NCBI GenBank assembly: GCA_963676515.1
Contig: OY781061.1
Span: forward strand, 620,001 to 684,000
Source of the DNA: G963667145 sp963676515 [NCBI: Candidatus Cloacimonadota bacterium]
GTDB taxonomy: Bacteria; Cloacimonadota; Cloacimonadia; G963667145
DNA: 64,000 nucleotides
Reading direction: 5' to 3'
Under the pieces are notes generated by a model, which was given only the letters and a program-made list of their open reading frames with translations, had not been told where the DNA came from and did not search any database. Below, one piece after another: positions 1 to 64,000 of this stretch. The position numbers and the translations under genes were made by a program. Within the stretch, counting starts at the first letter, position 1. Every line of letters starts with the position of its first letter.

Positions 1-69
1 TAGGCTTCTTCTATGGAGTTTTCTACCATTTCCTGAACAACCTTTTGGCTCTTGTAGCCGCCTATTGGC

Positions 70-1596
70 TCAATGCCTGAAGTGGCGAACGCCTGTAAAG
101 ACCATCCTCACTCTCTGCTCTTGGCAAGCTCGTAGCACCAATTTATCTCGGATAGAGCCGCCCGGCTGGACTATCGTCTGGATGCCGCTTTTGGCTACCG
201 CCTGCACATTGTCCGCAAAGGGCAAAAAAGCGTCGGAGACCAGATAGCAATCTTCCACTTTGCCTGTGAAATTTCCAGAGGCAATAGACCTCTTCAACTT
301 CCTTAGAGCAAGTTCGATAGCATCAAGCCTGTTGGGCTGTCCACATCCCATCGACACTTGGCAAAGTCGCCCCGCATCGTCTTGGTGGACGATAGTAACA
401 GCGTTGGAAGATAGAGCTTGCACAGCTTTTGTGCCGAAACGCACCAACTCCTCGTTCAATCCTTTGGCACTGCCAAAGACCACCTCTAGCTTCTCATCGC
501 CCACTCGGTCTTGCTCTTGTGCCAGCAAGAGCGTGTCTAATTGCCGAAAAACCAGCCTGCTCGCTATCGCCTGTGGGTCGTAGCTACAGACTCGTAAGTT
601 TTTCTTCTGAGCCAGATATTCCAGTGCTTGCGGAGTGAAACTGGGAGCGACCACCGCCTCCACAAACTTCGCTTTGGTTTTTTCTACTAGTTCCAAAAAT
701 GACAAATCATCTGCATCTACACAATACGAAAAAGCCACTATCGAGCCAAAAGCCGAAATGGAATCGCCAGACCACGCTGTTGCCAGCAAGCCTTCCTTGC
801 CCGATTTGCTCGTGCAAAAGCCGCAAGGATTTCCGTGCTTGATAATCACACAGCTAGCACTTTTTAGCCCTTGCAAACAATCTAGCCCAGCTTTTATATC
901 CAAAAAGTTATTGTAGGACAACGCTTTGCCTTGCAAAAGTTTCAACCCGAAGAAACCGAAATCTTCCAGAGCGTAGCTCCAAGATTTTTGGTGAGGATTC
1001 TCACCGTATCGCAGGCTCTGTCCGCCGATGCCCAAAGCTACCAGACGGTCGTACTCGCTACAAGCGACAAAAGATTTCACCGCCAACCTCTGGGATGTGT
1101 GAATGCTCACTCTGCCTTGACTCTGACGAAGCTCTGCTAGCAAGGATGGATAATCTGCAGGGTCGCTCACGGAAAGCACGAAGTTGCAATTCTTGGCTGA
1201 TGCTCGCAAAAGAGCAACACCACCAATGTCTATCTGCTCGACTAACAGCTCGGGGCTTAGCTGTTTTTGCCACGCCGAACTGAAATCGTAAAGGTTGCAA
1301 ACGACCATATCTATAGGGTCAATCCCTAGATTTTTCGCCTCTTCTTGGTGCTTCGCCCTATCGAAAAGCAGACCGCCCATCACCTTTAGCGACAAGCTCT
1401 TGCATCTGCCACCGAAAGCCTGATCGTAACCACTGAGCTCTGCCAAAGGCGTGAAAGCTATTCCCAACTCTTGCAAAAACCCCCCTGTCCCGTGACTTGC
1501 CACGATTTCCACATTCAGACTCTGCAATGCCGTCGCCAAATCGCCCAGCCCGCTTTTGTCCGTGACAGACAAAAGAGCCCTTCTTATCTCTATCAT
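70..1596 (-). CDS. purH: Bifunctional AICAR formyltransferase / IMP cyclohydrolase, divergent cyclohydrolase domain
   Basis: This enzyme performs the last two steps of de novo purine synthesis in the cytoplasm: formylation of AICAR with 10-formyl-THF, then ring closure to IMP. The 508-residue length is normal. The formyltransferase part is well conserved: RYGENPHQ (about 197-203), LSYNNFLD (227-233), the catalytic KHGNPCG (253-259), VSDAFLPFAD and the C-terminal GGSIRD. The N-terminal MGS-like cyclohydrolase domain keeps VTDKSG, R64, K66, DIGG and SAKN. However, the near-universal K-T-L-H-P motif reads KSLSL (66-70), the S-G-G-T-A-K loop reads SHGTGG, and NLYPF reads NLYDF. The ATG directly abuts the apt stop codon, so the two genes are probably translationally coupled. 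Identity is secure; whether the cyclohydrolase half is active is open. Confidence 0.95.
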   Translation of the reverse strand: MIEIRRALLSVTDKSGLGDLATALQSLNVEIVASHGTGGFLQELGIAFTPLAELSGYDQAFGGRCKSLSLKVMGGLLFDRAKHQEEAKNLGIDPIDMVVCNLYDFSSAWQKQLSPELLVEQIDIGGVALLRASAKNCNFVLSVSDPADYPSLLAELRQSQGRVSIHTSQRLAVKSFVACSEYDRLVALGIGGQSLRYGENPHQKSWSYALEDFGFFGLKLLQGKALSYNNFLDIKAGLDCLQGLKSASCVIIKHGNPCGFCTSKSGKEGLLATAWSGDSISAFGSIVAFSYCVDADDLSFLELVEKTKAKFVEAVVAPSFTPQALEYLAQKKNLRVCSYDPQAIASRLVFRQLDTLLLAQEQDRVGDEKLEVVFGSAKGLNEELVRFGTKAVQALSSNAVTIVHQDDAGRLCQVSMGCGQPNRLDAIELALRKLKRSIASGNFTGKVEDCYLVSDAFLPFADNVQAVAKSGIQTIVQPGGSIRDKLVLRACQEQRVRMVFTGVRHFRH

Positions 1597-2106
1597 TTAA
1601 TAAGCAATTAAACTCTTTACTTCCATTCCAGCCACTTTGTAATCGTCTTTGTGCAAAAATGGCAAATCAATCAGCACACCAAAACCTTTGATTGCGTAGC
1701 CAGCTTCACTACAAAGCTCATAAGCGGTCTGCAGCGTGCCACCTGTAGCCAGCACATCGTCCACCACCAAGATTCTCTTATTGCCGGGCTTCACCTCCAA
1801 CACCTCGCGAGCATACTCGTTTGTAGAGAGCTTTGCCAAAAAAGGTGGAGGCAATTTGCCCTTCTTGCGAATCAGAACCAAACCTTTGCCCAAAAGCGTA
1901 CTCATCGCACTGGCGAACACGAAACCTCGGGACTCTATGCCAGCGATTGCATCTATCTCATCCCAATTTACATCGCTATTATTTATCATCTCCTGAGCAG
2001 CTTGTGCAAATTTTTCACTCTCCAATAGAGGCGTAATGTCTTTGAAAATTACCCCTTTCTCTGGGAAATCGGGAACATCGGCTATGTAATCTTTTATCCA
2101 ACTCAT
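1597..2106 (-). CDS. apt: Adenine phosphoribosyltransferase
   Basis: This salvage enzyme converts adenine and PRPP to AMP and pyrophosphate in the cytoplasm. The protein has 169 residues, the usual family length. It shows the type I phosphoribosyltransferase PRPP-binding motif ILVVDDVLATGGT (112-124), the APRT-typical N-terminal FPEKGVIFKDITPLL (14-28) and GIESRGFVFASA (56-67). A GGAG ribosome-binding site lies about 13 nt before the ATG. It is followed with zero spacing by purH and preceded after about 50 bp by a small membrane-protein gene, which suggests one purine transcript. The KLPPP loop (84-88) matches adenine-type rather than xanthine-type enzymes. Confidence 0.95.
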   Translation of the reverse strand: MSWIKDYIADVPDFPEKGVIFKDITPLLESEKFAQAAQEMINNSDVNWDEIDAIAGIESRGFVFASAMSTLLGKGLVLIRKKGKLPPPFLAKLSTNEYAREVLEVKPGNKRILVVDDVLATGGTLQTAYELCSEAGYAIKGFGVLIDLPFLHKDDYKVAGMEVKSLIAY

Positions 2107-2159
2107 TTTAAATGTATCTCCTTGAAATATTTTTACTTTACAACGGTAATCTCGCTACA

Positions 2160-2516
2160 TCAACCTGCTAGGTGGCAAAACTCGCTCACCACTTGCAAGA
2201 TTTTCTGGATGCTCAGCACAAAGACCACCATCAAAGAAAAAAAGCAAATGAGATTCACCACTAGCGAAACATTCAGTTTCTGCTTCAGCGTTTTACTTAA
2301 GTGCTCTAGCTCTGCCTGTTTGGTTTGCATCTTCGTTTGTTCTTCTCGGAGTAGCAGCAGTTGATAGGAGTTAGATACCGCCAAATCAACTTTTCCGCCA
2401 TCTTCGTAACTCTTCTTAGCCTCGTACTTGACTTGTTCGTCCAGCTCATCCAAGAAAAAATCTTGGTCAAAATGATAAGTTCTTTTATATTCTTTCATAC
2501 TGCAAAATCTTTTCAT
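2160..2516 (-). CDS. Small coiled-coil protein with one C-terminal membrane segment, function unknown
   Basis: I do not recognise a family. From the chosen start the product is 118 residues. The N-terminal half is charged (DQDFFLDELDEQVKYEAKK), followed by a coiled-coil-like stretch (LLLREEQTKMQTKQAELEHL) and one strongly hydrophobic segment (NVSLVVNLICFFSLMVVFVL) near the C-terminus. It is therefore a likely tail-anchored or single-pass inner-membrane protein. Three starts are possible: 2543, 2516 (GGAACGA just upstream) and 2498 (M-K-E-Y-K-R). I chose 2516 for its modest ribosome-binding site. The gene lies 53 bp upstream of apt on the same strand, so it may head the apt-purH operon, but nothing shows a role in purine metabolism. 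Confidence 0.6.
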   Translation of the reverse strand: MKRFCSMKEYKRTYHFDQDFFLDELDEQVKYEAKKSYEDGGKVDLAVSNSYQLLLLREEQTKMQTKQAELEHLSKTLKQKLNVSLVVNLICFFSLMVVFVLSIQKILQVVSEFCHLAG

Positions 2517-2587
2517 TCGTTCCACACTGTCAACTAAAATCAACCAAACTGCCCAATTTTATTTTTTTAGGTTCGCTCACTTTTGTC

Positions 2588-2627
2588 TTGACACTTTATG
2601 CCTCTATTTTTTTTGTCTCCTTATAAT
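2588..2627 (+). promoter_or_regulatory. Promoter-like elements upstream of rpsT
   Basis: A consensus TTGACA (2588-2593) and a consensus TATAAT (2622-2627) both lie just upstream of rpsT. They are 28 bp apart, too far for one sigma-70 promoter, so at most one of them is used with a weaker partner. The AGGAG ribosome-binding site at 2639-2643 follows. This is the divergent gap between the apt-purH run and the rpsT run. Confidence 0.3.
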
Positions 2628-2650
2628 TACAAAAACTTAGGAGAATAATA

Positions 2651-2914
2651 ATGCCCGAACATAAATCCTGTATGAAACGCCTTAGGCAAGATAGTAGCAG
2701 AAGAGTTAAAAACCATTTTGTTAAATCTACCATCGCTACTCTCAGCAAAAAAATCAAGAAAGACGAACTGGACAAAGAACAGTCTGCCACTCTTTTATCG
2801 GATGTTTTCAGCAAGCTGGACAAAGCTGCCAAAACTGGTGTAATCCACAAAAGAACCGCCGCTCGCAGGAAAAGCAGATTGCAAGAGTTTATCAACAAAA
2901 AGTTCGCTCAATAA
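2651..2914 (+). CDS. rpsT: 30S ribosomal protein S20
   Basis: This small basic protein binds the 5' domain of 16S rRNA in the 30S subunit. The product has 87 residues, the usual S20 length. It shows the N-terminal HKSCMKRLRQDSSRR (compare H-K-S-A-x-K-R-x-R-Q in the family) and the diagnostic C-terminal segment LDKAAKTGVIHKRTAARRKS. AGGAG sits 7 nt before the ATG. The gene leads a plus-strand run that continues into ftsY after 10 bp. Confidence 0.95.
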   Translation: MPEHKSCMKRLRQDSSRRVKNHFVKSTIATLSKKIKKDELDKEQSATLLSDVFSKLDKAAKTGVIHKRTAARRKSRLQEFINKKFAQ

Positions 2915-2924
2915 ATTTTAGAGT

Positions 2925-3896
2925 ATGACCAACTTATACCTTATTGTAGGTGCAGCCTTTTTGCTGTGCCTTTTTTTTAGCATCTTTTATTTGCTCGGCA
3001 AAAAAAACAAAGCTAAAAGCAAAAACACCCTCGTAACCCAGCAAAATCAAAAGCCGAAGATCCTCCGCTCGCTAGTGCCTTTGCTCGGCTCATCTCTAGA
3101 CCAAAAGACACTGGCAAATTTGGAAGAAAAGCTAATCCAAGCTGACATAGACTTGGAGAGCTGTCGCCGAATTATCCAAAGTGTGCAAAAAAGAAAGGAG
3201 CTGACCACCGAGAGTTTGCAAGCGTCATTTCTGGAAATCCTGAATGACAACCCTATAGCAAACGACAACAAGCTACAAATGGGAAACAACCCTGCTGTGC
3301 TGATGTTCGTCGGTGTGAACGGAGCAGGCAAGACCTCCACGGTGGGCAAGTTGGCGTGGAAGTTACGACAAGCGGGCAAGTCCGTCTGCCTCGTGCCTGC
3401 CGACACATTCCGAGCGGGAGCGATAGATCAGCTGAAAGCGTGGAGCAAGACCGCACAATGCGACTGCATCGACGCCAAGATGGGCGAAGACCCTGCTGCT
3501 GTGGTGTATCGCGGGATAGAACAGTCGATCAAGCAAAAAACACAGGTCGTGCTCATAGATACCGCAGGCAGGCTGCACAACAATCTCAATCTGATGGCAC
3601 AGCTGAAAAAAATATCTGAAATAGCAAAAAAACTCTTGCCAAGTGGAATTGATGACACAATCGTTGTATTGGACGGTTGTCTAGGTCAAAATAGCCTGAT
3701 CCAGCTGGAGGAGTTTAACAAAATCTGCTCACTCAGTGGAGTCGCTATTACCAAGCTAGATGGCAGTGCCAAGGGTGGCGTGGTATTCGGCATCCTCCAG
3801 AGGTACAAGATACCGATAAAGCTGGTGGGTACTGGAGAGAAAAAAGAGGATTTGGATTTTTTTGAGGTGAAAAAATATGCACAAAATTTGTTTTAA
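2925..3896 (+). CDS. ftsY: Signal recognition particle receptor FtsY
   Basis: FtsY is the SRP receptor GTPase that docks ribosome-nascent-chain complexes to the inner membrane. In 323 residues the protein has an N-terminal hydrophobic segment (about 4-25) that looks like a real membrane anchor. A short basic linker, an N domain (about 45-115) and the G domain follow. GTPase motifs seen: GVNGAGKTS (130-138), ADTFRAGAIDQLK (159-171), DTAGRLHNN (212-220), TKLDGSAKGG (276-285) and the closing GTGEKKEDLDFF (302-313). The A domain is essentially absent and replaced by the anchor. The usual LDATTGQN reads LDGCLGQN. Its last 20 bases overlap the next gene, so the two are probably coupled. Confidence 0.95.
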   Translation: MTNLYLIVGAAFLLCLFFSIFYLLGKKNKAKSKNTLVTQQNQKPKILRSLVPLLGSSLDQKTLANLEEKLIQADIDLESCRRIIQSVQKRKELTTESLQASFLEILNDNPIANDNKLQMGNNPAVLMFVGVNGAGKTSTVGKLAWKLRQAGKSVCLVPADTFRAGAIDQLKAWSKTAQCDCIDAKMGEDPAAVVYRGIEQSIKQKTQVVLIDTAGRLHNNLNLMAQLKKISEIAKKLLPSGIDDTIVVLDGCLGQNSLIQLEEFNKICSLSGVAITKLDGSAKGGVVFGILQRYKIPIKLVGTGEKKEDLDFFEVKKYAQNLF

Positions 3897-4638
3897 ACTA
3901 ATCGTTTTCTTTTTTGCTTTATGCTTTAGCAACCTTCTGCTCGGGGATGAAATTTCTGACAAATTGCACCAAGCCGAAAAATATTATGCACAAAAAGAGT
4001 ACAATAGAGCAATATATTTCTACCAAAGTGTCATCGTCAAAGATCCTAGAAATGTGGTCGCTTACAAAGAGATAGGCGATTGCTACTTCCAGCTAAAAGA
4101 GTACGAGAAAGCTCTGGAGAATTACAAAAAAGTAGAATGGCTGCAAGCCAACACTATAAATTATCGCTTGGGATTGGCATATTATTGCATAGGCGACTAC
4201 GACAAAGCCAAGGGATACTTGCTTCAATCTCTGAGAATAGATTCCGCAAAAGTGAGTGCTAACTTTTATCTAGCGAGGATTTACGATTACCAAAAAAATT
4301 ACGCAGCTGCTCTAAAAAGCTACCAAGAAGAGGTTAAGATTTCACCTCTGGAGGAAAACTACTTAAACTTGGCAAGATATTACCAAAAAGTAGGCAGATA
4401 CGATAAAACTATCAGCACAATAGATATGACTGTGGAAAAATTCCCGAAATCTGGTGAAGCATACTTGATTTACGCTGAGCTAGCAGAGATGAAAAATTTC
4501 AAAGATAAAGCTGTCGGCTCTTACCGCAAAGCTGCCCAGCTCGGTAGTGGAAAAGCACAACTTTGGATGGAAAAAAAAGGTTATCCTTGGCGAGAGGAAA
4601 AAACATTTTTCGAACGCCTAAAATTTTGGGAAAATTGA
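3877..4638 (+). CDS. Exported tetratricopeptide-repeat protein
   Basis: The 253-residue product has an N-terminal Sec signal peptide (K-rich start, then LIVFFFALCFSNLLLG, likely cleaved near residue 23), so it is probably periplasmic. The mature part is almost entirely TPRs. I can align about six repeats, for example YNRAIYFYQSVIVKDP, YEKALENYKKVEWLQ, YDKAKGYLLQSLRID and YAAALKSYQEEVKISP. TPR arrays are protein-binding scaffolds; no enzymatic domain is visible. The ATG overlaps the end of ftsY by 20 nt and has GAGG 9 nt upstream (3864-3867). The partner is unknown; the next gene, also a non-enzymatic protein, is a candidate. Confidence 0.8.
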   Translation: MHKICFKLIVFFFALCFSNLLLGDEISDKLHQAEKYYAQKEYNRAIYFYQSVIVKDPRNVVAYKEIGDCYFQLKEYEKALENYKKVEWLQANTINYRLGLAYYCIGDYDKAKGYLLQSLRIDSAKVSANFYLARIYDYQKNYAAALKSYQEEVKISPLEENYLNLARYYQKVGRYDKTISTIDMTVEKFPKSGEAYLIYAELAEMKNFKDKAVGSYRKAAQLGSGKAQLWMEKKGYPWREEKTFFERLKFWEN

Positions 4639-4662
4639 AAATTAAAAGGGTTAGGAGAAAAT

Positions 4663-5742
4663 ATGGAGTTTGAAACTCAAGACATTTTTGGTCAACAAGA
4701 AGAAACTCAGCAAACAAATGATGAGTTGGCAAAAAGATTTCAGAAAAGCACCCTCGTGTTGATAGAGAATAACTCTTCTGTCAATATCACCTTGCCTGAA
4801 AAAATCATAGATTTTGTGCTGAACAACGACGAAAAGAAAAGCTATATTGATACGAAAATAATAGAAGAAAAGCACCTGATCTTGATGCCCAAAAGAGGGC
4901 GACACGATACTAATATGATCGTTTACACCAAAAACGGGACTTATCTTTTTTACTTGCGGAGTGTATCTCGCAAAGATCTGGAAGAGCCAGATAGCAGTAT
5001 CGTGATCGATGATCCTAAGGTGACGGAGATTCTGGAGACGCAAAGACAAGAGGCTGAAGCGAAAGAGCAAGAAACATTACAGATGAGGCTGAAAGAAGAG
5101 GCTGAAGCGAAAGCTAGAGCAGAGATGGAAGCTAGAGCTAGAGAAGAAGAAGAGGAAGATGATGACGACGAAGATGAGATGACAGATGATCTGGCACAGC
5201 TCGCTCAACTGTCTCAGCTAGCCGAACTCAGCCAACTGCAAGAGCTGACCAAACTGCAAGAGTTACAAAAGCTCGGTTCTATTATGGAGATGCACAAGAT
5301 GTTCGATATGCTCAAACTGCAAGATTTGAGCAAGCTGTCCAAACTCAGTCAACTGGCGAGTTTGAGCCAATTGTCAAAATTGAGCAAAAAGAAAAAGCGG
5401 AAAAAGAAAAAATCTGTCGATTTCGATAGCGAAAATGCACAAGCAACTAAAACTAATGATGCTGAACTAGAAGCCAATAAATTAGAAAGCACGCCAGAAG
5501 AGGCTAACGATGAGCCAAAAGAGTTGAATTTTTATGAGCATGTGAAGCCAGCAGAAGAGAACATCATCGAAGAGGAAGCTCCCCTGCAAAAAGAGACTGT
5601 AGAGGCAGAAGAGGTAGAGCAGACAGCTAGCGAGCAAACAGCAAAGAAAGAGCCAAAACCAGAAAAGAAAGTGAAACCAAAGCCAAAGCCAAAAGTAGAA
5701 AAAGTTTCACAAGAAGATGATGATTTATACGGAAATTACTAA
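4663..5742 (+). CDS. Unrecognised protein: VirB9-like N-terminal domain, period-3 leucine tract, charged tail
   Basis: I know no family with this architecture. Residues about 28-100 resemble the N-terminal beta domain of VirB9/TrbG/CagX proteins: a strand pair, then HLILMPKRGRHDTNMIVYTK and GTYLFYLRS, matching the T-N-M-x-V-x-T ... Y-x-F-x-L pattern. No signal peptide is seen, unlike true VirB9. Residues about 125-165 form a highly charged, coiled-coil-like region rich in E and A, followed by an acidic run (E/D, 161-172). From 177 to 240 every third residue is L, I or M (22 in a row). A basic block of K and R follows (242-250), then an acidic linker and a K/P-rich tail. AGGAGA lies before the ATG. 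No other type IV secretion gene is in the window. Confidence 0.7.
   Translation: MEFETQDIFGQQEETQQTNDELAKRFQKSTLVLIENNSSVNITLPEKIIDFVLNNDEKKSYIDTKIIEEKHLILMPKRGRHDTNMIVYTKNGTYLFYLRSVSRKDLEEPDSSIVIDDPKVTEILETQRQEAEAKEQETLQMRLKEEAEAKARAEMEARAREEEEEDDDDEDEMTDDLAQLAQLSQLAELSQLQELTKLQELQKLGSIMEMHKMFDMLKLQDLSKLSKLSQLASLSQLSKLSKKKKRKKKKSVDFDSENAQATKTNDAELEANKLESTPEEANDEPKELNFYEHVKPAEENIIEEEAPLQKETVEAEEVEQTASEQTAKKEPKPEKKVKPKPKPKVEKVSQEDDDLYGNY
5191..5388 (+). repeat. Tripeptide repeat tract with a hydrophobic residue at every third position
   Basis: Codons 177-242 of the preceding gene encode 22 consecutive tripeptides of the form L-x-x (three M and one I in the middle), mostly with Q, K, E or S in the other positions. 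Strict period 3 is not a heptad coiled coil; it is expected of a 3-10 helix, an extended fibre or a solenoid. Codons vary between repeats (ctg, ctc, cta, ttg, tta), so the pattern appears conserved at protein level rather than being a recent DNA expansion. Confidence 0.85.
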
Positions 5743-5811
5743 AAAAATCGCTCTGGTGGCGTAAGTAAATAATTAAAAAAAACTGAGACGAATTTCAAGT
5801 TGGAGATATAG

Positions 5812-6696
5812 ATGGAAAGATTACAAGGCACATGGACGGCTCTTATTACCCCTTTTAACGAGGACAAGAGCGTTGATTTCGATGCTCTTGGCAGGTTGAT
5901 AGAGTTTCAGATAGATAATGGAATAAGCGGATTACTGCTGATGGGTACCACGGGCGAAGCTCCTGCGATGAGCAAAGACGAGCGGGAAAAGGTTATTCGC
6001 TTTGGTATAGAAAAGATAGCTGGTAGAGTGCCTGTGATGGTGGGTACTGGCACAAATAATGTTGATAAATCTATATCCTGTACTAATCTTGCCAAAGAGT
6101 TTGGAGCGGATTTCGCTCTGGTGATTACTCCATATTACAACCGCACTACACAAGAGGGGTTGTATCAGTTTTTCAAGAAGATTGTAGAAAATACCGACAT
6201 TCCCATCGTGATGTACAATGTGCCGTCGCGGACTGGGATGAATCTGGAAGCTGCTACGGCGGCTAGGCTAGCGTGCGATTTCCCGAGAATAGTGGGTATA
6301 AAAGAGGCTACGGGCAATCTCGTGCAGGTGACCAAGATTCTCAAAGACGCTCCTGATGATTTCGTATTGCTCTCGGGCGACGACGATGTGACGATCCCGA
6401 TAATGGCTGCTACGGGCAAAGGCGTAATCTCGGTGACTTCCAATGTCGCTCCTAAGGCTATCGGGCAGATGGTGAAAGCGTGGCAAGATGGCGATTATCC
6501 ACAAGCGGTGAAAGCCAACCAGTACCTATCCGACCTAAATTCGGCGATGTTCATGGTGACTAATCCTATCCCAGTGAAGGATGCTCTGTGGCAGATGGGA
6601 ATGATTAAGCGAGAGTATCGCCTGCCGATGTGGACACTGGACGAACAAAAGAGCAAAAATCTGACGAGCATTTTGAAAAGATATAAGTTGATCTAG
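5812..6696 (+). CDS. dapA: 4-hydroxy-tetrahydrodipicolinate synthase
   Basis: DapA condenses pyruvate with aspartate semialdehyde, the first committed step to diaminopimelate and lysine, in the cytoplasm. The 294-residue length is normal for this TIM-barrel family. Catalytic features seen: GTTGEAP (45-51), PYYNRTTQEGLYQF (107-120), Y135 and R140 within YNVPSRTG, and Schiff-base K164 in GIKEATGN (162-169). GGAG lies 8-9 nt before the ATG. Its stop codon directly abuts the ATG of the PHP-domain gene. Confidence 0.95.
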   Translation: MERLQGTWTALITPFNEDKSVDFDALGRLIEFQIDNGISGLLLMGTTGEAPAMSKDEREKVIRFGIEKIAGRVPVMVGTGTNNVDKSISCTNLAKEFGADFALVITPYYNRTTQEGLYQFFKKIVENTDIPIVMYNVPSRTGMNLEAATAARLACDFPRIVGIKEATGNLVQVTKILKDAPDDFVLLSGDDDVTIPIMAATGKGVISVTSNVAPKAIGQMVKAWQDGDYPQAVKANQYLSDLNSAMFMVTNPIPVKDALWQMGMIKREYRLPMWTLDEQKSKNLTSILKRYKLI

Positions 6697-7509
6697 ATGC
6701 ACTCCGAAACTAGAGCTGATTTACATATCCATACCTGCTACTCCGATGGCGTATACTCGCCGAAGAAACTCCTGAGAATAGCCGACGAGAAGAAACTAGA
6801 TGTGATAGCTTTTGCTGACCACGACACAATCGATGGGTATTTGGCAGGAGCTGAGATAGCAGAAGATTTTCGTTGCAAGCTCATACCCGGCATAGAGGTT
6901 AGCTGCTATTACAAAGGGTTTGACATCCATATCTTGGCGTACCAATTTGACCCCAAAAATCAAGCATTGCTGGATGTGATAGATTACAATCTGCAAGAGC
7001 GAGAGAACAGAGTGCTGAGGTTTATAGACAAATTCGCCGAATACGATGTGTACCTGACTCCCGAGGATATCAAGACGGAGAAGACCCATATCTTGGGCAG
7101 ACCGCACATCGCCAACGCTCTGGTAAAGGCAGGATATGCCCGCAACTATACGGAAGCTTTCAATAAATATTTGGTGAATGAGTCGCCCACTTTTACAGCC
7201 AAAAGAGCTTTGTCGCCCCAAAAAGTGATAAGAGCGATAAAGGCGGCAGGTGGCATCTCTGTGCTGGCTCATCCATTCCGGCTCGACCACGAGCAGATCC
7301 TCTACGATATCATCGAGATGGGAGTGCAAGGACTAGAGGCACACTACATGTCGCACAACAAGCAACTGGTGGGCAAATACCTGCAAATAGCACAAGAACA
7401 CGACCTTTTGGTGACTGGCGGGAGCGATTTCCACTGGCCGACCAAGAATAAGAAGTTTGGCGATTATTACTGCACGAAGGTGAGCAAGAAAATCTTGAAT
7501 AATCGATAA
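6697..7509 (+). CDS. PHP-domain phosphoesterase, RNase AM / YciV type
   Basis: This is a polymerase-and-histidinol-phosphatase (PHP) family metal-dependent phosphoesterase. The 270-residue protein has the whole metal-ligand set: DLHIHTCYSDG (8-18), ADHDT (40-44), GIEVS (65-69), GRPHIA (134-139), LAHP (190-193) and GSDFHW (242-247). This set and the length match the YciV/RNase AM group, whose members act as 5'-3' exoribonucleases or on nucleoside 3',5'-bisphosphates; the exact substrate here is inferred. It starts immediately after the dapA stop codon and is the last gene before the terminator at 7524. Confidence 0.85.
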   Translation: MHSETRADLHIHTCYSDGVYSPKKLLRIADEKKLDVIAFADHDTIDGYLAGAEIAEDFRCKLIPGIEVSCYYKGFDIHILAYQFDPKNQALLDVIDYNLQERENRVLRFIDKFAEYDVYLTPEDIKTEKTHILGRPHIANALVKAGYARNYTEAFNKYLVNESPTFTAKRALSPQKVIRAIKAAGGISVLAHPFRLDHEQILYDIIEMGVQGLEAHYMSHNKQLVGKYLQIAQEHDLLVTGGSDFHWPTKNKKFGDYYCTKVSKKILNNR

Positions 7510-7523
7510 ATAATAATATCGGT

Positions 7524-7563
7524 GGCACTGTAAAGCTTTTGTTTTGCAGTGCCCCTTTTTTTT
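7524..7563 (+). terminator. Intrinsic terminator ending the rpsT-dapA-PHP run
   Basis: Perfect 7-bp arms GGCACTG (7524-7530) and CAGTGCC (7547-7553) surround a 16-nt AT-rich loop that can pair further. A run of eight T (7556-7563) follows. It lies 14 bp past the PHP gene stop codon. Confidence 0.85.
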
Positions 7564-7599
7564 ATGCTTTGTAATCTATTCTTTGACCTTCAGATGTTG

Positions 7600-7622
7600 G
7601 AGACGCCCAGACTGGGCATCTC
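7600..7622 (-). terminator. Hairpin downstream of the giant gene, possible terminator
   Basis: The sequence from 7600 to 7622 is an inverted repeat with 10-nt arms (one mismatch) and a 3-nt loop, 10 bp beyond the stop codon of the giant minus-strand gene. No T-run follows on the minus strand, so it could instead be an mRNA-stabilising hairpin or a factor-dependent end. Confidence 0.35.
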
Positions 7623-7632
7623 TACTATACTA

Positions 7633-10600
7633 CTATTCTTCCATATAATAAGATTCTGTTACATTTTTGTTTGTACCTGTAGCCTCTCCTGATATACGAC
7701 CTGCATAACCATCGGTCTGTGCCTCTACAGACCCACCGACGACTACGCACTCATCTATCGTGCCACCGTTTGTAGCATCAAAGCTACCCGAGATGCCACC
7801 TGCGTAGCTGTTTGCACCTGTGGCTGAGACAGCGGGGAGTGTAACCAAGCATTGCTCTACTGAGCCTGAGACCACGCCTGTGATGCCACCAGCACTGCCA
7901 CCATCGCCTGTAACCCTGATGGTGGACTCGGATACGCGACAGTTACGCACGACGCTACCTGCGGTCATCTTGGCGACGATGCCACCTGCATACTTAACAC
8001 CGACGATATTGGCAGACTCTAGCATAATATTCTTGATGGTGTCGCCCACGCCTGCCGTAGAGATAAAGAGTCCTGCTGAGTCCATAGTGGTGTCTGCCAT
8101 ATGCAAGCCTTTGATGACATAACTACCACCATCGTAAACGCCTTTGAAGCCAGTCGCTGTGCCGTAGCCTATCGGATAGAAGTCGTCTGCTTCAGTTAAA
8201 TCTATGCTATCCGTTTGGGTGTAATGGGCAGAGTCGGTGATAGCTCTCAGCTGAGCAGGAGTGCTAACCAGATATGGCTCATCCTCTGTTCCTTCGCCAC
8301 CTGCGAAGTCGCTGAGTATGCCATCGTCAACACTCAGAGGTATCCTCAGCAGAGTCGGATAAGACCTGCCATTTTCTACCTCTCTGAAAGCATCGGTGCT
8401 CACGGTGTACCAATTGATGCTGTCTTTCAAGGCAGCTTTGGAGAGAGGAGTACCGTCTTTAGCATCATTGCCTGTGACATAACCTCCACCGATAGTAGTG
8501 AATAACTCATCTCGAATAACCGAGGCAGCAGGATTACTACCGCTTCCCGCTACAGCATTTACGGTGCCGCCATCACGAGAATCTATCGTCGAGGCAAGAG
8601 CAGCAGAGTTTTTGAATCCATAAACATAAGTTTCATCAATAAGATATCCCACTACACCACCTACGGTAGAGCCAGAGTGGAAGGTGTTATAGCTTGCTAC
8701 CAATTCCAAAGCCTGAAAAACATCTACAAATCCTGCAATACCGCCTACTATCTTGCCGTCTGTGAACTCGTTGTTTACGGACATCAGATTCATGAGAGCA
8801 GACCCACTGAATTGCCCAGCTATCGCTCCCACATATCCAGTTCCATTGGAGAATTTAGAGTTGTAGATTCCAAAATTCTGAATAGTTCCTTGGGAAACAT
8901 TAGCGAAGAACCCTTGGTTATCATCAGCGGTCTGCACATCTAGTCCAGAGATGCCACCAGTCAAGAAGTCTGTGCTAAGAGCTGCATAATTTACGACAGG
9001 AGTCCAGTTACCGGCAGCAGTTCCGTTGAGGTCTAGTCGCCAATCGTTCTCGTAATCGCTCAAGTCCACCATATTGCTATCAACATCAAAGCCGGGGAAT
9101 TTAGCCATAACATTCTCACCTTGCAGTGCTTTACCAGTAGCGAAAAGATGCAAGAAGTTGAGCTCGCGGGCTTCGCTGATGACATAATAATTCTTACCAT
9201 CAACAGTCGTATCTCCTAACTCCAGCCCAGCGATGGTGAGTTCTGTCAAATCCATATTTTTGAGCTGTGGTGCGATGTTGTTGTATGGAGCACTTGCGAG
9301 GAATTTCCACTCATCTTGGCTGTAAGCAAGAGTTTTGCCACTAGCATACTCAGTCTCATCATCAAACCAATAATCTTCATCGGTGAGATCCCAGACAAAA
9401 GCGTTGTAGCCAACAGCTGGCTCATAAATCTGAGGATTTTTATCATCGCCACTATTTTGGACTTTGCTGAAATACCAGCCGATACCTGGGTCGCTTCCAG
9501 CATCACTAGGGTTTGCCAGCCTCTCTACATCAGTGCCAGAGGTTGCCGTGATAGAGTCCATCACTACCGCACAATTTTCGAGGTCTTTTGCATGCCAAGC
9601 CAGTCCGCCGACGGAATTGTTGCCTTGGACTTTGCCGCCTGCAGTGACACACCTAGAGAGTGTGGTGTGCGGTGCACTGCCGATGATGCCACCGATGGTA
9701 TCGCCTGTGGTTATTACTTCGTTGTTATACGCCAGCAGGTTTATCATCTTGTATTTGTAAGCTTCTGCCGAAGCATCTTTACCTGCGAAAGCTCCAATGC
9801 TATTGTGTCCATCTCCATAGATTTCCGAGTTGATAATCGCCAAATTCTTGATGCTCTTATTGGAAGAGAGAGCCTTGATGTAGCCAAAGAGTCCGCTGAC
9901 GCCACTTGCCGAGGCTGTGTCTATTATCCCAGATATAGAGTGGTAGCCGCCGTCGAAGTTGCCCTCAAATGGATATTTGTAATCGCCTATGGGTGCGATA
10001 GAGTCTCCTGTGAGGTTGGTGTCCAAGCGGTAGCTCATCTCCACACCGTAACGGATGTTGTTGAGGTCTGTGAAGTTGGCTATGCGGAATGGATCTGTCG
10101 ATGAGCCGCTGCCACCTGCAAAAGTGCGAGGGGAAGCCATGCGGAAGTCGATGTATCCAGAGTCAATCTCTGCTGTAACATTACTGCCTGTAGGCACGAA
10201 CACATACGCTGGGTCTGTGGTTGACCAGCGGAAAGCGTCGCTATCGACACCGATACTACTGTAGTAGAAATCTTTGGTGAACGCCAATTGCGAGCGGTTC
10301 TTGCCTTGTTCGCCGTCTATGCCAGAGTCGTCGTTGCTCAGGGTGCTACCGTTCATCTGTGTGCGGCGGTAAGCGTAATTGCTAGTGAGAGTAGCATCTG
10401 TGCCGTTAGAGGCTACTATCCTACCGAAAAGGTTAGTCGCAGACAGAGAGTCGCCTACGCTTACACAATACTGTATCTCTCCTGGCTTGGTGTTGTAGCA
10501 TGCCAAGCCACCTGCTCTAGCTGCTTTGATGGTGTTGCCAGCAGATATGCTGGTGAAGATTTGCTTGTGGTTCTCACAGGCAAAGGCTGCCGCCCGATCA

Positions 10601-13600
10601 GTGGCGGTGAAGTTGCCATTTTTTACCAGCACATTGTCCACTGAGCCGTAGTTGTGGTAGCCACACAGAGCACCGACAGAATACGCAATCATCTTAGCGT
10701 TCAAGAGGCTGAAGTTGCTCACTTTGGCAGCACTGCCCACTCCTTGGAAGAATCCGACTGCTTTTGTTTTTGAGACATCTATTATGCTCACATTGGAGAC
10801 ACTGTAACCGTTTCCGTCGAAGTTGCCTTGGAAGCTAGATATCGGCTCCCAGTTACCGTTGGCGGCGTCGCCATCGAAATCTATCTGCTCACAGTCTATG
10901 TTCTCTTCGAGGCGGAAGTATTTGCTCTTATCCCCAGCCAGATAGCGAACCAAGTTCAGCTGTGGCAAGGTCTTAATCTCATATGGTGTGTCTTTGTCGC
11001 CGAAGCCACCAGCAAACCTGAGCAGGGCTGGGCTGACATCTGTAGTGTCCATATGCGCGAGCATCGGGGCACATTGCCACTCTGCACCAGCTCTCCAATC
11101 CCAAGCGGAGGTGGAGGTGTAGTCGCTGTAGAAATCTTTGTTCAAGATGTCGGTGAAGCTAGCGGACTGCCCACTGGTGGCAGTCAGTCCCTCCTCTCCA
11201 TTGTGAGCAGAATCCAGCACCCAAGCGTAAGAGTTGCTGATAGCCCCAGCTGACTGATAGCCGATACGGCAATAATTCGACCCACTGATACCTTGAGTGA
11301 AGCTCACACAAGTATCGATAGTTCCCCCATTTATGTGAGCTATGCCATTTACCTTGCTATTAAGAGCTGTGATGCTGTTGTTCAGAGCTATTACCCGACT
11401 GATCTTAGCATATGAAAATCCAGCCAAGATGCCTACTCTGGCACCAGCTTTGTTACCAGCGATTTCACACTCTGAGATGTAGATGTCGGCTATGGTAGCA
11501 GTATTAGATAAATATCCTACCAAGATTCCCACATTGTCAGCTGTTTGGAAATCGGTGATATGGCAGTTTAGCAGTCCTAAGTTGGAGATTTTACCCTGTG
11601 CTACTTTGGCAAATATTCCCAGATTCTGTCCACTTTGTTCGTCCAGAGAGAGGTTCTGGATCGTGTAGCCATTACCATCAAAGTCTTTACCAGATATATA
11701 AGTGACTGGGACGAAATTACCCACGCCGGCAGAGAAATCGTCTTTCTCACTAAAGATGATGTGAGTGTCCAAAACAAAGTCAGTTACACTTGTGGTTTTT
11801 GCATAAGATTCCACAAACGCAAAGTCTAAAGGCGAGGTGATATGCATCGTGGTAGCAGGTAAACCCATCGGACCGACTATCTCTGTGCTGGTTAATGTAT
11901 GGGCATAAAGATTGAAGCTCTTCAGAGTTGGAGAGATTCTAGCTCCACTACCACTATTCCACTTAGTAACAGAAGTATTCAATGAAAGAGAGTCTCTTAT
12001 TCCATCGCCTGTGAGAATGTTCAAGAACATATTCTTTCCGTCTGCGGATTGCTTGTCCAGTCCGATTACCCAAGTGGTGTCATCGCCTACTACGAGGTTG
12101 GTCTCGCCCAGAGAGAATGCAGCGTCCAAAGTTCCACCAAGGCTATGTGCTATCTTGTAAACTTCCATCCCTTGTAGTCGCTCGGCTAAGGAGATGACTC
12201 CTTGCAGAGTTCCATCAGTTTGAGTGCCGACGATACCACTGACGACACCTACTGCACTTATGAGGCTGTCGGAAGTACAGACGACTTGCTGTAACGAGCC
12301 ACCGCTCATCTGGGCTACAGCTCCTGCCACATTTCCTAGTCCGCTGATGTAGTTGTCGATGGTGCTCACATTGCTGATAGCACCACCAGCCAGAGAGGCA
12401 CAGATGCCTGCGACACTCGTAGCGTTGGCTACCAAGTGAGAGGAGTCGAGTTGCACTTGGTCTATCGTGCCACCGTCCATCTTACCGCAGAAAGCGGCTA
12501 TCATTTTGCCACTGGAGATGTCGCTTGTGATATTGCTCATCCGCAGTTCGCTTATCTTGCCGCCAGTGCTCAGATATCCTACCAAACCACGGTAAGTGGC
12601 TGAGCCTTTCTCACCAGAGTTGTCGTAGGAAATATCTAGGTTGCGGATAGTATAGCCAGCTCCAGCGAGCTCACCTGTGAAAGGCATACCTTGCGTAGCG
12701 TAGCCGATAGGTGTGTAGCCTTCGTAACCTGTGAAGTCGAGGTTGCTAGGCAAAATATATTTGTCATCAAGTCTCAGCCCGTCTGGCAAGCTGTCCAACA
12801 TGGTATAATCTTTGTTCAGCAAGCGGACATCGCCGATAGCATCCAGCTGGATTTGGCTCGTTATCTCATACTCGCTGTTTGCATTTGGATACATCCTGAT
12901 AGTATTGCTGAGGATAGAGGTGTCTATTCTGCGAGGATTTTCCACCAAGATCGGGTAAGAATAGAAATTCCACAAATCGTAGTCGGCATCGCCTGTTATG
13001 TCTTCTGACATCAAAATCCTGTGCTCTAGCACGACCATCCCTGTGGTGTCACCAGCTATGTAATTCGCCACGCTCTTAGATATTTCGGCAAAATTAGTGC
13101 CGTCTGTGCTGTTTTGATTGTTGGTAGCGTAGCAACTGCTAAAACCGCCGTCAGTCATCTCTCCGACGAACTTAGAGGTAGTTCCACTAGTGTTGGTTAT
13201 ATTGTTGAGGATAGCGTAAGAAGTGTTCACTTCTCCACTGGTCAGCTTGCCCACCAGCAGACCCATCTCGCCCAGAGCTCCGTTTGCGTTCAGAGCGTAA
13301 ACATACGATTTGTCCAAGCCAGTAGAGCTAGCATCCACTGCCACTTCACCAACTAGTCCACCAGTAGTCTCTCCGCCAGTGATGCTCACCAAACTGTCTG
13401 CATACGATTTGCTTAGCTTGGAGCTTCCGCTTACCTTGCCGAGCAACCCTCCGACTGTGTTAGCACCGCTTATAGTGGCTCTGGCACAGAATCCCGTCAT
13501 CACACCTTGGCTTGCCTCGCCTAGCAGACCGCCACACACAGAACCATCACTAGTGGAAGTGACATCTAAATCGATGCCCGTAGCAGAGGTGTCCACCAGA

Positions 13601-15390
13601 GTGGCTTTGGTCGTAGCCAATAGCTCGCCTATCAGTCCGCCGACTTTGCAGTCAGCTCCTGTGGCGATGGTGATGTCCACTGCACCATCGTAGTCCAGAG
13701 TCAATGCGTTGATGACCTCTAGCCTGCCGACTAGTCCACCTGCTATCGAGTTGTCGCCTACTTCGGCAACAGTCCAATTGACTTCATAGATACAGCTAGT
13801 GTCTAGTTGCAAGTCAGCAGATTTGACATCGCCAGCATAGCTACCGACTATTGCCGAGTCGCCCACTTTGAAGTCGAAGTTCTTAAAGGTCAGCTTCTCG
13901 TTGCCCAGAGTGGCGTTTCCGTTATATTTACCATAGATACCGCCCAGCGTTACTTGGTTGTTTGTGAAAGCACCATCGGTGAAGTCAAGGTTGATATCGA
14001 TATTACAATCTGCTGTCGTCGCGGCTCCAGAGTAGCCAGCTAAACCACCGACTATGAGCTTGGTAGCACCATTGAGCTTCTCAGCGAATATCACGCTGTC
14101 TGTGATGGTGATGTTGTCGTAAGAGCTGCCCTTGCTGTTCTCATAGCCCACTGCACCGCCAACATAGGCAGTCGCACCTGTGCTAGCGAACTGTGCTCTA
14201 TTTACTGCGATGTTAGTCAGTTTCAGGGCGTTGCTCTGCCCTACTGCTCCACCCATGCACGCTTTGCCACTTACAGAGCTAGCGGTGATGAACACGCCAT
14301 CTGCCATACGCAGATGCATTGTGTCGCTGGCACTACCGATGCCTAAGGCGGAGATGCTCTCCACCAGACCGACCAGCATTCCAGCGTAGGCATCGCCTGT
14401 ATTGGAGCTAGAGGCTATCTCTTTGTCCGAGCTGAAGTCAAAGTCCGACATACTTCCTGACAAATAGCTGAACCTGCCGATTACACCGCCTGCGGCTGCA
14501 TTTCCATCAGCAGAGCCTTTTATGGTTGTCTTATTATAGAGGCTGATACCGCTGATGCTCTTGGCTCTGTTGTAGCCTATCAAGCCACCGACGAAAGCGG
14601 TACTAGAGGAACTGCCCTCTGCGACTACGAAGCCGACGCTGTCCACGGTGATGTCGCTGTAGGTAGCTCCCGAGAGGCATTCGCCGACCAGTCCGCCTAA
14701 GCGAACATCTGTGCTTGTCGATGTGCTTCGCAAGGTAATGCTGTCTACTTTTGCCACTTTGCAATCGGTCATCGTGCCTTGGAATGTTCCTGCGAACCCA
14801 CCTGCGATGGAGTCTGTGGCTACAGAGCTGGTGCTGTGTACTTGGCAGTCGCTGACTTCGTTGAGCCCTGTCATCGCACCTGCGAAGAGTCCCACAGAGT
14901 TGCTACCGCTGATCCTGCCTGTAGCGAAAACTGTGTCGTTAGTAGCTGTCACCTTGCCACTGCCACCACCGATCATACCGCCTACATAGCTACCGCCGCT
15001 TACTGCTTGCAAGCTGACCTTGTTCCCTGTAAAGGTGTTCTCGCCATTGACCACTGCCACCAGTCCACCGAAGTATCTTGCCGAAGTGGTGATATCTCCA
15101 GCGTATTCAACTTTCACATCTGTTATCTCGGCAGAGCTTATCTCGCCGAAAATTCCCAACCGTGTATCTGTGGCATCGTAGGTAGCTACTTTTATCGTGT
15201 ACCCTTGTCCAACGAACACGCCTTTGAACGGATTTGCGGTCGTGCCCATCGGTTGGAGAGTGTCGCTTTGGAATGAGATGTCGTTTAGCAGTTTCACCTG
15301 AATTTTGCCACTGACCATACCTGTTTCTAGTTGCTCGGAGAGGTCGTTGAAGTCTCTGGCTGAGGTAATCTCGTAGTAGCCACCACTATA
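7633..15390 (-). other. GLUG-type C-terminal region of the giant protein, about seven blocks
   Basis: From about residue 8,316 the FN3 pattern stops. Each new block opens with a phrase such as YYEITSARDFNDL, FAGGFGDKDTPYEI, FAGGSGSSTDPFRI or FAGGEGTEDEPYLV. It continues with a P-I/V-G/T ... F-x-G-x-x-D/G-G-x-G-Y-x-I-x-x-L segment and then G-G-x-V/I-G repeats. Block starts lie near 15,385, 12,875, 11,845, 11,015, 10,125, 9,185 and 8,305. The first is the longest and carries the most GGLVGE/GGLIGY units. Such repeats are known from bacterial surface proteins and are expected to form a beta-solenoid; function is unknown. The protein ends at SYYMEE with no anchor. Confidence 0.7.
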
Positions 15391-18300
15391 GCCATAAGTG
15401 AAGGATATCGCATTGCTCCAGTCGGAATACAGCGTGTCTGTGCCGGCAGATGAAGCTCCTTTCTTTACTCTATAGGTGTAAGTCTTGCCCAGTCTGGTGC
15501 GTCCCAGAGGGCTGCTGTCTGCATCTAAATATCTATTGGAGTCCACGATGAAGGTGTCGTCCGTCACCAAAGGGCTACTCTTCAAAATAGTAGCATTCGT
15601 CGCTGGCAAGGAGTCTATGTCCGCATTTGCGAAAGAGCCGAGCGTATCTCTGCCCACTAGATAACAGTCTGCAGGGATGTTCTGTGTTGTCATTTTCAGA
15701 CCTAGCCCCTCACGCTCATCGCCATTCATTATATAGTCCACATCTTCTAGGGTGAGTCCGACTATCTTTAGATAGCCAGCACATATAGAGCTGTCTTTTA
15801 TGGTGCTGGACTGGAATATTGTGCCACCGCCGTAGTCGATGAAGCCTTGCACAGAGTAATTGTATTTACTTCCACTGCTCAGCTCAGCTCCAAATCCAGA
15901 AGCACCGTGAATGTCTTCATACTGGAAGATATTCTTACCACCAGAAACTGCCAAAACTCCAAACTGGCTCTTTGTTAATGTTAGCGAGTTTTCTTCTAAA
16001 AAGCTGCCATCAGATTGTTCTTTGTATCTGGTTACGGTGTATCTGCTGAGTGTGTCGGGGGTTATGCCCTCTTCGTCGTAATCATCCGCAGGTCTGTATG
16101 GCAAGAGCTGGTCGAAGGTAAACACAATCTTGTCTTCGTAGTTGCCTTCGGTGGCTCGATATCCGCCATTCGTGCTCGTGGAGTCGTTGTGCCACAGATA
16201 GTCGTAGAGCATATCCATACTATCGGACACGATGAACATACTGTCGCCCAGAGAACTCTCAATCTTGGCTCTGAGGATGTAGCGGTAAGTTTTGCCTATC
16301 TCTTTACTTGTAGAGAATACCGTTTCCGCACTGTCTTTCAGGATGTAAGTCGTGTCGTCGCCGTCTATGGATTTGCCTATCTTAGCTGTAATGTCCACAT
16401 ATGAGCCCACTGCAGGGCTACTGCCTCTGCACAAATCGTATCTCACAGGGCTCACTACGCCTGGGAAGTTGAGGTCTCTATCCCAAAAGAGCTTGATGCC
16501 TCCAGCCATAAAGTCAAAATCGACCTTCGCTACACCGCTTTCGATGTAGCCCCAACTTTTCTCTGAAGCGTCAAATCCATATTGTGTGCTGAGGGTCAAA
16601 TCTTCCCCATCGACAGTCACTTCCTTTTCTATCGTCATTGCGTAGTAATATATTTTCCCACTATAGGCAACATTATCTGTATAAACTACCGAATCTCCTG
16701 CAGCCATTTGGCTGATTTGCGTGCCTGTCCATTTTTGTGAATACCCTTTGTCCGTCGATGGCACAGTGTCCCAAGCTCTATACAGCTTGTAAGTCGTAGC
16801 ACCTGCGATAGTGTCGAAAGTCACAGTCAGCTTTTTGCCGTTCTGGCTGACTCTCAGGTTCATATCGCCCAGCGGTAGCGAAGCACCGTCTGTAGTGACA
16901 TCGGAGTAGATAGAGGTTCGCTTGTCCGTGTGGTAATGCACCTTCACCTTGTAGTAGTAAATATTCCCTTGTAGAGTGGAGTCTTTGCTGATGTAGATGG
17001 AAGTTGCCAAGCCAGCAGTTGCGGTAGCCACTTTGCTGAACGCACCGACGGCTTTGCTATTGGTAGCTTGGTAGATGGAATAAGAGTCCACTTCCGATAT
17101 ATCGTAATTAGTTCTTAGCCCAGTCCAGCTGACCTTTATGGAATCTTGGGCTGCATCATACGCAGCACTCAAGCCCACTACCGACTGACTCGCCAAGACT
17201 CCTGAGTCTTCCACAGAGAGATTAGAGTAATACAAAGCATCTTTATTTGTCTTATAAGATTTCACCGCAAAGTAGTAATCGAAGATGCTATCAGCACGAT
17301 TTGTGTAATCTTGCGGTGTGTAATTTCTTATTGTGTCACTATTGAAATCAATCTGCATACTATCTAGCGGTGCAAAATTGCCAGTCAGACTGCTTTTGCC
17401 GAAATAGAGGAAATACCCGTCTGCATCTGCCACGCTATTCCACACGATGGTGATAGCAGATGTGTCTTGGTAGCCATCGGCGTACTGATCCCCCACTGGA
17501 GTCCACCACACGCTGTCTGGAGCAGACAATTTGGTGTAGCCATACTCGGTGTTGCTGGAGTTCACCAGCCCATTTTTATACACCTTTATCTGATAAAAAT
17601 ATTTCTTCCCTGCAGAGAGGAACTCGGAACTATCTTTTGCTATCGCTTGGGTAGTTTTGCTTCTCGGCAAAGTGTCCACTCTGACCTGCACTCCACCTTC
17701 GTTAGCTCTGTAGAACACGATGGAGTCGGCATACTCGGGCGTGGTGTAATAGATGGCGATGGTGTCTGGGATCGTCCCCTGCGAAATGCTGTCTATCACT
17801 GCACTGTCGGGGTAAGTGTAGCCCGTGACGATGGTAGAGTCTGCCGAGATAATCTCACTCGTGTATGTCGTCGTGCCATCTGGTAATGTCTCGCTGATCT
17901 CGTAGTAGGCTCTCACGCTGTAGCGATAGTTCGCACCCTTCTGGATGGTGTCCAAGTATGTAGCAATGCCTACGACCTCTGTGAAGCTGGTGTCGCCGAC
18001 AATGTTTTTCTGAGCCAGTTTAGTGCCGCCTGCATCGTATTTGCTCAGGATGTACTCCACTTGCTTAGCGGGATTGAAGTTTTCTATCGGTTGCCAAGAG
18101 ATGACGATGCTGTCCATATAATGCGTGAAGTCGGGGATGTAATCTCCACCTCTGGTTGCCGAGAATCCAGCGACATCTGGCATCGCCAAGAATGCATAGT
18201 TCGGCTCGTTCGCATCGCAATCTACACCTCCCACGGTGACCACACAGCGGTAGAAGTAGAGGTTGCCGATAGTCAGGTCGTCGTCTGCTGGAGTGTCTTC

Positions 18301-21300
18301 CATATAATAGAATGTATCGCTCCCACTTAGTGGATAGATCGGCTGATTATTCATTTCGTATTGTGCTGTGAGCTGGTCTGTAGTGGTGGCTGTATCGTAG
18401 CGATAGAGCGTCATAGCGGGATTGTCGATGACAGGCGGTATATACCAGCTAAGGTGGATGGTGTCCACTTTGGGTGCTGTCTCGTCGAAATGGAGCGTGT
18501 CGATGCCCTCATATAAACAAGAGCCCCAGTCGGCAGAGGAGTAGTCTGAGCAGGTGTCTAAACCTAGAGCTTGCACCAGATAGTATATTTTTTGCTCGGG
18601 CAGGAATGTGCAAGAGTCGCTGTAAATCGTGTCGTTAAAATTCGCAGTTGTGCTATCTATACACTCATATTTGCTTAAGTCTGTTCCGTCTGTATTGACA
18701 GTGGAGTCCACCCAGATAGCGTAGCCTTTCACAGCGTCGTCTATCTTGCCCCATTTCAGTTGGATAGTGTCTTCCCATTGCCTGCGGCTCACACTTTGCA
18801 AAATCGGCGTTTCCACTTTTGCGTAAGCTTTTTGATTTTTGGCAGGCGTATAGGGGCTACTACCCAAGTCGTTTTTAAACCTTACTTTGTATTCGTAGAA
18901 CACGCCTTGCTGGATGTTGTAGGTGTCGTTGACCACATACAGATTAGCCAACATAGAAGACTGAACGCTGTAAGTCATCGAGTCGGCAACGCCACCATTC
19001 GTCCGCTTCTTGTACACGACGATGGAGTCTTGATATTTCTCGTCGTTGGGCGAGAATATCTGGAGCACCACTTTCGTTAGGTTCTTTCCATTGTTTGCGA
19101 TCAAGATGCTGTCTGGCTTGCAAAGCAAAGCGTAACCTGTATCTACGCTAGACCAGCGTTTGGCTGCACCTTTGGTCGTCAGAATCTTGTAGTGATACTC
19201 AGCACCAAAGGATATGGCTTCGTCTTCATAAATTGCTTCGTTCTGGTCTTTTGCCAGTCCCACCAGCGGTTCAGTCTGCCATTGCTCGGCTGTAGCGAGC
19301 TTCCTATAGAGGAGCACCGTGTCGGCGTATTCTGCACTGGTGTATGTTATCTTCACCATATCTGGCACAGTGCCTTGGCTAGCTGAGACTATGTAACTGC
19401 TATCTGGGCTGGTGTATCCGAGGGACGAGTCCGATATCGGGCTGAGTAAATCTTTGACAAAATTACCAGCACCAGAACCGGGCAGTGTGTCTTGGGTGAT
19501 GTTCAACTTGGCTACCACTGCGTATTTGTAATCTCTGCCTTTCTCTAGTGCAGTGCCAAAAGACGAAGTGCCATCGCTATAATCGGTAAGTTCATCAGTA
19601 TCTCCCACGACTACAGCCGTTTCGCCATCCGACCTGTAGATGAAATAGCTGTCTACGGCATCGTTCTTGACATTGGGCACTTGCGTCCACGAGATGATGA
19701 TGCTGTCGCCATCGCCCTTGGTGGCGTAGACATTTTCCACTTGTGGCAAACTCAAATAGCCGATGCCCAAGTTGGAAGGTTTGCTCGCCTCATGCACTCC
19801 GACCACTTTCACCCGCACGCGGTAGAAATACAATTGCCCCAAAGTAAGCTCGTCTGCGGCTGTCTCGTTGAGATAGGTGTAGCGTGTGCTAGCTCCATCT
19901 ACGGAGTCTGTCACTCGTCCAGCAAATTCATCATTGGGCAGTCTGTGTGCCTTCAAGGTGTCTAGGTTATTGCTGGAGTCCACATCCGTCAGCCGTGCCA
20001 TAAAGATAGAGTCTATGGATAATGCGGTCGGCATCGTCCAGTTTATCTGCAATGTTGTGGTGCTCATATCGTCTTGCCAGCCTTTTACTTCCAGATCGTC
20101 TACGCCACCGTATTGCAAAAAGCCATAATCTGCACTAGACCGCTCAGAGCGAACATCTTGTCCGATGCTCACCAATTTGTAGTAAACATATTTGCCTGGG
20201 AAATATGAAAATTCATCGGCATAGACGGTATCGCCAGTGACTGTGCACATAGAGTCGTAGTTGGCATCGACCATCCCAGTCCCCCACGAGGTGTCGCGAT
20301 AGATTATGTAGCCGTTTGCAGCGTTTGCGTTGCTCGACCACGAGATGTAGAGAGAGTCTTCGTATTCGCCTTTGCTAATGCTGAGTATCTCTGGAGGCAA
20401 AATCGTTTTGCCAGCGGTAATCTTTAAATCCCCATAAGGACCATAGCCAGTGCTATCGTCGTAGAAGGCTGCCTTATAAACATACTGCACTCCAGGAGTC
20501 CCCGTGGTGTCCTCTATGGTAAAGAGTTGTCTGGTGACAGGATAGATAATGCTATCTTGCTTGTCTCCAGCTAAATCGTATTTCATCAATTTCAGAGAGT
20601 CCGCAGGCGAGCTGTTTGCAGTTCTTGCTACTAGCAATTTCACTACAGCATTGTCGGAGGTCATCTCCTCTAGCTTGGTTGGCTCTTGCAGAGTGGTGAA
20701 CGCCACCGTGTCGAAGTAATCGTCCGCTTCGTAATCTGTCGTGAGCTTGAGGCGATAATACAGTAGCTCTCCGCGTTTACGCTCTCCACTGACTGTGTCA
20801 TGGTAGATGGTGTCTTCGCTCGTGATCGGCAAAGTCTCTACCAGCGTAAATCTTTCGTCGTCGTCAGCTTTCCTGTAGATGTTCATTGCCGTGGCATACT
20901 TTGTCGGTAAGTCTTTGAACTCGATGGTGACTACAGAGTCTTCAGCGGTTGGTGGAACAATCCAACTTCTGCCAGAGAGGTTGCCGCTGGTAACGCTCAC
21001 TTGGTTACTGTGTAATGCTGGTATCTGTGCATAGCCAGTAGCTACGGCGGAATAATCGGAATAGAGCGTGGTATCGAAAGCGACTCCGCCTGTGTCCGCA
21101 TCGCTAATTTTTACGACAGCTTTTACCTTGTAGCTGTAGTCGCATCCCGGCAAGATAGCTGTATCTAGCCGACTCACATCGTCTAAGAATACAGAGTCGT
21201 TGCCACCCACCCAGAAGGTATCTATATTGGCGACGAAGTTATCATTAGAGCGGACGACAATGTGCGATGATATCGTGTCGTCTGCCACGAGGCTGGCAGC

Positions 21301-24300
21301 TATCTTTTGCCAAGTGACGACAATGGTGTCGGTCTTGGTGCCTTTGCTAGCTTGCACTACTGTCACTTTTGGTGGCAAGATGAACCCTTTGACCACATTG
21401 GAGAGCTCGCTCACTTCGGAGAAGTCACGAGGTTTCACCATCACTCTGTAGAAATACAGTTGCCCCAAAAGCACATCATCGGGAGCAGAGTTCACCAGCT
21501 TGTAGTGTCCACTTCCTTGGTCAGTTACCGAGAAAGTAGGAGCGTATGAGCTATCGGTGTCTGCTATCTCTGTCACCGTGTCGTAACGCATCAGGCGGAC
21601 GCCTTTTGAGAAGCTAGCATTTGGATCAGGATTTTCCAGTGGCACAGTGGTCGGCACAGAGAAGTGCAACACAACTTTCGTCAACTGTGGCATATCTAGG
21701 ACCTCTAAATTGTCCACACTTCGGAAACCTCTAAAGCCATAATCTTCCACGCACTCACTCATTACAGAGACGGTGTCTGTGCCCACCGCTTGCACGCGGT
21801 AATAGACATTTTGGCACTGCTCGTACTCTAGCGTATCTGCATACAAAGTGTCTGAGAGCGTATCTAGTAATACGAAACTGCCACTAGGGTAACTGGTATT
21901 ACGGTAGATGCGATAGCCATTTTTGGCATCAGCCACCGACTGCCACCGCACGAAGATGGTGTCTCTATTTGTGCCTTGGGATACGCTATCTAGCACAGGG
22001 ACATCCAGCTTAACATAGACGGTGTCTATACTATCGCACACTCTGGAGATGCCGGTCTCGTTATTGTAAAGAGCCGCCTTGTAGCTATAGAACATTCCTT
22101 GTTGCAAATCTTTGCTGTCTATCAGCGTGACAGGGTTCGCTCCCGTAGGATAACTGTAGATAAGAGTGTCCAGAGCTCCCTTGCTGCTCGTCCGATACAC
22201 TACAACCGTATCTATCAGGCTTCTGTCGTTCTCTTCTCCATACACCAAAAGTTTGATGTTTTCCCCATTTAAGGAGCTAATCTTCCAGCCCATACTCGGC
22301 TTGCGTAGTGTGGTGTAGCTGTAATATTCACGCTCAAAGCCAGTTTCCATTTGGTTGATGAACTTCAGCTTGTAGCGATTGATAGCACCAAAAGTTACGC
22401 CTTCATCTTTCACTATCTCGTCGCTGCTTTTCAGCAATGTGTCCAATATCCTGAAATCTTCTATATTCTCCGAATACTCCGAGATATAAATCTTCTGGAT
22501 GTATCCTATTTTAAAAGCTCCCGTAGCATCAAACTGTGTGAACGCAGAGTCGCCGACATTACTGGTGTGTGTGCCTAGCAGTATCTGGCTGGTGTCGTTG
22601 GTGATGAGCACAGAGTCTTTGCTGATCTCTGGCACGCGTGCATAGCCACTGTCCACAGCCGCAAATTTGACAATCGGTCTGTTCTCGTAGCCCTCCAGAT
22701 TTATGCGGAAATAGTACCATAAACCGGGGAATGTGGTTGACTTGTCTGGTAGCCAGGTTGCACCAGCGGAAGTTTCATTATCCATAATGGAGTCCACCTG
22801 AGAGCTATATGCAGCATCGCTATAGACTCGGATAGTGAAGAATGTGTCCAAATCGGCTAGCCAATCTATCTCTACGGTGTCTCGTTTGCTACCGTCGCTT
22901 GCCGAGAAATCTTCTACATCATACACTTTCACATAGGCTTCCACGCTGTCTGTGTAATTGTATTGCGAGACAATCTCGTTAATTCCCGACAATTTGTATC
23001 GATAAGTTTTTCGTCTGTCTGCCTCGAGGATGGTGTCGTAATAAGTTTGAGACTCACCAGCTGCTGATATTCTCTTGTGGGTTTCCCAAGTAGCACCTTC
23101 TACATTTTTCCTGAAGATATAGATAGAGTCTGTATTCGGTGGATTGCTCCAGCCAAGTCCTATTGCCATGGTGTCTAGCGGATCTGCCAATTTCACCTCT
23201 TTAAAGTTAAGCGGTGCTCTTAGCCTTGTCCAGCCAGAATCTTTGTCAGATTTTTGCGAATAAACTCCCCCTAGCGACCAAGAAACTCGGATGTATATCT
23301 TATTGCCAAATTCTGCATATGCCAGTCCGTTTGCTGCATCAAGCACTATTGTGCTGTCGTCTGCCTCTATATAAGAGCCTACTTCTGGATCGTCGGAGGT
23401 TATCTCTTGCGAGGTGCTATCATCAGAATAGAACAGCCTAAAGGTTGTTTTGTCCGAAGACACGCCCTGCTCGTTTATCGTCATGTAGATGCTGTCTTCG
23501 TAATCGCCCTTAGTGGGGCTAACTGAAAATGTAGGTGGCTCTAGCTTGCCTATACCCACTACTAGTGGTGAGCTGATGTCCGACTTCCCGAAGTGAGCGT
23601 GCTGAGTATAGACGCCGATGAGCTTCTGATCTTCTAAATATGGCGAATAAAACTTGCAAGAATCCACATCTCCCAATCCTGTTATGCTGTCCCAAGTGCC
23701 AGAGGTGTCTTGATACTTCACCACATAATTCACTGGCTGAGCCCAGTCGTATTTGTCCCACTGCACGAAGATGGTGTCTTTGCGGTCGCTAGAGGCTGTG
23801 ATGCCTGTAGGCGGTATCAGCTGCGACCAGCTACTGTCTGGCTCTGACCATGGCGAGCTGACGGAATCCCAAGCGTAAATTTCCGACTCTTGGTTTTGCT
23901 TTTGGATGCGGAAGTAGTAATCTTTCGCCTTTTCCAGTCCTGCATACGGAGCATACATATAGCTGTCCAGCTCTCGCAACTCGTTGTTCTGGAAGCCCTG
24001 ATTGAAGAGGATACTGGCAAAGTCTGAGCTCGTGTCTATTTGCAACTTGTAGATAGTCACTAGGCTGTCTATGTCCCAGCGGACGAGGATGGAGTCCACT
24101 CGCAAGCTGTCTTGTGCATTTACTGCATATACCTCTGGAAGGGCGAACTTCAGACCGCCATAGCCCACTGGTGACCATGCAGAGCTTATCATCCCTTTGC
24201 TACCGAGCTCATCGCCTGTCTTATTGCTCCACTCGCTAACATCGCCTAGTGCACTTGTTACGAGGTGCTTGTCGCTAAAAGCTTTCACCTGATAGGTGTA

Positions 24301-27300
24301 GACCATGCCTTCCACTAAATAGGCGGTGTCTTGGACAAAAGTGTCTGCTATAATGCTTCCGTCCTCTTGGCTCTGGTATATTGTATCGTAATCGCCCGTT
24401 TTCATCTTCACTCGTCTGTAAACGAAGTTGATGTCGGGATTTATGGTCGCTGGCACACTCCAGTGCACTGCTATAGTATCATGCAGAGCAGCTGGGAAGT
24501 TGGCATAGACTCTGCTAACCTTGGGCAAAGCCACCCAGCCTGTATCGACATCGGCATCGGCGGTGAAGACAGATGCGTGCTCATTGGCGTAACTTTTGAG
24601 GGCGTAGACATATTTCTTGCCACTGTAGAGCGTATCTGCGTCGTCCGTCTGGGATGCCAGCATATCGTCGTAATAATAGTATTGCCCTGAAAAACTGCTG
24701 ATAGTGGCGAGATGGTCGCTCTCTTCCCAAGCTCCGCCCAGAGTGTCGCGATACAGTCTAAAGCTGTCCACTCCGCTAGTGCGGTGGTCTAGTGTCCAAG
24801 AAACGCTCACCATGTCGTCCTCATCGCCCTTGCTGGCTGTGAGTCCACTAGGTGGCACTACGGGATACAATGTGTCCACAATCAACGATGAGTCAGAACT
24901 ACCCGTAGTCTCATTATATGCACACACGAAGTACCAAACGGTGTCTCCCGGATTTGATTCGTTATCTACTATCTCCACTCTGCTGGAAGAAGAGTGTAAT
25001 ACTTCGCTTATCTTGCTGAAACTAGCATCTGTCGGTGTGCTGGCGTAAACCCAGTATTCGCTAGCACCTGCGACTGTGTCGAAGGAGATTTGCACCTCGT
25101 CCACCAGCGAGTCTGCTGCCATAGCCAGATTCTCTGGAGCGGGTAAAGTCGCAAAGCCACTCTTTAGGCTGCTCCACACAGGATTGTTCTTGCCCACGAA
25201 TGAGTTGAAACCACTGACTTGGAAATAGTAGAGCTGACCTCTGACCATCGAGAGCCAGTCGCAAGTAGTATCGGCAACGATAGTGTCTAGCTCTCCATTC
25301 GCACTTCTCAAGCGGAAGGAGTCCACCTCGTCCATCTTGTCCCAGCTTATCGCTATCGAGTCGGCGTAAGAGATGCTTTTGTTGTTGTCGCCCATAGAGG
25401 ACACATACACGCCCGAAGCTGTCAGTCCGCTGGGTGACAAGAGCTTTGTCCAAGCACTGTCTTCCCCATTGGGGGTAATTCCATTATAGCCAGCTACTCT
25501 CTTCTTTAGGCTCTCGGAGTCCGGTAGAGTCCTCTTCTTGGCGGTGATCCAGTAGTAGTAGGCTTCTCCCGGCAAAGGTGCATCGCCAGCATCGTAGCGA
25601 GTATCTACGCAGGAGTCTTCGTCCACTAGCTCCACGAGCAAAGTAGCAGTGTTGGAGTCGGTAGTAGTCGCTCTGTAGATAGAGTAAACGATGTCACTGC
25701 CAGCTTTTTTGCTCCAATGGAGAGTTATCTTGTCGGCTTGTATCTTATCATCTTCGTTGTAAACTCGGAAATTTTCCACTTCGCTGTATTTGAGATAGCC
25801 TGTCCTCACGGTGGAGTAAGCCGAATAGAGGTCTCGCCCATATATGCCATTGGTATTGCCTGCAGGAGAGTTTTCATCTTTGGTAATTTTGGCAGCTACC
25901 TTTATACTAAACTTTTGTCCCTCTATCAAGAATTTGCAATTACCAGTTTTGTCTAATTCTATCTCGGGTACTCCTGGTTCATATGACTCTACCCATGCAA
26001 GGGTCGTTGGATTGTAGATAGCCACGCGATAATGGTCGCTGTTATCTACTGAGCTCCAATACGCAGATATGGTGTCTGTCGATGTGCCCTGACTGACAGT
26101 GAGACCATCTGGAGTCGCAGGCAAGGTGTAGACGAGCAATCCTTGTTTTGTGTTCGGTGTCCACTCTCCAAATTCAGTTTCCGCTTCATTCTTGGCTCTA
26201 ATCCAGAAGTGCCAGAGCATTCCGGGGTATAGGGCTAGCGAGTCGCCTATCTCGGCGAAGAAGTTGCCGTTGGTGATAGTTTGCGGTATTAGCTTTACTT
26301 TGACAGTGTCTGCTTGGCTAGAGTAGCCGATGTCGTAATTTTGCAAGTTTCCACGCTGTGTCCAGTACAGCGTAGCCTTGTCTGTGCTAAGGTTGATGTC
26401 GTCTTGATAAAAGTCCGAGACGCTACCAATCTTAGTCGTGAGCTTGTAGTGAGCGGTGGTGTCGGACTTTATAGAGACGGCAACACTCGCCTGCGTAGGT
26501 CTGGTGGTAGCGAAAGATTGCAGATAGTACTCGTAGGTAGCTCCAGGCAAGCAGTCAGTATCTGTATATATGATGCTATCGTGGTTAACCTTTGCCCAAT
26601 ACTTGTTGGCTACCTTTTGGGTATAACCACTGGCATCTATGCGATAGAGGTCATACTTCACCGTGTCAGCAATTGTAGAGCCTATCTTTACTACTTTCCA
26701 GCTTAGATCATTCGTGCCATCGCTCTGTGCCACTCCCGTGAGCTCTACAGAAGCTGGAATCTGGCTGTAACCACTATCGTATACGAAGTCGGAGCTAGCA
26801 TCTGCCAAGTCACTCACAGCTTGCACTTTCGCATAGTAGTAGTAGCCCTTATTGTCTACTACCACGGCAGTGTCGTTTACTTCGCAGCCCTCTATTGATT
26901 TACACAAACCATGGTCGCCCAATTTGCTTTGGTCGTAATAATAATAGATGGTGTAGTTCTTGTCGTTGTTACCCGCTCTAGGTGTGAAGAGGAAGCGAAT
27001 GGTCGAGTCGGTCTCTGTGCCTCGGCTGACAGAGAAGTTGGTCGGCACTCTCAGCTGGGTGTAGCCACTATCCATTACAGACTCAGAGCCTCCGTAAGGG
27101 TTCTGTGCCCACAGCTTGATATAGATTTGCCTGCCACGCAGTGAGTCGGCGTTAGTTACTATCAACAGAGAATCCTTGGAGTAGCTACTATTGCGGAAAG
27201 ATCCCACTGAGCCGATGATGGTGGTGAAGCGTCCGTCCGCCTCGTCGCTGCTGGTGCTCCACTCGGCATAGTAGGTCTCGTAGACGCTCTCTACATCCCA

Positions 27301-30300
27301 AGTAACCTTGATAGTGTCGGTGTTCTTGCCTTTCCAGCAGATCATACCGCTGATGGGTGCCATCAGAGCGTAGCCTCTGGTAGCTGGAGATAGCTCCCCT
27401 TGTTGTGTGATGTTGCTGAAGGCAGCGACCTTGTACCAATGGACATTACCCTGTGGCAGGTTGAGGTCTTCAACGCTCTTGACAGTGCTATCTACTCTGG
27501 GCAAGGTGTCGGCGAAGTCGCCGTTTACGGAGTCGCTGTAGAAGATGAAGTAGTTATCCACAGGTCCTTGGTCTGTAATCTTATCCCACGAGAGAGTCAC
27601 GGTAGTGTCGCCTTCTGTCGCCCATACATTCTCGGGAGCGGAGAATATCTCATAGCCTGTCGCACTGTCGCTCGGAGCGGACTCTCTGTCATCAAATCCG
27701 TCGTTTACCCTTTTGGATGCTATCGTGTATTTGTAAGCGACCCCTTGCAATAGGTCAGCCATATCTTCGTAAAGGAAGGTGTCTTCGACGATGGTCACTT
27801 GGTTGCTTATTCCCTTTAGGCGTATGGTCTTATCCAAGCTGCCGTCTTCGTAGCGATAAATCAAGAAACTGTCCACATCTGCTGCTTCTTGATTTTGCCA
27901 AGCCCAAGCTAGGTCGATTTTGTCGTCGTAGTCGCCTTGTGTCGCTGTAAAAGATTCGGGAGACTCTATCCTGTAGAAAGTGTCCACCGAGTCTGACCAT
28001 TCAGATTCCAAGTTGTTGTCCGTGCTAAAGATTTTTGCTCTATACCGCACATGCTTCCCTGCGTTGTCCCTCTCAGCGAGCACAGAGTCCACATAGCGAG
28101 CTCCCACAGCCAGAGTCACCTCTTGCGTTTCTATGCCATTTATCTCACGAGAGAGCTTGTAGGGCAATATGGTGTTGTCGATAGAGATTTGGTTGTCATC
28201 ATTGATATTACGCACGCAAGTAAGTATCGGAGCTTTCATCTTTGCCCAGCCGATAGCACCGATATTGGAGATATCGGAGATGGTGTAATAGTCGCCATCT
28301 TTGTCCACAGCTATTTGCTTGAGCAGATACTTGTATTTTATGCCTCTATGTATGACTGATGTGTCTCGCACTAATCTATTGGTGTCCACTATCCCACTAT
28401 CTATTAAGGCAGAATTCTGATACTCATACCATTTATACTTAAGAGTATCTACCAAATCTTTGACAGATAGGTCATTCCAAGTCACGACAAGCGAGTCGGT
28501 ATATTCATTCCCTGTGCTCTGCATCATACCGTCGTATTGCTCTATCTTCGCATAACCAAAGCGGAGAGCTGCATCGCTCATAGTGTCGCTCTTGGTGGTG
28601 TCGGAGATAGCATCTTGGATATTGCCCTTGAACACTCGGAAGTTGTAAGCGTATTTCACACCTGCCACACCGTCGGTGGTACTCAGGTTGTCTGTGCAAG
28701 TGTAGGTGCTATCGCCATTGTCCACAGCACTTAGAGTTATTTTCTTGTAAGCGGCATAACTGCTTGTTTTGCCAGTTAGATAAGCATCAACGGGGCTACG
28801 ATACACATAGAATGAGAATCCTGTCGCATCACACTTAAGCCCGATGTCTATCTTGCCATCTTCGTTGTGGGACATACGGGTGATGGTCGGCTCTACAAAT
28901 CGCAAGTAACCTCTGTCGTAAGCAGGTTCAGAGCCGATGGTGTCGCCTTCGTAAACGCACCTTGCATTTTTGGAGATGACTCCGAAATTATAAACGATTC
29001 CGTATTCTAAGAAGCCGTCATGCAAGCCATTTTTGTAGAGGCACAAGATGCTGTCTTGGCTCGGCACTCTCACCGTGTCTACTGGCTGGTCATCCTCATC
29101 TAGCACTAGCACATCATACATATCTGCCGATGCCACTGTGTCCCAAGTGATGACCACAGAGTCTTCGCTGGTCGCTTTCGTGGCACTCACATCGGTCACC
29201 AAACCTGGAGTGGTAAAGGACATACAAGCAGCACTGGTGTCGGAGCGTCTGCCGGCGGACAGAGCCACGCCCACATATTCGTAAGCCTCGCCGATAGCTA
29301 AACCATCTTCATCGGTGTATAACATCATCGCACCGTAGCCGACCTCGTCCAGGCTAGGGAATACGACATCTACTAGCTTATTGTATGCTACTGCACCTGC
29401 GATCTTTCTGTAAAGTTCCAGCGTGTCACAGCCGTCCACCCTCTTCACTTTTAGCTCTATCTTGCTTGGATAGAAGAAGTACCCGCTCCGATAGCGTTCC
29501 ACAGTCGGTGCTGGGATTTTGATCATCCCGAAAGTATCTAGCTCTACCCAAGGAGAGGAGCTCTTGTCGCTATCTCTGAGGATGTCGTAATAGTAGGAGC
29601 TATAGTAACGCAATCGATAGTGATACTTGTATTGCGGCATCAGCTTGAAGCTGTCGATAAAACTTGAAGCTGTATAATCTGTAAGCGTCTGATAGCCGTA
29701 ATCGGCGTAATTGCCACCATCGACTTTCCTGCTGATCTGGTACACCATATTTATGTCGCTGTAGTTTGCAGTGAGGTCTTCATCTATAAGCAGTTTCGTC
29801 CAAGCTAGCTTTATCTTCCCAGTCATATCTGTGGAGATGACAGCCGTCGTAGCCACTGGCTTTGGTAATCTCGACCAGCCACTGTCTTGCGGTAGGTTTA
29901 TGCTGTCGTTTTCTATGTCGCTGGTTGCTTCTTTTTGCCCTTCTATCTGGAAGTTATAAATCCTGCCCTTAGCCAAAGTTCCCACAGCATAAGTTGCATC
30001 GTAAAATTTAGCTCTATCAGTTATTTCTTTGAATACTTGATAGTCACCAAGAGAGTCCAGATAGCGGATGACATAGCTAGTGGTGCTGTCCACCGCTGGG
30101 TTGGTGCCTTCCAGATAGTTCTCCCAAGTAAATCTGATGGAATCGTCATACTCGCCTTTGGTGGCTGTCAGGGATGTCGGTGCTGGCAATTTGCTCCAGC
30201 CAGTGTCCACCAGTGAATATTGCGAGGTTACATCGCCTCGCACCGCTTTGATGCGGAAGCTGTATTTGGTGGCTGCCAAAAGAGGATAGTCACCGTCCGT

Positions 30301-33300
30301 GTTCACGAGGATAGCCAGCAGAGAGTCTTCGCCACTGTTGTAAATCTCGCGAACTATCGTATCGCCAGTTCCAGCAAAATCGCCTGTCTTCCATTCCAGT
30401 TGCAATATATCCACCAACTCCTTGTCCATCTTATTCCATCTGACGATGATGGTATCTTGCCTATTTCTGGTAACTTCCAGCTCTGGAGTCGCCAACTTGG
30501 AATAGCACATCTTGCCGCTCGACCTCTCCGAGAAAATGGTGAAAGTGTCTAAATCTGCACCCTCACGCATCGCCAGAGTGTAGTTGCATATTCCCTTGAT
30601 CCTGATGTAGTAATCTCTGCCCGGAACGAACCAAGAAGCGTCGTCAAAGCTGGAGATTAGATTTGGAATGGCTTTTTCGCCCAAATCTACGGAGTCTTGC
30701 AGAGAGTATAGCTCGATATCGTCGCCGATGTAGAGCCTGATAGAGTCCAGCGGTTCGCCGTTCTCCTGCCACTCCATAGAGATAGAGTCTTCGTTGTTGG
30801 TTACGCTGTTTATAGTTGGCGTTGCGTATTTGGTGTATCCTGCCATAAAGTCGCTAGAGTCCGAAACAAAGCCGTTTCGCTTACCAATCAACTTGTAATA
30901 GTATATCTGACCATCTTTTAGACTTTGCTTGTCGGTGTATTTTCCCATCACATAGTCCACGGTAGTCAGTGTTTCCGCAGTGGCAAAGCTCGGTGCTGTA
31001 TCTCGCACTATCGTTACGCTTTTGTTGTAGGAGTCTCGTTCCCAGCTGATGGTAATCGCATCCGTAGCCTCACCTCTGGAGACGGTGTCTATCACGGGGA
31101 CATTGAGCTCTATGTGGTTGCTTTTCTGCTCACTAGCCTCAGATAGCTCCAGCCCTGCCTTGTACGCCCGCAGGCAGTAGTAATAGGTCACACCCTTCTG
31201 GCAGCTCAAGTCTGACCAAGTGTAGCTACCTTTTGCAAGGTCATACTCTGCTGTGTGCAGAGATGCTGGATAAGGTCCAGAGACGCTCTCTTTGCGATAG
31301 AGGCGGAACGAATCGATGTCGATACCTGTGTCGTAGCTCCACTCTACCACTAAGGAGTCTTCTCCTGCTATCACGGTGTCTAGCACTGGGATTAGCAGTC
31401 CAGCATAACCCTTTACCGCTGCACTGGTATCCGAGAGCAAGAACCTTGGGTGAGTCGCCTGCACGCTGTATTCAAATGAGCTTCCGTAATCCACGCCTGT
31501 GGTATCGTAGTAGTAGCTTACGCCATTTATTACCGTGTCTAGGGCAGAGCCTTCACGATAGACGACATACTCCATAGCCGATTTCACTTGCTCGGGCAAG
31601 CTCTCTTGCACGCTCCAGCTCACGAGTATGCTGTCGGGGCTCTCGCCTACACCCATAGTGGTTAGTTGCGGTGTCTCCAGCTGATACCAGCCCGTATCTA
31701 TCGCACAAAAAGCCGAAGCTATCTCGGCGATCCCTTCTGTGCGATACACTTTCGCCCGGAAGTAGTAAACTGTTCCCGGCTCGATAGCTTTATAATCTGT
31801 AGCACTCAGCATCAAGTAGCCTTTGTCCAACTCGTTGCGGTCGTCAAAAGTTACCGAACTTTGGAAGTTGTTCTCGCCCAAACCGTAATCTATTTGCAGT
31901 TTGGTAGCTTTTTGGCTCGAGAGTGTGTCCTTATTCCAGAAGACCTTTATCGTGTCCACCCGCAGAGAGTCTTGCTCACTGTAAACATTTATAGGCAATT
32001 GCGGCAATTTCGCCCAACCTACAAGACTCCAGTTACTCCAACCAGAGAGCAAGTTTTGCGAGGGGATAGCCACTCTGGCACGGTACTGATAGATAAAGCC
32101 TGTGTCTATATCGTAAGCAGTGTCCGTGATTTTGATGGTGCCACTCGATGCTCCAAAATCTGTGAATATCACATCCTCAATGGTCGCATTTTCTTTCGCA
32201 TTGCGGCGTTGCAAATTGTAGTTGTAAGCTTGATCGTACTGATTCACTTGGGAAAATGTAAGATTGATAGTGTCCAGAGCGTATCCTTGCGACACCATGA
32301 TCTGCGAGACTTCGTCGACGAACATATAGCCAGAGTCGTGGGCTACTTCCTCTAGCGAGTTCTCTCTCTCGTCGGTGAAAGCTCTCACACGGAAATGGTA
32401 GCACCTGCCTTTTTCTAGCCCTTCGCCTATATCGTACTCTGCCCTAGCTATGCTAGCTGTCTTGATGGTATCAAAAGTGGCATATCCCAGGATGCTGTCC
32501 GTGTCGCAGGTGTCCACATAGTAGCCTTGCACCTTCTCGAGTTGCTCCCACTCCAGCACTATCATGTTCTTCCGAGTCCCTTTGGTGGCACTCAGTGTGG
32601 TCACTATCGGCATTTTCACCCAGCCAGTGTCGAGCTCAGAATAGTTTTGCTTCTCCTCCGACAAAGAGACGGTGTTATCATTCGTCGCTAAGATGGTATA
32701 AAAGTACTCTCTGCCTCGCCACAAATCTGGAGATTCATCTATATACCGAGTAGGAGGAGATGTGCCTTTCAAGACATCTGCTATCTTTATGCCCACTTCA
32801 GAGCTGTCGTCCGATCTGAACACCTGATAATAGTCTAAATCTCCCGTGATAGGATTCCAGTCAACACTGATTTTGTCTTCATACAATCCGTCCGAGGCAA
32901 TTACTCCGTGCACCATCGGTAATTGGGTGAAGCCCAAGACTCTTTCTCCATAGACTCCCCACAAATCCGAGTTCCCTATTGCAGAGTTTTTCCCTTTTAT
33001 CTTCACATAGTAGCTTTGTCCTGCTGTCAGCGTAAGGAAACTGCAATCTCTGGAAAAACTTGGATACTCTTTCCAGCCATTATCTTCACCTGCTGGATCT
33101 CCATTTTCTTTTTCTATAGCAAGGTAATATTGATCAGCGTTTGCTAGCGAGTCCCACTTTACTACGATTTTATCTCCATAGTCGCCTTTGGATACATAGG
33201 TAATATTCACAGGTCCAAATTTTGCGAAGCCTGAGTCTTGGCAACTAGGATCTGTCACACCCGATAGGTTGAATATCTCATCGTAAAATCTCGCTCCATA

Positions 33301-36300
33301 ATAGCGATACACGCCGCGGTACTCGTTCATTGCCACGGAAGCTGTGTATGTAGTAGCTCCAACATCTAGCGAGCTGATAGGTGTGTCCCAGAGAGTCGCT
33401 TTGTCTGCACTCCCATAGACTTTCACTGACATATTGTCGGGGTTATCCCAGCGGAGCGGTATGCTGTCATAATAATATCGATTGTCGTAGTTGGCTTCAA
33501 AGTTCTGTGGAGGCTTGATAGAGAGCCAACCTTCTAGCTTATTGTAGCTCACGCCAGAGCTGTGCTCCATCGTGTATGCCGAGCTTGCCATAAGCCCCTC
33601 TACGCGGAAGTAGTACACTTTGGCAGAGTGCAAGTGGATGGTGCTACCCTCACTCCTGGGCAGAGCGTAACTCACATCTGTGCCGTCGTAGTCGTAATCG
33701 GCGGCGGTCAGTGTCTTGGTATGCTCTTCACCACCCTCGTATTGCCAATAGAGCTGGTAAGAGACATACTTGTTGTGCTCATACGCGTCGCAGGCACTCC
33801 AGTTCACCAAGATGGTGTCCACGCTGTAACCTTTGGACACAGACTGCATCACGGGGGCACTAATCCTCACATAGCCCGAATCTACGAAAGAGGGGTTAGA
33901 ATTTAAACTGACAATCTTAAAACTTGCCTGCTCATTCGTGCTGACAGCGAAGTAGTACTTTCGCCCTCTTCGCAATTTGATAGTGTTGCCATAAGTCCAA
34001 TCAAGTTCTTTATCCACGGCTAGGCTATACGGCGAGTTGCTGATGGCATCATCATTAGTGATTCTTTTGAACGCTGTGTTCTTCGCCTCGTCTTGGAAAT
34101 CTCTATAGATACTATCGGCGTAGACATTGTAGGATATCGGCTGATCACTTGGCACTTCGACCCACTTTAGCTCTATCTCGCTATCGTAGGTGCCTTTGCT
34201 AGCTACCAGTCCATCAGGCGGGAAGACGACTGTCTTTACAGTCTTCGTGCCAGACTCGTCGGAGTAGCCAGCGTAACGATTGTAGTACTTTACGCTATAG
34301 CTATAATCGGTGAGTACTGCCAGCCCTCTGGTGTCTTCGTAGGTGGTGTCAGTTGCTCTGTTTGCTACTTGTGTTATCACGAGCTTCGAGCCGACATCAG
34401 TCCCCTTTTGCCTGAGGATGCGGATAGAGTCCAGCCAGTCGTTGCTATTGCCTTTATAAGTGATGGTCACACCCTTGTTCAGTGGTGATAAACTCTTGAT
34501 GACATCTCCCACGACTGGTGTGGGCATCTTGGTGTAGGTCAGCAGCTCTTCGCTCTGCTTGGAGTCGCCGAAGGTGTTCCGAGAAGACGACAGCCTTATC
34601 TTGTAACCTTTCATCCTGTCTGCTGCGGGGATAGTAATCTCTTTCTCAGTAGTGATTATATTTGTTATGTCTGGATATGCCGATCCGTCTGTGGGCTCTA
34701 CAGTCAAGGTGTAAACAGTGCTACTCATCTCCAGAGAGCAGGGGTCTTCCCAGCGGATTACTATCTTGCCCTCTTGCAAAGCTAGTGTGCCTCCATCGCC
34801 AGTGAACTCTGTGATCACAGGAGCGGGCATCCTTGCCCAGCCAGAGTCTATCGTGCTCGGGTCGGATGGACGACCTCCTCCACCCACGGAGATGATGCGA
34901 TAATAGTACATCATGCCTTGCTCACTATATGTGAGGACATCGTTGTATGTGAACTCTCTGTCATAGGGGTTTAAGTCCCAAGTGAGGTCTTCTGGTGTGG
35001 CGATAGTCCGGAAGCTGCTAGTGTCGATTCCTCTTTGCACCTTGTACATCTCTGCACCGTAGTTGCCAGAGGTATGGCTAACTGACCACGAGACTTGCAC
35101 GGTGTCGTCTTTATCGCCCTCGGTAGCTTCTATATCATCTGGTGGCTCTAGCAGAGCCATTCCATAATCCACTTCAGACCATTGCGAGGTGTCCATTATT
35201 TCTGAGTTTATTGCCCTAACATAGAAGGTGTAAGTGTGCCCACCGTAAGCATTGGTCACAGTGTAAGAGTTGCTATTGCCTACATTGACCAGATTGTCTG
35301 AGTTCGGTCCTACTACCCTGAGCTGACCATCTGTAGCCCTGCCACTATAACTCCACTCGACTCTTATCTTGTGACTAAGATCTTGGGTGACAGTGTCGAT
35401 AGAGGGTTTGGGAGTCTGTGCCCAGCCGTAGTAGTAGCTCGGAGTGGGTGTCTTGGGTGTCAGTTCCGACCAAATGCCGTCTGGCGTAGTGCGAGTCCGC
35501 AAGCGATAGTGATACTTCTTGCCACTCTCAAATTTATCTGGAGCGGTGCTAGAGTTGTGCGTCACATTGTAGAGTGTGTCCCTCGACTCCGCTATGTTTA
35601 GTGTATCCCAGGCTATGTCGTTTGTGTAATCGGATTCCGAAGCGTAGACGAAAACTTGGAATTTCGTCTCATCACCAGTAGGCAATGCTGGCCAGCGTAG
35701 GTATACACCCGAGGCAAGCTCTCCTGTGGATATCGTGTCAAAAGCGATCGTGGGTATGAGCAAAGTGATAGCTGCAGTGACAAACTTGGAGTTTTTCTCT
35801 AGCTCGTCTGTACGGAAAGCTTGTGCCTGATAGATAAGCTCCTTGCCCACTAGCCTGCCGGTGTCTATGTAGCTGGTCACGCCTTTGGGTAGCACAGCCA
35901 CAGGTGTCCACTCTGCTCCCTCTCGCAAGAGTAATCTGGTGCTATCCGAGCTGCCTGCCGATGACCATGTGAGTCGCACGCAAGCACTGTCTGTGCCAGC
36001 GTATAGCTCTGCAGCTGTGAAGTAGCTCACGGTGTCCATCTTGCAATAGCCCGTCACCTCTTCGCTCTTGTCCGAATAGCCAAAGTCCGTAGTCAAGGCT
36101 CGCACGAAGAAAGTAATATCTATGCCTTTGTCTTGCGATGGCACTGGGTACTCGTAGCTCTCTAGCGTGGATGCTACTCCTGCCACAGGCACACTCGGAG
36201 CTTCGGCTCTGTATATGTAATAGCTATCCACTGGTGTAGTGTTCAGCATGTCCCAGCCAATCCTAATGATGTCGCTGAGATTTTCGGTAACTTCTATATT

Positions 36301-39300
36301 TCTGGGAGGCTCTACCATCAGATAACCATAGGCAGTGTCGCTACGCTCCACAGAGAGTAAGGTGCTTCTTTTCGCCTCTATCTCGTAGCCATAGAGCTCG
36401 CCATCTTTCATGCTCTTTTCGCGATAGTCGATGTATCTATTCTCTTCCAAAGTTAGCTGATACCTCAGGACTCCATCACAATAACGCCGCAGCTCATAAG
36501 AAGTGGCAGCTTCTATCGCATCCCAAGAGATCACTACGCTATCTAGGTAGTCGCCCTTGGTAGCAGTCACTCCACTGACTTTGGGCAACTTGGTGTATCC
36601 TGTGGCATACACTTTGTGAGAGTAGAGCGTGGTGTCGCTATAGTCGGTGGTGCCCATTTGGTTGTCCAGCGTGGCACGCACCTCATACACATACTCTTTA
36701 CCTCGAGCTACGCTTCCATCGTAAAAATAAGCCGAATCTCCGCTGCTGATTACCGTGGGATAAAGCACTGTTTTACCTGAACTACTACTCCTGAGAACCC
36801 CATACTTAGACACCAGCGGGATGTAATCCCAACTAACTTTGACAGTGTCTTCGTACTCGCCTTTGCTAGCTACCACATTTTGCGGAGCCAACGGTTTCAT
36901 AAATCCTCGCACGCTGTCCGATAGCTCATAGGAGTCAGGGTAGTCGGTAGTGTAGCTTTTTATCTTGTAATAATACAAATAGCCTTGGTCGTTACCGTAT
37001 AAATAGCTATCAATCCAAGTGCTATCCTTCCTCTCCCTTGCGGCGGTGCTCCAGCCAGAGGCGTCCACTCTTCTGCGTAAAACATCATAGAGGATCGTTC
37101 CAGGCAAATCCGACCACTCTACTAGCACCGAATCGACCTTGTCTGTGCTGGCTTTCAGCCCTAGCACTTTGCCCACTTTCACATATCCCGAGGTTGTATC
37201 CGAATAAGCAGAACGCACCAAATCGGTGTTGAAGTCCATATAGTAATCGTTGCAGACTTCCAGAGCTGTCTGGTTTACCAGCCGATAGCTGTAGAAATAC
37301 TTATAGCCAGCTACCACATCCTTGTCATTATACAGAGGATTTTGCACCGCGATGTCTATAGTCTCGCCATCCAAAGATCTTATCCGCGATATTTCGTATG
37401 TAAAAGTGTTGGGATTGTTTGGCAAGTCCCAAGATAAATCTATGTAATCAAGCGTGCCCTTGCTGGCTGGCGTGCTAAAAGATGGCTGAAGCAACTTGGA
37501 AAATCCCGGTAGAACACGGCTAAAAGCAGAAAACTCGCCTGCCTTGTTGGACACCAATTTAAAATAACACAGTTGCCCATCTTTCAGGCTCAAATCGCCG
37601 ATGGGCATAGCGTATTTCACTCTGCCAGTACTATAGGTGGTCACCGCCCCTGTGTCTATCCATATCGCCTGCTCCACTGGGAAGCTTGGGTTGGTGGAGT
37701 AGTAGCACAAATAGTAATTGGCTTCGGTGTCTTCTTGGAAATAGACAGAGATTTCGCCCTTTGCTGCTCCGCAATCCACACTGTAAAAATCGGGTGGACG
37801 AATCTTGATCATCCCTGTATCTATGTTGCTATAGCGAGGCTTTACGGTATCTTGCGAGATGTACTCGGCTCTATAAGACTCTACCCTGTACTTATACTTC
37901 ACAGCTCCGCTGAGGTTGTAATAGTCATCATAAGAGTACTCGGTGTAATCGCTACTTTCGTTTGCCTCTTGCACACCTACTTGCACGAAATCGCTATCTG
38001 TCGCGACGCTTCTCCAAATTAAGAATTTTTCTATCCCACTAATCTCTTGGGTGTACCAGTGCAGGCGAATAGTATCGGAGACAGTCCCCATGGTAGCCGT
38101 GAGACCGTAGGCGGTGTCGAGCTTGCTAAAGCCTTTTTTGCTGTTACTTTTCCCCGACTCCTCGGAATCCACTGCACTCACCACGAACTCGCAAACCTCA
38201 CCCGGAAGCAAAATTTCACTATTAGATAGCGTCAAGTAAGTGCTTGAGGTCATCCCCATCAACACATAACCATTATCATTCTTGTAAACTCTATATCTCA
38301 CACCTGCTACATCGGCCTTACCAGTCCAATTCAGATATATGTATCCATCTTGATCTTGCGTAGCATAGTCTAGCACTGGCGGTCTGAGCAGAGTCCTACC
38401 CGCTACTTTTGCAGTATCCTCAGACATCTGGAAAGTATCTTGTGCTATCTCCTGATAACTAACTGTGCGAAGCAAATATGCGTACTCAATCCCCGAAGAA
38501 AGTCCTTCGTCGTAGTAATTTGTAACCGTCCCAGCGATAGTGTCTATCGTGTCATAGACGCTGTCTAGCGAGTTTATCTTGCGTTGCAAGACGAACTCTT
38601 TGGCATTAGAGATAGCGTTCCAGCTCAGTTGTAGTTGGTCGGCGTCGCGTTCTACCACTTGGAAATTACTCGGCGACTCTATCCTAATCCAACCAGAATC
38701 GGCAGAAGAATATTCCGAGAAAAAATCGCGATACGCCTTCACGCGGAAATAATAAACACTGCCCGTAGGATAGTAAACATCGCTGATCCAATAAGCCGTG
38801 TCTTGGCTATTGCCCTCTAGCTCCAGATTCAAAGAATCTTTGCCGATATATACATCGTACCTTTGAGCACCGTCCACTTTGTCCCAGCTAATAGTTACCC
38901 TGCTAGAGCTCGTCCCTTTCGTGGCACTCAAACCTTGCGGAGCAGCGAGGATGCTACTGCCTAGCACCTCTTGGGAATGCCCCGAAGCCCCCACTTGGTT
39001 GGTGCCCTCTAGTCTATACAGCACTACCGAGTAATAATATTTCTTACCCGGAATCACGGTGGTATCCGTAAAAGTAAAGTTCCTATAATTAAGCTTTTGC
39101 GGCTCACCCAGAGGCATCCGCTGTCCATTACCAGAAAAGCTGCGACGGTATAGCTGAGCATACACATCCACGAAAGTAACATCTCCCGCTTCGTACTCTA
39201 AGAACACCGAGTCTGCTCTATCGTTAGACACGCTGAGGTTTTCAACTTCGTCGTAATTTTTATAGCCAAGGTTATTGTATACGCCTGTGCTATCCATTTC

Positions 39301-40320
39301 GTCTCTATTTTCGTTGAAGTCTAGCTCTTCAGCAGTACCCGTGCCACTTTCCACAAGCCCAATCACAACATAGCGATAGCCTTGACCCATTAGCAAACTA
39401 ACATCATCATCCATATAGCTGCGATTAATAAAGTCGACATTGTCTGCATACAAGGTCTCTACGAGATTACTGTATGTTGTCAATCCTCCCGTCTCTGCTC
39501 TGTAGATGCGGAAGCCGACCACGCCCTCTACTCGACTCCAAGTAATGTAGACGCCATCTGGGTAAATTCCTTTGCTAGCAACCACTTCTTTCGGCGAAGT
39601 TACAGCTGCCTTACCCACAATCTTGGTGGTAGCATCCGAATGCTTGTACAAGATATCTGCCGTCCCTGTTCCTTTCACAGATGTTATCGCCCTGATGTGG
39701 TACTCTTGTCCCGGCACCAAATCTATAAGATCATAGCTACTTCCAAGATCCGAGAGCATTATTTTTTCCGACTTTTCGTTGAACACAGTAGCAGCGTTTT
39801 CGGAATAATAAAGAGTAACATACCCCTCGACAGCGGAGCTTTTGATGCTCACAGGTATATCCCAAGAGACCTTAATCTTGCCCATTTGGTCGTCCGTAGC
39901 CTCCATATCTTTCAAGGCTGGCACTTTCACATTACCGATACCTATCATCTCTGATTTTTGCGATATGGAGCGGGCGTAGGATGCTATTCGGTAATAATAA
40001 AATTTGCCGGGGATAAGATTTTCCACTGGATCTGTGTAAGACATACCACTCACCGTGGCTACCTTTGAGTAATCTTTGCCCTCGGTATCGGGGCTCTCTG
40101 CTCTATACACAGCGAAAGTTTCTGGATCGCCAGAGCAATTCCATGTGACATCGATGCGGTCATCATAAGAGGTAGTGGCTTGCACATTGTACGGTACAGG
40201 AGCTACGGTGTTGCTCACCGCCATATCGTTGCAGGCAGACAGCACGACCACAGCAAAAAGCATCAAGGTCCTCAAGACTCTGAGCATCCCACTCCTGCTT
40301 TTTGCACTGACTATCGCCAT
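7633..40320 (-). CDS. Giant modular lipoprotein (about 10,895 aa), FN3-like array plus GLUG-type C-terminal blocks
   Basis: One open frame of 32.7 kb without an internal stop. I chose the ATG at 40320 because AGGAA lies 4 nt upstream; a GTG at 40332 in the same frame is the alternative. Residues 1-30 are a lipoprotein signal: basic n-region, hydrophobic LMLFAVVVL, lipobox LSAC with Cys30, then N-D. Residues about 35-8,310 are fibronectin-III-like modules of about 95-110 residues with the recurring pattern A-S/T-K-G-x-x-x-D-x-I-x-V-S-W ... Y-x-I-Y-R ... G-x-x-Y-Y-Y ... G-Y. By length this suggests 80-90 modules. Residues about 8,316-10,895 are GLUG-type blocks (see separate entry). The protein is acidic and rich in D, S, T and Y. 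No enzymatic domain, outer-membrane pore, LPXTG signal or type IX sorting domain is visible. A surface adhesin or stalk-like scaffold is an inference. It appears to be transcribed alone. Confidence 0.85.
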   Translation of the reverse strand: MAIVSAKSRSGMLRVLRTLMLFAVVVLSACNDMAVSNTVAPVPYNVQATTSYDDRIDVTWNCSGDPETFAVYRAESPDTEGKDYSKVATVSGMSYTDPVENLIPGKFYYYRIASYARSISQKSEMIGIGNVKVPALKDMEATDDQMGKIKVSWDIPVSIKSSAVEGYVTLYYSENAATVFNEKSEKIMLSDLGSSYDLIDLVPGQEYHIRAITSVKGTGTADILYKHSDATTKIVGKAAVTSPKEVVASKGIYPDGVYITWSRVEGVVGFRIYRAETGGLTTYSNLVETLYADNVDFINRSYMDDDVSLLMGQGYRYVVIGLVESGTGTAEELDFNENRDEMDSTGVYNNLGYKNYDEVENLSVSNDRADSVFLEYEAGDVTFVDVYAQLYRRSFSGNGQRMPLGEPQKLNYRNFTFTDTTVIPGKKYYYSVVLYRLEGTNQVGASGHSQEVLGSSILAAPQGLSATKGTSSSRVTISWDKVDGAQRYDVYIGKDSLNLELEGNSQDTAYWISDVYYPTGSVYYFRVKAYRDFFSEYSSADSGWIRIESPSNFQVVERDADQLQLSWNAISNAKEFVLQRKINSLDSVYDTIDTIAGTVTNYYDEGLSSGIEYAYLLRTVSYQEIAQDTFQMSEDTAKVAGRTLLRPPVLDYATQDQDGYIYLNWTGKADVAGVRYRVYKNDNGYVLMGMTSSTYLTLSNSEILLPGEVCEFVVSAVDSEESGKSNSKKGFSKLDTAYGLTATMGTVSDTIRLHWYTQEISGIEKFLIWRSVATDSDFVQVGVQEANESSDYTEYSYDDYYNLSGAVKYKYRVESYRAEYISQDTVKPRYSNIDTGMIKIRPPDFYSVDCGAAKGEISVYFQEDTEANYYLCYYSTNPSFPVEQAIWIDTGAVTTYSTGRVKYAMPIGDLSLKDGQLCYFKLVSNKAGEFSAFSRVLPGFSKLLQPSFSTPASKGTLDYIDLSWDLPNNPNTFTYEISRIRSLDGETIDIAVQNPLYNDKDVVAGYKYFYSYRLVNQTALEVCNDYYMDFNTDLVRSAYSDTTSGYVKVGKVLGLKASTDKVDSVLVEWSDLPGTILYDVLRRRVDASGWSTAARERKDSTWIDSYLYGNDQGYLYYYKIKSYTTDYPDSYELSDSVRGFMKPLAPQNVVASKGEYEDTVKVSWDYIPLVSKYGVLRSSSSGKTVLYPTVISSGDSAYFYDGSVARGKEYVYEVRATLDNQMGTTDYSDTTLYSHKVYATGYTKLPKVSGVTATKGDYLDSVVISWDAIEAATSYELRRYCDGVLRYQLTLEENRYIDYREKSMKDGELYGYEIEAKRSTLLSVERSDTAYGYLMVEPPRNIEVTENLSDIIRIGWDMLNTTPVDSYYIYRAEAPSVPVAGVASTLESYEYPVPSQDKGIDITFFVRALTTDFGYSDKSEEVTGYCKMDTVSYFTAAELYAGTDSACVRLTWSSAGSSDSTRLLLREGAEWTPVAVLPKGVTSYIDTGRLVGKELIYQAQAFRTDELEKNSKFVTAAITLLIPTIAFDTISTGELASGVYLRWPALPTGDETKFQVFVYASESDYTNDIAWDTLNIAESRDTLYNVTHNSSTAPDKFESGKKYHYRLRTRTTPDGIWSELTPKTPTPSYYYGWAQTPKPSIDTVTQDLSHKIRVEWSYSGRATDGQLRVVGPNSDNLVNVGNSNSYTVTNAYGGHTYTFYVRAINSEIMDTSQWSEVDYGMALLEPPDDIEATEGDKDDTVQVSWSVSHTSGNYGAEMYKVQRGIDTSSFRTIATPEDLTWDLNPYDREFTYNDVLTYSEQGMMYYYRIISVGGGGRPSDPSTIDSGWARMPAPVITEFTGDGGTLALQEGKIVIRWEDPCSLEMSSTVYTLTVEPTDGSAYPDITNIITTEKEITIPAADRMKGYKIRLSSSRNTFGDSKQSEELLTYTKMPTPVVGDVIKSLSPLNKGVTITYKGNSNDWLDSIRILRQKGTDVGSKLVITQVANRATDTTYEDTRGLAVLTDYSYSVKYYNRYAGYSDESGTKTVKTVVFPPDGLVASKGTYDSEIELKWVEVPSDQPISYNVYADSIYRDFQDEAKNTAFKRITNDDAISNSPYSLAVDKELDWTYGNTIKLRRGRKYYFAVSTNEQASFKIVSLNSNPSFVDSGYVRISAPVMQSVSKGYSVDTILVNWSACDAYEHNKYVSYQLYWQYEGGEEHTKTLTAADYDYDGTDVSYALPRSEGSTIHLHSAKVYYFRVEGLMASSAYTMEHSSGVSYNKLEGWLSIKPPQNFEANYDNRYYYDSIPLRWDNPDNMSVKVYGSADKATLWDTPISSLDVGATTYTASVAMNEYRGVYRYYGARFYDEIFNLSGVTDPSCQDSGFAKFGPVNITYVSKGDYGDKIVVKWDSLANADQYYLAIEKENGDPAGEDNGWKEYPSFSRDCSFLTLTAGQSYYVKIKGKNSAIGNSDLWGVYGERVLGFTQLPMVHGVIASDGLYEDKISVDWNPITGDLDYYQVFRSDDSSEVGIKIADVLKGTSPPTRYIDESPDLWRGREYFYTILATNDNTVSLSEEKQNYSELDTGWVKMPIVTTLSATKGTRKNMIVLEWEQLEKVQGYYVDTCDTDSILGYATFDTIKTASIARAEYDIGEGLEKGRCYHFRVRAFTDERENSLEEVAHDSGYMFVDEVSQIMVSQGYALDTINLTFSQVNQYDQAYNYNLQRRNAKENATIEDVIFTDFGASSGTIKITDTAYDIDTGFIYQYRARVAIPSQNLLSGWSNWSLVGWAKLPQLPINVYSEQDSLRVDTIKVFWNKDTLSSQKATKLQIDYGLGENNFQSSVTFDDRNELDKGYLMLSATDYKAIEPGTVYYFRAKVYRTEGIAEIASAFCAIDTGWYQLETPQLTTMGVGESPDSILVSWSVQESLPEQVKSAMEYVVYREGSALDTVINGVSYYYDTTGVDYGSSFEYSVQATHPRFLLSDTSAAVKGYAGLLIPVLDTVIAGEDSLVVEWSYDTGIDIDSFRLYRKESVSGPYPASLHTAEYDLAKGSYTWSDLSCQKGVTYYYCLRAYKAGLELSEASEQKSNHIELNVPVIDTVSRGEATDAITISWERDSYNKSVTIVRDTAPSFATAETLTTVDYVMGKYTDKQSLKDGQIYYYKLIGKRNGFVSDSSDFMAGYTKYATPTINSVTNNEDSISMEWQENGEPLDSIRLYIGDDIELYSLQDSVDLGEKAIPNLISSFDDASWFVPGRDYYIRIKGICNYTLAMREGADLDTFTIFSERSSGKMCYSKLATPELEVTRNRQDTIIVRWNKMDKELVDILQLEWKTGDFAGTGDTIVREIYNSGEDSLLAILVNTDGDYPLLAATKYSFRIKAVRGDVTSQYSLVDTGWSKLPAPTSLTATKGEYDDSIRFTWENYLEGTNPAVDSTTSYVIRYLDSLGDYQVFKEITDRAKFYDATYAVGTLAKGRIYNFQIEGQKEATSDIENDSINLPQDSGWSRLPKPVATTAVISTDMTGKIKLAWTKLLIDEDLTANYSDINMVYQISRKVDGGNYADYGYQTLTDYTASSFIDSFKLMPQYKYHYRLRYYSSYYYDILRDSDKSSSPWVELDTFGMIKIPAPTVERYRSGYFFYPSKIELKVKRVDGCDTLELYRKIAGAVAYNKLVDVVFPSLDEVGYGAMMLYTDEDGLAIGEAYEYVGVALSAGRRSDTSAACMSFTTPGLVTDVSATKATSEDSVVITWDTVASADMYDVLVLDEDDQPVDTVRVPSQDSILCLYKNGLHDGFLEYGIVYNFGVISKNARCVYEGDTIGSEPAYDRGYLRFVEPTITRMSHNEDGKIDIGLKCDATGFSFYVYRSPVDAYLTGKTSSYAAYKKITLSAVDNGDSTYTCTDNLSTTDGVAGVKYAYNFRVFKGNIQDAISDTTKSDTMSDAALRFGYAKIEQYDGMMQSTGNEYTDSLVVTWNDLSVKDLVDTLKYKWYEYQNSALIDSGIVDTNRLVRDTSVIHRGIKYKYLLKQIAVDKDGDYYTISDISNIGAIGWAKMKAPILTCVRNINDDNQISIDNTILPYKLSREINGIETQEVTLAVGARYVDSVLAERDNAGKHVRYRAKIFSTDNNLESEWSDSVDTFYRIESPESFTATQGDYDDKIDLAWAWQNQEAADVDSFLIYRYEDGSLDKTIRLKGISNQVTIVEDTFLYEDMADLLQGVAYKYTIASKRVNDGFDDRESAPSDSATGYEIFSAPENVWATEGDTTVTLSWDKITDQGPVDNYFIFYSDSVNGDFADTLPRVDSTVKSVEDLNLPQGNVHWYKVAAFSNITQQGELSPATRGYALMAPISGMICWKGKNTDTIKVTWDVESVYETYYAEWSTSSDEADGRFTTIIGSVGSFRNSSYSKDSLLIVTNADSLRGRQIYIKLWAQNPYGGSESVMDSGYTQLRVPTNFSVSRGTETDSTIRFLFTPRAGNNDKNYTIYYYYDQSKLGDHGLCKSIEGCEVNDTAVVVDNKGYYYYAKVQAVSDLADASSDFVYDSGYSQIPASVELTGVAQSDGTNDLSWKVVKIGSTIADTVKYDLYRIDASGYTQKVANKYWAKVNHDSIIYTDTDCLPGATYEYYLQSFATTRPTQASVAVSIKSDTTAHYKLTTKIGSVSDFYQDDINLSTDKATLYWTQRGNLQNYDIGYSSQADTVKVKLIPQTITNGNFFAEIGDSLALYPGMLWHFWIRAKNEAETEFGEWTPNTKQGLLVYTLPATPDGLTVSQGTSTDTISAYWSSVDNSDHYRVAIYNPTTLAWVESYEPGVPEIELDKTGNCKFLIEGQKFSIKVAAKITKDENSPAGNTNGIYGRDLYSAYSTVRTGYLKYSEVENFRVYNEDDKIQADKITLHWSKKAGSDIVYSIYRATTTDSNTATLLVELVDEDSCVDTRYDAGDAPLPGEAYYYWITAKKRTLPDSESLKKRVAGYNGITPNGEDSAWTKLLSPSGLTASGVYVSSMGDNNKSISYADSIAISWDKMDEVDSFRLRSANGELDTIVADTTCDWLSMVRGQLYYFQVSGFNSFVGKNNPVWSSLKSGFATLPAPENLAMAADSLVDEVQISFDTVAGASEYWVYASTPTDASFSKISEVLHSSSSRVEIVDNESNPGDTVWYFVCAYNETTGSSDSSLIVDTLYPVVPPSGLTASKGDEDDMVSVSWTLDHRTSGVDSFRLYRDTLGGAWEESDHLATISSFSGQYYYYDDMLASQTDDADTLYSGKKYVYALKSYANEHASVFTADADVDTGWVALPKVSRVYANFPAALHDTIAVHWSVPATINPDINFVYRRVKMKTGDYDTIYQSQEDGSIIADTFVQDTAYLVEGMVYTYQVKAFSDKHLVTSALGDVSEWSNKTGDELGSKGMISSAWSPVGYGGLKFALPEVYAVNAQDSLRVDSILVRWDIDSLVTIYKLQIDTSSDFASILFNQGFQNNELRELDSYMYAPYAGLEKAKDYYFRIQKQNQESEIYAWDSVSSPWSEPDSSWSQLIPPTGITASSDRKDTIFVQWDKYDWAQPVNYVVKYQDTSGTWDSITGLGDVDSCKFYSPYLEDQKLIGVYTQHAHFGKSDISSPLVVGIGKLEPPTFSVSPTKGDYEDSIYMTINEQGVSSDKTTFRLFYSDDSTSQEITSDDPEVGSYIEADDSTIVLDAANGLAYAEFGNKIYIRVSWSLGGVYSQKSDKDSGWTRLRAPLNFKEVKLADPLDTMAIGLGWSNPPNTDSIYIFRKNVEGATWETHKRISAAGESQTYYDTILEADRRKTYRYKLSGINEIVSQYNYTDSVEAYVKVYDVEDFSASDGSKRDTVEIDWLADLDTFFTIRVYSDAAYSSQVDSIMDNETSAGATWLPDKSTTFPGLWYYFRINLEGYENRPIVKFAAVDSGYARVPEISKDSVLITNDTSQILLGTHTSNVGDSAFTQFDATGAFKIGYIQKIYISEYSENIEDFRILDTLLKSSDEIVKDEGVTFGAINRYKLKFINQMETGFEREYYSYTTLRKPSMGWKISSLNGENIKLLVYGEENDRSLIDTVVVYRTSSKGALDTLIYSYPTGANPVTLIDSKDLQQGMFYSYKAALYNNETGISRVCDSIDTVYVKLDVPVLDSVSQGTNRDTIFVRWQSVADAKNGYRIYRNTSYPSGSFVLLDTLSDTLYADTLEYEQCQNVYYRVQAVGTDTVSVMSECVEDYGFRGFRSVDNLEVLDMPQLTKVVLHFSVPTTVPLENPDPNASFSKGVRLMRYDTVTEIADTDSSYAPTFSVTDQGSGHYKLVNSAPDDVLLGQLYFYRVMVKPRDFSEVSELSNVVKGFILPPKVTVVQASKGTKTDTIVVTWQKIAASLVADDTISSHIVVRSNDNFVANIDTFWVGGNDSVFLDDVSRLDTAILPGCDYSYKVKAVVKISDADTGGVAFDTTLYSDYSAVATGYAQIPALHSNQVSVTSGNLSGRSWIVPPTAEDSVVTIEFKDLPTKYATAMNIYRKADDDERFTLVETLPITSEDTIYHDTVSGERKRGELLYYRLKLTTDYEADDYFDTVAFTTLQEPTKLEEMTSDNAVVKLLVARTANSSPADSLKLMKYDLAGDKQDSIIYPVTRQLFTIEDTTGTPGVQYVYKAAFYDDSTGYGPYGDLKITAGKTILPPEILSISKGEYEDSLYISWSSNANAANGYIIYRDTSWGTGMVDANYDSMCTVTGDTVYADEFSYFPGKYVYYKLVSIGQDVRSERSSADYGFLQYGGVDDLEVKGWQDDMSTTTLQINWTMPTALSIDSIFMARLTDVDSSNNLDTLKAHRLPNDEFAGRVTDSVDGASTRYTYLNETAADELTLGQLYFYRVRVKVVGVHEASKPSNLGIGYLSLPQVENVYATKGDGDSIIISWTQVPNVKNDAVDSYFIYRSDGETAVVVGDTDELTDYSDGTSSFGTALEKGRDYKYAVVAKLNITQDTLPGSGAGNFVKDLLSPISDSSLGYTSPDSSYIVSASQGTVPDMVKITYTSAEYADTVLLYRKLATAEQWQTEPLVGLAKDQNEAIYEDEAISFGAEYHYKILTTKGAAKRWSSVDTGYALLCKPDSILIANNGKNLTKVVLQIFSPNDEKYQDSIVVYKKRTNGGVADSMTYSVQSSMLANLYVVNDTYNIQQGVFYEYKVRFKNDLGSSPYTPAKNQKAYAKVETPILQSVSRRQWEDTIQLKWGKIDDAVKGYAIWVDSTVNTDGTDLSKYECIDSTTANFNDTIYSDSCTFLPEQKIYYLVQALGLDTCSDYSSADWGSCLYEGIDTLHFDETAPKVDTIHLSWYIPPVIDNPAMTLYRYDTATTTDQLTAQYEMNNQPIYPLSGSDTFYYMEDTPADDDLTIGNLYFYRCVVTVGGVDCDANEPNYAFLAMPDVAGFSATRGGDYIPDFTHYMDSIVISWQPIENFNPAKQVEYILSKYDAGGTKLAQKNIVGDTSFTEVVGIATYLDTIQKGANYRYSVRAYYEISETLPDGTTTYTSEIISADSTIVTGYTYPDSAVIDSISQGTIPDTIAIYYTTPEYADSIVFYRANEGGVQVRVDTLPRSKTTQAIAKDSSEFLSAGKKYFYQIKVYKNGLVNSSNTEYGYTKLSAPDSVWWTPVGDQYADGYQDTSAITIVWNSVADADGYFLYFGKSSLTGNFAPLDSMQIDFNSDTIRNYTPQDYTNRADSIFDYYFAVKSYKTNKDALYYSNLSVEDSGVLASQSVVGLSAAYDAAQDSIKVSWTGLRTNYDISEVDSYSIYQATNSKAVGAFSKVATATAGLATSIYISKDSTLQGNIYYYKVKVHYHTDKRTSIYSDVTTDGASLPLGDMNLRVSQNGKKLTVTFDTIAGATTYKLYRAWDTVPSTDKGYSQKWTGTQISQMAAGDSVVYTDNVAYSGKIYYYAMTIEKEVTVDGEDLTLSTQYGFDASEKSWGYIESGVAKVDFDFMAGGIKLFWDRDLNFPGVVSPVRYDLCRGSSPAVGSYVDITAKIGKSIDGDDTTYILKDSAETVFSTSKEIGKTYRYILRAKIESSLGDSMFIVSDSMDMLYDYLWHNDSTSTNGGYRATEGNYEDKIVFTFDQLLPYRPADDYDEEGITPDTLSRYTVTRYKEQSDGSFLEENSLTLTKSQFGVLAVSGGKNIFQYEDIHGASGFGAELSSGSKYNYSVQGFIDYGGGTIFQSSTIKDSSICAGYLKIVGLTLEDVDYIMNGDEREGLGLKMTTQNIPADCYLVGRDTLGSFANADIDSLPATNATILKSSPLVTDDTFIVDSNRYLDADSSPLGRTRLGKTYTYRVKKGASSAGTDTLYSDWSNAISFTYGYSGGYYEITSARDFNDLSEQLETGMVSGKIQVKLLNDISFQSDTLQPMGTTANPFKGVFVGQGYTIKVATYDATDTRLGIFGEISSAEITDVKVEYAGDITTSARYFGGLVAVVNGENTFTGNKVSLQAVSGGSYVGGMIGGGSGKVTATNDTVFATGRISGSNSVGLFAGAMTGLNEVSDCQVHSTSSVATDSIAGGFAGTFQGTMTDCKVAKVDSITLRSTSTSTDVRLGGLVGECLSGATYSDITVDSVGFVVAEGSSSSTAFVGGLIGYNRAKSISGISLYNKTTIKGSADGNAAAGGVIGRFSYLSGSMSDFDFSSDKEIASSSNTGDAYAGMLVGLVESISALGIGSASDTMHLRMADGVFITASSVSGKACMGGAVGQSNALKLTNIAVNRAQFASTGATAYVGGAVGYENSKGSSYDNITITDSVIFAEKLNGATKLIVGGLAGYSGAATTADCNIDINLDFTDGAFTNNQVTLGGIYGKYNGNATLGNEKLTFKNFDFKVGDSAIVGSYAGDVKSADLQLDTSCIYEVNWTVAEVGDNSIAGGLVGRLEVINALTLDYDGAVDITIATGADCKVGGLIGELLATTKATLVDTSATGIDLDVTSTSDGSVCGGLLGEASQGVMTGFCARATISGANTVGGLLGKVSGSSKLSKSYADSLVSITGGETTGGLVGEVAVDASSTGLDKSYVYALNANGALGEMGLLVGKLTSGEVNTSYAILNNITNTSGTTSKFVGEMTDGGFSSCYATNNQNSTDGTNFAEISKSVANYIAGDTTGMVVLEHRILMSEDITGDADYDLWNFYSYPILVENPRRIDTSILSNTIRMYPNANSEYEITSQIQLDAIGDVRLLNKDYTMLDSLPDGLRLDDKYILPSNLDFTGYEGYTPIGYATQGMPFTGELAGAGYTIRNLDISYDNSGEKGSATYRGLVGYLSTGGKISELRMSNITSDISSGKMIAAFCGKMDGGTIDQVQLDSSHLVANATSVAGICASLAGGAISNVSTIDNYISGLGNVAGAVAQMSGGSLQQVVCTSDSLISAVGVVSGIVGTQTDGTLQGVISLAERLQGMEVYKIAHSLGGTLDAAFSLGETNLVVGDDTTWVIGLDKQSADGKNMFLNILTGDGIRDSLSLNTSVTKWNSGSGARISPTLKSFNLYAHTLTSTEIVGPMGLPATTMHITSPLDFAFVESYAKTTSVTDFVLDTHIIFSEKDDFSAGVGNFVPVTYISGKDFDGNGYTIQNLSLDEQSGQNLGIFAKVAQGKISNLGLLNCHITDFQTADNVGILVGYLSNTATIADIYISECEIAGNKAGARVGILAGFSYAKISRVIALNNSITALNSKVNGIAHINGGTIDTCVSFTQGISGSNYCRIGYQSAGAISNSYAWVLDSAHNGEEGLTATSGQSASFTDILNKDFYSDYTSTSAWDWRAGAEWQCAPMLAHMDTTDVSPALLRFAGGFGDKDTPYEIKTLPQLNLVRYLAGDKSKYFRLEENIDCEQIDFDGDAANGNWEPISSFQGNFDGNGYSVSNVSIIDVSKTKAVGFFQGVGSAAKVSNFSLLNAKMIAYSVGALCGYHNYGSVDNVLVKNGNFTATDRAAAFACENHKQIFTSISAGNTIKAARAGGLACYNTKPGEIQYCVSVGDSLSATNLFGRIVASNGTDATLTSNYAYRRTQMNGSTLSNDDSGIDGEQGKNRSQLAFTKDFYYSSIGVDSDAFRWSTTDPAYVFVPTGSNVTAEIDSGYIDFRMASPRTFAGGSGSSTDPFRIANFTDLNNIRYGVEMSYRLDTNLTGDSIAPIGDYKYPFEGNFDGGYHSISGIIDTASASGVSGLFGYIKALSSNKSIKNLAIINSEIYGDGHNSIGAFAGKDASAEAYKYKMINLLAYNNEVITTGDTIGGIIGSAPHTTLSRCVTAGGKVQGNNSVGGLAWHAKDLENCAVVMDSITATSGTDVERLANPSDAGSDPGIGWYFSKVQNSGDDKNPQIYEPAVGYNAFVWDLTDEDYWFDDETEYASGKTLAYSQDEWKFLASAPYNNIAPQLKNMDLTELTIAGLELGDTTVDGKNYYVISEARELNFLHLFATGKALQGENVMAKFPGFDVDSNMVDLSDYENDWRLDLNGTAAGNWTPVVNYAALSTDFLTGGISGLDVQTADDNQGFFANVSQGTIQNFGIYNSKFSNGTGYVGAIAGQFSGSALMNLMSVNNEFTDGKIVGGIAGFVDVFQALELVASYNTFHSGSTVGGVVGYLIDETYVYGFKNSAALASTIDSRDGGTVNAVAGSGSNPAASVIRDELFTTIGGGYVTGNDAKDGTPLSKAALKDSINWYTVSTDAFREVENGRSYPTLLRIPLSVDDGILSDFAGGEGTEDEPYLVSTPAQLRAITDSAHYTQTDSIDLTEADDFYPIGYGTATGFKGVYDGGSYVIKGLHMADTTMDSAGLFISTAGVGDTIKNIMLESANIVGVKYAGGIVAKMTAGSVVRNCRVSESTIRVTGDGGSAGGITGVVSGSVEQCLVTLPAVSATGANSYAGGISGSFDATNGGTIDECVVVGGSVEAQTDGYAGRISGEATGTNKNVTESYYMEE
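15400..40215 (-). repeat. Fibronectin-III-like module array inside the giant protein
   Basis: Modules follow one another nearly head to tail. Typical module starts include SVSQGTNRDTIFVRW, SISKGEYEDSLYISW and TATKGEYDDSIRFTW. Typical ends are G-x-x-Y-Y-Y-x-V-x-A followed by a G-Y/W-x-K/R-L/M-x-x-P linker. Sequence identity between modules is low except for the conserved W, Y and G positions, which points to an old, diversified array. Bounds are approximate because module edges were set by eye. Confidence 0.75.
17700..22400 (-). repeat. Higher-order repeat of about 1.6 kb (five FN3-like modules), about three copies
   Basis: A landmark module recurs near 21,980 (SVSQGTNRDTIFVRW), 20,370 (SISKGEYEDSLYISW) and 18,780 (SVSRRQWEDTIQLKW). 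A second recurs near 21,340, 19,710 and 18,130. The spacing is therefore 1.58-1.63 kb, or 525-540 residues. Within each unit the module order is the same and unit-specific phrases return, such as LLGQLYFYRV, LTLGQLYFYRV and LTIGNLYFYR. Modules before the first landmark (QQGMFYSYKAALYN) match those before the third (QQGVFYEYKVRFKN). This indicates multi-module duplication. Edges are approximate. Confidence 0.7.
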
Positions 40321-40474
40321 AATTTCCTGCACCTTATGAGTATTTGCATACCTTTTTACCTTCTTAGTTTACCACTTTTCTCGAGGGGAAGTCGTCTCCA
40401 CAAACTAGCCAGAGATCGCATACTACTGCCCCCATAATAGTAAATTGTTGATAGCCTCTAAGTTTGTCAACAAA

Positions 40475-40563
40475 TTTTCCACAATTTTATACACAATCAG
40501 CAAATCTTGCAATTTCAGGCATTTACAGCAACCCAAATAACAATATCGCACAATTTGTCCACA
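40475..40563 (+). other. Cluster of three DnaA-box-like 9-mers
   Basis: TTTTCCACA (40475-40483) and TTATACACA (40487-40495) both fit the DnaA-box consensus TTWTNCACA. TTGTCCACA (40555-40563) is one base off. All are on the plus strand in an AT-rich stretch. No dnaA, dnaN, gyrB or rpmH is nearby, so these may be origin-like sites, DnaA-regulated promoter sites for the giant gene, or chance. Confidence 0.35.
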
Positions 40564-40762
40564 AAAGGTAACCACTTAAAACACAGGCGGTTAGCAAAAA
40601 GGAAAAGAAAAGAACAAATCCCGATAAAGGGGTTTACTGAAAAACATAAATATTTTTTGTATTAAAAAGATTTTTTTGACTTTTATTTTTTCCAGTGTGG
40701 TTTTTACCCTACAAAATCTCCACTTTCTCGTTTAATTTTTTTTAAAGATGAACACAGATGAG

Positions 40763-40863
40763 GGCGGGTGGTGACACAAGGCGTGCGGTGAGCGGAAATG
40801 AGGGCTGGTGGTGTGCTTCCTTGCCTTGCTTCCCTCATCCCCGCGAAAGCGGGGATCCAAGGG
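40763..40863 (+). repeat. 101-bp intergenic direct repeat, copy A
   Basis: This unit is 94/101 identical to copy B at 41228-41328 by direct comparison. It contains a perfect 6-bp hairpin CCCCGC-GAAA-GCGGGG (40839-40854) with a GNRA tetraloop, the core seen in many dispersed bacterial palindromic repeats, and one GCTGGTGG (40804-40811). Confidence 0.85.
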
Positions 40864-40996
40864 CAGGGATGGGTGGGCTTCACCAGATTGTCAATTCAAT
40901 AGCCTTCGGCTGGACTCCATCTTTTCTTTGAACGCTCAACGAAAAGATAGAGGAGAAAAGAAAACCGCTCCGCTTCAATCCGCCAGAGGGTTGCGT

Positions 40997-41032
40997 GAGG
41001 TGTTTACGGAGTTCCGTGGTGGAGAACACCTC
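40997..41032. repeat. Structured inverted repeat in the intergenic region
   Basis: Outer arms GAGGTGTT (40997-41004) and AACACCTC (41025-41032) are perfect. An inner hairpin ACGGA-GT-TCCGT lies between them. It could be part of a longer mobile or structured element between the two 101-bp copies; no product is recognised. Confidence 0.5.
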
Positions 41033-41165
41033 CGAGATTTATTCTTAGCTGTGCATTTTCGATTGCTAGCTTTGCAATGCCATAGATAAAGGTCTGTGTC
41101 TCTGGCTCTGCCCGTGAAGCGGAGGTAAGCCCCTACCCATTGATAGCATCGTGTGGGAGAATGGA

Positions 41166-41183
41166 TTCCCGCTTTCGCGGGAA
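41166..41183. repeat. Palindromic repeat core, inverted relative to copies A and B
   Basis: TTCCCGC-TTTC-GCGGGAA is a perfect 7-bp stem. Read on the other strand it gives the GAAA loop of the hairpins in the two 101-bp copies. It is followed by the shared ATGAGGGCTGGTGG phrase. Confidence 0.7.
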
Positions 41184-41227
41184 TGAGGGCTGGTGGCGAT
41201 GCGGAGCTGGTGGTGAATAAACATACT

Positions 41228-41328
41228 GGCGGGTGGTGACACAAGGCGTGCGGTGTGCAGCTATGAGGACTGGTGGTGTGCTTTCTTGCCTTGCTTCCCT
41301 CATCCTCGCGAAAGCGGGGATCCAAGGG
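41228..41328 (+). repeat. 101-bp intergenic direct repeat, copy B
   Basis: Second copy of the unit at 40763-40863, with seven substitutions and no indels. One substitution makes a mismatch in the hairpin stem (CCTCGC-GAAA-GCGGGG), so this copy is partly decayed. The copies start 465 bp apart in the same orientation. Confidence 0.85.
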
Positions 41329-41419
41329 CGAGAGTGAGTGGGAATGAGGGCTGGTGGCAATGCAAAGCAGGTGATGAGCAAATACAATGGCTGGTGGGAA
41401 AGTGATTACCTGCCTAAGC

Positions 41420-42421
41420 TCATAATGAGGGCTGAGTGGAGGCAAATCGCCAGGTATCGATACAGATTTGCTCCATTGTCCGTTTCGCTTTCCAATGCAG
41501 GTCTTGCATTGCCTTGCTGGAGTCTGCATAGCAGATAGCAATGTCGCCTGCTCTTCTAGGCTCTATTTTGTAAGGGACTTTAACTCCTACCGCTTTTTCA
41601 AAAGTTTTGACTATTTGCAAAACAGACACACCTTGCCCTGTGCCCAAATTGTAAGTGTGCAGCCCTACCCCAAGTTTTTGCAATGCGGCCAAATGCCCAT
41701 CTGCCAAATCACAGACATGGATATAATCTCTAACTCCAGTACCATCTATAGTTGGATAATCATCACCAAATATGTTCAGAGACTCTCGCCAACCAATAGC
41801 CACCTGCCATACATAGGGCATCAAATTATTCGGGATGCCTTGTGGCAATTCGCCTATCAGCCCACTCTCGTGCGAACCTACAGGATTAAAATAACGCAAC
41901 AGAACAACTGACATACCGGGGGAAGAGTTGACAAAGTCGGTCAAAATCCTCTCGCCCATAGCTTTTGTCTCTGCATAGGGGTTGGTTGTTGGTAATAGAT
42001 CCATAGTTTCGGACATCGGAGAAACATTGTCACCATAAACAGTTGCTGACGAGCTAAATACAATTTTATTTACCTTGAATTTGTGGCACATTTTAGCCAC
42101 AACCAAAGTAGCATTCAAATTGTTCTTATAATATTTCAAAGGTTGCTCAACGGAGACCCCTACTGCCTTATAGCCAGCGAAATGGATTACTGCAGCGAAA
42201 TTGTGCTTCTCAAAGACAGCTTCCATTCGGGCACTATCCGTAACATCCACTTTATAGAAAGTAGGTCTTTTGCTCGTGATTTGCTCTATATTGTCTATTA
42301 CCTTTGCGTGGCTATTGCATAGATTGTCGACAATTACCACTTCATACCCAGCCTGCAAAAGCACCACCGCAGTATGCGAACCTATATAGCCGGTACCACC
42401 GGTAACTAATATTTTGTTCAT
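41420..42421 (-). CDS. galE: UDP-glucose 4-epimerase
   Basis: GalE interconverts UDP-glucose and UDP-galactose (some members also UDP-GlcNAc and UDP-GalNAc), supplying sugars for surface polysaccharide. The 333-residue protein has the Rossmann GGTGYIGSH motif (8-16), NAD-site HFAGYKAVG (80-88), SSSATVYG (123-130) and the catalytic pair Y149/K153 in PYAETK. The substrate signature RYFNPVGSH is also present. AGGGA lies 7 nt before the ATG. Base composition is clearly less AT-rich than the genes upstream of it. The last few residues (STQPSL) and the stop codon fall in sequence resembling the adjacent intergenic repeat phrase. Confidence 0.93.
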   Translation of the reverse strand: MNKILVTGGTGYIGSHTAVVLLQAGYEVVIVDNLCNSHAKVIDNIEQITSKRPTFYKVDVTDSARMEAVFEKHNFAAVIHFAGYKAVGVSVEQPLKYYKNNLNATLVVAKMCHKFKVNKIVFSSSATVYGDNVSPMSETMDLLPTTNPYAETKAMGERILTDFVNSSPGMSVVLLRYFNPVGSHESGLIGELPQGIPNNLMPYVWQVAIGWRESLNIFGDDYPTIDGTGVRDYIHVCDLADGHLAALQKLGVGLHTYNLGTGQGVSVLQIVKTFEKAVGVKVPYKIEPRRAGDIAICYADSSKAMQDLHWKAKRTMEQICIDTWRFASTQPSL

Positions 42422-42502
42422 GTAAGTTCCCTATTTATTGATAATTTTAGAATGACCTCTTGTTCTTTTCCCCTTTACAAACTTAGTCTTAACAGTAGAA
42501 TA

Positions 42503-43471
42503 TTATCCAATTTTATGAAGATGAAAGTGTCTTTTTTTTACCACAACATAAACTATTGACATGAATGATAAAATAGCTATTAAAATAAGTAAAGTATTTA
42601 GGATACCATAGTCTGACTGCAAAATATATAGTAATAAAAGATTAATTAAAATCTGGATGACGGCATAAATTGTTGAAACAACTAGATGAGGAATTTTTGC
42701 TTCATTTGCCAAAATTTGATAGAGATGTTTGCGATGTGCTACAAAAATATTCTCTTTTAAAATCAATCTATGTATTATTGTTAAAACACTGTCCACTCCA
42801 TATACCGCAAGTAGCAAAACAATAGCAATATTGGGTTCTAAGACAAGCAATTTGCCTATCATAAAAAGAATGATAAAAACCATTGCCATAGCCCCAACAT
42901 CACCCGCAAAACATTTAGCTCTTTTTCTAAAGTTATAGAAATTAAAAACCAGAAGCGAAAGGGCTGCACAATAGATGAAGCTATTATCTATGAAATGGAT
43001 ATGAAAGGTATTAATCAACCATAAACCGAGAAGAACTGACAGGCTATAAATTCCCGTGATGCCATTAATTCCATCCATAAAATTATAAGCATTTGTAATC
43101 CCAATAGTTAAAACAAAAGCTAATATAACAATCAAAATATTTAGTTCAAATAGACCTAACTGGAAAAACATTAATATCATAGATAACAGATGAACTGTAA
43201 GTCTAATTTTATTAGACAAAGTAAACACATCATCTAAAAAACTAATTAAAGTAATAAGAGTTAAACCTATAAAAAAATAGGGATATTCAAATCCCGATAT
43301 AAAAAAATAAGCCAAAGCTCCAAAATAGAAAATCACGCCTCCACCTCGGAGTGTTATCGAGGTATGCGAGCTTCTTTCGTTTGGTTTATCTATTATATTA
43401 AAATGATCTGCTAATTTGAAATAGATGTTTATCACCAAAATTAACGATAGAAAGATTATTAGATATATCAT
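42503..43471 (-). CDS. WecA/WbpL-type undecaprenyl-phosphate sugar-1-phosphate transferase
   Basis: This membrane enzyme transfers an N-acetyl-amino-sugar phosphate from a UDP-sugar to undecaprenyl phosphate, starting assembly of a lipid-linked repeat unit. The 322-residue protein is mostly hydrophobic with about ten membrane segments. It carries the family motifs RGGGVIFYFG, FLDDVFTLSNKIRLT, NAYNFMDGINGI, CFAGDVGAMA and the cytoplasmic HRKHLYQ. The one-base gap to an upstream sugar epimerase gene is the arrangement seen for WbpL-like transferases, which often use UDP-D-FucNAc or UDP-QuiNAc; the donor here is inferred. It is likely the initiating transferase of the locus. Confidence 0.88.
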   Translation of the reverse strand: MIYLIIFLSLILVINIYFKLADHFNIIDKPNERSSHTSITLRGGGVIFYFGALAYFFISGFEYPYFFIGLTLITLISFLDDVFTLSNKIRLTVHLLSMILMFFQLGLFELNILIVILAFVLTIGITNAYNFMDGINGITGIYSLSVLLGLWLINTFHIHFIDNSFIYCAALSLLVFNFYNFRKRAKCFAGDVGAMAMVFIILFMIGKLLVLEPNIAIVLLLAVYGVDSVLTIIHRLILKENIFVAHRKHLYQILANEAKIPHLVVSTIYAVIQILINLLLLYILQSDYGILNTLLILIAILSFMSIVYVVVKKRHFHLHKIG

Positions 43472-43472
43472 G

Positions 43473-44405
43473 TTACTTATTAAAAGATTTAATGGTTTTC
43501 ATCAATCCATCTTCCGCTAAAATTGAGAATGGACCACCAAGAACCTTAGAGATCTTTTTATTAGAAACTACATAATTTTCTGTCAATTTCTGCAATCTTA
43601 CTGTGTTCAAAGGGAGATGCAAAATCGTTCCAATTTTTGCACCCCAAATAATCAGCGACTTAGGTATTTTTAATAATCTAGGTCTGATTCCTATAGCTTT
43701 TGAAATTATAGATATTAACTTATTCGTTGAAATAGCTTCATCATCAGCTATATTATAGGTTCCATTGGTTACACTATTTTCTATAAAATATTTGAATGCA
43801 AAACATAAATTACCTACAGATACAAAAGAGCGACTATTCTCGAAAGAAGCCAAAGGCCAAGGAATACCCTTTGAAACAATTTTATATAAAAGATTAAGAT
43901 TACCTTTATTGCCAGGACCGTGAACCATAGCGGGTCTAAAAATATAGAGACTCTTTTGAGAAGAAATCTCGATTGAATTAAGATAATCTTCTGCCATTAC
44001 CTTAGATTTACCATAAGCAGTAACAGGATTAGGCTTTGCCAATTCTGTTAATTCTCCTTCAACAACATCTGCTACAGCTTTGACAGAACTCATCATAAAG
44101 AATTTGGATGCTGTTGATTGATTATACCAATCAAAGATTTTCTTTGTTAAACCATAATTGACATCAATATAAGCTTGTTCGTCCGAACTATTTTTTAAAT
44201 CATGAGCCTTACCAGCTAAATGAATAACAGCATCCATATCTTTAATTGCAGACAAATTCTCCCAAGAGTATGTTTTTTCAACTCCTTCAATAGGATTTGA
44301 TATAATGTCTAAACCAAATAATTTAAAATTTTCATTTGAGCTGAAATATTGAACAAGGTTTGTCCCTATAAAACCAGAAATACCTGTTATTAGTATGTTT
44401 TTCAT
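43473..44405 (-). CDS. NAD-dependent sugar epimerase/dehydratase, partner of the initiating transferase
   Basis: An extended short-chain dehydrogenase of 310 residues. It has GISGFIG (8-14), the HLAGKAHD segment (62-69), MSSVKAVAD (105-113) and catalytic Y131/K135 in AYGKSK. It resembles the 4-ketoreductases encoded beside WbpL-like transferases, which make UDP-D-FucNAc or UDP-QuiNAc from a UDP-4-keto-6-deoxy-GlcNAc. No retaining 4,6-dehydratase of the WbpM type is in the window, so its substrate would have to come from elsewhere. Its end is one base from the transferase gene and its start overlaps the upstream glycosyltransferase by 4 bp. Confidence 0.8.
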   Translation of the reverse strand: MKNILITGISGFIGTNLVQYFSSNENFKLFGLDIISNPIEGVEKTYSWENLSAIKDMDAVIHLAGKAHDLKNSSDEQAYIDVNYGLTKKIFDWYNQSTASKFFMMSSVKAVADVVEGELTELAKPNPVTAYGKSKVMAEDYLNSIEISSQKSLYIFRPAMVHGPGNKGNLNLLYKIVSKGIPWPLASFENSRSFVSVGNLCFAFKYFIENSVTNGTYNIADDEAISTNKLISIISKAIGIRPRLLKIPKSLIIWGAKIGTILHLPLNTVRLQKLTENYVVSNKKISKVLGGPFSILAEDGLMKTIKSFNK

Positions 44406-45511
44406 TTATATAAAGCTAATGTTTTTTCTATTACACTATCTATAGAAAATTCTCTTTCTGCCAATTTTCTAGATGCTTCACCCATTTTAATTCTCATAGA
44501 TTTATCTTTTGCTAATTTCAAAATTTTATCTGCCAACAGCTCGTGATTCTTAATCGGAACTAAATAACCATTAATCGAGTCTTGGACACATTCTCTACAA
44601 CCTGGAGTATCTGTTGTTACTATGGGTCTCCCAATAGCACAAGCTTCTATCAATGATTTAGGCAAACCTTCGCGATATGAAGGTAAAACAACAATATCAG
44701 CATTTATATATTCAATACTCATATCGTTACTATATCCTTTCCACTCAACACCACATTCTTTTTCAAATTTGTATAACTTATTTGTTGAAACAGAACTAAG
44801 ATTTTGATCATCATTATCTCCAACTAATATAAATCTGATATTAGAAAATCGCTTATTAACAATTTTCGCTGCTAAACAAAATTCTTCAACTCCTTTTGTA
44901 TAAAGCATTCTTGCTGGAAATAACACAGTTAATATATCCTTTTCTACTATCGGAATTGACTTATATTTATTATGAATATCTACTCCTGATCCTTTAATTA
45001 AGTATGTTAAAGATTTATCATTTAATATACTTAATTTTTTAAACACATCTAAATCATCAGGATTTTGGAATATTGATTTCACACTACCATGAAACCCTAA
45101 TTTAAGCAATTTAGAAAAGAGTCTTTGTTTTAATGTAATTTTATCTGTAGTGAAAAAATAACCTAATCCACTAATTGCATTTATTGTTATACAATTTTTA
45201 AAAAACCGAGTTGAAATGCCCCCATAAAGACAAGTTTTTAACGCAACATTATGAACAACATCAGGTTTACATCTATTTATTAGTTTGAAAATTGTTATAA
45301 AAGTTTTAACTTCAACAACTGGATTAATACCTGAGCGTTGTAATTTAATAGGGATATATTTTAAGCCATAGCTTTCAATCTCTTCTTTTTTACCAGTATC
45401 ACCTGCAATTACTGTAACATCGTATCCATCTTTTTTAGCTCTCAAAGCAATTGGTAAACGATGTGATAAAAAAAACCAATCAACATTAACAATTATAAAT
45501 AACTTTTTCAT
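44402..45511 (-). CDS. GT4-family glycosyltransferase
   Basis: A 369-residue GT-B glycosyltransferase (family 4), probably adding a sugar to the lipid-linked repeat unit on the cytoplasmic membrane face. It shows the N-terminal WFFLSHRLPIALRA with a start like PglA/WbpH-type enzymes, ALKTCLYGGI and AISGLGYFF in the first Rossmann lobe, and LFPARMLYTKGVEEF in the second. The nucleotide-sugar E-x7-E motif is in YREGLPKSLIEACAIGRP. Donor and linkage cannot be read from sequence; an N-acetylated amino sugar would fit relatives. It overlaps the epimerase gene by 4 bp. Confidence 0.85.
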   Translation of the reverse strand: MKKLFIIVNVDWFFLSHRLPIALRAKKDGYDVTVIAGDTGKKEEIESYGLKYIPIKLQRSGINPVVEVKTFITIFKLINRCKPDVVHNVALKTCLYGGISTRFFKNCITINAISGLGYFFTTDKITLKQRLFSKLLKLGFHGSVKSIFQNPDDLDVFKKLSILNDKSLTYLIKGSGVDIHNKYKSIPIVEKDILTVLFPARMLYTKGVEEFCLAAKIVNKRFSNIRFILVGDNDDQNLSSVSTNKLYKFEKECGVEWKGYSNDMSIEYINADIVVLPSYREGLPKSLIEACAIGRPIVTTDTPGCRECVQDSINGYLVPIKNHELLADKILKLAKDKSMRIKMGEASRKLAEREFSIDSVIEKTLALYK

Positions 45512-45524
45512 TATTTTACTCTTT

Positions 45525-47570
45525 TCAATTTTTATCCAAGATTTCTACGAATCTGTTTTCAAGAAATTTCACAACTTTCAAAGAACCAGTTTTAGATAAA
45601 TGCCCTCCATCACTAAAATATATTTCATTATTCTTCTGTCTTAGACAAACTCCATCTTTGCAAAAAGCATCAGAAGGGTCAATAAAGATTATGTTCTCAT
45701 TAGACTGAAAATAATCTTTTAAAAATTTATTAAATAAAATTCGATTATGCTTAAAAGTTGAAATTGTTGGAACAAGACCTAGTAAATATTTTGGACGAAG
45801 CAGCTTTTCTATATAATTCAATTCCGAACTGTTCGATGATGGTGTCTCTCCAATAATTATAAAGACTCTGTCAGAACCTGACATATTATGAAATTCCCCA
45901 ATCTTCCGAGCAATTATTTTCCATCCTGTGGAATCATTTTTAATTTTTTTGTATTTTTTCTCAAATTCATCCCAAGTTTCACATAAGGCAATTTGATCCA
46001 CCCAAGAATGGCTTAAAATAACTATAGAAGAAGGATGATTATTAATAAACTCCAAATTCTCTTTAAATAGTTTTTTACTAGTCTCAGAATATCCATCTCT
46101 ATCATTACGAATGATTTCAGGAAGTTTTAAAGTAGAAAACCAATTTGATATATATATATTCTGTCTATTTTTTTTAACCATAACTGAATCCAAACCATAT
46201 AGATAATGTGCTGCATGAGAATCTCCTAACCAAATCATATCTGGCTCTATTCCCTCTTTTGGTTGTTTTCCTACCCACCCTACTTTATATCCTGCCCCCC
46301 CCCAATTATTTTTATGATAATCTTTAGGTACGCCAATCTTTTCTATAAGCACTAAATTCTCATCACTTAATCGCCATAAGCACCCTTGAGCATAATTAAC
46401 TTTTAGTTTAACAATATAAACAGATAAAATAGCAATAATAAGCATTAATAGTAGTGACCTATTCGATTTAATGCTAAACTTTGCTGTTTTATACCTTAAA
46501 GAATTTTCATAATATTTATAGATCAGCGATGAGAGCAAAATCATGACAACAAACATTGCTATTTGTTCCATTGGGTTAAATTCTCCATCAAAGAGGTAAC
46601 GATAAAATACAATAACAACCCAGTGGATTAAATAGAGAGTATAACTTATTTCCCCAATATACCTTAGAAACTTATTGTTAAAAATGAATTTCAGGTGTTT
46701 TGAGGGAGGAAATAACAAGAGTAAACCTGCTCCTATACATGGAAATAAATTAAGAGAACCTAAATAGGGCGTATTTTTGTTGAATATCATTGCAAAAGCA
46801 ACAATCATAGTTAACCCTAATAAATTTAGGCTTAACTTAAAATATTCTGATTTTATTTTTTGCACTTGTACAAGTGCAATTATGCCTCCTATGAGAAACT
46901 CAAACATTCTAAAAGGAAGTAGGTAAAATTGTAATGAAGATACTCCTGATGAAATGTCACCTTTAGGAAGGAAGAAATTAGCAAAATTACTAGGCACGCC
47001 ACATTTAGAAGTGTAAATTGTAATAAAAAGACTGAATGCAAATATAGCAGACATACTAATTATCACTCCCCTTTTCTTTTTTGAAAACAATTTCATTAAA
47101 AGAAGCAGTGTGACCGGATAAAGTAGATAAAATTGTTCTTCTATTCCTAAAGACCAGGTATGAAGCAACGGTTTAAAATGTGATGCAATATCAAAATAAT
47201 CTGAGAGCCCTAAAAAATGAAAATTTGATAGAGCGACAGAACTCATAAACATTGATTTTGTTGCATTCATAAAGTCGGAAGGAGAAAACGCCAAAAATGT
47301 TAGAATGAATACTAAGGAAATTGTTAAAAAAAGGGTGGGCATGAGTCGCCTAACTCTACGAACATAAAAAGTCTTAAAATTGATTTTCCCAGTTTGCACA
47401 AATTCGTGATTCAACAATCTTGTAATTAAGAAACCACTTATCACAAAAAATACATCAACCCCTATAAATCCACCTTGGAATAGACTTAAATCAAGATGAT
47501 ATAAAACAACTAATAATACTGCTACTGCTCTTATTGAATCGATATGACTCAAATAACTCATTTTTTTCAT
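45525..47570 (-). CDS. Acyltransferase-3 / SGNH O-acetyltransferase, with in-frame G9 tract
   Basis: An OafA-like polysaccharide O-acetyltransferase of 681 residues. The N-terminal membrane domain (about 1-385, about ten segments) has HIDSIRAVAVLLVVLYHL, GFIGVDVFFVISGFLIT and HTWSLGIEEQFYLLYP. The C-terminal periplasmic SGNH domain has the nucleophile motif WLGDSHAAH (S451) and catalytic DGGH (D654, H657). Nine consecutive G encode the end of W423 through the start of A426, exactly in the linker between the domains. In the present sequence the frame is open, so the gene is on. A gap of 223 bp with transposase debris lies upstream. Confidence 0.88.
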   Translation of the reverse strand: MKKMSYLSHIDSIRAVAVLLVVLYHLDLSLFQGGFIGVDVFFVISGFLITRLLNHEFVQTGKINFKTFYVRRVRRLMPTLFLTISLVFILTFLAFSPSDFMNATKSMFMSSVALSNFHFLGLSDYFDIASHFKPLLHTWSLGIEEQFYLLYPVTLLLLMKLFSKKKRGVIISMSAIFAFSLFITIYTSKCGVPSNFANFFLPKGDISSGVSSLQFYLLPFRMFEFLIGGIIALVQVQKIKSEYFKLSLNLLGLTMIVAFAMIFNKNTPYLGSLNLFPCIGAGLLLLFPPSKHLKFIFNNKFLRYIGEISYTLYLIHWVVIVFYRYLFDGEFNPMEQIAMFVVMILLSSLIYKYYENSLRYKTAKFSIKSNRSLLLMLIIAILSVYIVKLKVNYAQGCLWRLSDENLVLIEKIGVPKDYHKNNWGGAGYKVGWVGKQPKEGIEPDMIWLGDSHAAHYLYGLDSVMVKKNRQNIYISNWFSTLKLPEIIRNDRDGYSETSKKLFKENLEFINNHPSSIVILSHSWVDQIALCETWDEFEKKYKKIKNDSTGWKIIARKIGEFHNMSGSDRVFIIIGETPSSNSSELNYIEKLLRPKYLLGLVPTISTFKHNRILFNKFLKDYFQSNENIIFIDPSDAFCKDGVCLRQKNNEIYFSDGGHLSKTGSLKVVKFLENRFVEILDKN
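46295..46303 (-). repeat. Homopolymeric G9 tract inside the O-acetyltransferase gene
   Basis: Nine C on the plus strand read as nine G in the coding strand, conspicuous in such AT-rich DNA. With nine G the frame continues (W-G-G-A-G-Y). With ten G the frame meets TAA six codons after W423, and with eight G it meets TAG seven codons after W423. Either change removes the whole SGNH domain, as expected for a slipped-strand phase switch. Confidence 0.8.
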
Positions 47571-47586
47571 TTATATACCTAATTAA

Positions 47587-47640
47587 CTAAGCTACATTTT
47601 TTTGGGAAAGTATTGTCTTAGCAATTCTTAGTATTTTCAT
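47587..47640 (-). CDS. Possible 17-residue leader ORF upstream of the O-acetyltransferase gene
   Basis: ATG at 47640 is preceded by AGAGGA with 4-5 nt spacing. It encodes MKILRIAKTILSQKNVA and stops 16 nt before the acetyltransferase ATG. It may be a leader peptide, a coupled upstream ORF or simply the start of a decayed gene. Length alone gives little support. Confidence 0.2.
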   Translation of the reverse strand: MKILRIAKTILSQKNVA

Positions 47641-47649
47641 TTTGTCCTC

Positions 47650-47677
47650 TTTCCCAAGCTTAGTAAGGCTTGGGAAA
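47650..47677. repeat. Perfect 10-bp inverted repeat between two locus genes
   Basis: Arms TTTCCCAAGC (47650-47659) and GCTTGGGAAA (47668-47677) enclose an 8-nt loop. No T-run follows on the minus strand, so it is not a textbook terminator. It lies next to transposase debris and could belong to that element or act as an attenuator ahead of the acetyltransferase. Confidence 0.55.
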
Positions 47678-47711
47678 ATATGAGTCACAAGCATGTTCTC
47701 TGGCAAGCTCT

Positions 47712-47789
47712 TTATGCTTGCTTATCTTGATAGTCTTTCTTGTCTGCATTTCTAGCCAATTCCCGAGAAACAGTGCTTTGATTCTGATT
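47712..47789 (-). pseudogene. Fragment of an IS30-like transposase helix-turn-helix region
   Basis: The minus strand translates to NQNQSTVSRELARNADKK and continues D-Y-Q-D-K-Q-A before a stop. This matches the IS30-family DNA-binding segment (S-T-I/V-S-R-E-L-x-R-N ... G-Y-x-x-x-Q-A). After the stop, the same frame reads R-A-C-Q-R, as an intact gene might. There is no room for a full transposase, so this is debris. Confidence 0.5.
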
Positions 47790-47793
47790 AAGA

Positions 47794-48972
47794 TCAAAAA
47801 AAATCAAATAATTTTTCAAAATCACTTAAATATTCTGTGTAATTAAAGGTTTTATTCGATTCACATTCTAGTTTCATCTCTTTAATTTTATTCTGGTTGC
47901 ATAAAAAAACTTGATCAAAAGATTCAATTAATGAATCAATAGTAGAAATATCCATCAGAAAACCATTTATGCCATTTATTAAATAATCTTTAACATTACT
48001 AGATTCATTAGTTAAAACAGGTATACCTGAAGAGATAGCTTCAACAAATTTGGTTGGGAAGCCTGCTCTTGTTACAAGATTGTCCTCCCTTATAAATACT
48101 GAAAAGTCTGCTTCTTTTAGTTTATTTATAACATCTTGGTTTGAGAGTCTTCCATGAAATCTAATATTCTCTTTTAATGAAAATGGTACTGGGTTTTCTG
48201 CCCATATTTCATTATAGTCTTCAAATGATATCCCAATAATGTCTAAATAAAAATCTCTATTAGATTTATTCTTAATAGCACCTAATGCAGAAATAATTAT
48301 TCCAAGAGAATCTTTCATCTTACCTCCAGGAGAACCAGCATATATAAATTTAATTGCCGTATTATCTTTTTTTGAACCCTTGTTTTCCCATTTAGGATTT
48401 TTCAAATCAACCAAAGGAGGGACTAATATCACATTGTTATTTTGAATTGAATAAAAATCATATAAAAACTTACTTATAGTAATAATGCCATCTAATTTTG
48501 GTTGAATAATTTTCATTCTAAAGAACGAGTCTAATCCTTTTATCGATTTAAAAAGAAGATTACCCTCTGCCAGATACCACTCTGTACAATCAGATATAAT
48601 TTTAATATTGTTCCTTTTACAATATTTAAAAAGCCGATATAGAGCTAGAGCAGGATAATTATATGCAATAACAATCTTAATTTTGTTCTGTTCAATTATT
48701 TTTATAATTTCTGATATTTTCCCTAAATATTTTAACCAGCCTATTTTACTATTAGGGTATTTAACTTTATAATCAGTTCCATAATTTGATGTAGATTTTG
48801 TCGCAAAAATATCTCTGCTACAACTTTTATTATGAGAGACTCCTATATAGATTATTTTATAACCTAAAGTACTAAGTATTTTTCCATTTGACAATACCCT
48901 ATGAGCAGCAGCATTTAGATCAGGCAATTCAAATCCACCAATGTATAATATATTCCCTTTCGTGTTCTTCAT
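47794..48972 (-). CDS. GT4-like glycosyltransferase
   Basis: A 392-residue GT-B-fold transferase. The first lobe opens ILYIGGFELPDLNAAAHRV, with the N-A-A-x-H/N-R-V segment common in family-4 enzymes. The second lobe has IKFIYAGSPGGKMKDSLGII and NIRFHGRLSNQDVINKL. The donor-site segment is AGFPTKFVEAISSGIPVLTN, in which only the second Glu of the usual E-x7-E is in place. Cytoplasmic face of the inner membrane; donor unknown. It lies 6 bp downstream of the CapG-type epimerase gene, so it could use UDP-FucNAc, by neighbourhood only. Confidence 0.8.
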   Translation of the reverse strand: MKNTKGNILYIGGFELPDLNAAAHRVLSNGKILSTLGYKIIYIGVSHNKSCSRDIFATKSTSNYGTDYKVKYPNSKIGWLKYLGKISEIIKIIEQNKIKIVIAYNYPALALYRLFKYCKRNNIKIISDCTEWYLAEGNLLFKSIKGLDSFFRMKIIQPKLDGIITISKFLYDFYSIQNNNVILVPPLVDLKNPKWENKGSKKDNTAIKFIYAGSPGGKMKDSLGIIISALGAIKNKSNRDFYLDIIGISFEDYNEIWAENPVPFSLKENIRFHGRLSNQDVINKLKEADFSVFIREDNLVTRAGFPTKFVEAISSGIPVLTNESSNVKDYLINGINGFLMDISTIDSLIESFDQVFLCNQNKIKEMKLECESNKTFNYTEYLSDFEKLFDFF

Positions 48973-48978
48973 TCTAAT

Positions 48979-50109
48979 TTATTTACTCCAAACAACTCGG
49001 TTAATATAATCAGTATAAGACAAAATAATCCTCACAACTTTGTCTGAAACATTTGGCATAGAGTAATCGTAAACAGGACGAAGAGTTCTCTTTTCTCCTC
49101 TTTTTTGTTTGTCTATAACTTTCAAGGCTTGCATAATTCGCTCTGGATTCAGCCCAATCATCATAACTGAAGCCTCTTCCATCGCTTCTGGGCGCTCATG
49201 AGCTTCCCTAATATTTAATGCTGGGAAATTCATGATAGATGACTCTTCTGAAATAGTGCCACTATCGGACAAAACAACTTTTGCGTATTTCTGCAAGTGG
49301 TTATAGTCATGAAAACCGAGTGGTTTCATTAATTGAACCAAAGAATTAAATTGAACACCTGTTACTTTAATTTTATTTCTAGTACGAGGATGCGTCGAGA
49401 CAATGATTGGAAGATTATAAATTTCAGCAATCTTATTTAAAGACTCCACAAGTTTTATAAAATTATCTGAATTAATGTTTTCCTCTCTATGAGCCGAAAC
49501 TAAAAAATATTCCCCTTTTTGTAAATTAAGTTTAGCCAAGACATCAGAAGCATCTATTTTGTCCATATAAGCATGCACAACCTCATAAATGGGAGAACCC
49601 GTTTTGATAATTCTATCGGCAGACAAACCTTCTCTCAACAGATATTCTCTAGCTATATCAGAATAAGTAAGATTAATATCACTTATATGATCAACTATTT
49701 TTCTATTTGTTTCTTCGGGAACTCTTTGATCAAAACAACGATTTCCTGCTTCCATATGGAATATAGGAATTTCCCGTTTCTTTGCAGCAATAGCACATAA
49801 ACAAGAGTTGGTATCTCCTAATACAAGAAAAGCGTCAGGATTAACCTCTTCTAAAACAGGATCAATCTTTATTAATATTTGTCCAGCTGTAGTTGTAGCA
49901 TTTCCACCAGCAGCATTTAAGAAAAAATCTGGCTTTCTAAGACCTAAATCTTTAAAAAACACCTCATTCAATTCATAATCGTAATTCTGTCCAGTATGAA
50001 CAAGTATATGCTCAATACTTTCTGTTTTATCTAATTTCAAAAGCACTCTAGACAATCTAATTATCTCTGGACGAGTACCTACAACTGTTAAAACTTTTAA
50101 TTTCTTCAT
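48979..50109 (-). CDS. capG: UDP-N-acetyl-L-fucosamine synthase (CapG/WbjD/FnlC-type 2-epimerase)
   Basis: A non-hydrolysing UDP-HexNAc 2-epimerase of 376 residues that catalyses the last step to UDP-L-FucNAc, from UDP-N-acetyl-L-pneumosamine. It has VVGTRPEIIRLSRVL (9-23), HTGQNYDYELNEVFF, the active-site HMEAGNRCFD, VSAHREENI and the branch-typical SDSGTISEESS followed by NIREAHERPEAMEEA. The latter separates CapG/FnlC from plain WecB. It is 9 bp downstream of the CapF gene in the order E-F-G, which supports the specific assignment. Confidence 0.88.
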   Translation of the reverse strand: MKKLKVLTVVGTRPEIIRLSRVLLKLDKTESIEHILVHTGQNYDYELNEVFFKDLGLRKPDFFLNAAGGNATTTAGQILIKIDPVLEEVNPDAFLVLGDTNSCLCAIAAKKREIPIFHMEAGNRCFDQRVPEETNRKIVDHISDINLTYSDIAREYLLREGLSADRIIKTGSPIYEVVHAYMDKIDASDVLAKLNLQKGEYFLVSAHREENINSDNFIKLVESLNKIAEIYNLPIIVSTHPRTRNKIKVTGVQFNSLVQLMKPLGFHDYNHLQKYAKVVLSDSGTISEESSIMNFPALNIREAHERPEAMEEASVMMIGLNPERIMQALKVIDKQKRGEKRTLRPVYDYSMPNVSDKVVRIILSYTDYINRVVWSK

Positions 50110-50118
50110 TTTGTTAAT

Positions 50119-51255
50119 TTAAACCTTTTCAAAATAAGTATCGCCATCCTCTGCATTATACCATTCATTTATCCAAAACTGAGTATATAGAACATCTTCC
50201 CCTACATTAGTAATATTATGAGTGTACCATATTGGCATATCTACATAGGACGGATTCGCTCCATCTAATTCAAAATTCAGCACTTCATCTGTGCCTATTT
50301 TTCTAAGTTGAATTCTAGCTTTCCCCTTTATAACAGTAAATCTTTCAATTTTTCTAATATGATAATGATTGCCTCTTGTAATTCCAGGTACAGTTGTTGA
50401 AAAAGAGACCTGACCTCCTACACCTAATTTAATAGTCTCGATAAAAGCTCCTCTTTCATCTGTATGTTGAAGAAGTTTTACTGGGAAATGCTTTGCATTA
50501 TCTATATAAGAACGAAATGTATTAAAAAGATTTATCTCATTCATATCTTTAAGTGGAGGGATTATACCTTTTTCAAAATACAACTCTTTGCATAATTCAA
50601 AAAATGATAAAATCTCACTTACTTTTTTCTCAAAATCATAGGAAACTTCTTCCCTTTCGATGCTACTATCAGCATCTTTAGCAATTACATCAAAAATAAA
50701 TTTAACCAACGAACCCACATAAATCAAATTAACAAGACCATCAACCTGAATCTGAGGATTTTCCTCATGTGTTAACTGATGACAAAATGTAGATATAAAA
50801 GAGTTATAATAAGGTCTACCAAAAGGGCCATAAACATTTGGAATTACTAGACCCGAAAATCTTGCTCCTACCTTAGTAGCCCAATCTTCAAATAGTTTTC
50901 TCCCTTCAAGCTTAGATTTACCATAAACACTATCTTTGCTCTCTTGAATAGAAGAAGAAAACAAAATGTGTGGTGTGGCTTTCTCGGATTCCAGAGTAGC
51001 AATTAATTTATTTGTAAGTCCTATATTTGTATCATAAATAACCTGAGGATCTTCATGACGATTCATGGCTGCCAAATGAACAATAACATCACATGAACGA
51101 ACAAATTCGCGTAATTTATTATCATCATCAAAATAATCATCGGCAAAAGGAACCAGATCTACTCCTTCTTGCAAAGCAAGATAATTATAGAGATGAGTTC
51201 CCACAAAACCCGCCTGACCTGTAATACCTATTTTTTTTGAAACTGAATTACCCAT
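50119..51255 (-). CDS. capF: CapF/WbjC/FnlB-type bifunctional UDP-sugar epimerase-reductase (SDR plus cupin)
   Basis: CapF performs C3 epimerisation and C4 reduction of the 4-keto intermediate made by CapE, giving UDP-N-acetyl-L-pneumosamine. The 378-residue protein has an N-terminal SDR domain with GITGQAGFVGTHL (10-22), HLAAMNRHEDP (60-70) and Y111/K115 in YGKSK. A C-terminal cupin domain (about 260-375) has the metal-binding GNHYHIRKIERF and a conserved PIWYTHNI stretch. This two-domain layout is diagnostic. Its ATG overlaps the upstream dehydratase gene by 8 bp. Confidence 0.93.
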   Translation of the reverse strand: MGNSVSKKIGITGQAGFVGTHLYNYLALQEGVDLVPFADDYFDDDNKLREFVRSCDVIVHLAAMNRHEDPQVIYDTNIGLTNKLIATLESEKATPHILFSSSIQESKDSVYGKSKLEGRKLFEDWATKVGARFSGLVIPNVYGPFGRPYYNSFISTFCHQLTHEENPQIQVDGLVNLIYVGSLVKFIFDVIAKDADSSIEREEVSYDFEKKVSEILSFFELCKELYFEKGIIPPLKDMNEINLFNTFRSYIDNAKHFPVKLLQHTDERGAFIETIKLGVGGQVSFSTTVPGITRGNHYHIRKIERFTVIKGKARIQLRKIGTDEVLNFELDGANPSYVDMPIWYTHNITNVGEDVLYTQFWINEWYNAEDGDTYFEKV

Positions 51256-52270
51256 TCTTTATATCCGCTCTAATCATTGATAATTTAAGCAATAATTTTT
51301 TAGTACCATCTAAATCTAATCTATTAGTATTGTGAGAATGATAATCTTCGATTTTCGAAATATCTTCTTTTCCTTCAGAAAAATACTTTTCGTAATTCAA
51401 ATCTCTATTGTCAGCAGGGACTCTGTAATAATCGCCCATATCAATAGCTTTTGCCATCTCTTCTCTGTTTACCAGAGTTTCATATAGCTTTTCTCCATGC
51501 CTTGTTCCAATTACTCTTATGCCCGAATCTGATTTATACAACTCCTTAAGTGCCTGAGCCAAATGTCCAATAGTAGAAGCTGGTGCTTTTTGAACAAAAA
51601 TATCCCCATTGCTTCCATGCTCAAAAGCGTATAAAACCAAATCTACGGCATCCTCAAGAGTCATCATAAAACGAGTCATATTTGGGTCGGTAACAGTTAA
51701 GTCTTTGCCTTCTTTCATTAGACCAGCAAAAAGTGGGATTACAGAGCCCCTAGATGCCATGACATTCCCATACCTTGTTCCACAAAATACAGTATCAATA
51801 GATTCTGGAATATTTCTTGATTTTGCGATCATTACTTTTTCCATCATTGCTTTAGAAATTCCCATAGCATTAATCGGATAACAAGCTTTATCTGTACTGA
51901 GCACAACAACTCGTTTAACTCCATTCTCCAAAGCAGAATCTAGTACATTTTCAGTTCCTAAAACATTTGTTTTAACCGCTTCCACAGGAAAAAATTCACA
52001 AGAAGGTACTTGTTTAAGAGCTGCAGCATGAAAAATATAATCAACACCCCTCATTACAGTATCGACAGAACGCTTATCTCTAACATTCCCGATATAAAAT
52101 TTCACTTTAGGATTGTTTAATTTATGACGCATATCATCTTGCTTTTTCTCATCACGAGAAAAAATGCGAATTTCTTTTATTTCTGTATCTAAAAATCTTT
52201 TCAATACAGCATTACCGAAGGAACCTGTTCCGCCAGTAATTAATAGAATTTTATTTTTGAATAGACTCAT
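51248..52270 (-). CDS. capE: CapE/WbjB/FnlA-type inverting UDP-GlcNAc 4,6-dehydratase/5-epimerase
   Basis: This enzyme starts UDP-L-FucNAc synthesis by converting UDP-GlcNAc to a UDP-4-keto-6-deoxy-L-sugar. The 340-residue protein has GGTGSFGN (13-20), HAAALKQVPSCEFFP (81-95) with the catalytic Lys-containing loop, STDKACYPINAMGISK (125-140), and M136/K140 where most SDRs have Tyr and Lys. The Met substitution is characteristic of this enzyme type. It heads the E-F-G cassette, 35 bp downstream of the polymerase-like gene. Confidence 0.93.
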   Translation of the reverse strand: MSLFKNKILLITGGTGSFGNAVLKRFLDTEIKEIRIFSRDEKKQDDMRHKLNNPKVKFYIGNVRDKRSVDTVMRGVDYIFHAAALKQVPSCEFFPVEAVKTNVLGTENVLDSALENGVKRVVVLSTDKACYPINAMGISKAMMEKVMIAKSRNIPESIDTVFCGTRYGNVMASRGSVIPLFAGLMKEGKDLTVTDPNMTRFMMTLEDAVDLVLYAFEHGSNGDIFVQKAPASTIGHLAQALKELYKSDSGIRVIGTRHGEKLYETLVNREEMAKAIDMGDYYRVPADNRDLNYEKYFSEGKEDISKIEDYHSHNTNRLDLDGTKKLLLKLSMIRADIKNG

Positions 52271-52305
52271 TTTAATATTATTATTCCCTTATATTTTTAT
52301 AAAAA

Positions 52306-53355
52306 TTAATCAAAAATTGAAGATAGTGGTAATATCCTAGTAGGCAAGCCTTCTATTGGAGTATTAATTAAACTAAATACAAAGATTGAAAAAAACACTA
52401 CTACTACTAATGAATTTATTAATAGACCACGATTATCCCCTTTAATTCTGTATATCTTAGCCAAAAAAGTAAATTCTATCATTAAAAAAATAAGAAAGAA
52501 AAGACTCAACCTTTGAAAAATAAGGTTAGCTCTCGAAATATTATAGAAAAACAAAGATAAAAAACCTAAATTAAAGACAGCATTTCCATATTTTAATTTT
52601 AATATTTCTTTTCTTTTTAATAAACAAAATAGCCAAAGAATATTATAAATTAAAATTAAATATGAAAAACTTGCTTTTTCATAACTAATTAAATAACCTA
52701 TATATTTCAAAGGTAAAATTTTGCTGATTATTATAACAATATAACTATTTATAAAGTCATAACATAATGAAAGCAAATATAAAAGAATGAAAAAGAATGT
52801 CGAAATCTGTATTTTGGCATAAAAATAGACCGGAATCAAGATAAAAGATGAAAAGTGGGACGTCATTGCTAGCAATATAGATAAAAGATACTTTTTCTTT
52901 TGGCTGTTTACAATATATCTAAAGGCAAAAAAGAAAATTGATGACGCAAACATTTGGCGTACAACATTAAAGCTTTGACCATATAAACTAGAATTAAACA
53001 AGTATAACAATATAATAACAAAAGAAGACATAAAAAAATATGAAGATCGAATAAATAAAAAATGTGTTACTGTTGCAAAAAAAACAAAAAATAATACATA
53101 GCTAAAAACCGTGTTTTTAATTATGATGGACAAAATGGCACGCATGGGTTCTAAAAAACTCAAAACTAGGTTATAATCTATACTTCTCACATAGTTATGA
53201 TAATCTTGTCCTAATGCATCTCTAAAACCAGTAAAATATATTGCAGAAAGAATTAATAAAGTAACACCTAACTTTCTTACAAGTTTATTAGAAGAATAAA
53301 CTGATAAAAATGCAAAAAAAACATAAGTTAATATAAAAACTATCCAAATTAACAT
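52306..53355 (-). CDS. EpsG-family membrane protein, likely Wzy polymerase
   Basis: A 349-residue, highly hydrophobic protein with about ten membrane segments. The pattern fits EpsG/Wzy-like proteins: GFRDALGQDYHNYVR after two or three segments, FNVVRQMFASSIFFFAFRYI in the middle, and an M-T-S-H-F-S-S loop. These proteins are thought to polymerise lipid-linked repeat units on the periplasmic face. It is the only candidate polymerase in the locus, alongside one Wzx-like flippase. Sequence conservation in this family is weak. Confidence 0.75.
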   Translation of the reverse strand: MLIWIVFILTYVFFAFLSVYSSNKLVRKLGVTLLILSAIYFTGFRDALGQDYHNYVRSIDYNLVLSFLEPMRAILSIIIKNTVFSYVLFFVFFATVTHFLFIRSSYFFMSSFVIILLYLFNSSLYGQSFNVVRQMFASSIFFFAFRYIVNSQKKKYLLSILLAMTSHFSSFILIPVYFYAKIQISTFFFILLYLLSLCYDFINSYIVIIISKILPLKYIGYLISYEKASFSYLILIYNILWLFCLLKRKEILKLKYGNAVFNLGFLSLFFYNISRANLIFQRLSLFFLIFLMIEFTFLAKIYRIKGDNRGLLINSLVVVVFFSIFVFSLINTPIEGLPTRILPLSSIFD

Positions 53356-53362
53356 ATCTACT

Positions 53363-54415
53363 TCAAATTTTAATCAATTTTAAATATTCATTCCACTCAC
53401 CTATATCCGTCCAAGAATTCTCAGCTACAGGAAATACCCCTACACGTCCTCCTCTCTTCATCACTTTATCTATCAAATGTGTTATATGAAACATCTTGTT
53501 TATTGGAATTTCATCTATTAGATGTGGCTCTAATATATAAATTCCTGTATTAATCTGATAAATATATTCTGGCTTTTCCTCCATATTTTGCAACAATCCA
53601 TGATTACTCGTATTGACTATCCCATAAGGAATTTTGTAGTTTTTTAGAGCCGATATAATCGTTATTTCATTATTATTCGTCTTATGATATTTATAAACTT
53701 CTCTATAATCTTGTTCCACAAGAATGTCACAATTAGAAACAAAGAAAGTTGACTTGATTTTATTTTTTAATAGCGAAACACTCCCTATTGTACCTAATGG
53801 CTTATCCTCCTTAAAATAAGAAATATTGTAATTAAAATCATTCAAGTAGTATTCAAGTATTTCAGACTTGTAATTTACTGACAAATGAAAGTCAGAACAA
53901 CCGATAGACTCAAACTTATCTAATATTGTTTCAATGATAGTTTTCTTACCAATAGGGATTAATGGTTTTGGAATAACATTTGTTAGTGGCTTTAATCTTG
54001 TACCTTGCCCACCAGCCATAATGACCACAGGGATGTTTAATGGTTCATGTATTTCACCTCTCTTTTCTTCAAAAAGGTCTTTCCAATAAAGAATATTTAC
54101 AAGTTCTTTATTTTGATTAATAATTGGCATTAATTCAAAACGTTGTTCTAACATTTTATTCTTAATAACGCTTAAATCTTCACCCTCATTGGCTATTGTG
54201 ATATCAGAACGCAATGTGTCTAAAATAGACGAATCTAAAGGCTTTTTATTAATTATTGCTCTTTGCACATCACCAATACTTACAATATTGATAAACTTAA
54301 TTCCATCCACAATAATGAGAACCTTACAGTCCTTATTATCCATAATTTTCAATACAGACAAAATTGTTTCGTTTTTAGATATAACAGGAGCTGTATTATA
54401 ATTTATCATTTTCAT
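53363..54415 (-). CDS. CBS-domain-fused sugar-phosphate nucleotidyltransferase
   Basis: A 350-residue fusion. Two CBS motifs (about 1-118) are typically regulatory adenosine-ligand sensors. The nucleotidyltransferase domain (about 128-350) has MAGGQGTRLKPLTNVIPKPL (133-152), FVSNCDILVEQDY and a C-terminal WTDIGEW. It makes an NDP-sugar from a sugar-1-phosphate. The architecture resembles PtmE, the GlcN-1-P guanylyltransferase of legionaminic acid synthesis, and other GDP-sugar enzymes, but no Leg pathway genes are in view, so the sugar is unknown. It overlaps the upstream glycosyltransferase gene by 20 bp. Confidence 0.85.
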   Translation of the reverse strand: MKMINYNTAPVISKNETILSVLKIMDNKDCKVLIIVDGIKFINIVSIGDVQRAIINKKPLDSSILDTLRSDITIANEGEDLSVIKNKMLEQRFELMPIINQNKELVNILYWKDLFEEKRGEIHEPLNIPVVIMAGGQGTRLKPLTNVIPKPLIPIGKKTIIETILDKFESIGCSDFHLSVNYKSEILEYYLNDFNYNISYFKEDKPLGTIGSVSLLKNKIKSTFFVSNCDILVEQDYREVYKYHKTNNNEITIISALKNYKIPYGIVNTSNHGLLQNMEEKPEYIYQINTGIYILEPHLIDEIPINKMFHITHLIDKVMKRGGRVGVFPVAENSWTDIGEWNEYLKLIKI

Positions 54416-55619
54416 ATTTTTTTAAAACCCTAGAGTAAATTTCAATTAAATTGTCATATATCTTTTGATTACTAAATTTTGTATTAATTAAATCAAAAGC
54501 ATTATTTTTTAATCGATTTTGTATGTCGTTACTTTTGAGAACTTGGAAAATTGAATTCGCAAGCTGATTAACATCTCCTTTTTCAACTAATTTAACACAT
54601 TCATGTTCATTATTTAATTCAGGAATACCGCCAACATTATTAGCAATAATTGGGACACCTAATTTCATTGTTTCTCTTAAACTCCCAGGCATACTATCGA
54701 AGTGTGTTGGTAAAACAAAAACTTTAGCACTTGCCACAATTTTATGTGCTTCAGTTTGTGTTTTTTGAAATCCTGCAAAAGTTACATTATCAGTAATTTT
54801 TAATTCCTCACACTTATTTATTAAAAATTCTAAATAAGAGGGATTGGATCCACCAACAATAATTAAAGAAATATTATTCAATTTACTTTTCAATATCCCG
54901 ACGGCATCCAAAAGATCTTCTATACCTTTTTCATAGGTAACTCGTGCAAAAAAAACCAAGTCTTTTTTTTTCTCAATCTCATAAAAATCAAAATTTACAT
55001 CTTCATATGTGGGTATTTGAAAATCATACAATACTGCTTCAGGGTTAAATCTAGACCTCAAAACATTAATTGTATCTTCAATACCATCAGCATAGTTTGT
55101 ACAATACGAATTAATTGATTTTTCATACTTTACACGCTCTTTATGTACTATTTTACTAAGTATATTCCCTTTAGGAGTCGCAGATGAAATAAAACCTTGG
55201 ATAGTTATAAGAGATCTATATGTATCTTTCAATTCATTAAATGCAACTGAATACGATGTGTTTTCTGACCCAAATAAATGAATTAAAGATGGCTGAATCT
55301 TTTCGACTATTTTTTTAACATTGTTTTTCTGATAAGAATAATTAGTTAACAACATTGTTAACTGGTTCTTTATGTGCCCTGCATCTAATAAGGTATATTT
55401 ATAAAAAAAATAATTTATCCCTTTTAGAGAAAAGTTAACATTCTTGTTATTATAATAGTTTGGAGAAATTATATAAACATCAATTTCTTCTTTATTTTCA
55501 AATAACTTTATCATATCTGTCATCCAAGGTGCCATACTAGAAGCTTCTCTTCCTCCAATTATATCCCCTATCTCTGAATTAACAAAATGACAAAGCCAAA
55601 CAACTTTTATTTTATGCAT
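54396..55619 (-). CDS. GT4-family glycosyltransferase with altered donor motif
   Basis: A 407-residue GT-B enzyme. First lobe: VVWLCHFVNSEIGDIIGGRE, LIHLFGSENTSYSVAF and a TIQGFISSATPKGN segment. Second lobe: VFFARVTYEKGIEDLLDAVG, LIIVGGSNPSYLEFL and VTFAGFQKTQTEAHKIV. The donor site reads FDSMPGSLRETMKLGVPIIA, so the first Glu of E-x7-E is replaced by Asp. The rest of the domain is intact and the enzyme is probably functional. Its start overlaps the ATP-grasp gene by 8 bp. Confidence 0.83.
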   Translation of the reverse strand: MHKIKVVWLCHFVNSEIGDIIGGREASSMAPWMTDMIKLFENKEEIDVYIISPNYYNNKNVNFSLKGINYFFYKYTLLDAGHIKNQLTMLLTNYSYQKNNVKKIVEKIQPSLIHLFGSENTSYSVAFNELKDTYRSLITIQGFISSATPKGNILSKIVHKERVKYEKSINSYCTNYADGIEDTINVLRSRFNPEAVLYDFQIPTYEDVNFDFYEIEKKKDLVFFARVTYEKGIEDLLDAVGILKSKLNNISLIIVGGSNPSYLEFLINKCEELKITDNVTFAGFQKTQTEAHKIVASAKVFVLPTHFDSMPGSLRETMKLGVPIIANNVGGIPELNNEHECVKLVEKGDVNQLANSIFQVLKSNDIQNRLKNNAFDLINTKFSNQKIYDNLIEIYSRVLKKYENDKL

Positions 55620-56817
55620 TATTTAAAATCTTATAATTAAAATAGGTTACTTTATCACTAACAATTTTACCTACATTATCTAATATTTTTATATAATCTG
55701 ATATATTTTCAGCTTGAATGATTACAAAGCCATACCTATCCAAACTTGATTTTATTATAGGTATTTGATCTCCAACATTTAAAGAAAAATTAAAATATTT
55801 CACTCCCTTAATTTTTGTAATAGCAGACAAATCTCCAATATTTTGAATTAACCCTGGGTTTAATACAAAATATTCTATACCTGAAACATTCTTTTCAGGT
55901 AATAAAATCTTCTCTTTAAAATCTCCCAAACAAATCTGCATTAGAGACTCTTCAACATCTACACCCGTTGATAATTGTGTTAGTTTTGATGTAATGTAAT
56001 CTCCCCCTAAACGAGGACTTGTCTCTATAACAGTTATGCCTTTATGGGATATTTTCAATTCCGTGTGGGATGCACAATAACGAAAGTCAAAAGCCTTAGC
56101 TATTTTCCTAATAATTTCATAAATCTCTTGCTTAATGCTATATTCAATATTTGCTGGTTGAATATGCCCCAATTCGACATTATAAGGGAACAATGTAGTC
56201 TTTTTTTCTGTAATTTGAATAATATGAGTTCTACTCTCTGTGTGCAAAGCCTCAATACTGTATTCTTTACCTTCAATGTATTCCTCAACTAAAATAGATG
56301 ATTTTTTAGTGTATCTTATAGTCTCTTTAAAAAAATCGTTAAGCTGATTTTTACTTTCACATAAAACAACTCCTCTACTTCCAGAATTATCTCTTGGTTT
56401 AAGAATTATTGGATAATCAATACAGACCTGATCAGGCGAATTAATATCAAATCCTATAGCATGTGGAATCTTATTTTCAGAAAACCGCTGCTTCATCAAA
56501 AATTTGTCGGTGCATAAAATAGCAGTTTCCTCACTGAATAAACACAAATTAAATTCTTGGGCGATTTTTGCCATTACAACAAGTGGTTTGTCTGTAGCTG
56601 CCGTAACAAAAGCTGACACATTATACTTAATTACCAGATCTCGAGCAACTTCATATTCATTATTTGAAAATGAAACAAACAAACTTGCAAATTTACTACA
56701 AAATGCATTAGGATTAGGATCGATTACGATCGTAAACAATCCCATGGAATTACAAACATTAATAATTGATTCCTGTAAAACTCCACCTCCAAAAATAAGT
56801 ACTGATTTTTGCTTCAT
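55612..56817 (-). CDS. ATP-grasp ligase
   Basis: A 401-residue ATP-grasp protein of the carbamoyl-phosphate-synthase-like / PylC-like type. It has an N-terminal Rossmann-like lobe with LIFGGGVLQESIINVC (8-23), a DKFLMKQRFSENKIP segment at the entry to the ATP-grasp fold, PIILKPRDNSGSRGVV, VEEYIEGKEYSIEAL and ETSPRLGGDYITSKL for nucleotide and magnesium binding. Such enzymes join a carboxylate to an amine. With a DegT aminotransferase gene 3 bp upstream, it may put an amino acid or other acid on an amino sugar, or build an unusual precursor. Substrates are not known. Confidence 0.82.
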   Translation of the reverse strand: MKQKSVLIFGGGVLQESIINVCNSMGLFTIVIDPNPNAFCSKFASLFVSFSNNEYEVARDLVIKYNVSAFVTAATDKPLVVMAKIAQEFNLCLFSEETAILCTDKFLMKQRFSENKIPHAIGFDINSPDQVCIDYPIILKPRDNSGSRGVVLCESKNQLNDFFKETIRYTKKSSILVEEYIEGKEYSIEALHTESRTHIIQITEKKTTLFPYNVELGHIQPANIEYSIKQEIYEIIRKIAKAFDFRYCASHTELKISHKGITVIETSPRLGGDYITSKLTQLSTGVDVEESLMQICLGDFKEKILLPEKNVSGIEYFVLNPGLIQNIGDLSAITKIKGVKYFNFSLNVGDQIPIIKSSLDRYGFVIIQAENISDYIKILDNVGKIVSDKVTYFNYKILNNA

Positions 56818-56820
56818 AAT

Positions 56821-57954
56821 TTATTCTGACAAAATTTCATTTAAGGTATTTGCAATAAATTCGATGTCTTCATTTTTTAGTGCAGCAAACATGGGTAATG
56901 TGATTTCATTATCAGCAATATACTCAGTAATGGGAAGGTCAACATCTAAATCTTTATACATCGAAAATTTATGAACTGCAGGATAATGTACACTTGTTTG
57001 AATACCAGCTTTGTGCAATTCATTTCTCACTGCATCCCTTTTTCCCGCGGTAGAATCTTTAAGGACAATAGGCATAATATAATTTGACACAAATTCTGTA
57101 TTAGCCTCAAAAGGAATATAAATACCTTTAATGTTGGATAAACAGTCAACATATTTAGCTCGAACCGACAATCTTTTTTCCAAATCGGATTGTAATTTAT
57201 TCATCTGTACAACCCCTATAGAAGCTCTAATATCATCCATCCTATAATTATACCCAAGTTCAACAACATCATATACAGTTGCATGCCCCTCAGCTCTCTG
57301 ATAAGACATCGTCGTCATCCCATGTGACCTTAATAATTTTATTTTATTAGCAATTTTTTCATCAGAAGTAATTACCATTCCTCCTTCACCGGTACTGATA
57401 TTTTTATTCGAGAAAAAACTAAAACATCCAACATCTCCGATGGCACCTAATTTCTCACCTTTATACTCAGACAAAGGACCATGACAGGAGTCTTCTATTA
57501 TTTTAAGATTGTATTTTAATGCTAAACTCTTGATAGCATCCATATTACAAGGGAAACCAGCAAAATGTACAACTAAAATAGCCTTTGTCTTTTTAGTTAT
57601 TAATGTTTCAATTTTATCGGGATCAATATTAAAATTATCATATCCAACGACATCACAAAAAATAGGGTTGGCGCCAACATATTTAATAGCATTGGCAGAT
57701 GCAACAAAAGTTAAAGATGGACAAATTACTTCATCATCGACACCAATATTCATAGCCATTAAGGCCAAATGCAAAGCTGAGGTACAACTAGAAACACTTA
57801 TCGCATATCTTGCTCTAAAGTTATCAATAAATATCTGTTCCAACTCTCCACATTTAGGTCCAGTTGAAATCCAATTAGATGTAATTGTCTCAGCAACAGC
57901 ATTTATTTCTTTTTGATCAAAATTAAGATCAAATAAAGGTATTTTATAACTCAT
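56821..57954 (-). CDS. DegT/DnrJ/EryC1 sugar aminotransferase
   Basis: A PLP-dependent aminotransferase of 377 residues that converts a keto-sugar nucleotide to an amino sugar. It shows the N-terminal NWISTGPKCGELEQ, SCTSALHLALMA (57-68), PSLTFVASANAIKYVGA, EDSCHGPLSEYKG (154-166, PLP-binding Asp155) and the Schiff-base Lys184 in FSFFSNKNISTGEGG. The family makes 4-amino or 3-amino sugars; this one is closest in pattern to PglE/PseC/LegC-like enzymes. It overlaps the upstream glycosyltransferase gene by 4 bp and lies 3 bp from the ATP-grasp gene. Confidence 0.9.
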   Translation of the reverse strand: MSYKIPLFDLNFDQKEINAVAETITSNWISTGPKCGELEQIFIDNFRARYAISVSSCTSALHLALMAMNIGVDDEVICPSLTFVASANAIKYVGANPIFCDVVGYDNFNIDPDKIETLITKKTKAILVVHFAGFPCNMDAIKSLALKYNLKIIEDSCHGPLSEYKGEKLGAIGDVGCFSFFSNKNISTGEGGMVITSDEKIANKIKLLRSHGMTTMSYQRAEGHATVYDVVELGYNYRMDDIRASIGVVQMNKLQSDLEKRLSVRAKYVDCLSNIKGIYIPFEANTEFVSNYIMPIVLKDSTAGKRDAVRNELHKAGIQTSVHYPAVHKFSMYKDLDVDLPITEYIADNEITLPMFAALKNEDIEFIANTLNEILSE

Positions 57955-58895
57955 AATAATTCCCCTTTAAAACTTATTCCCAATAACAGCATTAATCTCT
58001 TAATCACAATTTTAATTTTTTCTTTAAGATTTTCTTTAGGATATGATTTTTCTTTTGCTGTAAATATACTTTTATCATCAAATAAAGCGTTACCACTATA
58101 ACTAAAATCAAGATTAACATCTATATTTTGTTTTAAAAACACATCTTCCTTCATTCCATTACAATGGATACCTGATCCATCATGGCCATGATTTCTAACT
58201 TTAGATATAGTAGGATATAAACAATAAGTATTATCTTTTACCATATCTATTGCAATTGCACCATCACCTACCATATCTTTATTTCTTATTATATATGAAA
58301 GAATGCCACTATAGAATCTAGGATAATATAATTTGATTTGTTTTAATAATGATTTGTTTTTCACAACCTCTTTTAATTGATTTGGCTTATATATAAAAGT
58401 CTTAGCTCGATCTCTCCACATTCCATATCCCCATGCTGAAAATCCTTTTAGATAATAATAATTACAAGAATAATCTAGAGGAACTTTAAATAGGTAACAA
58501 TGACCACAAATTCCAACAATACGTTTATCATTCTCAAACTTCTCTAATCCCTTGTTGATATATTCCAAAAAATTAGGGGAAAATTCATTATCGTCTTCTG
58601 AAACTATAATTCTATCATATTTCTCAAAAAGAGCTTTTTTCCCTTCTCTACTATTTAATATCGCTCCAAAATTCTTTTCCCTTTTAATAATGATAACAGA
58701 TTCAAAACCCTCAATATTATCAACATATTTAAGAATTTTATTATAACCGTCCCAATGTGAATCTTTCAATGGGTAGTCTAAAGCAATATATAGTTCAGAA
58801 TCTTTAGCATAACTATTTTTCGCTAAAGACTCAACACATTTTTTAAAGTGTTCATACCTACATAAAGTCAGTATAAAAATTGGTGCATACCTCAT
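57951..58895 (-). CDS. GT2-like glycosyltransferase (GT-A fold)
   Basis: A 314-residue protein opening with PIFILTLCRYEHFKKCVESL, the start of a GT-A nucleotide-sugar transferase. KREKNFGAILNSREG and VSEDDNEFSPNFLEYINKG (the acidic E-D-D replacing the usual D-x-D) follow, with a W-G-Y-G-M-W-R-D acceptor-side segment. The C-terminus is basic and may sit on the membrane. It shares one base with the flippase gene upstream and 4 bp with the aminotransferase gene downstream. Donor unknown. Confidence 0.82.
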   Translation of the reverse strand: MRYAPIFILTLCRYEHFKKCVESLAKNSYAKDSELYIALDYPLKDSHWDGYNKILKYVDNIEGFESVIIIKREKNFGAILNSREGKKALFEKYDRIIVSEDDNEFSPNFLEYINKGLEKFENDKRIVGICGHCYLFKVPLDYSCNYYYLKGFSAWGYGMWRDRAKTFIYKPNQLKEVVKNKSLLKQIKLYYPRFYSGILSYIIRNKDMVGDGAIAIDMVKDNTYCLYPTISKVRNHGHDGSGIHCNGMKEDVFLKQNIDVNLDFSYSGNALFDDKSIFTAKEKSYPKENLKEKIKIVIKRLMLLLGISFKGELL

Positions 58896-60415
58896 TATTT
58901 TCTACCTTTTGTCAATAAACTTAATTTATTTTTTACAATTTCTCTTTCTTTTGTTTCAATACCAACTACATATATCGAAACCAATATGTACAACCCCGAT
59001 AAGAACACGAAACTACTAAACCTAAGAAAACTAGATTCTATAAAACTATGAATATAAAACAGGGGCAAAATAGATAAACTAACATATAATATTCTAAGAT
59101 AAGATATCCTTAGCAATTTTTCAATATCAAAATTTACTATTTTTTTCAATAGTATCAAGCGCATAATTGCATTTAAAACTCCTATACAAATTATAATTAC
59201 CAGTATAGTATAAGGTTCATATCCATTCTTAAAGAAAACATAGGCTATTGGTAAACTCAACAACATAGCTGAACTCATTATAATTTGAAACCATTTTATT
59301 TTTCCAGTTGCCTGAACGATGGAAACAACTCCATCTCCCAAAGTATCCAATAAAGCTTTAATTATCATCAATTTAGTAAAAATAACGGTATATTTCGGAA
59401 CAACTCCTAACCACAATTTAAGTAAATATTCTGTTTCAAGAAAAATAGGTAACCCTAAAATAAGAAGTAAAAAAAAACAATACTTACTAGTATAACAAAC
59501 TAGTTGCTCCGTTCTAGCATGATTACCACCACTGTAATTCTTAGTTATTTGTGGAACAACAGCCTGACCTAAATTACCAGCAAACATTTTAAGAAAAGCA
59601 TTAACCTGATTAGCAATACCAAAAGAAGCATTTAAAACAGTACTAAAGAATGAATTAATTATAAGAGCAGAACCTTGTACTTGCCCAACACTAGCGGCTG
59701 CACCAAACATAATCCAACCAGAAAATTGCAACATCTCTTTATATTTTGTTTTATCTCTTTGAAATACCCACCTAACCTGCGAATAATAATTCCTTCTACA
59801 ATAAAAAATAAAAAGAGATGAATAAATAGCCAAAGCACAAGCCATGAATACAGAATATAATCTTAATTTATCACCATCATAAATGAACAACAAACAAACC
59901 AAAATCAATGTTAAAATACTTTTTATAGTCTCAATAGAAGCCCTTACTAAGAAATTTTCTTTAGCTGTAACTAATCCTTGATAAGGAATACTAAAAATAT
60001 TAAATAGTGTAGCCAAAATTGACATCCTAAAAACAAAAAAAGCGTCATCAATCCTATTTATATCTACATTCAACTTATTAAAAATATACCATCGCCCAAG
60101 GGTTTCTGCCAAAATAATCAATAGTAATGCAATACTAATGTGAATTACCAAGCTAATATTAAATATTTTATTTATTCCAATATCACTTCCCTTGCCCATT
60201 TCAAAAGCAATAAAACGATAGGTGGTTGATACCATTACTATATTCAGAAATGCCATTAATGTGACAATTCCTCCAACAACACTATACAAACCAAAATCAT
60301 AAACACCAAGATTTTGTAATAGTAAACGAGACACCAATAACCCTACAATAGAAGTTATTATCAATCGGATATATAATATTATACTATTTTTAAATATTAG
60401 CTTATTGCTATTCAT
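58895..60415 (-). CDS. wzx: Wzx-type lipid-linked oligosaccharide flippase
   Basis: A 506-residue integral membrane protein with about 12-14 hydrophobic segments, the size and topology of PST/Wzx transporters. Family-like features are SRLLLQNLGVYDFGLYSVVGG near the N-terminus, FMLNIVMVS-like second helix, FNIFSIPYQGLVTAKENF in the middle and GNLGQAVVPQITKNYSGGN before the second half. It would turn undecaprenyl-linked repeat units to the periplasmic face for the EpsG-like polymerase. The gene name rests on topology and context more than on sequence. Confidence 0.85.
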   Translation of the reverse strand: MNSNKLIFKNSIILYIRLIITSIVGLLVSRLLLQNLGVYDFGLYSVVGGIVTLMAFLNIVMVSTTYRFIAFEMGKGSDIGINKIFNISLVIHISIALLLIILAETLGRWYIFNKLNVDINRIDDAFFVFRMSILATLFNIFSIPYQGLVTAKENFLVRASIETIKSILTLILVCLLFIYDGDKLRLYSVFMACALAIYSSLFIFYCRRNYYSQVRWVFQRDKTKYKEMLQFSGWIMFGAAASVGQVQGSALIINSFFSTVLNASFGIANQVNAFLKMFAGNLGQAVVPQITKNYSGGNHARTEQLVCYTSKYCFFLLLILGLPIFLETEYLLKLWLGVVPKYTVIFTKLMIIKALLDTLGDGVVSIVQATGKIKWFQIIMSSAMLLSLPIAYVFFKNGYEPYTILVIIICIGVLNAIMRLILLKKIVNFDIEKLLRISYLRILYVSLSILPLFYIHSFIESSFLRFSSFVFLSGLYILVSIYVVGIETKEREIVKNKLSLLTKGRK

Positions 60416-60495
60416 GTTTTCCTATATCTCTCTATTAAAATACAACTTCAATATTCATTTTTGCAAATGAAAATTCTGGAAGCGTTCATCTAACA

Positions 60496-60585
60496 TTACA
60501 AATTCCTCTCCATTACTCTTTCTAAACACTGTCTAATATATTTCTCATAATGACAGGCTAAACAGCAAATAATTAATGCAATTCG
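60496..60585 (-). pseudogene. Fragment resembling a GT2 glycosyltransferase N-terminus
   Basis: In the gap upstream of the flippase, the minus strand reads LIICCLACHYEKYIRQCLER before stops. This resembles family-2 glycosyltransferase starts (hydrophobic strand, then Y-N-H-E-K-Y-I-R-x-C-L-E). No further glycosyltransferase sequence follows in any frame. It is probably debris from locus rearrangement; the match is short. Confidence 0.35.
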
Positions 60586-60596
60586 TTCTTACAATT

Positions 60597-61037
60597 TCAG
60601 TAATTATATTGCACGATTATTGAAAAATCTCGAGTCTCACTAATAGAAAATCCATGTTTCCTATAAAAAGATCTTGCTTTAAAATTTACCTTTTTAACTT
60701 CCAAATTGACCTTGTAAAACATATTAACTTTACCAAAATCTAAACATAAATTTAAAAGTTTCTTTGCTATTCCAATTCCTTCATATTTTTCAAGTACACT
60801 TACATTAGTTATAAACATAATTTTTGTTTTATCATTACAATATACAGCCACAAGCCCAATTAAATCTTCACCTTTCCATGCTTCAAATGTTATGGCTTTT
60901 TTAAATAATTTTTCAGAATAATCTTTTAAAACCACATAAGTATTTAAGGCAGGTATAAACAAATCAGAACATTCCTCCAAATGTGATTTAATTTTAACTT
61001 TAGAAGCTAAATTTATTCTGTATTCAATATTATTCAT
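60597..61037 (-). CDS. GNAT-family N-acetyltransferase
   Basis: A 146-residue GNAT fold protein. The acetyl-CoA-binding motif A is in VSVLEKYEGIGIAKKLLNL, with the R/Q-x-x-G-x-G/A pattern. The C-terminal FYRKHGFSI is typical of the family's last strand-helix. With two aminotransferase genes in the locus it may acetylate an amino sugar, though free-standing GNATs also act on proteins and small molecules. It follows the pyruvyltransferase-like gene after 28 bp and is separated from the flippase gene by 181 bp. Confidence 0.8.
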   Translation of the reverse strand: MNNIEYRINLASKVKIKSHLEECSDLFIPALNTYVVLKDYSEKLFKKAITFEAWKGEDLIGLVAVYCNDKTKIMFITNVSVLEKYEGIGIAKKLLNLCLDFGKVNMFYKVNLEVKKVNFKARSFYRKHGFSISETRDFSIIVQYNY

Positions 61038-61065
61038 GTTTGTATTTTTTAAAAAAAATATATTA

Positions 61066-62364
61066 TTAAAATAATGTTTTTATTAATTTAAAATTCTCTT
61101 TCGCTTTTTCTTTAGTTTGAGGAATTTTAATATTCAAAATAGATCTATATTCTTGCAAATTATTCCAACATTGATCAATTTTTTCTATTAAATCTTTTCC
61201 ATTTGCAGGATTGGCTACAAAATTTTCTGCTCCAGCTTCGATTGCAAAACCTAATAATTTATGAGCTTTAGGCTCATGACCATAATCAATTATTACTGTT
61301 GGGACACACTGGCTTAATCCTGAAACAGCAGCATGTATTCTTCCACTTACTAACATATCAAATTTACCAATGATTGCCTTTGTTGTCCAGCTATCATAAA
61401 CCCCATCTAAAGCAAATACATTTTTAGCAATTCCCCTTTTCCTAACAACATCTTGTAATTGCTTAGTAATTGGATAATCTCTACCATGAATTAATTCAAA
61501 CGTTTCTTTACCTGGAATAAATCCATTTGAATGGGACATCAAACAAACAGTTGCTCCAAGAGACTCTAGATGTTCAACAGCTTCTGCAAAAACACAATAG
61601 TCTGAGTCATTTCTTGTCCATTTGTCGAAAGGTCCTTCAATAAAATTCCAACCACATAAAATAAAACCAACAATTGGATTATCTAATTTTTTAATTCCTT
61701 CTTCTCCAAAAAATTCATTTGAATTAATTAATTGATTAGGCTCAAATAGAAATGCTGGACATGCCAAATCATGCAACTTAGCAATATCAAAACCATTATC
61801 TTCAAGTATCTTTCTACTTAAACTTTCTCTATTTGTAATAAGATCAAATCCTTTAAATACTTCTTTAGCAAATTCAAGATTTTTATTAGGTGAAAATGGG
61901 CCTGGAGAACCTGCAATCATTATTGATTTTTTATTTAAAAGTTGAGCCACTCTATCTTTACATAAACCAACATAAAATCTATCATTCCCAAGAAAATCAG
62001 CATTATCTCCCCAAATATCACCACTGAAGTCTATCACTAAGTTGCTTTTCAATACTTCATCAATATATGGTGTAGTTTTATTTATAACACCTGTAGTGGC
62101 ATATTCTTTAGCTATATTTAATTCCTTTTCAGCATCAGAAAGATCATTACCTGACCATGAATAATACAAATCCATTGGAAGGACACCAACACCTTCTCTA
62201 TTGCAAAATCCTGATGACATTTGCATAGTTGTATTTATTTCACATTCAGGAAATATTTTTTTCAACTCTCTTACAAAAGGTTCAATAATGTAATAGTTCC
62301 CAATATTTCCAAATTCCATTCTTCCCCAATGTAAAGTACATTGTCCTATTATTAATATTTTCAT
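61066..62364 (-). CDS. Polysaccharide pyruvyl transferase family protein
   Basis: A 432-residue protein of the WcaK/AmsJ/CsaB family, which transfers pyruvate from phosphoenolpyruvate to sugars as a ketal. Seen: start KILIIGQCTLHWGRMEFGNI with the nucleotide-fold G-N-x-G, SNLVIDFSGDIWGDN, SIMIAGSPGPFSPN, LITNRESLSRKIL and VSGRIHAAVSGLSQCVPTVI near the C-terminus, the family's most conserved block. It would give the surface glycan a negative charge. Some members have other roles, so the reaction is inferred. It lies 10 bp from the WbqC-family gene. Confidence 0.82.
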   Translation of the reverse strand: MKILIIGQCTLHWGRMEFGNIGNYYIIEPFVRELKKIFPECEINTTMQMSSGFCNREGVGVLPMDLYYSWSGNDLSDAEKELNIAKEYATTGVINKTTPYIDEVLKSNLVIDFSGDIWGDNADFLGNDRFYVGLCKDRVAQLLNKKSIMIAGSPGPFSPNKNLEFAKEVFKGFDLITNRESLSRKILEDNGFDIAKLHDLACPAFLFEPNQLINSNEFFGEEGIKKLDNPIVGFILCGWNFIEGPFDKWTRNDSDYCVFAEAVEHLESLGATVCLMSHSNGFIPGKETFELIHGRDYPITKQLQDVVRKRGIAKNVFALDGVYDSWTTKAIIGKFDMLVSGRIHAAVSGLSQCVPTVIIDYGHEPKAHKLLGFAIEAGAENFVANPANGKDLIEKIDQCWNNLQEYRSILNIKIPQTKEKAKENFKLIKTLF

Positions 62365-62374
62365 TTCTTTTATA

Positions 62375-63079
62375 TTATCCTATATTACAAGAATTTAGCA
62401 TTTTTAAAATTTCATCTTTATGATTAAACATCATAACATCAATAATAGATAGTCCTGGTTTAAACTCATCATCCAATTGCTGATATTTAGGCAAACTATG
62501 TTCTAAAAACATGAGGTTAACATCGTTCTCTTCAAACTCTTTTTTATCATATAAACTATGTCCTCCAAATGGATTTATATAACAATCTGCTTTTTGATTT
62601 TTATAAATATCAAAAACTCGGTACTTATTCTTTAAATTATGATTCAATGGCAAGTTAGAAGATCTAATTAAATTTGTTTTAATATTAAGATAATCCAGTA
62701 TGTTCAATAGAGAATTATATATGTATTCAAATAAATTTTCATTCTGATATTCAAAACATTTTTTAACAATCGGGTAAGCTTCATTAAAATATTTTGCTTT
62801 ACTATAATTTAGTTTAATTTTCCTTAATATCTTTGGCATTTCTTTCTCAAAATAAAATGGAGAGATTTTTCTGTCACATACATCTAAGTAATCAGAATCC
62901 TTAGCTATATTAATTGTAAAATATTCTATTTTATTATTAAACAATAACCTATTTCGGTTAAACCATCCTTTTTTTGTAAACTGAACATTATCATAAACTA
63001 TAAAAGTCTCAACTGCATTTATCAGCTGGAAATACCCTATATAAGGGAAAAAATATGGTTGCATTATTGCTAATTTCAT
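62375..63079 (-). CDS. WbqC-family protein
   Basis: A 234-residue protein with the WbqC-family start MKLAIMQPYFFPYIGYFQLI, YDNVQFTKKGWFNRN, a C-Y-I-N-P-x-G-G-x-x-L-Y segment and the closing LSIIDVMMFN. The family occurs in O-antigen and glycan loci; its biochemical role was not established as far as I know. Conserved Q, N, W, H and D residues suggest an enzyme. Overlap of 4 bp with the upstream aminotransferase gene suggests the two work on the same sugar. Confidence 0.85.
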   Translation of the reverse strand: MKLAIMQPYFFPYIGYFQLINAVETFIVYDNVQFTKKGWFNRNRLLFNNKIEYFTINIAKDSDYLDVCDRKISPFYFEKEMPKILRKIKLNYSKAKYFNEAYPIVKKCFEYQNENLFEYIYNSLLNILDYLNIKTNLIRSSNLPLNHNLKNKYRVFDIYKNQKADCYINPFGGHSLYDKKEFEENDVNLMFLEHSLPKYQQLDDEFKPGLSIIDVMMFNHKDEILKMLNSCNIG

Positions 63080-64000
63080 CTTAAAAACACCTTTACAATT
63101 CTACAAATTTCATTTATATTTTCTTTCAATAAATCAGGATAAATAGGCAAACAAATAACCTGTTTTGTTACACCTTCAGCGATTGATAAGTTGCCAAGAG
63201 CGGCAGATGGCAAACCACTATAGGTTGGGAATTGCGATATCAGAGGATAAAAATATCTTCTTCCATAGATATTATGTTTTTTTAATTCCTCATATAAATC
63301 ATCTCTTGATTTTCCATACTTCTTTTTATCAATAAATATTGGAAAATAAGCATAATTGTGTTTTACTCCTTCTATATCTTTAAGAAAAGTAATTCCATCA
63401 ACATCAGTTAATAAATTCCTATACAAATCTGCAATATATTTTCTTTTAGATATTGCTTCATCAATATGTTCTAATTGTAGCAAACCATAAGCAGCTTGCA
63501 ATTCATTCATCTTAGCATTTATACCTGGCGCAATTACTTTTGTCTCTCCCGCAAAACCGAAATTCTTTAGATAGTCTATTCTCTTCTTAGTCGCTTCATC
63601 GTTACAAATTATAGCTCCACCCTCAATAGTATTAAAAACTTTTGTGGCATGAAAACTCAGAATAGACATATCCCCATAATTCAAAACAGAATTACCATTT
63701 ACATCAACATCAAAAGCATGAGCAGCATCGTAAATTACTTTTAGTCCATAAGTATCAGCAATTTCCTTGATTGCTTCAACATTACAAGGTGTTCCATATA
63801 CATGAACAGGCATAATAGCCGTGGTTTTTGGTGTTATCGCTGCCTCTATCTTCTTAGGATCAAGATTAAGAGTTATAGGATCAATATCTGCAAACACAGG
63901 CTTTATACCATTCCAATGCAATGCATGTGTGGTAGCAACAAAACTGTAAGGAGTAGTTATAACTTCACCAGTAATTCTCATTACCTGTAAAGCACTAATC
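63076..64000 (-). CDS. DegT/DnrJ/EryC1 sugar aminotransferase, 5' end outside the window
   Basis: The gene continues past the right edge: the frame stays open upstream of the first Met seen here and reads ISALQVMRITGEV, so that Met is internal. Visible family features are GEVITTPYSFVATTHAL, MPVHVYGTPCNVEAI, YDAAHAFDV (PLP-binding Asp) and the Schiff-base Lys in SFHATKVFNTIEGGA. The H-A-T-K-V-F-N-T-x-E-G-G variant is typical of dTDP-4-amino-4,6-dideoxyhexose transaminases (WecE/VioA-like). With the GNAT, WbqC and pyruvyltransferase genes it forms the right-hand modification block of the locus. Confidence 0.9.
   Translation of the reverse strand, partial: ISALQVMRITGEVITTPYSFVATTHALHWNGIKPVFADIDPITLNLDPKKIEAAITPKTTAIMPVHVYGTPCNVEAIKEIADTYGLKVIYDAAHAFDVDVNGNSVLNYGDMSILSFHATKVFNTIEGGAIICNDEATKKRIDYLKNFGFAGETKVIAPGINAKMNELQAAYGLLQLEHIDEAISKRKYIADLYRNLLTDVDGITFLKDIEGVKHNYAYFPIFIDKKKYGKSRDDLYEELKKHNIYGRRYFYPLISQFPTYSGLPSAALGNLSIAEGVTKQVICLPIYPDLLKENINEICRIVKVFLR

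Follow-up and report, generated by a model that had tools for sequence, protein, structure and literature searches.

A single giant predicted lipoprotein combining an FN3 stalk and a beta-helix head is a candidate lipid-anchored surface tether

In the window, a stretch of 64,000 nucleotides from a Candidatus Cloacimonadota genome, a single gene encodes a giant predicted lipoprotein in which a long stalk of FN3 units is followed by a C-terminal head of beta-helix blocks (Table 1). On balance, we consider it probable, though far from assured, that this protein acts as a lipid-anchored surface tether or adhesin, with about 78 FN3 domains forming a stalk that would carry a ligand-binding beta-helix head at the free C-terminus.

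Table 1 Features of the giant gene and its upstream region. Positions are those of the window; residues are counted from the GTG at 40332 unless stated (Cys30 is counted from the ATG).
Feature	Position	Strand	Description
Giant gene from likely ATG	7633..40320	-	10,895 residues, mature part ~1.19 MDa, pI 4.5
Lipoprotein signal peptide (MAIVSAK...LMLFAVVVLSAC)	40231..40320	-	Predicted; lipobox Cys30 from ATG
FN3 stalk	15385..40194	-	Residues 47-8316; 78 units detected, two of them fragments
FN3 super-repeat	17713..22503	-	About residues 5944-7540; three tandem copies, roughly five units each
C-terminal head	7636..15384	-	Residues 8317-10899; seven diverged blocks, putatively GLUG/M26-type right-handed beta-helix
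Intergenic stretch between galE and giant gene	40333..41419		1,087 bases, REP-like palindromes

The minus-strand open reading frame at 7633-40332 begins with a GTG and runs for 10,899 codons up to its terminal stop, with no stop in between. Over the same interval the other two coding-strand frames carry 715 and 556 stops and the three antisense frames 238, 580 and 632, and the log10 probability of a stop-free frame of this length is about -250 at the base composition of the gene. These results confirm the initial annotation, which had proposed one uninterrupted gene of about 10,900 residues (10,895 when counted from the ATG). The coordinates given there start at the GTG, four codons before the ATG at 40320. 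Because this ATG (codon 5) is preceded by AGGA, four bases away, in GTGCAGGAAATTATGGCG, it is probably the better start.

We examined the N-terminus and the remainder of the protein for sorting signals. The lipobox, read from the sequence as a motif only, is LSAC, with the cysteine at residue 30 from the ATG, exactly where it had been placed before. The signal peptide is the strongest hydrophobic stretch of the whole protein; together with the lipobox cysteine it marks the product as a predicted bacterial lipoprotein. There is no strong candidate for a second transmembrane segment, no C-terminal anchor was found and LPxTG is absent. No NCBIfam model of the T9SS C-terminal sorting domain matched residues 9001-10899 at E 0.01, and no RTX model appeared in the Pfam scans of all slices, so that the protein does not qualify as an RTX/type 1 adhesin. 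With the T9SS and RTX models looked for, no surface-export signal or secretion route was recognised. This is consistent with a structural protein that stays in the periplasm or faces the inner membrane without ever arriving at the surface, as is the fact that a lipobox does not by itself determine in which membrane, or on which side of it, a protein ends up. We consider such a location improbable: so long a stalk would have no obvious use in the periplasm, and FN3 arrays and beta-helices are typically carried by exported surface proteins.

The initial annotation had described an FN3 array capped by GLUG blocks and had proposed a profile search against both models. Run with Pfam on 1000-residue slices, this search found fn3 (PF00041) above its curated cut-off of 25 in slices 1-6 of 10 (27-60 bits), indicating FN3 domains in this part of the predicted stalk, while Glug stayed under its cut-off. 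A single fn3 match in slice 7 (residues 6001-7000) fell just under the cut-off with 23.2 bits, and slice 8 (residues 7001-8000) had none. The count of 78 units comes from a profile that was built from repeats within the protein and trained on those same units. Their starts lie on average about 105 residues apart, as computed from 79 starts after two gaps had been filled by hand. In a held-out test, independent except for the unit boundaries, a profile of the 34 N-terminal units gave 35 matches with i-E < 0.01 in residues 4041-8316, covering 74% of this region; it matched nothing in the head and nothing in any of 20 shuffles. In concordance with these results, a profile from 57 of the protein's own units matches titin at 4.2e-31 among PDB sequences, and the AlphaFold2 model of a two-unit segment (residues 1150-1343; pLDDT 81.4, pTM 0.68) has the tenascin FN3 pair 1qr4 as its best Foldseek match (TM 0.61/0.66). 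The claim of an FN3 array thus holds.

Part of this stalk consists of a super-repeat with a period of 533-539 residues, whose copies align at E 1.8e-31 and 5.2e-39. Since the other long pairs listed align at about 1e-7 to 1e-17, these values point to expansion of part of the stalk through segmental duplication of a roughly five-unit block. Aligned FN3 unit pairs have a mean protein identity of about 31%, and Tandem Repeats Finder detects no array within the giant gene, which makes it unlikely that misassembly of identical repeats has inflated the length of the gene.

The nucleotide identity of paired units is 0.465, 0.519 and 0.319 at codon positions 1, 2 and 3, as compared with 0.291, 0.256 and 0.257 for random codon pairs from the same gene. 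Identity at position 2 exceeds that at position 3 in all 49 units compared, in alignments that were built on protein and are thereby biased towards positions 1 and 2. The same order holds for the super-repeat, whose long alignments are less doubtful (0.537-0.558 at position 2, 0.297-0.315 at position 3), suggesting that the FN3 units are old and still under constraint as protein. These observations bear on the possibility that the frame is not one expressed protein at all, being instead an assembly product or a decaying array, as might be proposed from the lack of an ortholog among the genome and viral contigs searched. We regard this as very improbable in view of the stop-free frame, a codon usage that is uniform over 11 slices of the gene, units that are diverged with no near-identical repeats among them, and the excess of identity at position 2, which the protein-made alignments admittedly favour.

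The C-terminal head was divided by eye into blocks starting at residues 8317, 9152, 9493, 9773, 10070, 10376 and 10676. When each block was scored with a profile of the other six, all seven reached 42-65 bits, and the scores of shuffled blocks did not exceed 10 bits (50 shuffles per block). A motif with the G-G-x-V-G spacing of the GLUG kind, written by ourselves, occurs 27 times in the head and three times in the much longer stalk; in 200 shuffles it occurs 5.6 times on average and 13 times at most. The AlphaFold2 model of block four (pLDDT 86.6, pTM 0.85) matches 3n6z best in Foldseek (E 1e-5, TM 0.72), this being the only match of the head under E 0.001, and IgA1 protease chains come next. 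We note that this best structural relative is annotated as a putative protease rather than an adhesin. By predicted structure and by their own profile, the blocks therefore appear to be beta-helices of the GLUG/M26 type, and in this sense the term GLUG blocks is appropriate. The curated Pfam cut-offs do not bear it out: Glug (PF07581) scores 10.9 bits on residues 10001-10899 against a cut-off of 20.5 (E 0.68) and is not listed when residues 8301-10899 are queried whole, and Peptidase_M26_N, with E 2.6e-5 on the head, is still below its own cut-off. A PDB sequence search with the head-block profile returned nothing significant (best E 0.19).

The resemblance of the head to the non-catalytic beta-helix region of M26-type proteins raises the question of whether the protein belongs to the M26 (IgA1) proteases, as a form with an extremely long stalk. 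This identity is disfavoured and, in our judgement, extremely improbable, as the Pfam scans of all slices contain no catalytic domain and the HExxH motif is absent from the whole protein.

We then considered the genomic surroundings. The left flank contains purH and apt on the minus strand and ftsY, a TPR protein, a Lys/Glu-rich protein, dapA and a PHP phosphatase on the plus strand, the last of these being convergent with the giant gene. On the right lie galE and a polysaccharide cluster whose GC content is about 29%, both sharing the strand of the giant gene. The promoter scan upstream of the giant gene gave nothing beyond chance (one found, 1.7 expected), and Rfam gave no match at gathering level. 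For the 11 slices of the giant gene, the correlation in codon usage is r 0.70-0.92 against the left-flank genes, compared with 0.10-0.47 against the polysaccharide cluster. The giant gene thus follows its left-hand neighbours and not the AT-rich sugar cluster on its right, and this shows that gene and cluster have different histories. An adjoining polysaccharide cluster would nonetheless fit a need to reach beyond the cell's own coat.

This neighbourhood, with galE and the cluster read in the same direction as the giant gene, also suggests a carbohydrate-handling surface scaffold, in which the beta-helix held by the stalk would bind polysaccharide, either to feed the cell or to anchor its capsule, instead of acting in adhesion between cells. 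Foldseek weakly matches the head to pectate lyase and carrageenase folds (E above 0.01), and the available part of one source places an FN3 domain protein of Fibrobacter succinogenes among envelope proteins grouped with cellulose degradation (PMC4619616). We nevertheless consider the scaffold unlikely. Neither a catalytic nor a binding domain of CAZy type appears in the Pfam scans, the host is not known as a Fibrobacter, and the cluster differs from the giant gene in GC content and codon usage, so that adjacency need not mean joint function.

To place the protein among its relatives, we searched several sequence collections with parts of it. With the C-terminal 4,999 residues, a search that reaches close relatives only, no ortholog was found among genome contigs; 41 stretches matched the pattern and none was related. 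Viral contigs gave no match to the C-terminal 4,899 or the N-terminal 4,900 residues. The N-terminal 3,000 residues matched six plasmid records at 24-27% identity and no phage record, as well as FN3-only frames of 652-2,150 residues in 4 of 64 genomes of one phylum group (G011), where frames of 2,109-2,150 residues carry 17-18 units. The head profile finds open frames in other phyla with E down to 1.9e-33 and is not private to the giant protein: matches occur in 24 of 198, 25 of 194 and 70 of 299 genomes of three phylum groups (G008, G007 and G003, respectively) and in 8 of 20 genomes of the family of a spirochaete genome, G384. The Glug family control gave 0 of 1 genome (G007) and 2 of 14 control genomes. 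Of the flanking genes, DapA matched 20 loci among genome contigs, with identities of up to 49% across almost its full length and 51% in a fragment of 85 residues. For PurH, identity made no jump inside three phylum groups: 4 of 145 genomes matched at E <= 1e-95 with 41-42% identity (G007), 1 of 120 with 43% (G008) and 0 of 297 at E <= 1e-100 (G013), the last being an empty result that carries no weight. The longest open frames among the profile matches, by search, have 1,622, 4,063, at least 1,703 and at least 3,648 residues, figures that refer to the phyla searched and that contig ends may have shortened.

Of the 491 frames of at least 250 residues in 66 loci, 25 contain FN3, 30 contain GLUG and four contain both. 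These four correspond to three genes, one being counted in two overlapping loci, and all lie in adjacent regions of G384 (contig C201; L030/L058). They were detected by the giant protein's own profiles and encode frames of 1,182, 770 and 627 residues, in which a lipobox is followed by one to three FN3 units and then by one to three GLUG blocks. The order is that of the giant protein, with about 78 and seven such units, and there is no ortholog at the sequence level. Given these small lipobox-FN3-GLUG genes, we regard the giant as an existing design taken to an extreme length and not as a new kind of protein. The initial statement that it matches no named system is therefore unsupported in that form, given also that the plan of giant adhesins is known. 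No giant FN3-GLUG lipoprotein was found in the literature searched; bioRxiv lay outside its scope, so we do not claim absence from print.

FN3 domains are 3-4 nm long. From this value we calculate that a stalk of about 78 domains, if fully extended, would hold the head some 230-310 nm from the membrane to which the N-terminal lipid anchor would fix the protein. The tether or adhesin could in this way traverse the capsule or O-antigen layer of the cell that carries it, and the seven putative GLUG/M26-type blocks at its free end may bind a ligand on another cell, a host surface, mucus or polysaccharide. We infer each of these steps, namely lipidation, transport to the outer surface, extension of the stalk and binding by the head, from the predicted architecture. 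A tether or adhesin had also been the initial suggestion and emerges here as the likeliest role, by inference both times; its narrower version, a fibre for contact with prey or host, gained no support.

We further propose, tentatively, that the protein could represent a class of lipid-anchored giant tethers, with one of the longest bacterial FN3 stalks holding a head of several beta-helix blocks roughly a quarter of a micrometre away from the cell. Segmental duplication might have given rise to this class from small FN3-GLUG lipoproteins, and its export might follow a route undescribed for so large a lipoprotein. The functions of giant bacterial genes are mostly guesses, and here both main parts have a recognisable fold. 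If it is made and exported intact, the protein would clearly illustrate how a giant surface protein can be derived from a small modular lipoprotein plan. It would then become a testable question how a cell translates a lipoprotein of ~1.19 MDa, keeps it unfolded, lipidates it and delivers it to the surface.

Finally, we compared the giant with known systems, as described in the available parts of the respective sources. Huge proteins in UniProt have been described (PMC11573180). In the giant adhesins MpAFP of Marinomonas (1.5 MDa, about 120 repeats of 104 residues) and SiiE of Salmonella (53 BIg domains, 595 kDa), a beta-sandwich stalk with a binding tip is the known plan, and the likeness lies in the long stalk, in modules of Ig-like or FN3-like size and in a binding end held off the cell. 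Both are type 1 secreted proteins of the RTX class, whereas the giant is a predicted lipoprotein with no RTX match, and the repeats of MpAFP are identical and calcium-dependent, unlike the diverged FN3 units found here. Giant4 of Apilactobacillus kunkeei, from a class of surface proteins of 3,000-8,000 residues, likewise combines an array of beta-sheet domains with a beta-solenoid domain; as far as the available text describes it, it is Gram-positive, shorter, and has a Sec signal and a C-terminal DUF5776 in place of a lipobox (PMC12863079). In Omnitrophota, ORFs of more than 20 kb, for which roles in adhesion or predation have been proposed, have few annotated domains and contain transmembrane helices (PMC10066038); the giant, by contrast, is densely covered by two folds and lacks a strong second membrane segment. 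At the level of its parts, the head blocks appear to have a beta-helix fold in common with 3n6z (BACOVA_03286) and with the N-terminal regions of IgA1 proteases; no M26 catalytic domain was found in the giant.

The polysaccharide cluster to the right of the giant gene was probably acquired, since its GC content is about 29% and its GC3 is 0.21, as opposed to 0.52 in the left flank. The GC3 of galE (0.43) lies between these two values.

The gap that precedes the giant gene on its 5' side contains three REP-like palindromes with the core CCCGCGAAAGCGGG (3 matches versus 0.07 expected), together with two direct copies of 129 bases sharing 86% identity. On the 3' side, the PHP gene converges on the giant gene, and a strong hairpin followed by eight T is likely to be the PHP gene's terminator.

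In the left flank, the Lys/Glu-rich protein carries repeats of the LQxL/SKL type, and its N-terminal part gave a weak, below cut-off VirB9/CagX-like match.

Coordinates of the features discussed
Feature	Positions	Strand
Lys/Glu-rich protein	4663-5742	
Hairpin and eight T	7524-7553	plus
Palindromes and direct copies	40749-41397	
Polysaccharide (O-antigen or capsule) cluster	42503-64000	
Spirochaete G384, locus L058	C201:12000-31000	

In the spirochaete, three lipoprotein genes lie within a single 19-kb stretch, all ordered FN3, then GLUG blocks; they possibly form a small gene family.
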